Origin: Acanthopleura granulata
Taxonomy: Eukaryota; Mollusca; Polyplacophora; Chitonida; Chitonidae
Length of the DNA stretch: 64,000 nt
NCBI GenBank assembly: GCA_016165875.1
Contig: JABBOT010000005.1
Coordinates: forward strand, 18,917,136 to 18,981,135
Direction of reading: 5' to 3'
The notes beneath the pieces were generated by a model. It ran no database searches and was not told the origin of the DNA. It saw only the letters and a list, made by a program, of their open reading frames with translations. Of the stretch, positions 1 to 64,000 are shown one piece after another. Made by a program: the position numbers and the translations under genes. Position 1 is the first letter of the stretch, and each line of letters opens with the position of its first letter.

Positions 1-1764
1 TCCACACAAGGGCAGTTCTTGTGGCTGGGTCGGACCTGACTTTATATTAATGAGAAGCAATTCTAAGCTGAACGGTAACAAACTTTTGTTTGGTTTGTTT
101 GGTTTTATCCGACGATTGGCTTCCTTTTGTGTCTTCTCTTGATCACTGATCGTCTTTCATTATTATAAAAACATATATTTCAAAGTCTTATAATGCTGAT
201 AAACGTTAGTTTCAAGTTGAAATTAAATCTTCTTGTGTTTGGAACTGAATGTTCATTATTTTTTTTTTTCGGTGGGGGGGGGGGCTATTGATATGACAAT
301 GTCCGTTACAGAATTAATGTGTCAGAGGAATGGGCGCATGTATTATTACCGCTTTGTACGTGGTTTTCTGTGAGGGTGGATGCTCTATTGACAGTATGCC
401 AGGCAAATTATATAGTTGTGACAGACACTGATCTAGATATTGTTCTTGTCCACTTGTAAGTACCACTTTCTTAATAGTGACATTCACTGCAAAATGCTTC
501 GGCGCCATGATTAGTCTGCCTTATACATAGACTGATTTATTTTTTAAAGCACGTTGCAATCAATTTCAGGTCAATGCCACCTAATCAATACCAGCGTTGT
601 TCATCCATAGATTTGTTTATCAAGGTGTAAAGTTAAACACCCATGTAGGTATACGCAATTCTTCGGTAGGGTAAACACAGCATAGCTATCTTAACACAAT
701 GCGGCTTTCAACAACCTCCGCTACAAATGATCAGGAAATAAAAACTATTTGAATATAGTAAATCTTTATCTTGTTTTCCTGAAAACAGAGCAGCTTGTAT
801 AAGGTCTGCATGAAGGAATCGATCAGTATTACCTAAGTCCGAAAATAGCCCACCGAATAAATCATATTTGGAAGTTCATGGCCGATTGGAAGAAACGTTA
901 TCCACTGGCATTAATTTTGACTGCTTCCTTGCACTTATTTTGGCGTGCACACGACACCCGTCAAACTTCAAGGTTTCGCCGGTTTCTTTCGAGTTGTAGT
1001 TTGGTAGTTCACGGTAAGAGGGCACCGTTGACCGGATGTTTAGGCATAAACTATGCGTCACCTTACCCCTTTCGTGTAATCAGTTTGAGCGAGCCTGAAG
1101 CGACCAAACTCCGAGATCAATAAACAGTCCAATACACACCCATGTCCCATCGATCGCCTTGCTGTCGTCTGAACCCGATTTTCCATCTAGGTATCTTTGT
1201 GTAACGAAAATAGCATGTGGCTATAAACTAATGCGGAGAAATCCTAGAGGCTTCATTTACCACACCTAGGATTCTTATACAGATTTAGTTTCTGTAGCTC
1301 GGCCAAAACTTTACCTTGCAGATTGTCTGTCCCACATACCCGTTCCACACCATTCGTGTTTTCAAAGAGGGTGGAGCTTGTCCAAGTTGATCAGGGCTTC
1401 TTTGTTTTGATACCTCGGGGAAAATATCAAATCCGAAAAAGGGATTACGCGAAAATACTGTACTTCCGACTGTCTCATTCAACTGCAAGGAAAATGCGCA
1501 GCTATATTTAACAAAACTAAAGCAAATCTTACCTATGACTGTCTTTGGGTTGAGGAACACATAAAATATATTAGGCATCTTTGAAGGAATTCAGTTAGCC
1601 CCGTTCATTCTTATATAGATGTCGTGTCACTTTGACCCTGAGTATTCATGTACACCTGCTAGGATATCACTAAAATGACAGTTCACAGTAAATGACAAAA
1701 TATAGGTCAGGTCAGCCATTATCTTATCATTGAACCTTACCATTTATTTAATATAGTATCTTTT

Positions 1765-2020
1765 TATTCATTTAATTGGAGTTTTTCCTGTCGTAATCCT
1801 TCTCAAGAACATTTCTCTTACCCGTCGGCGGACAGCATTACGGTGGAGGGAAACTGGGCAGAGCCCGGGTGAAACTCATGGCCATCCGCAGGTTGCTGGC
1901 AGGCCTTCCTACGTGCGGCCGAGGAGGAAACCAACAAGAGCCGGGCTTGAACTCACAGCGACTGCATTGGTGACAGGCGCCAGGGTCATTGCGCTGCCCT
2001 ATAGTGCGCTATCCCCTCAC
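1765..2020 (-). repeat. tRNA-derived SINE copy, minus strand, diverged
   Basis: Reads in reverse as the same element as 6843-7112 and 10038-10294. Shared blocks include CATCCGCAGGTTGCTGGCAG, the GGCAGAGCCCGGG block, the degenerate box B equivalent (TTGAACTCACAG) and the GCGCTGCCCTATAGTGCGCT end. The A-rich tail (TTTATTTAAT on the plus strand) is eroded. Confidence 0.8.
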
Positions 2021-5000
2021 CAATGAGTTTGACATTAATTTACGTTATGACATATGTAGAGTTTTATAAGGATTTTTGCCCTTCATTGAGCCTCGTTCTG
2101 GGAGATATATATAGTCATTTGTTTTCAAGCTATGCTTTTTTTTAGTCAAAGAAAAACCATCCATGATAAAGTCTTTCGTTGAGGTAATATCAACAAACGT
2201 ACCGGTAGTTTAACAGTCGCGATATTCCCATATTTGATAAAAATCCACAACTTGGAAAAAAAATTATGAATTTATGATTTTTAGAGGAATTGTGACTAAG
2301 ACTTACACCGCCTTAGCACTTTAACGTGATGGCTACCGGGCATTACCACGCCGACAGAAAAAAACAACACCCCGGAGGTGACAAAACTGAGACAATGTCT
2401 CGATGATATGATTCTTGCGAAGCCCGAGCAGGGTAAGAAATTTGACAGGTGATCTTACAGGAATCCAAGGCCAAATCGCGTCAATATCTGAACCGTGTCT
2501 GAAGGCCTCCTCAACCCGGTTACCCATCCAGCTAAACGACAGCTGACAGAAACCAAAGAAGAATACAGAGCCATACATAAAATGTCGCTTGCATATCGGT
2601 AAAGCCAGTTGCCTGTGGTATACTGATCAGCGAAAATATGTTGGCATAAAAAGATGAACTCTCGTGACATATGCGATATCCTTGATACCCGAAATGACTC
2701 ATGATCACATATATGATGTAACCTTGGAAGGGTAGACGTGATGCTGACCAGGGAAGAATGCAAGCAGACGGGAACGAGGTTCACCTCGTCGGGTTTCGGC
2801 ATTCTTTTGTCGGGATGTCTATAAGAACAAACACTCAATATTGCGCAACGAATTATTGTCATCGGAATGAGAAATCCAGCTAGGGACATTGTACGAGGCC
2901 TGACTTGTTGGTGTAAACATATTTGAACGTTAACAAATTTGTAACGAAATGAAACGAAGGCTAAAGTAAACACTCCTATGCTCCTGAGTTTGGACAGATA
3001 ACTCTAATGAATAACTCACCTCCCGATCAATTCTATAGTCAGGGTCAGTGTAATACCGATAATGTAATTTTGAACATAAATTGTTAGGAAAAGACGGCTG
3101 AGCATTGTTTGTCAATACTTGAAATTGTGTCCTTTGCAGGTATTAATGAACTGTAAATTTTTTTTCAAGTATCCCTGGAAGTGTAGTTGAAATAATCCTA
3201 CAAGTCCACGGGAAGACACGTCATCCTGAAGCGTGTCATATTGAACTTTTTTAATACTTTATACACTTAAAAGACACCATTAAAGTAAAGAGTATTAACT
3301 GAGATGGCATACATCAGTGAAACCTTGTTGACTGGAACAGTAAATCAGGATTAAATGAACATAAACAGTATAAAACACTACAGCGTAAAGAGAAAAGCTA
3401 GAGCATCAATGATAGATGATAAAAGCTCAGGATTAACCGTTGAACCGGCAACACATTCGTAGCTTTAATTCCCCGTTACTTGCAGGAGGCGATATTACAG
3501 AAGACAAAAACTCTGGGAAATTGCCTTTCCCAAAGATAAACACTAAAGTAGCAGACAGCTTGGCAAAACCTTCCTTTTTATTTGACTTTATTCTCTTTCG
3601 ACGAAGACCAATCTGTCAGGAGCAGATTATCTGATTGGAACGGATTGAATGTCTGTATGTATGTACATATATATTTGTCCTTCGATTTTGCCCGTCCTTC
3701 TGTTCCCCACATTTGATCGGCCTCACACTTACTGAGTGTATTGTTGAGGACACCAGGAAATATAGTGTTGAATATCGAAAAGTAGATAAGCTTAGTCTGG
3801 AGGAATCTCTTCCAGCGGATGCTGCACTATATTAAAAGCGAACCAGTAAAATCAGGGCAGCTACGACGGTGTGACACTTGGCAAATGTTTCGCTCCCTAC
3901 AGGGGAAATTCGCTTTTATTCAAAGTGCTTAAATTGTTATGTAAATCATGTTATCTTAAAAACAGCAGCTTATACGCTTACGCCTTTTAACGGTATGCTT
4001 TAAGCGGAATTAATAGAATACAAAGTAGTGGTGCCAATTGCAACTTATTAGACGTCACTGGAATTACTGGAACTTCTGTGTGGCAGAGTTATAAATAAGG
4101 TTGATGCAAAATAGCTTAAATGACAAAGTTTACAAAAGGAAATAGTGCCTCAGCCCTGGTCACGTCCCTGGCTGTCCGGCTACAAGTTTGTCGATGCATT
4201 CACTTGTATGACATGTGTAGCTCGTCTTCGTCTGACTTTTTTCTTTTCAACCACGGATGTTATGTTTTCTATGCAAACCTATGAAGACGTGAATGAACGA
4301 TTAACGACATGCGAGTTGTTTGAATTCCTAAGGCGTGAAATGTGGGGGTGAGGTTCAGTTGGATCACTGGTAAGGAGGCTGGAAAAGAGACGTATGGCTG
4401 AATAAGTGGCTTAACGAAATACTAAGAGCCACTGGTGGTTCGTCCATCCGTTTCAGCATTGTGAATTGAAAATCATTTTCTTCGTGAAAGACAGCAGAAT
4501 TTTGATGAGGTGGCTGGATGCTTGCTAGGAGAAATCCTACTGACACACTGAAGTGGAGAATTGGTAATAAAAGTGAATCCTCAACAGCTATTGAATGGGT
4601 GCACTGACCTACATAAGCTTTATCAGAAAGTCACCTTGTGATGTGGTATGTTCTCCACTTAGGCGAGGTAAATGGAGAAGTGTTGATTATGCATGGGGTT
4701 GGTGAGTCCACCGGAAAGCACATCGTACTCTGTCCCAAGTTCTGAATCCCACTCAGCTGCAGCTCTCACCCAGATTCCAACTTTTGAACATTATAACGTA
4801 TGTCTAATGTGCAAGGCAGCTTTTCACATGTTCAGGTGCAATCCGCTTGGTTAGGCATTGTAGGTCCTTTTGGGAAATCTCTACCCTTCAGATTTCTTAC
4901 TGTCTGCCCACTGTCCCACGAAAATATTACTCAATGATCTGCGCCAGTAGCACCATCTTTGCTTTTTCACATTTTTTTCTGATTTTTATGAAAACTGATG

Positions 5001-6170
5001 TGTTTGATAGCATTAGGATGAAAGTTTATGTCGGAAATGTCAAGTCTCTATGTGGCCTTTTTCTGTCATTTAGAAACACAGATATCAAAATTTAATAAAA
5101 GCGACGAAGAAAAAACCCAACGAAATACAAAGGAAATGGTGGAAACTTCAAGTATGTAATTTTGGATTTGTGATTTGGCTTAAAGTACTACGACTTAAAC
5201 ATTCTTGACATCCGACCAGCTACGCCCACATCGAGAAATTTCGGGTACATTTGAGTATACTTTGGGTTAAGGATAAAGTGTTTGGGTAGGTTTTAGCACC
5301 TTTATTCGATGTTAGGCCCTTATCGCCCAGGAGTTTATCATGGGTTTGGTGTCCTGTGAAACACCTCAGTTGGGAGAACCATTTAGAATTCCCATAACTT
5401 TTTTTAGCTAAAGCAAAAATGAAGAGGCTTAAACAATTGGTGGCAAGCGATGTGTGATTCTCTTCTCGGAATTTTTGGTGCTGGATATATTTTTATTTTC
5501 TGCGAGTAAAAATACTCACCTGATGCATTTTTTGTTGCACCCTTTCTTATATCACAGGTATATCATTCATTTAAGGGAAGCCAAAAACAGAACCGAGATA
5601 GTTCACCTTTAAATGCTTTTGGAAGAAAGTCCTTATAAATCTTAAGTGGATATCTTGGACATTTGGGATCCCAGCAGAAGCTAAATCTAGAAAATAATAG
5701 AAAAACAAGATATTCTCTATCACCTATTTTTAAAGCTTATGACCAGTTTTAGGATCTTATCTGATCTCGTCGGAATTCGATTTCTTAGCAGTCGAGGAAA
5801 ATTCCAAAAAAAAAAATCGTTTATAGTAGGAAAAGCAGAAGTGAAGCTAAATTATAATTTGACTGAAATGAAGCTGACTTTTGACTTCGACCTTCAATCA
5901 ACCATGGGAATAACAGAATACTGTGTAGCTAAAATGAAACATAAATTACACAAAATTATCATGACACTGAATTCCCCTCTCTATAATACTCCTTGAGATT
6001 TGCTCAGCTGGCAGTGCTTTGAATCATATATTTCAGTTGAAACAAGAAGTCGAACTTCTCGCGTTAGTCTCTACGGTACCCTTGTTTCAATCGAAAAACT
6101 GAACTGATCCGAAGGCACCAGACGCTGTGCACACATGACCCCTCTAACAGGGGTGAGAACTAATACGTAT

Positions 6171-6210
6171 AGTCACTTGAGCCTACAAAAAGTCACTTGA
6201 GCCTACAAAG
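6171..6210. repeat. 20-bp direct tandem duplication
   Basis: Two adjacent copies of a 20-bp unit (AGTCACTTGAGCCTACAAAA, the second ending in G) sit head to tail. Confidence 0.9.
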
Positions 6211-6842
6211 ATCTTCACAAAGATTCTGACACTAAGATGACCGAAAGATGAACCAGTCTGTGAACATGGCCATTGTGTTTTGTCGTCAAACACAGAAGCC
6301 TATCTGCACCGTGGCTTTGTCAAGAAGGGGTGACTTTTTACCCCGAGCTTCGAAAGGCACACTGATACAAACACAGAAAAGGGTTATGGACAACGGGAAT
6401 ATCGAGCGCCGTGGAACTGTCCATCTTACCGGACGACTTGACCTCTCCTGTTAACCTTTGCCTTCGAACTTAAACGCACATCTCTGACAACATACTGGAG
6501 AGGCACGAAAACATTCCTGGGCATTGACAAATGATTTATTACAACACTGTTTTATTAACGCTGTTATTCTGCAAATGCACGGGGATAAAACTCTGCGGAC
6601 GTTCTGTGCAAAAACTCTGGGAATGCCGTCAGACAGGTGCATGTGGAGCTGTGTATTCTTCTTAGGAAGAAGCAACAATATCTTACTCATTGTCTTTTCT
6701 TGTGTTAGAATGCGTGCGAAGACAAAGCTTTCCAGATATACTGATCCATGGATGTTCCTGGGGCATTTTTGACTGTGGATTTCATTCCGGCCATTTGTAG
6801 CCTATCATTGCTCATGCTTTATCACAGATTTATATAATTGTG

Positions 6843-7112
6843 GGGGGCCTCCGTGGCTCAGTGGGTTAGCGCGCTAAGGCAGCGCAATGACCGAAGCCTA
6901 ACACCAATGCGGCCTCTGTGAGTTCAAGCCCAAGTCATGCTGGTTTCCTCTTCGGCCGTGCGTGAGAAGGTCTGCTAGCAACCGGTGGATGGTCGTGGGT
7001 TTCCCACGGGCTCTGCCCGGTTTCCTCCCACCGTAATACTGGCCGCCGTCGTATAAGTGAAATATTCTTGAGTATGGCGTAAAACACCAATCAAATAAAT
7101 AAATAAATAAGT
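6843..7112 (+). repeat. Full-length tRNA-derived SINE, plus strand
   Basis: The best preserved copy in the window. Its 5' head looks like a tRNA promoter: box A-like TGGCTCAGTGGGTTAGCGCG and box B-like GTGAGTTCAAGCC. The body holds the GGTTTCCCACGGGCTCTGCC block and the CTTGAGTATGGCGTAAAACA block, and the tail is (AATA)n. It resembles V-type molluscan SINEs known from many bivalves; the family name was not checked. Confidence 0.88.
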
Positions 7113-7455
7113 AAAATATAATTGTGAATAAGACAACCGTTATAGACATAAAAAATACCAGTAAATGTCCACATTATGCGTGCGAATTTGGAGAAGGAAG
7201 AGGTATTAAAAGACACGTAAGTGGTTTTGTTACAGAAAGCATACGCAATTACTCCAAACATAACCTTTTCTATTGGTGTACTTCTTTAATGACTGTTGTT
7301 TTCATCGGGTCTGTCAATACGCGGTGTACATAGGTATGTCTTTATTTTGTAAGCAAAATTATCCTATCATGATAAATACTTTCAGGACGTTGTCCTCAGC
7401 GAGCATTCAACTCCTCACCGATATGTGAGTGAATGTGTTGGTAGTGTGTGGTGGA

Positions 7456-7478
7456 GGGGGCGGGGGCGCGGGGGCGGG
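7456..7478 (+). other. G-quadruplex-capable G tract
   Basis: Four G runs of 5, 5, 5 and 3 bases separated by 1, 3 and 1 bases fit the canonical intramolecular quadruplex pattern on the plus strand. Further G4-G5 runs follow to 7495, and GGGGCGGG is also a GC-box-like site. Nothing else nearby marks it as a promoter. Confidence 0.6.
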
Positions 7479-10037
7479 TAATGTGGGGAAGGGGGAAAGG
7501 TGAACAGCAGTAACTCTCAAGGCGCCGTGAAACGAAAAGCATTTGCTTTTAACATCAATAATTTAACCCCTCTTACGGAAATTTCAAAGATAAACGTCGG
7601 TGAGTTGAAAGAAGTCACATGCCTCTCTAAATACCAGTCAAGCCGAAGGCATTTAAAGATCATCCCACTTCACGGCTGATGATATTTGTAAGACCGGCTT
7701 CCTTACGCGTTGTCGTTGTTCTGACTTCTCAAATTGTGTGTGACATCTCGCACTTGCCCCTGTCCACCCTGTTATACAGCTAGTCGATCCTGATGACCCT
7801 ATCAAAACTTGCCAAGAAAACATCGGTAGCAACACGAATACAGTACGCATCTGTTGGTAGAGAGCGGCGAGAGTATAAGACTTCAGCATTGGGGGGCATG
7901 TTTGGGTCATTGCTGGTGTTTGTTTGTCTAGGGCTGGCCTGTTGTCATAGCAAACACGTGGCTGTAGTCTAAACGATTACATCAATTAACCTTACTGCGT
8001 CCACTAGAGCGGAAGACGGCGTTTCCGTCTGTCATACACTAATGCAGTTTTCAATTCTGGTGTGACCAGTATGACTTCGTGCGTGTCGTCCGTGTGTGTA
8101 CTTACAACATGGCGTTTAACTCTAACCTGCCTTTTCTCACCCAGTTATATTCATATTGGTCACAAGACAGACGTCAGGGCGGAAGTCATTTGGGATCGGT
8201 TTAAATCTCGCGAAATCTCGTGTATATAGAGTAACCGGTTTTTTTTCTCTGTACTTCAGATTCTTTTAATGCGCTCCGGATTTCCAGGAAGGTTTCAGGG
8301 AGCCACAGAAAACTTGACGGTTCATGACATAGTATACTGAGGTCTTACCAGTGTGCCGTGGGAATATGTGTAGGGCGTTATCAAATGTTTTCCTGATGTA
8401 GGCTACAGACACTTTAAACAGATTTCCCGATTGTGTGTTTTGTCCAGTTCTGAAAAAAATCCTGCTGTGAATATTAGGCTACATGACGTGTTGGTGCATG
8501 ACCATTTGATACAGGTTTTGTTTGTATATAATTGACCCAGAAAAATGATTTTCATCCACTGTAGAAAAAAGATCATTTCTAGTTTAATTTCATATCGAAG
8601 ATTTCAGATTGGTGTTGACTTTATTTTCAAATTAGGTCAAAAAAGATTTTTTGTATGGTACATATCTGCCATTTTAAAAGAATGGGAAAGCGTGGTTAGC
8701 TACAACGCTGTAAGAAAAATCCAGAAGAAAAAAACAACAAAACAAATCAACACATCAGTGTATGTACCACACTAAGAGGGGCTATTATGCGGAAAAAATC
8801 TTGACATCATATTCACTTGAGAAACGTAAATCTTGGCAAAGAACAAGATCTTACCATGGAGGATGGCTTCATTCACAAACGTTGTTGAAAAACTATTTGG
8901 TATTATACAGATCTGGCACGAAACAATTAATGTGGCAATAATTAAGTGACCTGTTTTAGGATGTCATAGTGAAGACAGTTATGGCTGTACTCCTTAGTAC
9001 AGCTTTACAAATTTTGCTAACGAAAGCAATGTGTAAAAGTCGTATCAGCTTTTTTGTTATCCTAATTTGCCAATTAAACATATTGACAGAACTGAGTTTT
9101 ATAGACTGCAGACTTTGTATGTTACAGCCTCGACCTCTACTGGCCTCCGCACATTCTACGGTTGCACAACGCGTATCTGTATGGCTAGTGAAAATTGACC
9201 CGGGTGCAAATAATTCATATACAGGCGCTGAACACGTGTGTCTAAACCAGCAGCTTTATGTAATATTTGCAAGGTGATTGCAGCGGCTTATTATAAGCAC
9301 TGCTAAGACCGCCCCAAAACGCTGTGTGCTCGAAACTGAAAACAGACTTCAAATAGTAACATTTTGCGATTAAATCATTGCTCAAAAGAACAATGCTTAC
9401 AACGATGTTGTATCCTTGAAGCGATATTGTACCCATAGAAGACTGGGCAGATGATACACATAGAATAGTGTTCATAGGCAGCGTGTGCTTCAGCTCTGGA
9501 TACTTATGCCCATTATTGATTGAGCATGCGCAAGACTTTTATGATGAAGGCATTCAGTTCACGTAACACGTAACACAAGATCTGGACAAGGAAGTGTTCT
9601 TGCCGCTGTTGACTCTAATACACCTATGCGTGTATCGAGTATCTGCTTTGAACAATACAGACGAAAAGTTTCTTGACATTGGCAGGTAAAGAACGAAACT
9701 CTAAATAAAGTGACAGGATTCTTCAAACGTGATGTTTAGTAATAAAAGATACACTCAAAATTTATGTTTAATCCATATATGTGCAATTGCGGAGCATAGT
9801 GCACTTCAAAAAGTGGGTTCAAGCCGTGTGCTCTTTCATCATTTTCTGTAATATGTCAACTGTTCTGTACAGTTGTGTTCCTAAAGCAAAGAGGTCGTCC
9901 ATAATTTGAACGCTGCTGCGGAACGGCATGGAATGATGTATTTTACGCCTTTTTTTATTAATAGTCTTTTTTCTGTCGTCAAGAAATAGGCTAGATGTTA
10001 GAGTTAGGCCAGTTAGAGTACACTGGCTAAAATCTGT

Positions 10038-10294
10038 TATTTATTTATTTATTTGATTGATGTTTTAAGCTGTCCTCAAGAATATTTCAATTATACGATG
10101 GCGGCCAGCATTATAGGGGGGAGGAAACCGGGCAGAGCCCGGGGAAAACCACCACCATCCGCAGGTTGCTGGCAGACTTTCCCACGCATGGCCGGAGAGG
10201 AAGCCAGCATGAGCTGGACTTAAACTCACAGCGACCGCTTTGGTGGAAGGTTTCTAGGTCATTGCGCTGCACTAGCGCGCTAACCGACTGAGCC
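10038..10294 (-). repeat. Full-length tRNA-derived SINE, minus strand
   Basis: Reverse-oriented copy. The plus strand starts with the complement of the (AATA)n tail, TATTTATTTATTTATTTGAT. The body blocks CAGAGCCCGGGGAAAACC and GGTTGCTGGCAGACTTTCCC follow. It ends with the complement of the tRNA head, CTAGCGCGCTAACCGACTGA. Confidence 0.88.
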
Positions 10295-11365
10295 TTATTT
10301 TTGTTAGTGTATACATCTATATTGCACCAGTGTTTAGTATCATTTCTCACATTTAATGCATTCAAGGCAAACCATGGTGATCTTCCTCTAGATATATGAA
10401 CTGTGAAACAACAGTTTACAGCTCTTATATAATAAACGATTCTTTAGCAATTCCGTGTCTAAAAACCCCCACATACTCGGGCCTTGGAGCCTGTTCAGTA
10501 TCCTCGACACTTAAGTCTGAGATTACTGAATTGAGTCACCTAAATGAATTTCACCTTGGCTGTGCTTAAGTAGAGCATGTACCCTTCGCAATATGTACAC
10601 GATGATACCCGGATTTTACTGCGGAACACTGGCAGAGGCAGCATGCAGGTAGCGTTAAATAAACACGTATAATTACCTGAGATTACCTCTACTGAGTTGA
10701 CATAGACAATTACGTAAGGTATCTAAGTGTGTGCACGGCTTAAGTTTTCCTCTTTCTACAGGCTTCTTGTTAATTTGTGAAGGTCAATCATTGATGGGTG
10801 AAAAAGAAGGGAAATAATTTGGGACGGGGGGGGGGGTAAATAAAACAGAAGTAGAGCCCAGCATTGAAAACGGTGTATACTGTGGCCAGGCTTTAGTCGC
10901 AAATTTGGTTATGCAATTGTACAATGACACAAAAACAGTCATTAAAACCGAAGGGGCTATGGCAGTAGACAACTTAATCTTTGGTTACACCTAATCCCAG
11001 TAAGGCCAAACCTCTTAACATTATAACCTTCGGTAAGCACAAGTCGATCAATCCATGAATTAGTGAATCTTCAGAATGTGCTTGTGACTGTAAGGGTACC
11101 ACTATCGGAGAGGAAAAATGATAAACAAATGGCTTGTTCAACTCTCAGACAGGGATAGGCCTTACACAAGATCAAACAAAGGAACACGAAGACGCTTGAA
11201 TAAGTTCAATACATATATTTGAATAAAACGGACAAATAGTACAACTGACAATATAAAACAATACAGATAATTACCAAAAAAACATAGCTTCTTAATGGCG
11301 ACAGCGTCTAAATCCGGATGGAATATTCCCGCTTCCAAAGGCAAGTCAGTCCACGTAAATATTAG

Positions 11366-11656
11366 AATCCACAGTCCTTGGGAATTCTCGAATCGAAGGA
11401 TGACAGTCCTGTAAGTGAAAAACAGCAGTGGACCCGTTACGCCAACGATGGTATGTATTCAATTTCCCGACAACGTGCAACTTTCCTGGGCGGACGGGTT
11501 GATAATATCGTCCGTGATGCCGAGCTGGCGATGTATGCTTCAGTCTTTGGAGATATACACCAAGTCACTTTCACGGTAAACTGGGATGAAATGTACGTAA
11601 TCGCACAAAGAGACAACGAACGATACAAGCTCCAAAATAACGCCTCGGAAAAATAA
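11366..11656 (+). other. Unassigned coding-like open frame
   Basis: A 97-codon open frame with protein-like composition (for example GGRVDNIVRDAELAMYASVF), ending in TAA at 11654. There is no ATG near its start; the first in-frame ATG is at 11450. A possible acceptor (AATCCACAG at about 11366-11374) would make it a 3'-terminal exon, and it also contains GTAAGT at 11411. I recognise no domain. It could be the last exon of a neighbouring gene, a decayed retrogene, or chance. Confidence 0.3.
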
Positions 11657-12114
11657 CAAGTGGAAAAACAAGCTCACAAACTGGTACGTATAAAAAATGG
11701 GGTACAAATTGACGTATGTCGATTGGAACGAAAGCCGATATCCCACAAAATCCTTCTAAGTGAACGAGACTGCTTTAAAATGAACTTGAGTAAAATACTG
11801 CTCTCAAGTGGCCATAAGTAAATGACTGCACACTTAAAACTTCCCCGCTCATATTTATAGACAAACGTAAAGAAAATTCTTCATGGTTTGTTCGTAAATA
11901 TCTTTACAATATCGGCACATCTTTCCAGAATGTACGTTTGATGTACAATGACACAAAACTGATAACCACAGAATCCTCAGGAAAACGCGATTGAATTCCA
12001 GTGCAGGCTATCACGTACACAGAGGGAAAATGTAGGTCAGACACTGATTGTCGCAGCAGTACGTAGTCTTCGATTCCTTCTGTTGCTAACGTTTGGTACA
12101 TATCGTAAGAAATC

Positions 12115-12327
12115 TTAGGTGGCTCAGAAGCTTCTCACCAGTGGGGTCGCTCTGAGTTCAAGTCTACGTCACTTTCACTTCTTCACTATTCGTATGTGGG
12201 AAGGTCTGGCAGCAAGCTACGAATGGTCATGTCTTTCCCTCGGGTTCTCCCTGCTCTCTTCACACCATAACGTTGACCACCGTCGTACAAATGAGATTCT
12301 TGAGTACGGCGTAAACCTCTTATCAAA
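12115..12327 (+). repeat. Degenerate SINE copy, plus strand
   Basis: Retains GGTGGCTCAG, GAGTTCAAGTC, the GGTCATGTCTTTCCCTCGGG block and TTCTTGAGTACGGCGTAAAC of the same SINE family, but is heavily mutated and lacks the AATA tail. It ends about 490 bp before exon e1. Confidence 0.75.
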
Positions 12328-12820
12328 GAAAAAAGCTTACATATTTAGAATGAGCTCCCATATACTACAGGTATATGTAGAACTAGGAATTCACAGATTG
12401 CGAAGATTCCCTCTAATTGGTTACCTTTAAAAACTGTTCGTGTTTCCCGAATTGTTTCTGCTGAGGAACACCTGGTACTTGTATATGGGGTGATACTTAA
12501 GAGTGTTGTTTAGTTGTTTAGAAATATTGAGCACCTTTTCAATGCAAGCTCAAGATTTTTGGTACATATTTAGTATGTGGTATGTGTACTTTACGCAATT
12601 TTACCGCTCTGTACGAAACTGTGTTTTGCTCAAACTAAGTCTTCTTGTTTTGCTGGCTTCATTTTAGATGTTTCCTTTGAAAAATGCCAAATGCTTCTCA
12701 GCTATCCAGCCATAAAACTTGCATTGCTCACCAAGGTCATTTTGAGGCTCGTCATTATGTTACTGTATGATAACATAATTTTCGGTGTTACTAATTACTG
12801 TCTTATTTCATCTTTGGCAG

Positions 12821-12886
12821 ACATATATCGGTGATGTTGTTGTTGCTGTCAACCCGTTCAAAAGGCTCAGCATCTATGGAAAACAG
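12821..12886 (+). CDS. Chitin synthase exon e1: motor core strand before the P-loop
   Basis: 66 nt, phase 0 to 0, residues 1-22. [20 protein letters not shown] is the hallmark myosin segment that precedes the P-loop. Acceptor is TTTGGCAG, donor AACAG/GTAGGT. It cannot be the first exon, since a motor needs N-terminal residues before it and there is no start codon. Confidence 0.95.
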
Positions 12887-15800
12887 GTAGGTGCAATGAA
12901 ATCGAACTAAAATGCTGTCTAAGTTTATAATGGTCGATAGTCCAAGGTAACTTTTGAAGTGCGATTGCTGTCGTCTTTTACAGTTTTTCCACGTACACTA
13001 TGGCCCCTAAACGTAGTGCCATCCTTTTATTGTAATGCCTGTCACCACGAACGCTAAAATATCACCCGGGGTATAATCTGTATCCGAGGTACCATCAGTA
13101 ACGATGTTGTCAATTACCATGTTATCACGAGAATATTTATTCTAATTCGTAGTTTCTCTTGCAGTTTTATTAGTACTAATGCCAATGTTCGCCTCACCAC
13201 CGTTATGCTTTAAGTGTGATCGCTGTGAAACTTTCCCCCATACAGACAGTTTAACCTTTTTTAAGGATGCAACGTCGTCATTTGTGTCGTCATATTTTGC
13301 ATTTGGTACCACAATTCTCCTAGCTTATTCTTTAGTTCATACCAATGGGTGTTCGTCTAAAACATTCTCAAGAAGATGACTCTAGCTTGTTCACGAATAC
13401 ATGTTGTCTCACCACCCTGCATGAAGTTCCGTAAAACTGTTGTCCAGATGATTATTTGTTTCCCTTTTGTTAATTCTACACATCATTGTTCTTTGACGGG
13501 AATGTTGGCGTTTTCGGAACCTGAATCATGTAAACCTCACACACGTGAACTAAACAGACTTTGTTGTCTTTATAGGTACGGTTACCGATTAGATTAAGTT
13601 TCATCGAAACCGACAAGGCATTTGTTTTCCTCTTGAGAACATACAGTTCAGAAAAATCCCGAATTTTTAAGGTTGACAATGAAAGTCATACATGAATGGC
13701 TTTTTGCATCTTTTGATTAAGAGATCTCCGATTCCACAAAAAGGACATTGTTTTTGAAGATGCAACCTCAAAGACCAGTCATCTTGCCCTGAATACCTCA
13801 CGGTTCACTGTTAGTTTACGCTATGACAAAAGTTTTCAAAATATTGCGTTCATGCAAGTGAGGTGCAATGGTTGGGCACATTTTGGAGATAATCAAGGAA
13901 AGTATGGGCTAAGCACGTTTGTCTGTCTTTGCAGTTTGATTAAAGTGATGAAGGTATTGGCAGAAAACAATATAGATGTCCCGGACTGTTTGAACTGAGC
14001 GTCAACGCTCGGCATTGTCAAAGCCGCCATTGTTCCCGATGGAGTTGAAGCGTTTTTAGTGGTTATTAGGCACAGAGCCGTAGCTCTTAGACTTTACCCG
14101 AGTTTTTCGTAAGAAATTTTTGTCACGTGGGTATACAGAGATTGTTGGTTGAATTTCTCACGCATAACCACGCCGACGACCTTGCATGCTACGCATGTCC
14201 AGCAAAATGTTTCAGCAATGGTTGTTTTTGCATAGAAGAGACATTGTATTCATGTTGAACAAGTAGAACTCACAACCTTGGTTTGATTAAGTATAGACTA
14301 CCCAACATGTAAAAGCAAAAAAGAAAAAAACACAAAATATACGCATTTTGTAGCCACAAGCTACGGTGTGTGTGCGTTTCCAAAATACGCCCCACGAAAC
14401 GAACACGAAAAACGCCAGGATTTCAGTTTTTGTCCAGAAAATGTCCTCCAATAACAAAAGGGGTGCTAAAGATCTGTATAGGCTTGTTATCGTTAACTCC
14501 GACATAAGAAAGCTCTTACATAACTTGCCAAAGTCAGAGGTTTATGCCGGTAACGCCGGTTTCAGTCACCCATAAAAATGATCACCGTCGTGAGTTAAAA
14601 GTTCCTGAACATCACTTTAAACAAAGAATGAAATAAAACCAATACCGTAAGGTAAGGATGTCCAAGTGCTGCCAGTTTGTTTACTTAGAGCTTTATTTAG
14701 AGGTTATGGGAAAACCTGTCTAGTTTCAGAGAACGTGATTTCTACTGCTCTTAACGTAGAACTTTATGGCTATAAGCTTATTTTTATCTAAAACCGTCGA
14801 CATCTTAACAGGGTATATTTTTGCCTTTATGCGGTTGACGTTTAGCGTCGCATAAAACTTTTGCATTTATCCGAGGTTTATCGGTTTATAGGCGATTGAA
14901 ACCAGATAGCTGGGAGTAACCCACAGTCCTTTGCGAAGTAATTGACAGTCCTCCTGAGGCAGCGAGAAATGGAATTGATTATGTGACCTCATTAGTGAGC
15001 AAGCAAAGCTTCGCCAAATGGCGGTAATGGGAAGAAGAAGGATCCTGCTGATTATCATTATGTTTCAGTATCACCTCAAGTACCAGAAGGCCAAACTTCG
15101 GAGTGACCTAAAGCCCCATATCTTCTGGTTGGCTGACCATGCCTACAAGCGCATGCGCGAGAGACGGGCGCCACAATGCATACTGGTCAGCGGCGAGTCT
15201 GGTTCTGGGAAGACTGAGAACTCTAAGCTAATGGTCCAGCACATAACCTTCATATGTCAGAGTAGCCATCCGTTCTTGGAGGCCAAAATCAACGAGGTGA
15301 GCCTGTGAAAGATGCCCTCATGGTGCATGGTACTTAATGCACAATAATACGCTATTAATCTTTAATTGTTATAAAATTAGACTGTATAGTGTATATATAT
15401 GGATAGGTTGCCAAATTCTAAGAATTTTCTTAGCATTGTCTTCATGCCGTAATTCCACGAAACAAGTTATCCAGAAAAATATATTTATATACTACTTGTA
15501 GTTTTTCAATTCCACTTATGAAAAATGTACAATATCTTGGGAATCAGTAATTGCTAAATATACACAAGTTAGTTATAAACGATTCTCGATGGATGTTTAT
15601 TGCGTATGAACAAAAATTTTGTAATGTTAAAAACACTTCATCAGCTATGGCTACGATTGGCTTATGTTTGATGTATATCCATTGTAGTCAATGTAACTTC
15701 ACTGAAAAACAACAAAGGTGAAAAGAGAAAGCGGAAGATACAAACTTGTGATCAAACTTTCAGAACTATTAACATTGCAGACAACAGAGCTGTGAATTTT

Positions 15801-18800
15801 GGGCTCACAGAATGTTCAGACAGTTACAGTCTTATGAAATTGAAGAGAATATTGGAGATTTTGGACATAGATCTTTGGGAAATAAACTTTTCTCTCCTAA
15901 CACAATAAAAGGTATCGGTGACAAGCAAAGCAGAAATAAATTCACTGAAAGAGTGCTAGCCCATAAAAGCAAAACCCGACAATGTCTCAGCTGATGAAAG
16001 AACCTAAACCCTCAACGCTAAACACACAATCTCACCTTCTTCGCAGTTTTTAACACAGTTGTGAATCTTGACCCCTATTTGTTCAACGTTGTTCCCAGGA
16101 TTAACCTATCCTTCCATAGCCATCCACAACTTGGCCAAAACCTGTGTTGATCGCGTGTATGGTTATCGATGGGGTCAACATTTGTGTGAACACCGACTCC
16201 GAATCTTATATCCCATTGGTCAGGTGTACTCTGGCCTTATGGGTGCAACTCCACAACATTTGTTACAATATAACCACAAGGCCTTGTAATGGCTTTAAGA
16301 AGAACCTACCTTACTTCATATTTAGCCACAGTATCGATTCGATTCGTGTTTAACCTTGGTTCTGGAGAATACAATATGTTACTGTAACAACACGCTGTTT
16401 TTATTTTGAATTTTAAACGCATATTAATTTCGTGAAAAATTGTCAGTTATGGCCATTCTATCATTAAGTTAGCCCAGATATAGATCTTTGTGTAAAATCC
16501 GCCCCTAAATACAGATCCTGCATCCATACCCAGTTGATTGTCGGAACTAAAGATTTTACTTACACTAGCAGCCACGCATGCGCGTAACATTACTAAAAAT
16601 TTGGTAAGGGGGAAATCAGTGAACAGGAAGTTATGGGGGCTGGGTCAAAGAATGATCTAGAAAGTGAGAAAGTCTGCTGCCGACGATATTGTGAAGAACA
16701 AAAGACAATTGTTATAGAATCACTGGCTGGTGTAATATTGATTAAACTGCAGCGCCCACGTTTGATAAATGTGTGTGTGTTTATCACTTTTCGTATCAGG
16801 TGAATCCATTACTGGAGGCATTTGGGAATGCTAAAACTGCGATGAATGACAACTCCAGCCGGTTTGGCAAATACCTGGAGCTGAAGTTCACACCAGCTGG
16901 GATACTAACAGGAGGTAACATTTTATACTGCAGTCAGCGTCTTTGTTTATTCCCCACTAAAATGCATAAAACATTAATCTGTTTATAAGTGATGAAGAGT
17001 AACTCCAGACATGTTTTGGAATGGACAAAAGTAACAAAGTTAGTCAATTTCTGTATATAATACAGCATACGATGATCTCATTGCATAAATATCTTTCTCT
17101 GCACCTGCATTGTTTTCATAGTTCAAACTGAAAACGCAAACGTGAGTGCAGTGTTAAGCTGTTGAAACCCATTTGGCTGTTTAGGCATCTATCCATTGAT
17201 AATACTTGTCCACAGCAAGTGTCAGGAGTTACCTCCCCTGGTTACATGTTGTCAAACGGTCTGACACCACTAATTTCTGCACTGTAATCAAAACAAAACA
17301 GATCTTTGAGATTATTGTAGAACTTCATTTATTTTGCCAAACATCTCACTGTCTTACTTAGCTAAGATCACGGATTACCTGTTGGAGAAGACACGCGTTA
17401 CCCAGCAGGGGGCGGGCGAGAGGAGTTTCCACATCTTCTACTACCTGTTTGCCGGAATGACTCGAGAGGAACTGAGCAATTATTACCTGGAAACACCTGA
17501 GGACTACAGGTGAGAACTAATCAGGCTATAGGTGAGAACTAATCAACTTACAGGTGAAAATTAATCAGTTTTACACGTTGGCAGTATGTTAGCCATACCA
17601 TGCTAACACATGGGTAGCTGAAATGAAGTATTTAGTTCATTTGGATGAAGGGCGCTGTATTTGTCTAATCGCTAAAGATGGCCCCAACTCAAATGTAAAT
17701 CACCTTAAAAGTTGTCACCAAAGAGAGACAACCAGGACAAATGCTGTTTTAATGGAAAAAAAATAACAAACGTCTGTTGTATTTCCTTCAGAATACTTCG
17801 TGACGAGACCCGCGGAGGACCAGTATTCATCTCTGCTGCTGATGTAGAAACCCACAGGCTGATGTTCCACAAACAACTGAACATTCTCAAACTGGTGGGC
17901 TTCACCGAGTGGGTAGGTACCGTTACACTCAGACACTGTGCTCCCTTATACATGTACATATGTCACAACGCTGGTTTTGTTTGATAATGCTTTGGTCATG
18001 AGTAGAATGGAAGATTTACCCGTCTTCTAAATGTATGAATGATTGCAACCATACCGTGTTGATCAAGATGCGCGAAGAGCAATTTTGTGACAAAATGTTT
18101 TCAGGCGCACAAAGAGCTATATTGTGACAGATGATGTAGGTGCACAAAAAGCTATTTGTTACAAAATGATCCAGGTGCATGAAGAGCCATTTGTGGCAAA
18201 ATAATGTAGAAGAGCCATTTTGTGACAAATTGATCAATGTGCTTGAAGAGCCACGTGACGGACTGATCTAGATGTATGAAAAGCCATTTGTGGCAACATG
18301 ATCTAGGTGCACGAAGAGCCATTTATGGCAAAATGATCTAGGTGCACGAAGAGCCATTTGTGGCAAAATGATCTAGATGCACGAAGAGCCATTTAGAGAC
18401 AAAATATTTTCCAAGGATTGCACAGATATTTTGTGGAGAAAGATTTTTCATGATATTTAATGACCTCAGAGATGCATTAACAAAAGAGCATGTGTTAAAA
18501 GGCGGTGTGTTTATACGATTTACCAACTTACGAGATGATTTACCGGTTTAAAAGTTTTAATTTTTATTTTGTGGCTCCCTTTTCCCTCCAAAACTTTATT
18601 GTTTCAATTTCCTTTTCACCCATCTGATTACAGGAGATATCCATGATCTTCACCTTACTGGCCGCCGTACTGCATACCACAAACATCACATTTGCCAAAC
18701 ATGACGACTCCGACCTCGTGTACATTGTGGACGAGCTGCCTTTACACATTGGTACGCTTACTTGCTCATATATCATTACATTTGTAAAGTTAAAGATGCA

Positions 18801-21800
18801 ACGAATTACTAACTAGACATATTTTTATCTCTATTTTATATGAAAGCAATTATAATGGAATCTCTCTGTATCTACAATACATACAACAGCAATGTCTGTT
18901 ACTTTATTGCCTTTAATTGGGGGAGAGAGATAACTCCTTATACTACATCTATAATCAGTTTCACTGAGAACACTTCTATTTTAATAATTATATTTTTCGA
19001 ATGTTTTAATATTTCATAATATATGTGTTGTAATTTTTTAAACGTGAGCTTCACCAGAACTTTAATCGTGGATTAGTGAAGTAATGGCTCGAGACATTTG
19101 GAACTTCCTAATTGTGTGCAATTAAAGCTGTCTCTGTGTATGTTACATGTATTTCTCTACAGTGTGTAAACTGATGGGCCTAAGCGAAGCGGCCGTGGCC
19201 GAATCCCTGGTTTCTAGCGCCACTTATACAAGAGGTGAGTGTTGCTGCGTTTTCTTGGTGAATAACAAACTGCATGGTATGTAACTATCACAATATGATT
19301 CTGACCTCTAGAGGATAATTTGAATAAACATGAGTTGAACATGGGGAGATATTTTCTCCATAGAATAGAAATTTCCAGAAAATTCAGGGATTAGGTTAAC
19401 GCAAGGGAGGTTACAAAGTTAGTACGTAAGGTTAAGAGCGTTTTGTATTAAGATACATGTATACCATCCTACTGAAGGCATGATGAGTAGGCCTAGGTAA
19501 TGTACTTTCTTAGAGTGGACTGATTCTTAGCGTTGGTTTTGTGCTGGGTGTAAATGGTAAAGACTTGATAACACTGTTATCTCTATCACTGTGCACTGAT
19601 GACACGCCGTGGTAATAAAAGGAACTAAATAACTCTGCTCTTTGAAGACACGCTATGCTGAAGATTCTGGAACTTTTGCCACAGTGCGACATATTTGCCG
19701 TTATGTTTCAGGAGAGCGTGTGATTATGAACAAAAACCTCCACCAGGCGAAGGACGGCCGCGACGCCATCGCGAAAGCTCTTTACGCTCGACTGTTCGGC
19801 TGGATCGTACGTCAGATCAACCTGCGTCTAAAACCACAGGTGGAATACAAGTAAGTCATCGTAGGACTAATAATTAGAAATATACCAGTAGGTAGCAATG
19901 GGCAACTTTCCCTCGCAATGAAGACTTCGGCCCAAGCTGAATCGAGCATGGTTCATTGATTTATCTATTACTGATCCATTTCTGGGATGAGTTTCTCATC
20001 CAGACTAAAATACACGAGAAGGTTAGCGAAAATACATTTGTCGCCCCGATTCCACAAAGCCATTTCTGGTAAAATTCAAAATCTGAAAAATGACTTTGTA
20101 GGTATTATTTGAGTCATGGAAATTAAAAGTTGATGGCCTCATCAATATTGAGACAAATGTATCAAAATTTCAGCTGGCTGTACCAAAAGAATAAGCACTA
20201 CGACAAAGATTTAAATCTTGAATCAAATCAGAAATGGCTTTCTGGAGTCTGCCTGTGAAGTTAGAATTATAAAGCCAAAGACGGTCCAAAACCTGACAGT
20301 TTCATTTGCAATATGCATAAGAAATTTTGGTGCCAGAATATTTAATGATCCCTAAGTGTTCTGTAACAGCCGTATTAGACAAATATTAAAAAATAAAACT
20401 TAACATTAAGTAATTCTTACTTATAAAACAAAGTATTTGCTTGCCGTATGCATTTGTAGAAGAAAATATCTACCAAATAATTGTCTGTTGAAACATATCA
20501 CTCATATATGATGACATTGTTGCTTAAGCAAAACATACAACTATATATAGAAATATATATCTCTATGACGTCATTCTTGTTTAGGCAAAAACTCGACCTG
20601 AGCGTTGGAATCTTGGATATGTCTGGATTCGAGAACTTTACCTACAACAGTTTTGAACAGTTGTGCATCAACGTGGCCAATGAGCAGATGCAGTATTACT
20701 TCAACGATCACTTGTTTGTTGAGGAGCAGAGAGAGTACGAATTAGAGAGGGTTCCCTGGACACATATCAACTTCCAGAACAACAAGGAACTCCTCAATAT
20801 GTTTCTGGCTGTAAGTGTCTATGGAGTCCTGTGATGACTGCAGTTGTTGACGAGTCTCATTACGACTGTATCAAGTCAGTCACTTTGCGATACTATGAAA
20901 TACCAAGCACTACATGGTCGTCGAGTGTAAGAACATCTTCACTGAACTTTTTTGCGCTGTGTGATAACACAACAGTCAGCTGTTGTCAGAAAGACTCAAG
21001 GAATGTTTTATACGCGCGTAAATACCATCGATCTCCATATCATGTACCGTACTAGGTGATAAGTTGTCATTAATGAAAACAAAATCTGCTATAATTCCAA
21101 CCGCGGGTGTGTTATTTATTACTATTTGATTGGTGTTTTACGCCGTACTAATGAATATTTTACTTATACGACGGCATTGCAGAAACCATTATGTATTTTA
21201 GCCATAACGTCGATTCTCATGCCGTTGTTGTAAAAGAAAACACTTGATCTGTTATCTATGACGTCTGTTTTTATGTCGTTGTTGTAGAAACCGCTTGGTC
21301 TGTTAGCGATTATGGACGAGGAGTCCCGCTTTCCCCAGGCCTCGGACGCTACTCTCGTGGAGAAGATGGCCACAAACTGTACTGACCCTGTCAACTTCCA
21401 GAGATCCTTCACCAGCAACCTCGGATTCTCCGTCACACACTACGCAGGAACGGTAAGTAAAGCATTTCCGGGCCAAAGTTCACCGTCAGTGTCAAATCTA
21501 CCATGCCTGCATTGATACTGCCCACTGATACTGCCACCAACATTCCCAGGAGGCCAGTTTGTATAACACTGTTGTGCAACATCAATCTTACTTGCGCAAC
21601 AAGTCCTGTTTCCCATCAGGTGAGCCTGGTTCAAGAATTGAGCTGTGTTCGTGGATTGCTCATCGAAGGTTTCGCCCCAGCAATGTATCAACATGCTGTG
21701 TAGCTCGCCCTTGATCATATATTCGGGACATGTAGTGCTGGAACCGACATTCTGACAAATCTGCAAGGCCGTTGTGCCGATAACGTGAAAGTCAACAATG

Positions 21801-24800
21801 CAGCAGTTTACCTTTAAAATCTGTAATTGAATTTGAGAAAGACACTTTTGAAAGCACTGTTTGATGCAGAGTTTACTTGATTCGCCCCGCTTGAATGCAA
21901 CAGCAACAATACATACATATATGAATTGGTCATTTATGTACCATACAAGGGGACACAACTCTAGAGAGCTTACTTTAGAATTGCGTACAATGTACTTGAC
22001 ATATTTGGGGAATATCTTTGACTGAGCTGTCTAATGGGTTCTTGAGAAAGACGACTAACTCTAATCCGTGAAAACACTTTTTCGAATACCCTTTTTGCTC
22101 ACTCGGCTGCAGCTTTAAGCCACCTGGCTCGTCAGGTAGTTTTGATTATGATTAAACACACAAAACAGTTGAAGGTAAACACATCAAACGTTGTTTATTA
22201 GGGCATGATCATACCCAACATAGAACATTATTACTTCATGTTTAAGAGAAAAAACAACACTAGATCAGATTTATTTATGTATCGATGAAAAACCCTATTC
22301 ATAGTTCAAAACGCGTGACTTTTTATGATGTATGATAACTGAGATATCGTAGTTCAAAGTAAGCAAAGACGCCCGTGTGAAGAAAATCGAACGTGCCATC
22401 ACGCTCTCAGTTTTAATCAATCAAGATCGAAATATTTCTACCACCCGAGAAGACATCTGTGTCCGCTGTGACATCAGCAGTACCATTTTGCCATGTAGAA
22501 GAAATGTTAAATCAGCTGTTTTCCTTGTGATTACAAGGAAGGAAGAATTGTAATATAGTTTAAAGCCATTTTCAACCAGAAAGTGGTACATATACATATA
22601 TATAAATACATATGGGTTATTCCCCAAGGTCACAACCAGGGAGCCACGATGCGTGGCCTTCGGTTCTAACAATAAACTGATCCGTACTTGGCACACAGAA
22701 GAGTGTCTCTCACTTAATACTTTCTCTAAAGTGGCGTATCCTATGGCCTCGTAAGAATTCCAGATTAAAGGATGATTTATACATTTACCATGCACGTCAT
22801 AAAAAAAGTGCCTATGGACGTTTAAGTCTGTATGGGCCCATCTCCTGAAATAACTTTGGTTATCTTTTTTGTTGTCTTTTCTTTTAAATATGGTCTTGAA
22901 AATTTTAATGATCTTTGTTCCACGGTAAATTCTACCTGGATAATGACTGGCCCTTTACCCTTTACTTACTATATTCCATATGCAAACCACTATTTATATG
23001 CAGCATCTGGTGAATAAATTTTAATCATTTCAAACTCAATGTGAACTGTAAAATATTTCCTAGCTCGTATTAACGCCATTGTATGAGTTTTACCGGGACG
23101 TTTGAACATGTGCAAGGAGAAATGCCATAAAGATAAATTGTCCTAGCCTAGTGGTTTGATAGGCTAGACCCTTAATATTTCCCCGCTTTATGAAGTTTTG
23201 ATGACATTCCATGCAGCTGAAACGCATTGTACCGTAAAGACCTTGGCGCGTTAGATTGGACCCTATGAAAAGGGGTAGATGATGCCAAGGGGCATACATT
23301 TGTATGTATGTTTGCCGGGTTGGTACGACGATGGGTATTAATTTTCGTGAGAAAATGGGAAAAATTAATTCATGAGAAATGCATTTTCACCTCAAATCTG
23401 CAAATTCCAGAAAGTGAGCAGAGGGAATGTAATTAGAATGACTTTTAATTTCTACTCGTCTATGTGGATAGACTATGACCGTGTAAAGAGAAATTCATTT
23501 GAAAATGTGTTGGCACGTCTGCACTTTGTGGGCTGTCTATCCAAATTAATTTTGACCAGTCAAAGCGTTTCTAATATTAGCTGCTTGCAAGATGTTTCTA
23601 AAGTCTAATCAAAATGCTACATTGCAACCATTGATCTCCTCTTAGAGCCTCTCCTGCAGGTTATGCACCAAGGTGGCCACGAATGATCATTCTTTAAATT
23701 ACAGAAATGGCTATTTACGATAGTGTTACTCAGTATGAAGATTTCATCATAATGAACGCAAAAGTTATCCCCCTTGCCGTCTACACGTTTTCCGTTAGAC
23801 TGAATGCTTTGTATTCACTGGTTCAGTGTCCTTAACATGATTCTAATTGACATGAAATTTTTGCCATAGTTACTGACTCTGACTAACGGGCATTGGGACC
23901 AAATGATAAGACATAGAGACATTATTATTTCAGTTGCTGTGAAGTACTTAAATTGGCCTATACAACTCTAAATGTGACATAAATGCCTCGGGCGCCTATA
24001 AACTACAGTATAAACTACGGACATGCTAAATAATATTATTCCATGTAGGACACTAAATGGCTAAAATATGGCTCCTAACTATAAATTTACACGAATTACT
24101 GATTATTTACGCGCATAGATTCTAAAAGTCAGGTGTAACATCTTTTACTAAACTCTCAGTGCTTGTATTAGCTGGTTCCTTGACAGATTTTGGGGTTTAG
24201 ATTTTTATGCGACATTTTGTGTGCTGTGCGCGGTATTTCCTGGTGCTAGTCCGCTGACATGATAGCAATGTCAGGAATTACTTCTCCTTGTTTTTATCAC
24301 GCGCTGTCTTGTCACGTGACGAATGTTTAACAATCTGTCAAGCCATACTTTTGTTGAGTATTTCAAGAACGACCAACACTATCGACAGAATGTGAACTTG
24401 GTTTATTTTGTAAAACAGTGTTTAATAACTGGAAATGAGCACTCGTATTTGGAACCAACAGCTGGAATTCAGAGAGACATTGTCTTCGGCATTCTGTGCT
24501 CCTCTTCCTGAGGTATCAGTGTGCGGGATTATTTGTTTCGGAAACTGACCACATACCTTAAACGCGTCTGTCAACATTATTGCTGACGTGTGCAAGCTTT
24601 TGTAAAAAAATTTTCTTGCATTTTTATTGATAAACTAATCCTAGTTTGCATGAAGTTAATAGAACTCTATTTTAACCTGAACTTGTTCATCACTGCACTG
24701 TTTGTGGGCCGCGACCTCACTCAGCGACCTGCCTTGCATCTGACATTGTAAGGCCTACATGTTGTAACCGTTGACTGGAAACATGGACACGGACATTTGC

Positions 24801-27800
24801 TTAGCAATACACACCTATCTTTTCCTTTCCGATTTGTACAGACTTCTTAAAATACCTTTCGTATAAGCTACAGTTGGGTATAAATATGAGCAAAGCAGGA
24901 GTAAGTAGGTTAACTTATCTCCTTTGACACATAACAATACGCATTCTATAATTAAAAAAAGGTTTAATCGGTATATACTTATATCGACATTTACATAGAA
25001 TAACTAATTTATTTGAAGAAATAAAAACAGTAAAAAACATTGAAAGAAGTATGTAGGAGGAAATAATGCCAGATGTTCTCATTTATCTTCCAAGCTTGGA
25101 GTAGGCAATGGAATGTTGACAAAATATACTACATTTCTCATCTATGAATGCTTGTTGTTTACTCGAACCTCCAGTGCTACGTGGACAGGTGTAACACATT
25201 TGATCGGAGTCCTGTAATACCGACTGACGATGAATTTTAAGTTTTACAGAAATGAGTTACACTAGCGATATAAAAAAGTCTTTTCAGGGTGCAAAATTTT
25301 TTTTTCTTACCCTATGCACTTTCTACTTGATGTTCACATGTTCCCATATTGTTGATTTCTGCACGCCGATACGACAAATGTCATCTTGACCTTACAAATG
25401 TATAGGCAATTTTTCCGAAGCCTTTTTATATCATTTTCCGCGTCTTTTGCTATAAATGCTTATCAGCAGGCTAATAAGATGTTGTTAAAGAAAAAATGAT
25501 ATCCTAGAAATAAGTAAGCATTGAAAGTTAAATTTAAAAAATAACTTCTTTGTTCGGTATTTAAAAAATATTTTTAACTTCATGAAATGCTATATATTAA
25601 GTGCTTAAAATCTGTGATGTGTTTTCTGGGCCATAATAGACCTCACTGGCACTTATTTGTCTGAAATTCTCATAATAGGGCCTACACAATTCAAACATTT
25701 GACTTTTACTTTACCCAGTAGAAAAACAAATTCTACAAAAAACAAAACGAAAACATGTACAGGTGGTTTTGCATATAGTTTTCAATGATCTTTCATGTGG
25801 CGGTCATTTATGTTTGGGGTGCTGTTTCACTTAAAGTTTCAACAAACAATTCAACAAGAAAGTATTCACAGGTATAACGTTGCGTAAACCAGTCCAGATC
25901 GCCCCTGCTATATATCAGGGAAGTCATGGCGGACAGTGTAATGTAGACATATCGCCTGTCTAACTTCCAGTCTCGGGACTCCATGGACTTACTTTAGCTT
26001 AGGAGAAGACAGGCCAACAACAGCGTTCTGACCACTCCTGTATCAAAGCGACCGATTTCCGACTATTTACCTGGCCAGCCGTTTGGACAAAGTCAGATAA
26101 TCTGAACAATTTCTTGTGTCATTCGTCAAGAGGGAGAGCGCTGAGCAATAAAAGAAATGCCATCGACAGATATATAGAGTCAACAGGATTGAGTTCGAAT
26201 TAACTACGATAAACACCGTTTTTATTTCTCCTAATCGTGTTGCATTGCCTTCGCTTTAATCCTATTAACCCGATGGCTGGGAAGAGGTGGGCAAAGGCAA
26301 CGTCAAAGGACTATGAAAACATTTTCGCGATTTATCCTTCGATCCGATCCACCCTATCTGAAGTATTGTTGATTTCTGTAAATCTGAAGCTCGAGCTGGC
26401 GCACTTCCCTTGAAGGGAAGCTAGCCAGAGCGACACGTGAGCTTCGAGAAACACATATCGAGCCTGTTCTCTTGACAAACATCCAGAGCGGGATTGAAGC
26501 TCTTCGCCGTTGGCTCGCTGGCCCGACTGTGTCAAGAAAGCGGGCCAGAGGCGTGGAGCTATAATTCCACTACGCAGACACGCATACGTCGACACACACG
26601 CACGCATTTTGCCGGGAATTCTGGAACTGCTGCTCCGCAAGTCTACCGCTCTGATGAAGAAGTAGAATCATTCATGACACGCTTTTGCTGAATTTCAGGA
26701 AGCTTTCAACTTGATGAATCAAAGTCGAAATTGTAAACACGGCATTTATAAGAATGGACAATGGCTGATTCAATTCGAGACGGCCTGAAGACAATGTTGT
26801 CGTATTGTTCAGATATGTAATCAAATGAAGCAGCAGGAAGGCGCGTGGTGAAGTACATGTAGAAGATTGTGTGCCTGTGACGTCATCGTCTGTTGTCCTT
26901 TGCAACTGCGCGCTCTCTGTCAGAAGCACGAACACTCCACAAATATATTCAAGCGTTCCGCTGACATTACAAGCAAATTCTTCCAGCTTTAACGGCTGAC
27001 GAATTTAGCCTTCAGCAGAAACGCGCAGTTGTAATCAAACGCAAACTGCCTACTTTATCTTCGTTAAACAAAGTATGCGCTGATAATACCCGAAGGATGT
27101 TCATAGATTGGATTTTTCCCCTCTATTACGGTCTGGTGATGTATAGAGTAAATTTAGAGGTTCAAATTAGGTATACAATCAAATCTACCGGCTGATACTT
27201 ATTTGCATGCAAACGTACTGGAGAAAATGTATAACTTATTTTACCCCTTAACATGCTGGGCCCAGTTTCACTTTATGCACACGTGTCCACCATGGCGACT
27301 GTACACTTTCAGAACTGACGTTAACTTAGTATCTGTGATCCGCCATGGAAAAGTTATGTGTACGTATACATTTTATTAGCCCTTTCTATGTGTAGACCAC
27401 GTCATCACGGGGTGGGCGGTATGGGTGGGGAGCTGTTGGCTTTTTTCTTCTGCGCCACTGTAAAGTGAATATTTGAGCATATCACGCATTTATTGTTCCC
27501 CACAATGAGTGCTGGAAAATCTGTCTGTACCGTCTTCTGTACGTTCTAAATTTAGGTTCTGTCGATCTGTTTTCTCCCTATCGGTGGTTAGACTATATAC
27601 ATGTAGTAGTGACCGCAGGCGTACATGGTTATACATTTGGATGTTGAATCATGCTGCTGAAATGTGGCCGCTCCACTTCAACATTCGAACCGTTCAACGA
27701 TAATTAGTTATGTTGAGCTTGAGGGATTTGAGGGATAATTGAGGGATAATATAATGAAATTAAATTGTGTCATTACTGCTTGAGCACATTCTGTCACCCA

Positions 27801-30800
27801 ACAACCTGTTCTAGGATCAGATGATCTAATTTCAAATCTGATCTAGATCGAGTCCCATTCGATCTTTCATTAAATCCCGTCTTCATTCCGAAACTGTTGT
27901 TTGATGCCTACGTGTAAAGTGGATTTGACATTGTTGTAGACCTGCGGCTGGCATTCTTAATGTTTAGCCCGCAACAAAACTTTTATAAAAGTCTTAGGAA
28001 ATACAAAACTGACAGGTAAGATAGAGACTTACAGTTACAGCTATAATTACAGTGAGGATCAGATGGTAAATCTGTGACACACACACAAGTATATACGTGT
28101 ACAGAGTTGATAACACGGACTGTTTAACCATACACCGTCGTCGTGTACCGGTACTCAAGAATTTCAATTGCACTATTCTAGGAAAAGAAGTATATCTATC
28201 TATCTATCTATCTCTATATATATATATATATATATATACGCGTAGTTATTCGTAAATGTTTTATATACCTATCTCGGTTATATATGAATACCAACATAAA
28301 AACGTCAATAGAGGGACAGGGCGTTGGAGAATCTTGTATTCACGCTTTCTTAACCATCACAAACGACCTGGCTCTGATACGATTACGGTGTATTTGCTCA
28401 GTTTGTTTGCTTATATACGGCGCTGTGTCAGTAGTACGGTCGTTTTCCATGGGGAGAATGGGCTTCATGCTGCAGGTCCCAGTGTAAGCGCCAACTAACT
28501 TCGACGTTGTTGTTTAATTCTGGTGAATAGGCTTACGCATGTAGAGTGTATATAAAAAAAAAAAAAAACACGCTCGCGACCAATGCAACTTGGACAAAAG
28601 GGTATGGCGTGTTCTAATCCATCTTACACTGGCTTTGATGCAGTTTCTTTTGTCCCTATGGAACTTGAAAGAAGATAAGAGACAGCGTCTTTAATTATCA
28701 GGGTTCAGTACTCGGTTTATTAACCATCGTGAACAAGATAACCGCCCTGTGTGTCAAACTATCACGGATTCTCCTTGGTAAATAAATAAATGAATAAAGA
28801 AATGAAGAAAGAAATGAGATGAAGAACCTTTGTCTTCTGACATGCACTCTGATTCAGGCCGAAGCTGGAATATGCGTGCTTCTGATTCCATCAACGATGC
28901 AGCTATCGTGAACTATTCATTCTTGTTGTCACCGCTCATCGACATGTTCATCAGCTGATAAAAATATAATCCTAAACGTTAAATATATCAAAATTAACAG
29001 GTTTTCATATAAGTGGGTGTTTTCATTGTTTTTTTTTTTGTTTTTTTTTTTTTGCTGGCCAGAGATTTGAAGGCTTCCCCGCCACCGGCATTAAATCGTA
29101 TGCACCGTCTGAGAGGAATGCGGGTGTTTGGTCTAGTTAATTGCGATCAAAAATGGAAAAAACAAACTCCACGATTTTAATTAATTCTCAAACGGAATGA
29201 TTCACATAGCACAGACAACTGTGATACAAACTGCATGATGGGAGGGATAGATAGATGAGTCGATGGTGATGCGATGCAATGTTGACGAGGCGTCTCCGCA
29301 CAAACAATGGCTGTTTGAAAATCCCGAATTAATCGCGAGATCTGTTCCGCGAAGTGGTCTGCCTGCTTTCCTGAAATAACCACCGATGTGTGTGTATATA
29401 TATATGGAGGCTTCCCTGTCAACAGACATGTCTGTGTAGTGTAGTATAGAGTCGGACGGATTCAGGAACTTGGGCGTCCGAGTCGCCATTTAGAGTGTTT
29501 TTTCCTCGCCAAATGCACATCGTCTTTCATACAGTTGACCGATATGACTTTGCAACATTGCCTTACATTCTAAGCTAAAATTGCCTTTGTTACATCTTCT
29601 TCACTTTATCTAAATCACAGTAATATAACATCACTAAATTCCCAAGATCCACCCCAGATTTAAAACTATGCAGGAATGTATTATTTTATGTATGAGCGCG
29701 AGCAAACTTTAAACCTTCTCAGCTTCATTAAAAAATGGCCATACTTATTTATTAATTGGATTAGGGATAAAAGCTGTTCCGAGGAATGTTTTCTCCTGAA
29801 CATAGTTAAATTCAGCTTACCCAGGATTTATTTACATTTCCTTATACAGTTTTGACTCGCTTCCTTCACTGACTCTGCCATATCTTATAAAGGCAGGTTA
29901 TAGTTTTTAGAAAGAATCGTTTCACCACATTCCTTGTTAACTAAAAGTAAGGAAACACAAAGTGTGATATACGTTTGCATGGAAGTGTGGAACCTATTCG
30001 ATTTCGCGTTGCCTGGATAGCTGATGTAATTAATGGTCTCTGGAAGAGTTTAATCCATTGAAAAAAGAAATGTCAAAAACCGATGAAACAAAATTTTCTC
30101 AGCGTCTTAGACGACATTCCACTAGCCACCGGTTCGTAATTTACACAGCGTGGCCTAACTTTGGGTGGAGGGATCATGCTGTTCCCACAGTGGTCAGTCT
30201 TTGTAAACCCGGCAGACCAGGACAGTTCATGTACTATAGAAACTTTCACCACGGTTCACTAGTCCCATTGTATTGAAGAAAAAAAATTACCAATGTCCTC
30301 ACCAAACTGAATACTACAACTGTCCGTTATATCCACAAGTGTCTAAGTTGGTGCATTAGAACTAGGACTTAATGGTGAATATCTTTGTTATAGAAGTGTC
30401 GTGTACACGATGCGCTTCAACGAGCTGTACGTTTAGAGCGTAGTGATCTGTTAACTTGTTCTCATTTGTGGTTCATGACGGCCATCAATAGCTGTGCAAA
30501 GTCGAACAGGTATATTGCGGAAAGTACGAGTTGATTTGAGAGGTATATGTATATGTAGGGTTGCCCCGCTGGGGCGCCATGCAGATCACGTCAGAGGTGA
30601 TACCCCTTTCAGTCACATGGCATCCCATCCAGTTACAGTTGGCGTTACACCTACCCAGCCACTGTTGGCGTGACACCACATCCGATCACTGTTGGCGTTA
30701 CACCTACCCAGCCACTGTCGACACGACACTCCATCCAGTCCGAGCAAACACCCCACTCAGCCATTGTCGACATCACACAAACAGTCACAGTAGACAAGAC

Positions 30801-33800
30801 AACCCATCCAGATACGATATATGAAGATATGATAACCACACAGTAGAAAAGCAGAATGACCCCCTACCAAGTAACAGTAGACATGGCAGCCCATCAAGTC
30901 ACCGCAGACACGATACCCCTGTCAATCACAGAAAACCAATCATACTAGACATGATACCCACCCGGTTTCAGGAGGCATGACACCCCATTCAGGCATATCA
31001 GACATGACACCCCATCCAGTCACAGTAGATATGACACCCTACCGAGTCACAGAAAACACTATACCCTACCCAGTCACATCAGACATGATACCGCATCCAG
31101 TTACATCAGACATGACACCCTACTCAACCACATCAGACATGACACCCCATCCGGTTTACATCCGACATGACACCCTACCCAGTTACAGAAAACATGACCT
31201 GCAACCACGCCAGCGGCAGTAAATAGGGCACTTTATCCAGTCATAGCACTACACGTCTTAACATACGTGCTATAAATTACAGTGTTAAATGCTGTTATTA
31301 GCATATCTTAAATAAGTTATCTTCCCACACATACAAGTAAGGAGTAAAATATAGAAACCAGAGCTAAATAAAATGTGAAGAAAAATATCCAACATTATGA
31401 CATGACAAGAGGCACGTTAAGCATATTCCAGCTCATCGACTGGCTAAACGTATTATAAAGAGATCGGAAAAGTGTTCTTGATATACAAATGCGTTAAAAA
31501 GGGACGCGTACGATCCGTCCTATGCATGAGGCATATTTGGTAGTAAGACATATGTATGCATTATGCATAGGTCACACCTTAATATTTTAGTGCCTTTCAT
31601 TGCGAGTCTATTGATAGAAAGCCTGAGAACTTGTGTGATATAAAGCGGCTGTGAATGAAAACCCAGTCACGATTTGTGGCTTTAGGACAAAGGCTAGTGG
31701 AGAAGTACCAGGCCTCTCAGGCTTTGAGCGAGATATCTGGACTGCACCATTTCAGCGTCTTCAAAGCTCTTTATATATACATGTATATGTGTGGGGGTGG
31801 CGAGTTATGAAATTAAGGTGGGGATGCTCCTTGGCTGAGTTGGTTAGCGCGCTAGCGGAGCGCAGTGATCCAAAAGTCTACCACCATTGTGGTCCAGCTC
31901 ATGTTGTCTTCCTCTCCGGCCGTAAATAGGAAAGTCTGCCAGCAACCTGTGGATGGTCGTGGGTTTCCCCCGGGAAATATTCTTGAGTAAGGCGTAAAAC
32001 ATCATTCAAATAAATAAATAAATAGTTACGAGATGAGGGATTTTAAGTAATAAGACTGAACAATAATAATGCTTCTTATTGAATCTGTAATGCATTGCGA
32101 GACACAGATGTGACATGACAACTTATTACTTCGCGGCCGATGGAAACCATGAATAAGGTTTGCTCCGGAAAAATTGCAATAGATAGATGGAACGTGACAG
32201 TAATTTAAGAAAACTTGACAGTGCCTATAATGGAAAAACATTTTGAAAATGACAGTAATGCAAAGAAAACGTGACAATGACGCGAAGAAAACGTGACAGT
32301 TATTAAAAAATGCGTTACAGTGATAGTATTGCAATGAAAATGTAACAGAAGTAATTTCTCAAAGAAACGTCACAGTAATGCAAAGAGAACAAGAACAAAC
32401 AAACAAAAAATCCCAACCAAACAAAAAACCTGGCAGTGACAAAACTAGAAGATTTAATTATTAAAATCACTGCGTTAAAAAGTAGGAGTGACGACTTGTG
32501 TACTTTCAACGCATCGATCTCACTCAGTACCGTGCCATGGCACCTTGCACAGCAAACTGAAAGACGAAAGCCACCACATAAGTAAAACTTATATATCAGT
32601 GCGTTTTCCGTTAAGCTCATTATACCAGGTGTTGTAGGGCGACAGTTTGGGAAATTCCTTGGCGGGAAGGATAACATGTTGAAGGGTATGGAGTTAGAAT
32701 TGCGGCAGAGATTGGTATGATTTTGCATCACGCGTGAATGAACGAACTAAGCCTTATTGCCCTGGTATAGAAATTCGTATAAAGTTGGGTTAACATGAGA
32801 AACAAAAGGAAATTGCCCTTTATGACGTTGCAAATATATTCGTATGAAGTTGGTTTAAACACGAACAGGAAAACCACACTGGATGTTAATGGCGTGGTAT
32901 CGAGATTTGTATGAAGCCGCATTTAGCCTGAACGACCATGCCAAAACATTAATAGCGTTGCTGTATATAGCCCATAGCGTCTAACTGGGAAACGGTAGAG
33001 CTCTGGCCCTTTCTTTTTCACTTTCAGTTTATCACTCTTAGGCCCTTATCTGGGCACTAAGATAATTGTGTAATTACAAAGCTGGCGAAAAGGAAGCTAA
33101 AGTGAGAAAAGAATTTAACAAGACAAGAGGATAACTAATACTTAAAAGTGGACAGGACTTGATTAACATATCGTGACAGTCTTCTCATAATATAGATACC
33201 TATTTTTGTTTTTTTTTGAAAAAAAAAACAACAACAAAAAAACCAAAAACAAAACTAACAAACAAGAAACAAGTTATTTAACCCATGTGAACGTTTGTTG
33301 CGGATAATTGAGGATAAAGCCGTTCCTCCCTTTGTTTTGCAGTTATCACAAATTCGTTGACACACGTGCTTCAGGTCGGACTTCAGAATTTGACATTTGA
33401 TATCTTGGTAATCAATGGGGTGGCTCGTGAAACAAGGGTCTAGACTATCCTGGTTGGCCCGATACCCTTATACTGTGATTAGGTAGGGAATGGTTTTTCA
33501 TTGAAGCAGCACTAAGGTGTGGTGTCATTCTGAATAGTCTGTAATAACATATGACCAAAATATAGAGTACGGCGTAAAACACCAATGAAATAAATAAATA
33601 AACGACCAAAATAATGTTCATATCGATGTGCATGGAAGGAGACAAAGTAAATAACACACTTCACATCACCATGTAACTAACAAATACCATACCTAAAAGT
33701 AGCACCACAATCATCGAGAGTTCGAACGCGTGATCTCGCTTTCCATCATGCTGGCCATTTTCTTAGAGAAGCCATTTATAAGGCAGAACCATAATGTAAC

Positions 33801-36800
33801 GGCGGTGTAAAGTTGTTGTGCGGAGTCCAGAGAAAACTAGATTTTAGGATTAGGAATACATCATAACATATGTAGTGTACTTTTAATCTAACACAGGTAC
33901 TGGATTTCACGCATGACATCATACAAATGCCACATATCAAGCATGAAGAAGGGACGGTTTCACGAATCGCTCCAAGAGTTACGCGCGATTAGCATAGCGA
34001 CCAGTGGAGACATGTCGTTGCCACGGTAGCTACAAGGGCTTTGTGCAAGTGGGCTCAATGGCCAATTATATCATTAACTTCTGTTAAAGCATAAACGTTA
34101 AATTAAACCATTAACTTCTGGTAAACCTCTTGAAGTTTAATTAAACGTTACCTTCTCTTAAACACTGAATGTTGAAATAAACCATTAACTTCTCTTAAAC
34201 TTTAAATATTAACATGAACCATTAATTTCTGTTAAACTTAAAATGTTGAATTGAACCTACTAATTTCTGTTATACATGCTGAATTCAACCATTAACTTCC
34301 TTTAAACCATAAACGTTGAATTAAACCATTAACTTCATGCTTGAAGATTGAGGGCCCTCTCTGGTCTGTTCGCTTAAGGTGTCATTCTGACAGAAGACCT
34401 TTAACCAGTGAGACTGCAGTTTCAATCCCACTCGAGTTGGATCACCTGGAATTTTATGTCATCAAATTTTTCAGGTTCCTGGTGAGGCGTGGTAGTTATG
34501 CTTGGGATTTTCTCGAGGTTCACAGCTTATGAAATCAACCATTAAATATTCTTCAGATACTCGTTTAATTTCAAGGGAGTAAATAAATAAAAAATACTTA
34601 CATGACCAAACACACTTTTACCCAGACATATTGTGCATTTTATAAATCGATAATGGAACATTGTATTGCTTGGAAACCTAGTTTGTTTCAACTTTCTTAA
34701 CTTCGATATATATATATATATATATCAATTATGTAGACTTCAATAGCACCGGCCCATGATATCCTATTATGTCTTTCCCACCCGTGAATGAAAAATGTTA
34801 TTTTTTTGTGTGTGGTATATGTATATTGTTAAAGAAACATAGCTGAAAAGTCAACATAGAGTAAGCTTGAGTTAATGTTGGACTTGAATGGCATTGTACT
34901 GAATTGTTATGGAGTTTTTACCCACGACCCTGGCACTCTATAAACTCAGGGGATGGGGTTTTAGTACTTATTTTTACTCTTTACGCCATTCAAACACAGA
35001 CATCCATCATTTTATTGGTTGTCTCCTACCACACACCCAGTACATCCAGATTGTATGCACTGTTAGTGGAGAGGATGTGGAAAAACAAGTTTGGAAAAGC
35101 TTGTTTTTTAGAAGGCATACATCGCCAACCCTTTATTCAGAATAAGGTCGCATTGAACTAGCATATCTGCATACCAACGAAGCAGGCTAGCGGGTACTAT
35201 AAAATATTTTCCATTTTCAGCTATTGATAAACACCAAGGCATTGAGATGGCTGGTTTCGTGGACCGTGAAGGATTGTTAAAGCCATTGTTAATCCATGCT
35301 CAGCTCTAGGCTTTCATAGCGTCTAGTTCACCGTGCTCATGGTAGGCAGTGGCCCGTCTCTTTTCACTAAATAAAGCCCCCCTTTTATGACTGCTTTGAA
35401 TGGCATATGATATTAGTGGTCGAATCCCAATCGTACCCGCCTTTGACAGACTCTGACGGTTCTAGTGTTGAACTTTTCGCTGTAGGTGGATTACTGCGCT
35501 GACGGGTTTCTGGCCAAGAACCGGGACAAGCTGAGTGGAAGCCTTTTGGAGTGTATGAAGATGAGCCAGAATCAAATGGTCAGCGACATGTTCTCGGCTA
35601 AACTTTCCCGCACTGGCACTATCTCAGAGTAAGTCAAGTTCTCACTAGTTTAGTTTAATCGCGAAAATGTATGACCTAGAAATGTCACAGCTACCAACAG
35701 AGTAACCATCCGGCTGAAGTCAAAAACCACTTCCGGCCAGCATCATCATGGAGTATTTACCAATGGAAAAAGAACCCCCAGTCAATGGCGGATCGGAATC
35801 GGACACCGATGAAGGGTAAGTTGCATGATCTATTTTCAAAAAATTATTTAACTATTACAGTTAGGAATATACAGGTACTGGTTACGCCCTCATCCTTAGA
35901 ACGCCATATCAAGATACACAAAGGCATTGTGGGAAGAAAACTAGAAGTACTACTTTTACGAGATTGTAGCGGCCTTACACAAGGGATACCGGATTCTTTT
36001 GGGTTGTTCTAGGTACCGGGGTTAGCATTGAATCAACACAGGCGTTCATAAACCTGTTACCTATACACTGTTATATAGGAGTGGTATGAGGGGCTTAGAC
36101 TGATGAATTGGTGAAATCAATTTCGTTAACCTGTAACAAAATACTTCGGTTTTATTTTCAGATTCGCATAATAATGTGGTTTATATTTACCCTCAAGGTC
36201 GAATATGTAGTAATCTTTGATTAGATATGTTTGAGCCATTTAAAGAATGACTTTGGCACAAGTTATAAGAAAAAATATGTATTTTTGAATGCATCCGCTG
36301 GCGATCGAATTAATCGAATCGATGTAATTATTTATTTATTTGTATTTATTTATTTAAATATTTATTTATTTTATACAACTACTACTGTCTATTATAACTA
36401 CATTATGGTAACTTTATTTGGAAGATATAAGTGGTCTGCTTTCCATGACGACAGATACCGGGCAAGTAACCCCAAGGAAAAAAAGATTTTTTTGGTGAAA
36501 ACGTGAAAAAAAGCTCGCCACAGTGTTGCCCAAAGTTCGATTGTTAGGAATGCGTTATACTGAGCTCCGAACAGAGGGTACGTTTGAACACGTTGGGATG
36601 GAGCGGGGATAAAGTACAGCTTGTGAACAGCTGTGGCTTGATTACTTTTTTGTTATGTTTATAGACTTAACCGACCATAGTGATTATAAATGCAATAGCT
36701 TGTCGCCTTACAGCATATGGCATAATCTCGCAGCATGCTACGCAAACCAATGTACAACTTTACTTTTTATGGTGCAATGGTGGACTAAATGTCAAGGTTT

Positions 36801-39800
36801 AAGCTAACACTCCCACAAAAGAGCTTAACATTTCGACAGAGGATTAGCAGTTTATCGAATTTGTAGTCATTTGAATTGAATACTCCTCTGAGCGGCTTAA
36901 CAAATATCTAGGGAATCTAAAAACACACCATTTGCCTTCAGATTATATTCGGAGGAGAGTGGAGTATCCGAATAATCAGGAACTATAAATATTTATCATA
37001 GGTGTTCGCTGTTTTCTTTAAATTTGGTGATGTTCACTGACTACAGAAGGAAGTAGGGTATAAGCCTGTTTCAGTTCCAAATACGATTGCATAAATGCGA
37101 ATAAATCAGGAATGCAGCTAAATTTTTCAAGACAAAACACAACAATAATGTACAGGCGAGTTTGCTTGGAGTACAATTTCAAATTTGTATTGAAACTCGT
37201 TTGTCTGTTTCCATACCTGATTTCCACTGATTAATGCACGATTAATTTTTTCTCTTATATATCATATTCTCTCCCAGATATTTTAGAGTTATTAATAAGC
37301 TCCTTGATCGATTGAAGTAAAATTTTGATAGGTGTGACTCTACTTTTTTTTTCTACTTTTTATTATTATTATACTGACTCGACATATACATTTTATATCT
37401 GTCGTGACAATAGCTATTTTGTCTTCTTCCTCATTTTTACATATCACCAAGAACCAGTGTACTGTGTACGTTTGGATTATTTTCCTTGCACATTTCGTGT
37501 TCCTTTCAATCCATATGATTATGCCATCAGTTGATAACACCTTGGTGAAAAACGGGTGAAAAGCACAAAGACAGTTGTCTTCATTTATTATTGCACTCGT
37601 GGAACATGATTCTTTTCTGACGATTGAACAAATCACTAATTCTTCAACGTGTAGGAAAGGTGATTATTTCTGAGCACTTAGAATGATACGTTTTGTGAAG
37701 ACTGCCAAGAAGAATAAATAATAGATTCTCTGTATGTTATGACTACCTTCAATTCGAAAGATCTTCACTGCCGACGTTCTTTAAGTGCATGTCCAGACAT
37801 GTCATCTAGCTGATAGGGTGTGCAATTGTACTGAGTTGCATTGCTGCATCTAGCTGACAGGGTATGCAAATTGCTAAAACTGTTTCATAAAAAAGATCTA
37901 CCAAAGTTGCATTTCCTCAGACTTTATGGTCTGTTTAAAAAAACTGAAACATAACTCCAACAAAAAATCTCCATTGATTTGCACTATGAAATGGACAGTA
38001 TATTTTGAACGATCTATTAAACTTAATATTTGAGACCTCCGAAGAGTCTTGTTCTTTTAATCTGTCGGGCAGAGCGTAATATTTTGTTCAGTGTATACGT
38101 TTGGTCAGCTTTGCAATACAAAAGTGTCAGGAATTCGATTCCACCTTCAGCTGAGTTTTCATCTTTAGTCACCCATAACCCAGGACCGGGTTATTTAATT
38201 ATTTTTCTACTTCCTATGAAAGAATAGATGAACTACACCTACACATACACCTACAATACTGTACTGGCAGTGGCCACGTAATGGGATTGTTAGACGGCCG
38301 TAACCCGCCAGTTGCCTTGATAAAAAACTCTATGGTTCACAAGTCAGTATAAGCTGCTCCGCCCTAGCCTGACCGAGACTTCACGTGTAAGGTATACCCT
38401 CACAAGTATCTTATTTCATGATAAATTTATAGCCCCTTTATGGAAAGTAAACCCACCCACTACATAGCTGGGTGACCTACTGAAACACACTGTTGTTCTC
38501 CGGTTGGGGTCATCCGTGAATGGTACCTCGTCAGATCTAGACAGACCGGGAATGACATCGCCAGCACGACCTGGGTCCCGCTTGACATCTACAACACAGG
38601 GGATCGCTTTGTACAGCTTATATAGAGCAGGTTATTTATGTATTTCCATTTAGTTATTTTCTAAACCGCAGAGTGAGATATTTCGGACCAAAGGACAACG
38701 CTATGTACTACATGTTTTCGCTACTACAGCCAAGCCCAGTGGCAATGCTTATAACGTTTTCATAAGGATGTAATTACGTCCTTACGTATATAACGTTATG
38801 TGATACAGTGCGGTGTAACAGTTTATAACAGCATGAGGTTTCTTTATCCTGCCTTATTTCATGCTGTTGGTGTCCACTGAACTACATTTCCGTGCGAGAA
38901 ATAAAGTTATAGGAGACACAGAAATTGTATTTAATTTTGGTTCTCTTTAAGAATAATTCACCTTAGCGGTAGTCACCAGGGACCTGAAAATCACCGCACT
39001 CCACAGACCTCCTAACTTAAAACTGCTGCCGAACCGACGATGACTGGATTCGAACTCGCGACCTCAGTTGTCAAGGTTGGTGAAGGGCTGCAGCGAGAGT
39101 GTCACTTTAGTTAAATGAGTTCTGAACGGCCAGTACCCACACTTCTGTATGGTTTTACAATTTTCTAATCTTGACAACAAGTCAGTATATGATACACTTG
39201 CCCTCTGATTTTGGGGGCTTCCGTGCCTTTTTCTCTTTAGAGAGTCGTTGGAACTTCAAAATCTCATTAATTGAACTCATTTTTTCTTTTGTTTCCCCGT
39301 ATGATTTTATTTTGCTTTATTGGCCACTGAATCATTTCAACTTATGTATCACTTGTTTTGCATTTGTGGAGGAATACCTTGATATCTTGCAATACAAATA
39401 AAAGTATCCACTTGCCCCGCACACCCAGGCACACCGTCATGAGTAATTTTGTAGTCGCCATGTTAGTGTTCCATATACGTGACCAGTCACCTGTTTCTTA
39501 CGACACAAGGTGTTCATGCAAAACCTGTAGGAATAACATCTCACACGAGGCTTTGTTATACTCATTTTAGCAACATGAAATGTTTGTTGCTTTTATTAGA
39601 CCGATTTGCTACTTAAACCCACTTCGGAGGAAACCGGAATGCCCGGAGCAAAGCCCCGACCTCGAGAAGAAGCTTGACACACCCATTGACTCCACAACCG
39701 AAACCCATATCATTGATCCAATCTCACGATGTCCACAAGATTACGTAGCGCTCAAAAGAAACATCGGAAAATATTCCGTAAACTCTGAAATGGTACTAAT

Positions 39801-42800
39801 GCGCAGAAACTCTTTTTTACGCTATCTATGGATTGCTTTTGCACCAATTGTTATATAAACATTGATATATTTCAGAACGCTTTTGTCAGTTGTCGCAGGT
39901 ATTGGCTTATATCTTATATCATGCTTTTGTCAAGTTCAGTCCTCTCGATTTTAAGACTGCGTGTAAATTATTTACGTCGGAGGTTGCCTTCTTAAAATCA
40001 ATCTGAGCGTCGTATAATCATGATATATTTCATATATCGGCATGAGCTCTCTGGTTACCGACGTAGGCGCTGCGGCGTTTAAACCTTCCGTTGTGTGGCA
40101 TCTAATCGTGTAATTTAAAACATTCTAGCACAGTCTACTGGTCAAACCGACGTCATTTTTCCATGACCTCATGGCTCCATCCGTTGGTAAGTTCAGTGGC
40201 CTGTAACGATCTTCCAGTGACCAAGCCGGTTGGCCAATGAGGCGTACCCACGAAATCGATCGTCTTGCGTATAAAAGCCGTGGTCACAATGTCCACGATC
40301 TAGTTCACCACCACAAAGCATCGATACCTCAATGTTGAAAAAAAATTCCAAACTTAGAATAGGTGAAATGAATAAACCCAGTGTAGATCTGATATGATAT
40401 TGAGCATGGTATGACGATTCAATCTCAGAAAGGAAACTCGATCGTACACTGACATTAAACATGCTGTATGCCGGACGTGGGAATATTAAAGCCAAATAAA
40501 ACAGGGATATGTAATGTATGTAGGACATGTAATACACCGTACGGAGACATTATAGTTCGATATCTTTTGTAATGTTTTAACCCGACTAAGTTACAGTAGA
40601 AACACTCGGATTCCACAATAGCTTTCTTTGACCATATAAGATTCTACCACTTAACGATGGGCTGCTCGACTTATTCAGCCTAAAGATATGTAGTTACGAA
40701 TGAATTCACTTTGAAGCGAAATATTTTAAGCCAGAAGTACGGATGTGACATCATTGTCAGTGGTCCTAAAAGACCACGGTGGAATTCCAAGGTTTAAAAA
40801 GCATTTACACTGTATTAGGTCTGTTTTCCAGGACAATGTTTAATGGTTTATCATCTGGTATATCCTTGTAGTGCTTCCTTGGCTAACACAGCTTCTCTAA
40901 ATAACATCGTCCTGTCATAAAATCGCGAAGAGGCCGATTACACAAAACCTTGCCTGTACTTAAAATTTGAATAACATATTTGACTTGCTTACAATATCTT
41001 TGTAAATTCAGGGGTTGATATTGCCAGAATCCACCTAGTCTGATGTTAACACCACTCCATAACAATGGGAATCAGTTTGTAATTTGTATTGTGGCTTTAT
41101 GAAATAGGCGATCTGTGTTTCAACCAAAGATTTTGGCCTTCTATAAAGTTTAGTTAAAATATCATTTTGCCACAGCACATTCTATAATGCAGAGCAATCC
41201 ATTAGAAGCAAAAGCACACATTATATAGGCTAACATTGTTTTTAACTGTGCGATATTACATGAGGATAAGATAAAGCGACTATGAACGCAAATTTTATTG
41301 AAATCTATTATTTGGGTATGTTACATCTCGGATATCATTCAGGCATTTTGTCGCTTCAGTCTGACACATGTAGTGCCTGTGTGATAAACTTGAATTCACT
41401 ATTCTTCCTGAATAGTGGCGACCTGTCATTGACGTTCTAATTCAACGTCAATGGAGAGTGAAGAATCTCCTGACGCCCCTAGATACTGGTAGGCTGGGTT
41501 AACGCCTGGCCTGCACGCTTCACTTGGTTCTGCGTTGGCTTTGTGCCGATTGAAAAATGGGAAAAGATCAAAGAGCTGGGGAAGAATGCTTTGTATGGTG
41601 GTGGTGGGCTGCTATACCGGCGAAGGTGCATGTGTTGGTAGATTTGATCTTTAGTGTGGCTGTGTATGAAAGTATTTGTGTGCATTTTGAAGTCGGGCAT
41701 ATATAAGTGATAAATTGAATGCCATGCCAAGAGTTGCATTTATCATAAACTTTCGATACAGATCTCAATAAGAGGTTAGGATTCTGCGCATGATTGGGCG
41801 GGGGCAAAATTGCCTGGTTTCTCCGGCATAGCCTTCCACTGAGGCAGCACTATATGCGAAGTAACAGTATACATGCACAGGTTGCATGGAATTGATACCG
41901 GCTTATTGCAAGGCAACGCCGTGGTAAAGAGTCGAAATTGTTTTGAAAGAGTCGATGAATTACGATCCATGCCAATAACTTATACATGGGGGTGTCCACC
42001 ACACCTTATTACATGACCATGTAGACAGAACCGGAGAATTGCGACATGACAAAGACTGTGTCGGAATCCAAGGTTAGGAATTCTAGGATTAGCACTTGCA
42101 GTATGCAGTAATCAGATAGCGTGGTACTTGCATTTGCATGGTTCATTTAAGGCAATTGCCCTTTTTTTTATTGAAATACTGTATGCAGAGTATGTTTTAC
42201 CACACAGACAATTAAAATGCACCCAACAAAATGGGCTTGTATTGCGCTTTAGAAAAGGTCGTGATTGTGATGAGTTAATTGATTGTCAGTGCACAAAATT
42301 TTGAAGCATGTAAGTGAGATGTGCACAGAAAACTCCACCCGAGTCATGAGGTCGCTGGTTCGAATCCTCTTTTCGTGCCTTTAAGTCAGGGAATTTTTCG
42401 GGCGTGTTTCCATCACTCCTAAAAGTGACCAAATTAAATATATTTGCGAAACATCTTGAACACAGCCACAAACACCAATCATAAATAAATAAACCTAAAA
42501 TATCGGGAACATACTGACTATAGCTCATGGCATACATGTATTATATATACTGTGCCCTTGAGACAGGGCTACTCCATGCCGCCAAAGTGCATCATACAGA
42601 CACCAGATCTGACATCCCGCCAAATCACATTATATCGAAACCGGGCCGACCAGTCTTGTTTTCTTACTCTATCCTCTCAGTACTGAACGCCAAGCGAGGC
42701 AGCAAGTACCATTTTTAAAGTCTTTGGCATGATCCGACTCTGGTTTGATCCCCGATCTCCCGATTCCGACATGGGTTATATAAAAAGTTATGTATGTATG

Positions 42801-45800
42801 AAGATTTCTTCGCTGTCGTGTAAAAAAACCCCGGCCTGTGCCTATTTCTGCACGAATACAGGAATGACCTTTGACATAGCTCGGTGTATCGTGAAAATGA
42901 CCCCATATGACATTTCTGCCAAACAAAAAGGCGGCCATTTCTACGACTGACTCCCCTATACCATTCTTTTCGTTTGCCGAAGAGGATCTCTGTACTTTTG
43001 TTCCCCTAAGTTTCGATACCGGTTTTACAGGATGGTGTAGTTAGGACTCCGCCTGTCTTTGTACAAGGACCCACAGCCATACCAGAAATGCATTCATCTG
43101 ACCATGCGAGATAAATATAGTTCAAACACAGGCGTGTCATCGCGCATTCGTAACCCCCATACTTACGCTCGCCTTTCTCTTCTCTCTCTCTCTTACAGAT
43201 CCTACATGACCAAGCCTAAAAGCAAGAACCTCAACTCCAGTCAGGCCGATATGTATTCGTTACGCAGGTAAACAGTGCTCTATTGCCCTTACGCACACAC
43301 CCATTTCAATATGACGACACGTGTTCAGTACTGAATAAACTCTATATATTTTGGACTTTCGACTTAATAAAAGAAAGTTAAATGCCAAAATTAGGAATGT
43401 CTTCATATTCGCCAACACACTTACATGCACTCGCTTTTAAACACTTGTTATGCTGTGGATGTTAATGAGTTACTATACGTAGGTATACTTTATCTAATTA
43501 ACTCTAATTAAAAGAGCACATACTCTTGAAGATTTAAGGTCGTTTCTATTACTTTCCTTATTTTTTCTTTTCATAAAACAAAAGTATGTGATTTTTGATT
43601 TTTGAAATTTATTTTAAAAAAAAATGAAAATATCTCACTTATTATTTCAAGGATAAGGTGTTTGTATGTGACTGTGGTGCGTTATTTCGATGACGTCACT
43701 GAATGGACCAGCTCGCGGATGTTAAGCTTGATTCACCGCCGCACGGCCGTCAGTGTACTAACATAGGTACCAGAACTGGCGACGCCCTCAATGTAAGCGG
43801 ACAGTCCGCTATGGTCTGACATGCTTACCCTTGGACGAGACCGGATTTCTAATTACCTGCGAAATTAACAGCCGCTTAGCATCCTCGTGAATCGAGGGCG
43901 GATTGGGGGAATTTTGCACAAAAACAAACGGTAAAACACTCACGCCATCGAGGCTGGCATATCGCGGGAACTAGGTCCACGCCGTCTTAATCCTCGTCTT
44001 AAGATGAAACCACGAAGATAAACTTTACCCGAAAAGATCTTTTTGTGAACCTTAATTTGTACCCGGCTTTTTCAATTTGGATGTTGGTGTAAAAGCACGA
44101 AGGCTACTCTGGATAGAGGTTACTGTTTCAAATTGTGATCTGACTCGACCTTTTCGGAATTATGTCGCGTTCAGAACTTCATTCACGCCTTGCTACCAAA
44201 AACAGGTCAAGGAAAAAACTTGGATCGCTTAGGGGTGTCGATATGGGACTTTAAACCACTTAACCTACAACAACAACAACAATAACAAAAACAGCATTGT
44301 TGGTTCATTTCACATGGGTTAAATATTATTTTCTCTACCCCAGAGGAGACAAGTCTTCGACAGACAAAACGGAATCTACGGTTGGCCAGTACTTCAGGGT
44401 AAGTACCGAGCTTTTTACTCAATATTTCTGGTTTTATATATTTTTATAAAAAGAACAGTTTCATTGATAGCTTTGACGTAATTCAAGAGTAATAAATCTC
44501 TGTAAAAACGAAACTGTCTTCGTAATGGCCGAAATATTGATTCAAAATCAGTCTTTCGGCTTTGGAAGCCACACCATACTAGTGTAAAAACATTTAACTG
44601 AGAGGTATGGTGTTAATTTAAGAAATGAGAAATATAGTATAAACCGTACTAGTGTAACAGATTTACCCATAACAGATGATGTTTGAAAAAAGCCGAAGTA
44701 TTGAGAGTCAAGTTAGTTAAACTTATTTGAAGTCCTGGTTTGGACCTGCAGTACATGTAGTTTATTTGTTGGTTTTGAGATTTCCAGAGGTCGCAAATTT
44801 GGGGTATTTCCGTAGCTTCAGTGGCGCACCCGCTATACCACATCACTTCTTCGTAAATGCTTTTCATGAGGTAACGAAATGTCAAAGACTTTGTGATGTT
44901 TTCTGGAGCTTAAAATAACACTTTCTTCTCTCTTCCGTGACGGGATTACGTTCCCATAGGTTACAGTAAAGGTGTTTTCATGTCCACCTAATCTAAACAA
45001 ACTACAGATGTTTCATGTTGAACAACAGAAAGAAATACTCTTTTAGGCTGAAAGATTTACGTCACAGGGAGCGATTCCACAAAGTCAGTCCGGGGTTCAA
45101 TAGAAAATAAAAGTTTGGTAACATTTTAAGTGTGACCTTAAGTATGTTATGAACAATATGTCAAGATTTCAACGTCCTTGGTAAAAAAATTGTGAGCAAT
45201 GTTTACCCTTGCACCCAAGTCAGGCATAGTTTTGTGGAATCGGCCACATGGCTTTTTGGGTTGTAATATAATGTTGGGAATAACATTTTAGGAATATGGT
45301 TGATTTCCCTGTTTAGTCAAAAATTTGAAAAAAACAACAACAACAAAAAACAATGTAGAATTAGGTAAACATTAAGAGGCTCTTCTGCACCAGACACTAC
45401 TTACTGGTAATAATTTGACCAACTGTTAACCGAGTTTAATGATAACTTGATGGCTGAACTAAATCAAGCAAAGGAAGGTTCTCTCTCTGAAATGTCCACC
45501 ATGAATTTATTTTAAAATATTTAAAAACTGAACTCTTTTCATGGTTTTTGCTTAATACGACTTTTATCTCCACTTAGTTTGATTGATCGATCATTTGAGC
45601 TCTGGAACTTAATGGATATATGTGTGGGTAAGATTATGATATGTGGGTGTTAAGCCATTGCCTGTTTGTGTCAGCGCTAGGTTGGCTCACTTCATTGTAA
45701 GATGTATGTATAAATAGATATCTGAATGGGGTGGTAGAGTGATCGAAGCGAAGTCATGCATGGGACGGTAGAACAGAGATAACAACATGACACAATGAGA

Positions 45801-48800
45801 CACATTGTTACGCATGGTCATCATCGAAATTTGCATATTCTTGTGCAGTACACAAAATTTAGCCCATAACCACACATCTTTACAACGACATGTATCCGTG
45901 TTTACTTTCACCATGATTAAGTTACACATTGTGTTCCCTGTATTATATCCAGTTCGACACAGCATTGAACATATATTCATAAAAAATGATATATATCCCT
46001 GAATACACGTAATAACTAAGTATCCGAACACATTTGCCTCTAGTCTAAAAGTAAAAAAAGTAACACAGTGGAAAGTGAAAACAAAGCAGGGAGGACTATG
46101 TGATGCTTGGAAAATGGTCACACGTAACCAGTGAAATTTGGTCTCTTGTCATTTCATCTCTGTTCCGGTTTTATTCCATTGATTCATGTAAATGTTTTAA
46201 AAGTATCAACTAATACGCAAACTAGCACAAAGGCTGAAGTAGAATTATGTAAATGCTGACAACAAAATTTGATGTAGCCATTTAGTTAGGTATCGAGAAA
46301 TAAAACCGAGCTATTAAATGATGTACCGGGAGCGTACATAAAATGATTACAATGATGAAGCCTAGACGTATGTAAATAAAGGCATGCGTGGGAAAGCTGG
46401 GTACTCAGTGGTGAGTTGGAGTGGTTACGTGTGTGACTTCACCACTAAAACATGACGCCTGCGCGGTTGATTTATCGCATTCCTATGTAAGTCACTTTTC
46501 ACAAAGAGACTTTACATAAGAATATCATAATTTGATATTTGATGAGTTTGAAACATTTCCACGGCTTTAACAAATGTGATCATTTTGGCTGTTGCTGGAT
46601 GGAAACCATATAAAGAGCCCAATTATTACGATGCTGGAAAACCCTCTTACACCTCAGATTTTGTGACGTTTCAGGCAGTTAATACAGATATATGTTCAAT
46701 GTCAAATATAAGCATTGCAATCAAATAAATATGGCTGGAAAACGTGGGCTGACGGCCAGTTGCCTGTTCCAAGGAAATATTTGAAATAAGTTATTAATTC
46801 TCCTGCAGAGACAAATCATGAGGGATTTAAATGTCGCGTGGAATGAAGTACAGACGCCTAAACAACAAAGGTCTCTGTTGACATTTACCGTTGCACATAT
46901 ATCATGTTTAAATTAGACCCTTGTGCTATTCTCGTCACTATGACAACTCACGTGCCACGCGTTTGTCGGGGGATTTACCGCGCTAACACCTGTAAGCGGA
47001 AATACGGCTTGTCCGACCTCACCCGGTTGTCATGGGGATCGGAGGTATGCGTCACTTTCAGTAACCCCGCCTTTTTGGTGAAACTCATCAAAGTTTTCAG
47101 GCAGATTCAGTCAGGCACATGCTAATGGTAAATTGTACGTCTTAGCGTGAACACGGTTCGAAAAGAGCGAGAGGGGAAGAAAGAAACAAAAAGATAAAAA
47201 AATGTTGAAGCTAACTAAAGTAAATGGCTGACCAGTTGAGCAGACTTAGCCCCGACCTCATCCGTTCCTTGGATTAAAGACGTATAAAGCAAAACCGGTG
47301 AATTCGGGGTCTTGCGTTTTGGGGTAACGCGGGTTGGATCTGGCGGGCGGGAAGAACGGCTGTAGTATCTCTAGGCCGTCTGTTACATGGCTTCCCGGGA
47401 CTAAGTTAGGAAGAAAACGGGATTTTCACGTAATTCCGTTGGTGCGGCGGGATAAGCAACATTGGCCTTAGCGTGTGGCTCTCTCCACCACGGGGTATAT
47501 CCCACACGAGGGTAGCCTTTTTGGGCGAAGAGAATTCTGTCTTATGAAAATAACTGAATTTCACCTCTGAAAGACATGGGAGCGCTATTCAATGCAAAGA
47601 ATTCAAAACTAGTCTTGGATCAAGAAAACAGGGGTAAGTGTTTATGAATTCTTTTTACAAGAAACTGAAAAAGGCAAAGTGTGGACTACATTTTTTCTTT
47701 AACTTTCTTAAAAAAATTATAATTTGGGGATTTTAAGGAAAGTCTCTATGTTGTTATACATTATATATTGGAATCGGTGAGTTGGCATTAGTGCGTGTGA
47801 AACCGGGGTCAGCTCTAGTACGAATAGAAGCGTGTTTTTCTGTGTTAAAAGCCCGACCTGAGGTATTATAATGGTGGGTGGATAACACAGGACCTCCAGA
47901 GCGGCTGTCATTGTGAAAGAAAAGCGAAATAAAAACAGTATACTAGGAAAAAAGTATCAGTTTTCTAAAGAACATTGATGTTAAGGTCATTAGGATCAAA
48001 GTAACGATAATCTCCCCTGAGCGGTTGGGAAATATGAAAGCCTTGCACGTGCGGTGGCATGATGTCATATTGGAAAGCCAGGGTTATTGTTACATGTTAA
48101 AGTGAACAATGTTTAAGAGAAGTAAAAGTGAGAACATAAAGAACGTTAGCTTCACGTAGCTGACCTTGTAAAACAAAAGCGTTCCTGGAAATTCATAATC
48201 ACTAATTTCCAATTATTAAAACGGTTTCCGGCAACCCTCCTTTATCAGATAACGTCATAGACGCAAAACAAAAAAGTTATCTTTAACATTTCCATGATAA
48301 CTGACCTGTATTTCCCAAGCATGTCGTAAAGGTGACTTTCCACTAAGAAGTAATATAAGACTGGCATTTACTTGGAATAGCTTGCCAATATGGGCAAGTC
48401 GTGTAGCACTATATGTAAAGTACCCTATCAGATGTGGCTATACGTAAGGTATGAATGTAAGGAAACCAGGTGAGACATGTAAATGAGTTTTCGTTGTAAT
48501 TGTTTGTTGAGGTGCTCCACTTATGCCTATTCGCTGCTGGGCATCCCATGTAAATAAATAATTAATTATATACTGTATTACAAATACTTTTTCTAGAAAT
48601 TTAGTTTTGTAGGCCTCGTGAGACCATTGTTTTTCACAAACATAAAAGTTAAGAAGATGAAAAACCATCTGTATGTCTGTGGTCAGGTTTATATCCAGTT
48701 ATTCAATCAATGTAATTCCTTTATTCATTAAGATGGCATCATCATCATTATATTGCATCATTAAGATTGCATTATTTCCATTATTTTGCTTCATTAAAAC

Positions 48801-50806
48801 TGTGTAACCATCAGTACATCGCCTCATTAAGACGGCATCATCAGTTAATTGTCTGATCAGTGGATGGTATCAAACGTTTAAATGCTAATTGAGTGGAAGG
48901 CGTTTGGGAAACACCTTTGGTCATATGAGAAAAGGACAAGGGAACAGGCTTAGGTGTTGTCCCAGAGAAACAGTAATACAGCATGTGTGTACCATGTACT
49001 AAAAGTTACACCCACATTTAGTTAATCTAAGAGGTGAGCACCAGCTTGTTTATTTTATGCCTATTTTTAAGAGACACTTAGAGTGACTGGCTTGTGCCTG
49101 CATCAAATTCCACAACACTGCTTATTTATGCCCGTGTGGGTTTAGGGCATCTAGGCGAGGTTGTGATACGAGTTCATGGCCCCTTAATAAGGATGCCTTA
49201 AACCCGTAACATTTGGTACTGGATGCTGCTGAAATCTGGGAAGATAAGCCAATGGCGGAAGTTCTTTAGACGTTTGGGCGCTATAGCTTAACAGCTTGGC
49301 AGGTGCTAAGATAAAATTGAAAATTTCGTTAACAGCGTCCCCTGAATTCGACACCTGTATTTAGGTTTTTGACAATCTTGACGTTTTGGGGACATGACAT
49401 GTCGACTCTCATACAACGTAAGAGGAATAGGCTATGACGATGACTTGAGTGGGTTGGTCTAACTCAGAGGAGGTCGGAGGGAGGGGGGTGTATGTGTGAT
49501 GTGAGTGTGTGATACAATGACACGGCTGCATTAGCCCTGCCTATCCCCCATGCACCATGATCTGGGGAAGGGACTCTGTTGCAGATTGTACGTTAGTTCT
49601 ATATACATACAGACAGGGTCTAAGGCCATGGCTAAAGTGTCAACATTCACAGTTACTCTACGCACAAGAAGCACTCTTTCAATGCGTAGCCGGGAAAAAG
49701 CAAGCGAAAACGTCTAATTGAATCAAGACGGTTGTATGCATAGGGCCTACTCATTAAACAGCTTCGGGCTTGACGAACTTCCTTGGGGAGAAAAAATAGA
49801 GAGGTTGTACACAGAGAAGGTACAAGCGAGCCCAACTCCGGGGCTTATACTGAGCCAGATTGGACAGCGCACAATGGCGTGGATACATTACCACCAGGAG
49901 GCGACAGTCATCATGGGCTTTCTTCTGTCTTTTACAGAACTCTCTGGTGGATCTGATGACAAGGATGAACTCTTCTGATCCACATTTTGTCAGGTAAGGT
50001 CCATGTTTTTTTCATGCACACCTGGGAAATTAGTCTGTGTAAGTTGCTCTCTAAACACCTGAAAATGGAGCTCATAATGCTAACCGACGTTGCCAACCCG
50101 CACCAAGGCTGCCTGGATCCAAACCTCCCCAGAGAACAAAAGCTCCTTGACAGCAAACGTCAATCATTGGCAGATACGACCTCTGCACCTCAAAGCCTTA
50201 AACCCTATCACAGTGGTTTACAGCTAGGTCTTCCGGTGTCAAATGTCAATGTCTTTACTTCTTAATATAACTTTATAAAAGTATTTGGGTCTGAAATACC
50301 TACCTTGATTAATAGGGTGTACCGCAAGCGGCAGGTTAATTTATTCTTCTATAGACTCAAAAAACGTTCTTTATGAATGAGTAAATATCGTTATCTGTTA
50401 ATAAAAGGTTTCATGTAAATGTCGAACAGTGTATGATTCCATTAAGAAACGACATATTTGCAAGTGCGTATTTAAAATGACCTAACCCGGATTTGACGGA
50501 ATGAGGCGAGGATACCGGAAAGACAAACCGTTTCCCTGAATTAGGATGAGGCGCTATTTATGACTAGCTGAGGTCACCCCGTAATACCAATCAAGTAGAA
50601 CGGCAACTAATAGCCTGTTATTGCACAGGGATTACTCAATTGCAGTTCTTCTGAAATTTCAATAGCTTTACATTATATTCTTTGGCGACCAGCATGGGGG
50701 GTGGGTGGGTATGGTGGAATTCAACTATTCAATAAATTTGGAATACTCTCCTCATACATTAGTATTCTAAAAGCAATATCTGCCCGAAGAGATAAAATGA
50801 AAAAGT

Positions 50807-50857
<51 letters not shown>

Positions 50858-51748
50858 TGAAATAAAACTTTTCTTTACTATGCAATATGGGAGAGGTGTG
50901 TGGATAAATATTCCCAACAATCATCATCTCGTGAGCTGAATACTGTGTTCATATCCCAGTCGAATAAAGCCAGGAAGCCAGAATTGCAGATATTCTTACT
51001 TCCTTCGCTTGGCACTAAGCTAAGCGGCCTTAAGTCAGACGGTTTGTCATATAGCCACTGATTGGAGAATTCGGTTTTCACGAACTTAAACTAATGGCTA
51101 CCTCCGCCATTAAAGACACGTGGTCGCCCAAAATTTGAATTTTTAAACAAATTCTGATTGCGACGTCTTAATGAAGTTTTGAAGTTCGTTCATAAACTAA
51201 CTCAGTTACGTTGAAATAAAAAAAATTCATTGAGTATGTAGGTTGTACGAGCCCGGACAAGTTCTGTTTTCGAATTCTATTCGAATTCAAGACAAAGAGG
51301 GCGGGCCAATGTTCGACGTTGTAACACCGCCACAACAACAACAACATTTACACCAACCTATCAAGTTGTGTAGTTTAATTACAATTACAATTCTTTTTTT
51401 TTTTGACGAGCGAGCAGTAAGCCCTTCTCTTACGGGTGTCATCAGCCAGGTTTGTATACATATGAAGTTTACCAAGCACTGTGCGCATGCTCCAGTTCCA
51501 CTGAATTGACAGCCCCTTTAAATATTCTCTCAGACTTTTCAGTTTTCATTTTTTTGTTATTTTTAAACATTAACTTAATGTACAATGCAGGGGTGGGATT
51601 GATAAAAAGCTTGCAACTTTTACCTCTTTAGAAAAATGCCTAATAATTTTGTCATTTCGCAATAACTCTAAAATACCTACTATTTGGGCGACCATGTCCC
51701 CTTAACGTGACTGTTGCCATATGTGCCAAAAAATGTTGTGCGCATCAA

Positions 51749-51779
<31 letters not shown>

Positions 51780-54700
51780 ATACATAATTCATTATTATTA
51801 TTAATTACTCTTGAGTGTACTCTCGGTCCTGTTACCATGGAGACACTGTCGTTATATGAAGACCGCTTTAAAATCAACGTGCGAAACCCTTCAAAATCAC
51901 AGGGGATGTTATTAATACAGTCATTATCAGAAATTCTTCCAAGAGCTGTGTGTAAAATTAAGAACTGTACAGTTCACATCTATGTGAACGTGTGGTCTAA
52001 TTTAAACCATTTCAGGATGCAAGCATTTGTTCTTTATATTTGCATTACGCTCTTGCTATTATATCGGCACCCATAATCTATTGTAGCTTGACTTGCAACG
52101 GTGAAGGAGGAAACTCAAGTCAAAGAAAGAGAAACAAATCTAGATTGTATAATTTATCGGCTAATGGATTCAGGCAGCTGAGCGAGACCGGTGTGCCTCT
52201 CCGGCCCGCCACCCTCCAAGACAAAACACAGACTGGCCTATGTGTCTGATTAGCCAAACAGCTGTTTTCATCTGGCAGTTCCAACGGAAGACTACGTGTG
52301 CGCATGTTCACGAATGGTCAGTCACGACTCACTCAAGAAGATGCACGATCAGCGATTTGCTTGAGTCCTATTGCCGCCGCTTCAGTCTCAGCGCGGTCCA
52401 ACCGCGATAACTCCGTGTGTACTGACGGGTAAAAGCTATCTTTTAAAAGAGCGTTTGTTCAAGGCGTTGAAAGGAAGATGTGATGTGGAGAGTTTGATAG
52501 TGAGTCTCTGGTTCACACGCACAAGGCATCTTACCACCCACATGGTACAGTGTTGCGTGTACTTGTGATTTGGGCTTCGCGCAGTTTCGCGGCCATTGAA
52601 TTGGATCGACTTTTCAGCCTAGGTATTCTTTGTTCGGTATAATCGTCTTACTATAGAAGTTGTTATAGACGCGCTGACTTTTTCCCTCAAAGCTTACGTT
52701 TCCCGGCAATAATCTGCTGATCACCAAGCTTTGTAATAATCTGCTGATCACTAAGCTTTGTTTTGTTAGTAAGCCTTCAGGATATACCTCATCCACGTGT
52801 CGTGATTATACATTATAATCTGCTGCACATACTCCGGACTTATTCCGAAAGTCAGACTGAAGGCGAGAAGGTTTAACGTTAGGTTCTATAGATTGGAAAG
52901 GGGGGGGGGACCAGATCAGCCCCACAGACAGTTGCACAAGACTGGGTATTAGAAAATAGCTAACCCGGGGGAAATTTGGGCTGTATTGATTGGTCGGACA
53001 GGTGTCAATCAGTGGGTTATTGACTCACCTGTTTGCGGTCTGAACAACAAAGGTCGAACAGAGCAGCGACACGTTCAGTCTCGTATTTAGAGGCGGATTG
53101 CCGAAGGTATCTTTGTCAATCCCATACACAGCTTCTCTTCTCTCGCTTCCAAATCTCGCGCGAGGTCGCGAGGTCCCTTTTTTTTAGACCAATGAGGGCT
53201 CTATGCCATTCGTCAATTACTCTCGAAGATCCCCGGGATAACAGAAATCTTGAGCTTAATATCAGCGGAATGTCTCTGACAATACCACTTAACGCCAAAT
53301 GATTCCGAAAACAAGCAGTGACAGGCGGAAAAGTCCGGGACAGTTGGCCAATAGGCCAGCTTGCGTGATTACACAAACGCATTTCTAACTGAACTCAAAG
53401 TTTAAAACCTCGCCACAAAGTTTAGTTTTTATTGTTGAAGCGTAAAATTTTGAGATATCTTTCTTCAGATAATATATATGAAGCGGTTAAAATTATTATT
53501 CCTAAAGCATGTAAAAGTAAACTGTAAAATCGTATTTCAAATTTTGTGAGAAAAGGCTTAGAAGAATCGGCATTCTAATCATTGTATAATCACTGTCTTC
53601 TAGTATATGGTAAAAGTTTTAACTTCGAGCTATGATATAATGAACGAATAAAGGTGAGACTCAGAGGCGCTAGATTTCCCATGAATAAGTAGAAACTTAA
53701 GCAGTCTGTGTATTAAATCGTCTATATGATTTTGACAACATTAACCTTTAACATCACATCTGTGGCATGGAGACATTTTCTGTACGAATACAACATTCCT
53801 AAAGAATCGCACTAAAGGATATATAGTCTAATTACAGCCTCCACATGCAATACAAATACACTAGACAAACAAACGTCCTCATATTTACAAAACGAAACAA
53901 TAGTAGATACATTCGGGGAAGGGCTTTTCTGTGGGAAGCCTTTCAAGTGTGTACAGTTTTGGAAGAGAATTTCTAAGGCTGCCTCCAATAAACCGTTAAG
54001 TAAATCTTCCCTCAATGTAGACACAGTAGGGCAAGGCAGTTCTTCGTGAAAACCCGTCTTCATTCCACCTTTTCATTTCTTGCAGGTGTCTAAAACCCAA
54101 CGTAGAAAAGTTGCCAGACAAGTTTGAAATCGACTACGTACTAGACCAGCTTCACGCAAACGGACTTTTGGAAATAGCCAAAATAAGACAGCAAGGATTC
54201 CCCGTTCGTTATGAATTCGGAAAATTTATAGACAAGTAAGTATGTCGAGAAATTGTACCTGAATGTTTCTCATCATAAAGTTAAATTATAATCTGTTGGT
54301 TGTTAACGAAATCTCCGAAGTTTTAAGCACTTGAATCCCTGTATTTCTTGGAGAGAAAAGATGTGTGTTTGAGAGAGAAAAAGGATTTGTTTCCCAAGAA
54401 GTATACTATATAGGCCCACAAATGAAAATTTATTTTGTGTCACTCCGTCTTAAAAAAAATCTTTCATGTTTTTGTTTCTGATCCAGTCACTGTCATTGAG
54501 GCCATTAATATATCAGTGTGAAAGCCGTTGGCTTAGTCTACAAACCAGCAAGGCTAGCTTGTGGTTTTAATCAATGTGTTATATGTTGAAATATTAATAA
54601 CTTTGAGAAAGAAGTAAACAAAATAACGTATGTCACAATTTTTTTTATATATTGTGAGGTAAGGCGTCAAATATGTGAAGAAGTTTTTGTGAAGAAGCCA

Positions 54701-57700
54701 GTCATTTGTGAACTTCAAAGTGGCAACATTGTGCAACAGATGCTGCTTTTGACATTAAAGCGGTGATGTCTTCATAATAAAAAGTCTACATTTAAGTAAT
54801 GAAGCAGTTAAACACGCTGAATTGTAGAACGAAATCTGCTGAGTCTATTAATGTTCAACCCCTATATCACCACGAGTTACTTTTCTTTGTATATTTTTTT
54901 GACAGTGAATAACAAACTTTACAACGGTTTTAAATGAAATGAGTACTATATTAAATATTTTACATTTGTTTCATCTAAAATTACAACTCATATACCGGAC
55001 ATGCAAGACAAACCTTAATTAGATGGTACATTATATGTGTATTGAGCATTGAGAGAGTGCATCAGTGGGACTTCGTTTGTGTACTGTTCTTTTCCTGCAA
55101 TGTTTTGGGTTTCACCTGTTTCTGATTTGGCCTGGGCTCTTATTTTTGCGTCTCGTAGAATGTCTGACACTAGATGAAGTTGAATTTTGTCCATGGATTT
55201 AGATTTAGATTTACTGAGACATTTACATTTGAATTCATTAACGATTAGCCAGTATAGAGCGGGTCATTGAACTGGATATGCTGGTCGTCTTCACGCTGTT
55301 CGTGACGAATTAGTGGCCACGTGTCTTCAGTGGCTTTGCCTGAACCAAGATGTACGAATAGTTCCGAGAACATCCAGTGACCGATTTAACATGTACAGCT
55401 ATTTCCGGCTGGAGTCGAAATTTAAAATCTCTTCACTAAGTTTAATTTTTGGTATTAGAACTTGAAATTTTCATACTTATGTCAAAAGGTAATATTTAAG
55501 AGGCAATCAGAATTTTAACTTCTTTGGACCCCAAAATAACTTCTAAAACTGAGTTTCAGATTTTGACCTCATTCAGAAATGGCTATGCGTCATCGTTCCC
55601 TGGTTCCTCATTGCAATTCGAACTGGAATACCAGTGTGTTGATCTAGAGAAAACAGGATATGACATTAAACTTTCGTCTGAGGAAGGTTTTCCTCTCTGT
55701 CAGTTCTGCTTAACCCGTTGTTGGGTTTGAGATGGACTTTATAACGGGGGCAGCTCTGGTTAACGGAGCACTGAAGACCGAATCTTCTCACATGGTCCCG
55801 TCTGGGAACGGAAGCTGCGGGATATCCTGGGACGCATGTTTTGTCCGTATGTCACCGCTCTCTACCTCGCCCTAACCCGCGCTCCTTATACATCTTCACA
55901 AGTCCAGGTCGTTTGGACAAGTGTTTAAAGCGATTCTCAGTGAATTTGCCCGGCGCATAAGGCTGAGCTCCATTGTTTGTGCAGCAATGCATTATTACAT
56001 GTGCGAAGTCTCACTTTGGCAAGGCGCTAAACCGTCCCGGGTATCTGGGTAATCTCGTCTATGACGTCACAGGGTCACGAGGACGTAAGTTGGGCCTACA
56101 CGAGAAGACACCTTGCATTGTTTGGTGAAGGTGTCAGGCTGACATCTCTTCCAGTTCACACACCTGGCTCCGACCAACAGGTGGCGATAAACTGTTGACA
56201 CCAACATTGGAAGGAAAAAAATTATTTCAGATGGGTACAATTCACTCACCGTGTGATGTTTGATGTCTCCTTTTCAAGCCTTCAGATACACATTGCACCA
56301 AAATTGGACTCGGTTTTAAGATTTTCAGCAACTTATCGTCTTTCTAATGCGATTTGCAATTGGGGTAGACCAACCAATAAACGGTTATTTAATTATTTAT
56401 GTATTTATTTGATTGGTGTTTTACGCCGTGCTCAAGAATATTTCACTTATACGAGGGCGGCCACCATTATGGTGGGAGGAAACCAAACAGAGCCCGGGGG
56501 AAACCCACAACCATCCGCAGGTTGCTGGCAGACCTTCCCACGTACGCAACAAACTGATAATATCAACAAAGACAAAGACTTCCCACTGGTTATAGCGAGT
56601 TGCTAACTAAATTTATAAATGCCAAAGCCTCTGGCTTCTGCACCGTATTTTTGGAATACCCTGCGTGCTAACACACACAACTGTTGAATGGCCATTTAAA
56701 AATTATCTACGTTTACATTCATAAATAGCTAGAAATAGTTATCTAATATTCCAAAGTGCGGGAAATCCATGTATTGATTAAAATCTATGGATTTTCTAAA
56801 ATACCACCAACAAAACACTGGCACTGTCAAGGTTTCGTCTCCAATGTCAGTCACAGAATGTCAGTTGTTTAATCGATGTTATTTACCTTTGTTTTATAGG
56901 TATAAAGTTCTAGCCTTCCAACCTTTAGAAAACGTAGATCCTACTGGAGCCAACTGTTTACTGATCGCCCAAAAAGCCCAACTTGAAGAATATGCCATCG
57001 GAGAATCAAAGGTAGGGTATCGGCATTTCTGAAGACATGGGCATGAAAAGACCATCGCCATTTTTTTTCTTTGCTGGTGACATCGATTTAGGAACAAATG
57101 CGCTGTTTTCCAAGTTTCTGAGAGTTTCAGTTTTATTAGTTGCTTCATATAATGTTCTTCATATAATTGTGTTTGAACAAAAATGGACACGACAGGTCAT
57201 GAGGCTTCTTTTCATTTCTTTTTTAACTTTCCATAGTTTGTTTGATGGCGAAAATTTGTTTTTCACGGGCACGTTTTACAATAATCTTTAACCTAATTCC
57301 ATTAAAGGCACGGCGCTAAGGGCAAGCTTGATCAGTTGCATAAAAGTTTAACAGAGAAAACAAGTATGTGACGGGACATCAGCTAGCAAACTCTTTAGCT
57401 TCTTATATTTAACAGCGTTTGCCATGTGCTCTCTCTCTTGATAATAATTGTTATTTTCAACAAAGACTGTGGATTCTAAAAACAGTGTATAGCGCAGTTG
57501 ATTGAATCTAGCTGAACAGGCGTGTTAAGTCTAACGCTAACTGTGTAATCGAATATGCGTTTCTGTGACGAATGTCCATAGTTACACAACACATCACGTG
57601 CGTATCCCATAATCCCAGTTTGCCTAGTTAATCCGCCTCCAACACTGAAGAAGGCATGTTATATTCCTAGCCTGTCACGTCACTGGGCTCTGAGCTGGGT

Positions 57701-60700
57701 CTCAACACTGGCATTATTTACCTGCAATAAAATGAGATTCAATGCATCTTCAGAACTTAAGTCGTCTTTTAACTGTAAAAGACGAAGAACAAAACCGCAT
57801 CTGTTTTGAGATCAGCTCCAATTTAACGCCTGCTGTTTTCAAGGTTAGATGCTGCAGGTTAAATCATAACTGTATGGGCAGTGTTTCGTGAGGTGTTAAA
57901 AGTCTACCTTTACAAGCTGTCCTTTTTTGACTTACGACATTGATGCCATCACTTCACAATACTTTTCTCAGATGGTGCATGTAGATAAGAGGTGTTTAGA
58001 CCGCTTAAAGGCAAAAAGAACCGAAGTCTTGCCAGGCTAGTCCAGGTTCTAGCTTAGCAGCTTCAAACATAATGTAGGCTTTCATGGCGATCGCAAGTCT
58101 TCGGAACCCGAAGTTTAAGGTTTTAAACCCTTGACTTCCTTCGCAGATATTCCTCAAGATCGGCCACGTAGACAGCTTAAACGCCTGCCTGCAAGACGTC
58201 GAGAGGAAAGTGAGTCGGGTTCAAGCTCTTGTCAGGGGTGTACTGGCCAGGAGAAAAATCAACGAAGAAGTGGCCAGGAAGAAAATGGAACAAATCGCCT
58301 TAGACGCCTTTAATAAAATGCATGAAGACGACGTGACCAAAATTGGGAAGCCCATCAGCAAGCCCCTCGACATCACGGTAAGCGGTAGTTATTATATTGA
58401 CAAATCTGACCGTTTCTTTAGTTTATTTTACAGTATTATATATTTTGTACCGTTGTGTTTGATTGTTTGAGTTGTCTGTGTTGTTCAACGGTGGTCAATG
58501 GCCAAGGTATTGAACAGTTATTGATTCGAAAGGATGGGTCCTCGAGCTGTTCGTGAAGCGTTCCTCTTTCGTTCTACCGTTGGTGTTTGCTCATGCTGTA
58601 CGAAATGCTCTCTGCCTCTCAAGGCGAAGGATTATGCGAAAAGACGAGGGGATTTACATGAAACAACAGAGCATACACTCGACTGGGAAGCGAGAGAAGG
58701 CCCCAACTGCCACTTGAGCAGACAGGCGGAATGTCTGCACTTTTGCATTGGCGTTACCCTTACCTTATCCAAACAAGAAGATAAAGGGACAAAGTTTCTG
58801 GCCTTTCCAACAGCAAGCCTTTGGACTCGGCTTGAAGACGTGTCCCGAGCCGAAAATGAAACGGTTTTGATGGATGCCCGAAACAGCTTAGTTTCTCCAG
58901 AATATTTGTGATATTTTGGGCGGCGAAGAAAATAGCAGCTGTGCCGTTGTTGCAAGGTATCTTGTCTTGTGTTTTGATTGGTCAAGGGTTTTATTTTGCT
59001 ATTTCATTGTGCAATTTGACTGAAAAGATCTCTTGATAACATATGATTGTTGTCTGTCCACAGAACATCCTGGGGCCACTGTCAAACGAAGACTTCGCAG
59101 CCATGAATGGAGACGGGAAATTCGGCCAGGCTGAATCGATAGAGGCGGCCAAAAAGGCTTATACCAATCGCCTAGAAGAGGACCGTGCGAGGAGAAGGAA
59201 AAAGCGGAGGCGTCGGAATTCTCTTAGATCCAACTGTACATCAGAAACCACATCGACTAGCCAAATGACGTTGTCAACTGAAGATAACAATGCGTAAGTT
59301 ATTTTTTCGAAAACAGTATTCTTATTTACTTTCTATTCTTCTCCCGTGTGTGATATGTAGTACCAAGGTTGCTCATGTAAAACATTATTGGTATTCCTGT
59401 TTACAACTTTTCACAACATTAAGGAAAGTCTTAATGCATAACTCCTCGATCGTATGAAAAGGACAAAGTACCATCTATCGGGTGTGGATGAAGGCGTGGC
59501 GAATGATTACTCCTCTCTTTTTGTTAGCCAATACCGAATTGCTGAAGAATCAACAAATGTCGATACAAGCGAAAGTTTCGCCGCGCTGTTCAAAAGCGAT
59601 TTTTCTCAGGGTTGTTCCCTTTTTTCCTTTTCCTTCGTAACAGTCTGTTCTATTCCCTGCCTAGACACAATAGATCGCATGTAATAATTACATTCATCCG
59701 AATTCGTAACATTGTCATATGCCGAAGGGTGGCAGCAAAAAAGAAACTTATATCTAGTTAGGGAATCGTTTTAAGGTTATGTAAATAGGAGACCTTGCGG
59801 AAAATATGCCGGTCGTGCTAAGCCGGGTGCTCTATCATCGACCTGACGGCCCCCAACCGGCTTTCTTCGTATGTCGTACTCTAGCGCTAAGCCCCCCCAA
59901 CCCCCCGAAAGATCCATCGCCTTGTCTTCTGGCAAAATTCATTTGTGTAAGCACATTTCGGACAACGTTCGACGGGAATTCCGAAGAGCTACATGGGCGA
60001 GTGGAGGAGAGAGAGGGAAGAGAAAGAGAAGAGAGAAAAAAACCTGAGGGAGACCTTAGCTCCTTATCCTCAGCTCACAGCGGTCCAATTGGCAACAGTG
60101 TCGAATTCTCAGAAAGAAATCAATATTTAAACAAACCGGAGAGGGAGCCATGGTGAGTCAGGTCAAACAGGAAGGCTGATCGATCCGCGAAGCCCGAGTT
60201 ACTCATCTCTAGCCCAAAACCTCCTCCAAACTCGACACACCGCTCCGGGCTCTTTGTCTCTCCTTCTTACCATCCTAATCATCTATCCAGGACACTTGCT
60301 CCCCTAGCAGCGTAGAGTACGAGCTGCCCACTGAACATCTGGTGGTAGATGTGAGATTGAGAGGCTGCGGTTTTTTTTTTCACTTTCGATCATGGATGTA
60401 CTTATGGAAATGCCTTAACAGTCACTTCAAAAGCGGAGTGTAGGCGACCGAGAGAGCCCCTTCAACATGGCGCACCACTTCCAGAGGTTTGTCAGAAAAC
60501 TTTTCTAACTTTTCATCATAGTTGTATAGATTTATTGAGAAAAAAAAATTCCAGTGTTGTCAGCGACTAAGCCATTTTAGCTGTTTCAAAGCGATTCCAG
60601 CGACTTTAAAACTCTGTGTAGGCAGGAAAAATCTGGACTTGGAACAGCGACTGAAGAAAGTCGTATACACCTTGATACAGTTAAATTTTATGCAAACGAA

Positions 60701-63333
60701 ACGTTGATTTCAATAATCACTGACTACCTGTTGAAATATTTATTATTGAAAAAAAATCTAGAGGATGTTTGTTGGAAAAGTTATGGTTGTGAAAACTCCA
60801 TTTCGGAAAGACTCAGTTTTCACACGTCAGAAGGATTGAGGAATTTTTATCTACGTTTCAACATGGCGTCCCCGTGAGGCGAAACTCTGGACCTCCTGTG
60901 TTTGAACGACAAACATTCACGGTTTTCCGACGGCAAACATCCCTGGGTCTGAAACTTGTAGCTAACCTGGAATACATCGATATCTTAGGCTTAATACCTG
61001 CGCCTATCTAACACTCGTGTTTCGGGAATATTTTTGGTTCTTGCTCTGATGCTTTTTGCGCGCATAAAATCGTTATGTCTCTTCGCTAGCATTCATCTGA
61101 GAGGTGTCCTTTTCGTAGCTCAGGCCATCGGCCATGTTTTTTTTACAGTTCTCGCACATAATGACACACGCTTCGTGTTCGATCTACTCTCCCATGCAAG
61201 GAGACAACAAAATGGCGGCTTTGTATAAATAAAGCGAGACAGGAATTTGTTGAAGATAGTAAACGGGGTTATACATTTCGTCTCTCAAGCAAAGAGGGTA
61301 CCAAAATGGCGGCTACTTACATATGTACAGATCTAGGAATTTGTGATGTTAGTATACCGTTTCGTACTTTTTGTATCCCAAGCAAATGAAATACAAAATG
61401 GGGGTAATCTCTTACATATGTAGCAGACTGGGATTTCGTGAAGTTAATACACGATTTTTACTTGTGTCAAGCTAAAGGGCTACAAAGTATGTGCAATGTA
61501 TACCATATGTAGCAATCCAAGATTTTGTGAAGCTGGTAGGCGGATTTAGACTTTTTGCCAGATATCTCAACCTCGCGCTTTATAACTTAAAGGATGCACC
61601 TCTAGGATGTACAAGATGCGTATGGATGGAAGGTGGCATCAACATGCGCAACGTCTATTTGTCAACAGATTGGCTTTGTCTCCGAGTGTTTGTAAATGCT
61701 TATGATTAAGTAACACGTTTGTTTTTCTCATTTCGTGCTAAACTAAACATCAATTGTTGTTGAATTGTTTTTTCTTCAGTTCCTCTAAATACTGCTTGTT
61801 TTCTTATGAAAAGCTACTCTGTTTTAAGCGAACACCCAACCAAACATCATCCTTCATGTGTTTTCTGAGGTTGGCTTGTTTTCGCAAAGCAAACAAGGGT
61901 TGTAATTCTGTTACCTCATAGTTTCTTTAGACGAACTAGAGAACAAATTGTTATGAAAGATCAGCCAAGCCAGGTTAAAGATGAACTACGCCCTATTAAA
62001 GAGAAGCTCCTATAGATATTGCTAATTGGAGAATGTCGCCGAAAGGAGCATTCTATGATGATCTTAAACGGCACACGCCCCAGCGTAAACATGGCGTAAT
62101 ACATCATCTGCATCCTGACATCAATTCAATGGCCTAAACCCTGGGTGACAGAGTCTATTTACAACGTACCGTGTGGATGACGAGATTTTGAAGGGATAAT
62201 TACTTGTCCTGTGACTGTGTAGACGGGCTTTATTCTGATGTAATGTGTCGCCTAAATGGCCCTTTTAACTGCGGTGGCGTTTTGTTCATATGTAAATAAA
62301 AATCTGATTGCTTTTATATCTTGCACAATGTACTTCTGCGTCCACACCCGGATACGTGCATCTGGTTTTGCTCCATGTTTACTCTAAATTGTAGTTCAGT
62401 TTTCACGAGAAAAAACTGGCTTATAAGCTGTAAAATGAGGTATTATTAATGAAAAAGTATGCATAGACAGATTTATTTTGTTGAAGGTGTCGAAAAACAA
62501 CCACATTGGTTAGTAACGAAGTCATAAATTTAACTGCATCTGACCGATTAGGCGAATCAGACTGCCGGATTTCAGACCATTTGCCCTTTGCAAATACTAG
62601 CCTGTGATTAAAGCCTGGTGTCGGCTGATCGGCTGTCTTCTGAAACCGAACTCGCGTGTTCAATCCCGGCTCTGGCCTATATTGACAGCAAATTTTTGTC
62701 ATGAAGTCAAGCACAAAACGAAGAGGAGTCCTTTTCCTCGCATGGTTCAATGTGGTTTCATCCCTCCACGAAACCGACCCTCTGTCATATATTCAAAAAT
62801 TCTTCAGAATGGCTTTAAGCCTTAGTCCAAGAAATAATAAATAAATAGTCTCCCCGTACACAGTCAGATTTCTTTCACCAATAAGTCCAACCACTGCTGT
62901 ACCAGTGCAATCGTCTGTATCAAGGCATATTTATTGTTTTATTCATTTATTTGGATTGTTACTTATAGCTACACTTAAGCATTTTTCACGCAAACAACAT
63001 GTATATGTACGGAAACTACCTGTTGCAGATGTTGGCAATATTCAATACCTGAGTGCTACAGCTCGTGTCAATATTTTCTCGTATGTTTTTTTATTTCGGA
63101 AAGCTGATTGAATCTTTGGTTCTATTTTCAGACAACCTGTGTGGGATATATTCAAGACTGTCTCCAGGAAAAGTGAGACATTATACGAGACTTCCACAAA
63201 CTGGTTTGAAGTGGCCGCCAAGAGTTTCAAAGTGTTTGCCTACCTTATTATTTTTGTATGTGTTCTGGCTAGTGCAATAGCGAGCAAAGCTAGCCTTTTG
63301 CTTATGACACATTCAATGGGCGATGTACAACAG
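12821..63333 (+). CDS. Myosin-motor chitin synthase, partial gene (23 exons; both ends missing)
   Basis: Spliced product of 975 residues joined from 23 exons (numbered e1-e23 below; residue numbers count the first residue of e1 as 1). It contains a myosin head with P-loop GESGSGKT (64-71), switch I NDNSSRFG (114-121), TEDS-site glutamate E291, switch II DMSGFE (347-352), RCLKPN (599-604) and an IQ motif (711-721). A polybasic linker follows, then the juxtamembrane sequence [14 protein letters not shown] and a first transmembrane helix. The last part is what I recognise as the conserved start of the membrane region of molluscan chitin synthases. Members of this family polymerise UDP-N-acetylglucosamine into chitin at the plasma membrane and are proposed to link shell-matrix chitin to actin. 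The catalytic domain must lie downstream of the window. Every junction is GT-AG and phase-consistent. Not resolved: the 5' exons, and whether e12, e13 and e21 are constitutive. Confidence 0.93.
12887..15068. other. Intron 1 (phase 0)
   Basis: 2.2 kb with no recognised gene. Contains an isolated terminal-repeat-like motif of the inverted-repeat element (CGATTCCACAAA at 13729-13741). The open frames in it look like chance. Confidence 0.8.
15069..15296 (+). CDS. Chitin synthase exon e2: P-loop exon
   Basis: 228 nt, phase 0 to 0, residues 23-98. Carries the nucleotide-binding P-loop GESGSGKT (15192-15215, residues 64-71) preceded by the [13 protein letters not shown] segment equivalent to the HIYAISDNAYR helix of other myosins. 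Acceptor GTTTCAG, donor AACGAG/GTGAGC. Joins e1 as IYGKQ/YHLKY with no missing residues. Confidence 0.97.
15297..16799. other. Intron 2 (phase 0)
   Basis: 1.5 kb, AT-rich, no gene or repeat recognised apart from weak short open frames. Confidence 0.8.
16800..16914 (+). CDS. Chitin synthase exon e3: switch I exon
   Basis: 115 nt, phase 0 to 1, residues 99-136. Contains [20 protein letters not shown] followed by FGKY: the switch I motif (NDNSSRFG, 114-121) that senses the gamma-phosphate. Acceptor CGTATCAG, donor GGAG/GTAACA. Confidence 0.97.
16915..17361. other. Intron 3 (phase 1)
   Basis: 447 bp with no additional feature seen. Confidence 0.8.
17362..17509 (+). CDS. Chitin synthase exon e4: motor, upper 50K
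   Basis: 148 nt, phase 1 to 2, residues 137-185. [20 protein letters not shown] then [12 protein letters not shown] matches the conserved YLLEKSRV...ERNFHIFY block of myosins. Acceptor CTTACTTAG. The donor (ACTACAG/GTGAGA) is repeated twice more downstream at 22-bp spacing. Confidence 0.96.
17506..17575 (+). repeat. 22-bp tandem triplication of the e4 splice donor
   Basis: The exon-intron boundary segment (AG/GTGAGAACTAATCA plus spacer) occurs three times, with GT at 17510, 17532 and 17554; the third copy reads GTGAAAATTAATCAG. Only the first donor keeps frame with e5. Confidence 0.85.
17792..17912 (+). CDS. Chitin synthase exon e5: motor, upper 50K
   Basis: 121 nt, phase 2 to 0, residues 186-226. 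Encodes the variable stretch ending in LKLVGFTEW, equivalent to the AMKVLGFSEEE region of other myosins. Acceptor TTCCTTCAG, donor GAGTGG/GTAGGT. The intron before it (17510-17791) contains the duplicated donors. Confidence 0.95.
17913..18633. other. Intron 5 (phase 0) with 35-bp minisatellite
   Basis: 721 bp, about half of which is the tandem array at 18070-18405. Confidence 0.85.
18070..18405. repeat. Minisatellite, ~35-bp unit, about 9-10 copies
   Basis: Units share GTGCACGAAGAGCCATTTGT and GGCAAAATGATCTAG. The last three start at 18300, 18335 and 18370, exactly 35 bp apart, and are nearly identical; earlier units are more diverged and vary in length. Confidence 0.9.
18634..18751 (+). CDS. 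Chitin synthase exon e6: motor, upper 50K
   Basis: 118 nt, phase 0 to 1, residues 227-265. [20 protein letters not shown] corresponds to the IFRILAAILHLGNIEF block. Acceptor GATTACAG, donor ATTG/GTACGC. Confidence 0.95.
18752..19162. other. Intron 6 (phase 1)
   Basis: 411 bp, AT-rich, nothing else seen. Confidence 0.8.
19163..19234 (+). CDS. Chitin synthase exon e7: motor, HCM loop side
   Basis: 72 nt, phase 1 to 1, residues 266-289. [20 protein letters not shown] then YTR fits the LLGVDxxxLxxALT segment leading to the cardiomyopathy loop. Acceptor CTCTACAG, donor AGAG/GTGAGT. Confidence 0.94.
19235..19711. other. Intron 7 (phase 1)
   Basis: 477 bp with no additional feature seen. Confidence 0.8.
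19712..19850 (+). CDS. Chitin synthase exon e8: TEDS site and HO linker
   Basis: 139 nt, phase 1 to 2, residues 290-335. Contains [20 protein letters not shown], the DALAKxLYxRLFxWIV motif of all myosins. The TEDS residue, 16 positions before the D of DAIAK, is E291, so this motor would not need heavy-chain phosphorylation at that position. Acceptor ATGTTTCAG, donor TACAA/GTAAGT. Confidence 0.96.
19851..20584. other. Intron 8 (phase 2) with inverted-repeat element
   Basis: 734 bp; holds the inverted-repeat element at 20042-20254. Confidence 0.8.
20042..20254. mobile_element. MITE-like inverted-repeat element, copy 1
   Basis: Left end CGATTCCACAAAGCCATTTC and right end GAAATGGCTTTCTGGAGTC are inverted repeats of each other with a few mismatches and bound a ~210-bp AT-rich, non-coding interior. 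The same left terminal motif opens the element at 45068-45245. This fits a non-autonomous DNA transposon. No target-site duplication was established. Confidence 0.65.
20585..20810 (+). CDS. Chitin synthase exon e9: switch II and relay helix
   Basis: 226 nt, phase 2 to 0, residues 336-411. Carries switch [10 protein letters not shown] (DMSGFE at 347-352), then [19 protein letters not shown], the relay helix with NEQMQYYF in place of NEKLQQFF. Acceptor TTGTTTAG, donor CTGGCT/GTAAGT. Confidence 0.97.
20811..21287. other. Intron 9 (phase 0) with SINE tail and 54-bp repeats
   Basis: 477 bp. Contains a SINE 3' fragment (21113-21178), directly followed by a degenerate 54-bp tandem array that runs into exon e10. 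Confidence 0.8.
21113..21178 (-). repeat. SINE 3'-end fragment, minus strand
   Basis: Only the tail end of the SINE is present: ATTTGATTGGTGTTTTACGC then CGTACTAATGAATATTTTAC and the TATACGACGGC block. It ends about 110 bp before the e10 acceptor. Confidence 0.75.
21178..21310 (+). repeat. Degenerate 54-bp tandem array spanning the e10 acceptor
   Basis: GTTGTTGTA followed by A/G-rich sequence and CTTG-TCTGTTA-C occurs at 21224 and again at 21278, 54 bp apart. A third, more diverged unit starts near 21178 (GCAGAAACCATTATG). The last unit contains the true acceptor and the first codons of e10. Confidence 0.7.
21288..21452 (+). CDS. Chitin synthase exon e10: motor, lower 50K
   Basis: 165 nt, phase 0 to 0, residues 412-466. 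[20 protein letters not shown] then TLVEKM is the conserved GILxLLDEExxFPxATD motif; it ends in VTHYAGT. Acceptor GTTGTTGTAG, donor GGAACG/GTAAGT. Confidence 0.97.
21440..21958 (-). other. Unassigned 172-codon antisense open frame
   Basis: Minus-strand ORF with Cys-rich, protein-like sequence ([20 protein letters not shown]). Its stop codon lies inside e10 on the opposite strand. No domain recognised. It might be a remnant of a mobile-element gene or an exon of an antisense gene (possible acceptor near 21764 on the minus strand), or chance. Confidence 0.25.
28193..28238. repeat. (TATC)n-(TA)n microsatellite
   Basis: About five TATC units pass directly into twelve or so TA units. Confidence 0.95.
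30591..31200. repeat. Minisatellite, ~27-bp unit, more than 15 copies
   Basis: Repeated core ACATGACACCCCATCCAGTC plus a spacer, giving a 27-bp period. The 3' half (30977-31200) is most regular; the 5' half has variants such as GGCGTTACACCTACCCAGCC. Because 27 is a multiple of three, one frame stays open and reads a 9-residue repeat (SDMTPHPVT). I take this as a by-product of the period, not as a gene. Confidence 0.9.
31818..32024 (+). repeat. SINE copy, plus strand, with internal deletion
   Basis: Head CTTGGCTGAGTTGGTTAGCG, body GGATGGTCGTGGGTTTCCCC, then a jump to AAATATTCTTGAGTAAGGCG and an (AATA)n tail. The segment with the GCCGTCGTATAAGT block found at 7040-7062 is missing. Confidence 0.85.
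32190..32440. repeat. Irregular tandem array, unit ~20-30 bp
   Basis: Repeated AAAACGTGACAGTAATGCAA-like units with variable spacing; long antisense open frames across it are caused by the repeat composition. Confidence 0.65.
33560..33603 (+). repeat. SINE 3'-tail fragment
   Basis: GAGTACGGCGTAAAACACCA followed by an (AATA)n tail, without the rest of the SINE. Confidence 0.75.
34066..34338. repeat. Minisatellite, unit ~37-45 bp, about 6 copies
   Basis: Diverged repeats of ATTAAACCATTAACTTCTGT with AAACGTTGAA spacers; the first and last copies are the most alike. Confidence 0.8.
34349..34592 (+). repeat. Possible second-family SINE
   Basis: Has a box B-like GCAGTTTCAATCCCACTC, about 240 bp length and an AATAAATAAAAA tail, but differs in sequence from the main SINE family. 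Weakly supported. Confidence 0.4.
34708..34728. repeat. (TA)n microsatellite
   Basis: About ten TA units. Confidence 0.9.
35486..35628 (+). CDS. Chitin synthase exon e11: lower 50K, actin-binding side
   Basis: 143 nt, phase 0 to 2, residues 467-513. [20 protein letters not shown] is the V-Y-GWLEKNKDxL motif. Acceptor TCGCTGTAG, donor CTCAGA/GTAAGT. The end of this exon begins the surface loop 2 region. Confidence 0.96.
35741..35815 (+). CDS. Chitin synthase exon e12: acidic loop 2 exon, possible cassette
   Basis: 75 nt, phase 2 to 2, residues 514-538, only 112 bp after e11. Encodes [20 protein letters not shown] then EG. Acceptor TTCCGGCCAG (weak pyrimidine tract), donor GAAGG/GTAAGT (strong). 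It keeps frame whether included (D514...G539) or skipped (E). Coding-like composition and matching phase on both sides are the evidence. It is a polar, acidic insertion in actin-binding loop 2 and a good candidate for optional splicing. Confidence 0.75.
37803..37876. repeat. Two-copy direct repeat
   Basis: CATCTAGCTGATAGGGTGTG at 37803 is repeated as CATCTAGCTGACAGGGTATG about 45 bp downstream, each followed by CAA(A)TTG. Confidence 0.7.
39600..39855 (+). other. Coding-like open frame in the loop 2 intron
   Basis: 85 codons starting after a plausible acceptor (TTTTATTAG) in the phase that e11 or e12 would supply. Sequence is protein-like ([20 protein letters not shown]). However, none of the GT dinucleotides I checked in it gives the phase required to rejoin e13, so it is not called an exon. 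Confidence 0.25.
42310..42496 (+). repeat. Possible second-family SINE
   Basis: Box B-like GCTGGTTCGAATCCTC and an AATCATAAATAAATAAA tail about 130 bp further on. No convincing box A. Weakly supported. Confidence 0.4.
43199..43267 (+). CDS. Chitin synthase exon e13: basic part of loop 2
   Basis: 69 nt, phase 2 to 2, residues 539-561. [20 protein letters not shown] then LR: lysine- and serine-rich, as expected for loop 2. Acceptor CTCTCTTACAG with a long pyrimidine tract, donor CGCAG/GTAAAC. Symmetric phase means it too could be skipped in frame. Confidence 0.9.
43268..44343. other. Intron 13 (phase 2)
   Basis: 1.1 kb; the part around 43680-44010 is richer in GC and CpG than its surroundings. 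No gene seen. Confidence 0.8.
44344..44398 (+). CDS. Chitin synthase exon e14: end of loop 2
   Basis: 55 nt, phase 2 to 0, residues 562-580. [19 protein letters not shown]: the VGxxFR element that follows loop 2 in all myosins. Acceptor TCTACCCCAG, donor TCAGG/GTAAGT. Confidence 0.93.
45068..45245. mobile_element. MITE-like inverted-repeat element, copy 2
   Basis: Starts GGGAGCGATTCCACAAAG and ends AGTTTTGTGGAATCGGCC, an inverted pair (CGATTCCACAAA / TTTGTGGAATCG), with ~145 bp between. Same terminal motif as copy 1 at 20042. Non-coding. Target-site duplication not determined. Confidence 0.7.
48725..48856. repeat. Minisatellite, 33-bp unit, 4 copies
   Basis: TCATTAAGA/A-type starts at 48725, 48758, 48791 and 48824, exactly 33 bp apart, with CATCATCATTA-like interiors. 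Confidence 0.85.
49938..49993 (+). CDS. Chitin synthase exon e15: strut to the RCLKPN strand
   Basis: 56 nt, phase 0 to 2, residues 581-598. [18 protein letters not shown] is the canonical LxxLMxxLxxTxPHFVR segment. Acceptor TCTTTTACAG, donor GTCAG/GTAAGG. Confidence 0.96.
50808..50854. repeat. (GA)n microsatellite
   Basis: About 22 GA units with one short interruption at the end. Confidence 0.95.
51747..51782. repeat. (AATA)n microsatellite
   Basis: Nine AATA-type units without a recognisable SINE body upstream. Confidence 0.9.
52708..52761. repeat. 27-bp tandem duplication
   Basis: Two head-to-tail copies beginning AATAATCTGCTGATCAC and ending AAGCTTTGT, differing at one base, which suggests a recent origin. 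Confidence 0.9.
54086..54235 (+). CDS. Chitin synthase exon e16: RCLKPN strand and SH helices
   Basis: 150 nt, phase 2 to 2, residues 599-648. The split arginine codon plus CLKPN gives RCLKPN (599-604), the most conserved actin-interface strand. [20 protein letters not shown] (618-637) is the SH1-SH2 helix region: the two reactive cysteines of muscle myosin II are Ala623 and Arg633 here, while the hinge glycines (G625, G636) are kept. Acceptor TTTCTTGCAG, donor GACAA/GTAAGT. Confidence 0.97.
54236..56899. other. Intron 16 (phase 2), 2.7 kb
   Basis: Contains a truncated SINE (56385-56546). No other feature recognised. Confidence 0.8.
56385..56546 (-). repeat. Truncated SINE copy, minus strand
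   Basis: TTTGATTGGTGTTTTACGCC, GCCACCATTATGGTGGGAGG and CATCCGCAGGTTGCTGGCAG are well preserved, but the tRNA-like head is missing after CCTTCCCACGTACG. Confidence 0.88.
56900..57011 (+). CDS. Chitin synthase exon e17: converter
   Basis: 112 nt, phase 2 to 0, residues 649-686. [20 protein letters not shown] through EEYAIGESK: converter domain ending in the IGxTK motif. Acceptor GTTTTATAG, donor TCAAAG/GTAGGG. Confidence 0.96.
57012..58146. other. Intron 17 (phase 0)
   Basis: 1.1 kb. Nothing recognised; the open frame at 57037-57291 is T-rich and looks like chance. Confidence 0.8.
58147..58377 (+). CDS. Chitin synthase exon e18: lever arm with IQ motif
   Basis: 231 nt, phase 0 to 0, residues 687-763. 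Starts [12 protein letters not shown] (the KIFFRxGxLAxLE motif) and contains one IQ motif, [11 protein letters not shown] (711-721), a predicted calmodulin or light-chain site, then a charged helical stretch ([20 protein letters not shown]). Acceptor CCTTCGCAG, donor ATCACG/GTAAGC. A good donor sequence, GTGAGT, lies inside it at 58210. Confidence 0.96.
58378..59063. other. Intron 18 (phase 0)
   Basis: 686 bp. Contains a 125-codon plus-strand open frame (58534-58908) and an overlapping antisense one; neither has recognisable homology. Confidence 0.75.
59064..59293 (+). CDS. Chitin synthase exon e19: polybasic linker
   Basis: 230 nt, phase 0 to 2, residues 764-839. An acidic/neutral start ([18 protein letters not shown]), then the run [11 protein letters not shown] (804-814, about 59184-59216), then a Ser/Thr-rich tail ([17 protein letters not shown]). 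The basic cluster could bind acidic lipid, actin or calmodulin, or act as a nuclear-signal look-alike. Acceptor TGTCCACAG, donor AATGC/GTAAGT. Confidence 0.93.
59294..60073. other. Intron 19 (phase 2)
   Basis: 780 bp. The open frame at 59454-59681 has some coding-like sequence but no acceptor or donor that fits. The C-rich stretch at 59890-59908 is notable but unexplained. Confidence 0.75.
60074..60152 (+). CDS. Chitin synthase micro-exon e20: linker
   Basis: 79 nt, phase 2 to 0, residues 840-866. [20 protein letters not shown] then TGEGAM. Acceptor TTATCCTCAG, donor CCATG/GTGAGT. It supplies exactly the phase change required between e19 (out phase 2) and e21 (in phase 0); no other acceptor-donor pair I tried in this interval does so with a convincing coding sequence. 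Confidence 0.75.
60291..60350 (+). CDS. Chitin synthase micro-exon e21: linker
   Basis: 60 nt, phase 0 to 0, residues 867-886: [20 protein letters not shown]. Acceptor CATCTATCCAG after a long pyrimidine-rich stretch, donor GTAGAT/GTGAGA. Only this frame is open. The symmetric phase would allow skipping. Confidence 0.8.
60422..60486 (+). CDS. Chitin synthase micro-exon e22: linker before the membrane region
   Basis: 65 nt, phase 0 to 2, residues 887-907. [20 protein letters not shown] then Q and a split Arg codon. The intron before it is only 71 bp. Acceptor GCCTTAACAG, donor CCAGAG/GTTTGT. Joins e23 as [10 protein letters not shown]. Confidence 0.82.
61197..61557. repeat. Minisatellite, ~90-bp unit, 4 copies
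   Basis: CAAG...ACAAAATGGCGGC-type unit starts at 61197, 61286, 61379 and 61468 (spacing 89, 93, 89). Each unit carries a CTTACATATGTA-like block and a GGAATTTGTGA-like block. Confidence 0.85.
62608..62849 (+). repeat. Possible second-family SINE
   Basis: Box B-like GCGTGTTCAATCCCGGCTC near the start and an AATAATAAATAAATAG tail ~190 bp later. Weakly supported. Confidence 0.4.
63132..63333 (+). CDS. Chitin synthase exon e23: juxtamembrane segment and first transmembrane helix
   Basis: 202 nt, phase 2 to 0, residues 908-975. [20 protein letters not shown] then [12 protein letters not shown] is the conserved entry to the membrane region of molluscan chitin synthases. [20 protein letters not shown] (942-961) is the first predicted transmembrane helix. 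Acceptor CTATTTTCAG, donor CAACAG/GTGAGT. Further membrane spans and the glycosyltransferase domain should follow beyond the window. Confidence 0.96.
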
Positions 63334-64000
63334 GTGAGTTTTTTTTTTTTTAAATTTAATTTAGTTGTGTATTTATTTTATTTTCACCTAGACCCAAAGG
63401 CCACATGACGCGCTCTGTCCACCATCAGCAATACAAACAATTTCTACCAGAATGACAAAGATTGACTGAGGGATTGTTGTGTGCCCCCATATTCAATAAC
63501 ATATTCACTGAACAGGATTGGCAATAGTAATAAAGCATACAAGGTGCGCCGAAGAAGTAATATTGGAAAGATAACATCCCACGAATGGTAATTTTAAATA
63601 AAGCTTTACCGACTGGTTGAGTGATTGATCCATCGATTAATTATGAAATGTTTAACAATATATGATTTTGAAAGGATGTTCTTTAGGTATTGTGTTGTGA
63701 ACTATGTTTAGAGTAGGCTGGAAGATAAATCTGGAGGGTCTCTGCCTCAGTATTCAAATATAATTTCTGGTAGTTTAAATTTTGTGCCCTTTCCATACAT
63801 TAATGTACCTCGTTGCACGCCCAAACTCTACAGACCATGAAAAAAGTAGATGCAAATCATTGACTACTTGTAATTACATGCTTTTTTTCAACCATGTACT
63901 GATGAGACTTAGATTTTTAAAGGAGATCTTGTAGCCAACCTGTATGGTTTCGACATATCAAATTAGTAAAACTAAAGGTTCAGAAAAGGTAAGAATTGTT
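63334..64000. other. Start of the next intron (phase 0)
   Basis: 667 bp from the e23 donor to the window end. No further exon recognised. Confidence 0.75.

Follow-up and report, generated by a model that had tools for sequence, protein, structure and literature searches.

The gene that crosses the stretch of Acanthopleura granulata DNA analysed here (64,000 nucleotides, hereafter the window) is likely a single myosin motor–chitin synthase gene of 81 kb, belonging to the chs-2 group and probably read from two starts, one for a full protein of 2,435 residues and the other for a version of 1,594 residues that lacks the motor. The window corresponds to C5:18917136-18981135 within a genome of 606,523,666 bases in 87 contigs. 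It contains exons 2 to 20, while exon 1 lies about 0.8 kb before it and the catalytic part 13–16 kb beyond its end. The gene model was built from the window itself with its flanking sequence (20 kb upstream and 60 kb downstream), exon boundaries being picked by splice score and phase and the gaps being filled using orthologs, and the stretch was compared with two paralogous loci in the A. granulata genome.

The resulting model (Table 1) has 30 exons and runs from -771 to 79923 in window coordinates. All 29 introns are GT-AG, there is no internal stop, and the sole stop is the terminal TGA. Since phase itself guided the choice of sites, the agreement of phases does not by itself amount to independent proof of the model, whereas the profile and ortholog matches given below are independent of it. 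The original prediction had proposed a chain of phase-consistent exons from 12821 to 63333, leading from canonical myosin motifs to a chitin synthase membrane segment. Both ends are exact, the first being a good acceptor (ttggcag/ACATAT) and the second a good donor (CAACAG/gtgagt), and the 19 exons in between do link up through GT-AG introns in compatible phases, from the motor motifs to the juxtamembrane and first transmembrane exon. By contrast, its length of 975 residues and its exon numbering up to e23 were not recovered, since the same span gives 882 residues in 19 exons in the present model; the earlier chain probably included false exons.

Table 1. Exons and domain of the predicted motor–chitin synthase gene (position 1 is the first letter of the window; negative positions precede it).
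Feature	Position	Strand	Content
Exon 1	-771..-673 (outside window)		ATG start
Exon 2	12821..12886	+	TYIGD..NPFK, motor core start
Exon 3	15069..15296	+	ATP-binding P-loop GESGSGKT
Exon 4	16800..16914	+	Switch motif (10 residues)
Exon 5	17362..17509	+	Motor
Exon 6	17792..17912	+	Motor
Exon 7	18634..18751	+	Motor
Exon 8	19163..19234	+	Motor
Exon 9	19712..19850	+	Motor, Glu presumably at TEDS position
Exon 10	20585..20810	+	Switch II DMSGFE
Exon 11	21288..21452	+	Motor; 14 kb intron next
Exon 12	35486..35628	+	Motor as far as loop 2
Exon 13	43199..43267	+	Loop 2, 69 bases; evidence weaker than for other exons
Exon 14	44344..44398	+	Loop 2 end, ..STVGQYFR
Exon 15	49938..49993	+	Lower part of head
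Exon 16	54086..54235	+	..CLKPN, towards converter
Exon 17	56900..57011	+	Converter
Exon 18	58147..58377	+	Converter end and one IQ motif (11 residues, by pattern)
Exon 19	59064..59293	+	Linker: basic RRRKKRRRR, then Ser/Thr-rich; weak donor
Candidate exon 1b	60467..60486	+	MAHHFQ and two bases of R; alternative first coding exon
Exon 20 (e23 of the original prediction)	63132..63333	+	Synthase juxtamembrane segment and first transmembrane helix
Exons 21–30	outside window, to TGA at 79921-79923		Synthase continuation
Chitin synthase domain	about 76611-79920 (outside window)

In the order of the model, a myosin head is followed by one IQ neck motif, a basic, Ser/Thr-rich linker, a transmembrane block and the chitin synthase domain. 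On the assembled protein, Pfam recovers Myosin_head (PF00063) over its full length (669.6 bits, profile positions 1–679 of 679, residues 5–698), in agreement with the identity first given to the motor, and the same domain is called independently on four exons (E 5.5e-22 to 9.3e-11, at 15078, 16797, 17361 and 20589 of the window). Chitin_synth_2 (PF03142) is found at residues 1628–1839 (85.6 bits) in the same reading frame as the motor, and a profile search of the genome contigs places its exons at C5:18994331-18995282, past the window end. The motor carries the P-loop, both switches (I and II), a Glu placed 16 residues ahead of DAIAK and an IQ-like motif, while the synthase carries DGDVDF, GEDRWL, QRRRW and SWGTRE. 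We take these motifs, from the P-loop to SWGTRE, to have the functional meaning usually given to them, and we assign the Glu of exon 9 to the TEDS position by a position rule. The IQ model of Pfam was not called on the predicted protein, the IQ-like motif being recognised by pattern. Among solved structures, the motor best matches myosins VIIa, X and XV, and the synthase half of the Liolophura protein best matches chitin synthase 1 chains (E 1.3e-13); many of the 120 motor-related proteins listed (best 120 of 7,215) bear a myosin III annotation. With a complete head and the catalytic motifs in one frame, the window gene is, as judged from its sequence, of the lophotrochozoan motor–chitin synthase design, as had been proposed.

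Within the motor, exon 13 is the least secure, since its SYMTKPKSK is similar to SFATRPRTK of Haliotis and this similarity is a weaker basis than that of the other exons. With 69 bases and equal phases, it could be skipped in frame, and skipping would shorten the actin-binding loop. The introns contain tandem arrays at 18084-18405, 30947-31198 and 34064-34336 (units of 35/70, 27/54 and 37 bases, respectively). Copies of a dispersed repeat, partly translatable (27 residues), lie at 1757-1985, 10038-10255, 21095-21167 and 56393-56538 in the window and, outside it, at about -16426 and 81424, and the paralogous locus C5:8.3 Mb has this repeat as well. Rfam gave no match on the window at gathering scores, and none of ten open frames picked from the 754 listed had a Pfam match at E 0.01.

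The case for a second start comes from another chiton. The Liolophura sinensis synthase P0001 is annotated without a motor, and its N-terminus MAHHYER stands directly before QPVWDIF. A search of the window for a MAHHYER-like start returned one site, the candidate exon 1b, with two mismatches that both change the residue (Y to F and E to Q). The site sits between the motor exons and the synthase exons, it is followed by a GT in the phase required by exon 20, and its surroundings have one match in the genome (very common words being skipped in that search). Joined to exons 20–30, it would encode the motorless protein. Considering the match, the phase, the following GT and the genome uniqueness, we read the locus as giving two outputs, so that it probably has two products, one with and one without motor. 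Against this reading, exon 1b has a weak donor (0.66), although three of the other 29 donors, among them that of exon 19 (-0.1), score lower; 7.7% of the GTs in the window score as high. A CpG signal is lacking too: neither start stands out in the profile, both being average or low (ranks 141 and 263, and 384 and 329, of 460). This weak donor would suit a locus that makes the full motor–synthase only, in which the match at exon 1b would be fortuitous or unused and the Liolophura model without motor an annotation artefact, all the more as many paralogs are annotated as fused and gene predictors can presumably miss 5' exons across introns like the 14 kb one. Yet MAHH(F/Y)(Q/E)R occurs in the correct phase and in the correct intron, with 0.01 such matches expected per window, and we consider this explanation unlikely. 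No report of alternative starts of molluscan motor–chitin synthases appears among the literature matches listed (titles and abstract openings); one study suggests, without going further, that alternate exon usage may add diversity (PMC3942024).

According to the original prediction, a separate start codon just upstream of exon 20 would have spoken against a joined transcript. A candidate for such a start does exist, with its match to the Liolophura N-terminus, but as far as the sequence tells it does not overturn the fusion. Exons 17–19 are upstream of exon 1b, yet they keep frame and phase into exon 20. Moreover, among the 14 other aligned proteins, 11, gastropod and cephalopod ones included, have a linker like that of exon 19 immediately ahead of their juxtamembrane motif, the exceptions being those of Lottia, Littorina and Liolophura. 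The shared feature is a basic, then Ser/Thr-rich block, and exon 19, like exon 13, is backed by weaker similarity than the other exons. Since the linker exon lies upstream of exon 1b and is common to these 11 proteins, transcripts that begin further upstream are expected too, and they probably use it. On the synthase side, the exon ending at 63333 is, as first described, that of a chitin synthase, with 95.6% identity to the chiton juxtamembrane and first transmembrane segment. Orthologs are annotated as a single protein in Lottia (partial), Argonauta (partial, lacking the stretch that matches residues 589–693) and Haliotis (head N-terminally shortened). Ten motor-bearing relatives from the source 'lgn' (P0027-P0031, P0041, P0056, P0071, P0076 and P0116) have 2,096–2,412 residues and come from contigs of 7.0–8.3 kb. 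These contigs exceed the coding length by barely 0.5–1.3 kb and thus look like mRNAs, which supports fused mRNAs in the family, though not in the window gene itself.

In Liolophura sinensis, motor and synthase are annotated as separate models, each on a contig of 58,388,612 bases, and no single Liolophura protein containing both this motor and this synthase is found among those listed (best 120 of 992; 19 of 19). Read literally, this would mean that chitons have two transcription units, i.e., a free myosin-III-like motor and a motorless synthase starting at exon 1b, from an old fusion that has split. The continuity of exons 17–19 with exon 20 and the resemblance of the linker to the segment preceding the juxtamembrane motif in most of the aligned proteins argue against such a split, as does the Liolophura motor model P0121, which is of low quality, has 390 residues and ends mid-head; we regard it as quite unlikely. 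P0121 also leaves the expected frame across the part matching exons 8–9, which may reflect either an assembly error or a recent motor lesion.

A third alternative is that the motor is a decaying remnant and that the synthase alone matters. The unaligned part of P0121 over exons 8–9, which resembles another frame there, would fit with decay, and so would the proteins of some heterobranch gastropods, which retain the converter and IQ motif only. However, exons 1–19 of the window gene have neither a stop nor a broken splice site, and the nucleotide-site motifs are kept. With 16 differences from Liolophura in the first 314 residues, the motor is about as conserved as the synthase (95.4% identity to P0001), which argues against decay in this lineage, and we find this alternative very improbable. 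A single gene, with full and motorless products, is thus the reading that we retain.

To place this gene among its relatives, a FastTree phylogeny was computed from the synthase part of 101 rows: the window gene plus 100 listed proteins, 20 of the 120 having been left out because their coverage was short. The program warns of long branches in this tree. In it, the window gene groups inside a molluscan clade of 18 rows with a local SH-like support of 100. This clade holds the chs-2-like orthogroup, including Liolophura P0001, Lottia P0002, Haliotis P0003, Patella P0005 and Octopus P0008. Whereas the window gene has a complete Myosin_head, the annotations of the 17 other rows lack this domain in 14 cases; Pfam calls it in the three remaining rows (Lottia, Haliotis and Argonauta), and the P-loop is present in two of these (Lottia and Argonauta). 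By motif, four rows are labelled 'converter-only' (P0003 of Haliotis, P0009, P0011 and P0014) and 11 'none', a label that understates what remains of the motor, as BLAST aligns P0008 and P0012 to the neck as well. Among the annotated proteins, to which this comparison applies rather than to genomes, four of eight tested gastropod sequences (P0009, P0011, P0012 and P0014), which we take to be heterobranch, have no annotated head but keep the converter and IQ neck, and three of them share a similar N-terminus (MTRV..).

Elsewhere in the A. granulata genome, the Chitin_synth_2 profile matches 14 places in nine loci. The profile also matches four of 14 control genomes, bacteria included, so that some of these loci may not be chitin synthases; three of the nine (L009, L014 and L016) match the listed synthase relatives at only 29–35% over fragments. 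Myosin exons lie upstream on the same strand at no fewer than three of the nine synthase loci, a lower bound because scoring covered 65 of the 204 candidate myosin matches. At the window locus and at two paralogous loci, motor, transmembrane and synthase exons are colinear. The loci L027-L030 correspond to two further motor–chitin synthase genes, whose matched exons extend over about 20 kb each versus 81 kb for the window gene; the one at C5:8.3 Mb is near the Leptochiton protein (80%) and the one at C13:14.8 Mb is near Liolophura LOC135463580 (92%). Upstream of the synthase loci at C16:9.90 Mb and C1:9.54 Mb, no motor was found within 20 kb, but this does not prove absence, given that the window gene itself extends over 81 kb.

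From a functional perspective, transcription from the upstream start at -771 would join all 30 exons into the 2,435-residue motor–synthase. Its myosin-III-like head, with intact nucleotide-site motifs, would be cytosolic and connected by a short one-IQ lever and the basic linker to a transmembrane glycosyltransferase that is predicted to polymerise UDP-GlcNAc and to extrude chitin. If active, the motor would most likely bind cortical actin and hold or position the enzyme at the secreting membrane, by analogy with fungi; alternatively, it may couple the synthase to cytoskeletal tension at that membrane. The internal start at exon 1b would yield the same synthase without motor, which by the same analogy might be free of the actin tether or control. 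The fungal class V synthases have a motor that is described as binding actin and as required for proper localisation and that is thought to tether enzyme vesicles near exocytosis sites, CsmA being unaffected by point mutations in the P-loop or switch I (PMC4425547). As for molluscs, mechanical feedback via myosin has been put forward (PMC2241824), and in another chiton a chitin synthase gene is expressed in larval spicule-bearing cells (PMC12046283).

More speculatively, the molluscan chs-2 locus may act as a two-promoter switch that produces the same synthase with or without myosin, an idea that we put forward tentatively and regard as possible rather than probable. If it holds, part of the 'motor losses' reported in lophotrochozoans would be isoforms or missed exons, whereas heterobranch gastropods would have gone further, keeping the lever arm only. 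Such a natural pair of transcripts with and without motor would make the role of the motor in chitin secretion testable in one animal without any engineering, and it would caution against deducing motor loss in this family from individual annotated proteins.

The motor–synthase design is already established in molluscs, and what we add is the model at exon level together with candidate exon 1b. A myosin–chitin synthase fusion was reportedly described in bivalves by Weiss in 2006. Two studies report the fusion in many lophotrochozoans, along with ten chitin synthases in Lottia and secondary motor losses in synthase groups B and C (PMC3942024), and among the annelid and molluscan myosins of class XVI (PMC3942036); the main text of the A. 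granulata genome paper does not contain the word myosin (PMC7850002). Two of the listed proteins, the Leptochiton asellus CS (P0022; 40% identity to the window protein over residues 4–2270) and Atrina rigida Ar-CS1 (P0026; 36% over residues 6–1167 and 44% over 1259–2270), have the same order of head, linker, transmembrane block and Chitin_synth_2 in one protein as the window gene, but they belong to other paralog groups, on other branches of the tree. The motor chitin synthases of fungi (classes V and VII; myosin XVII) follow the same logic, with an N-terminal motor and a synthase, while the window protein has neither Cyt-b5 nor DEK_C (Pfam, E 0.001). The separate origin of the fungal and animal fusions, which had also been part of the original prediction, agrees with the published accounts (PMC3942024, PMC3942036).
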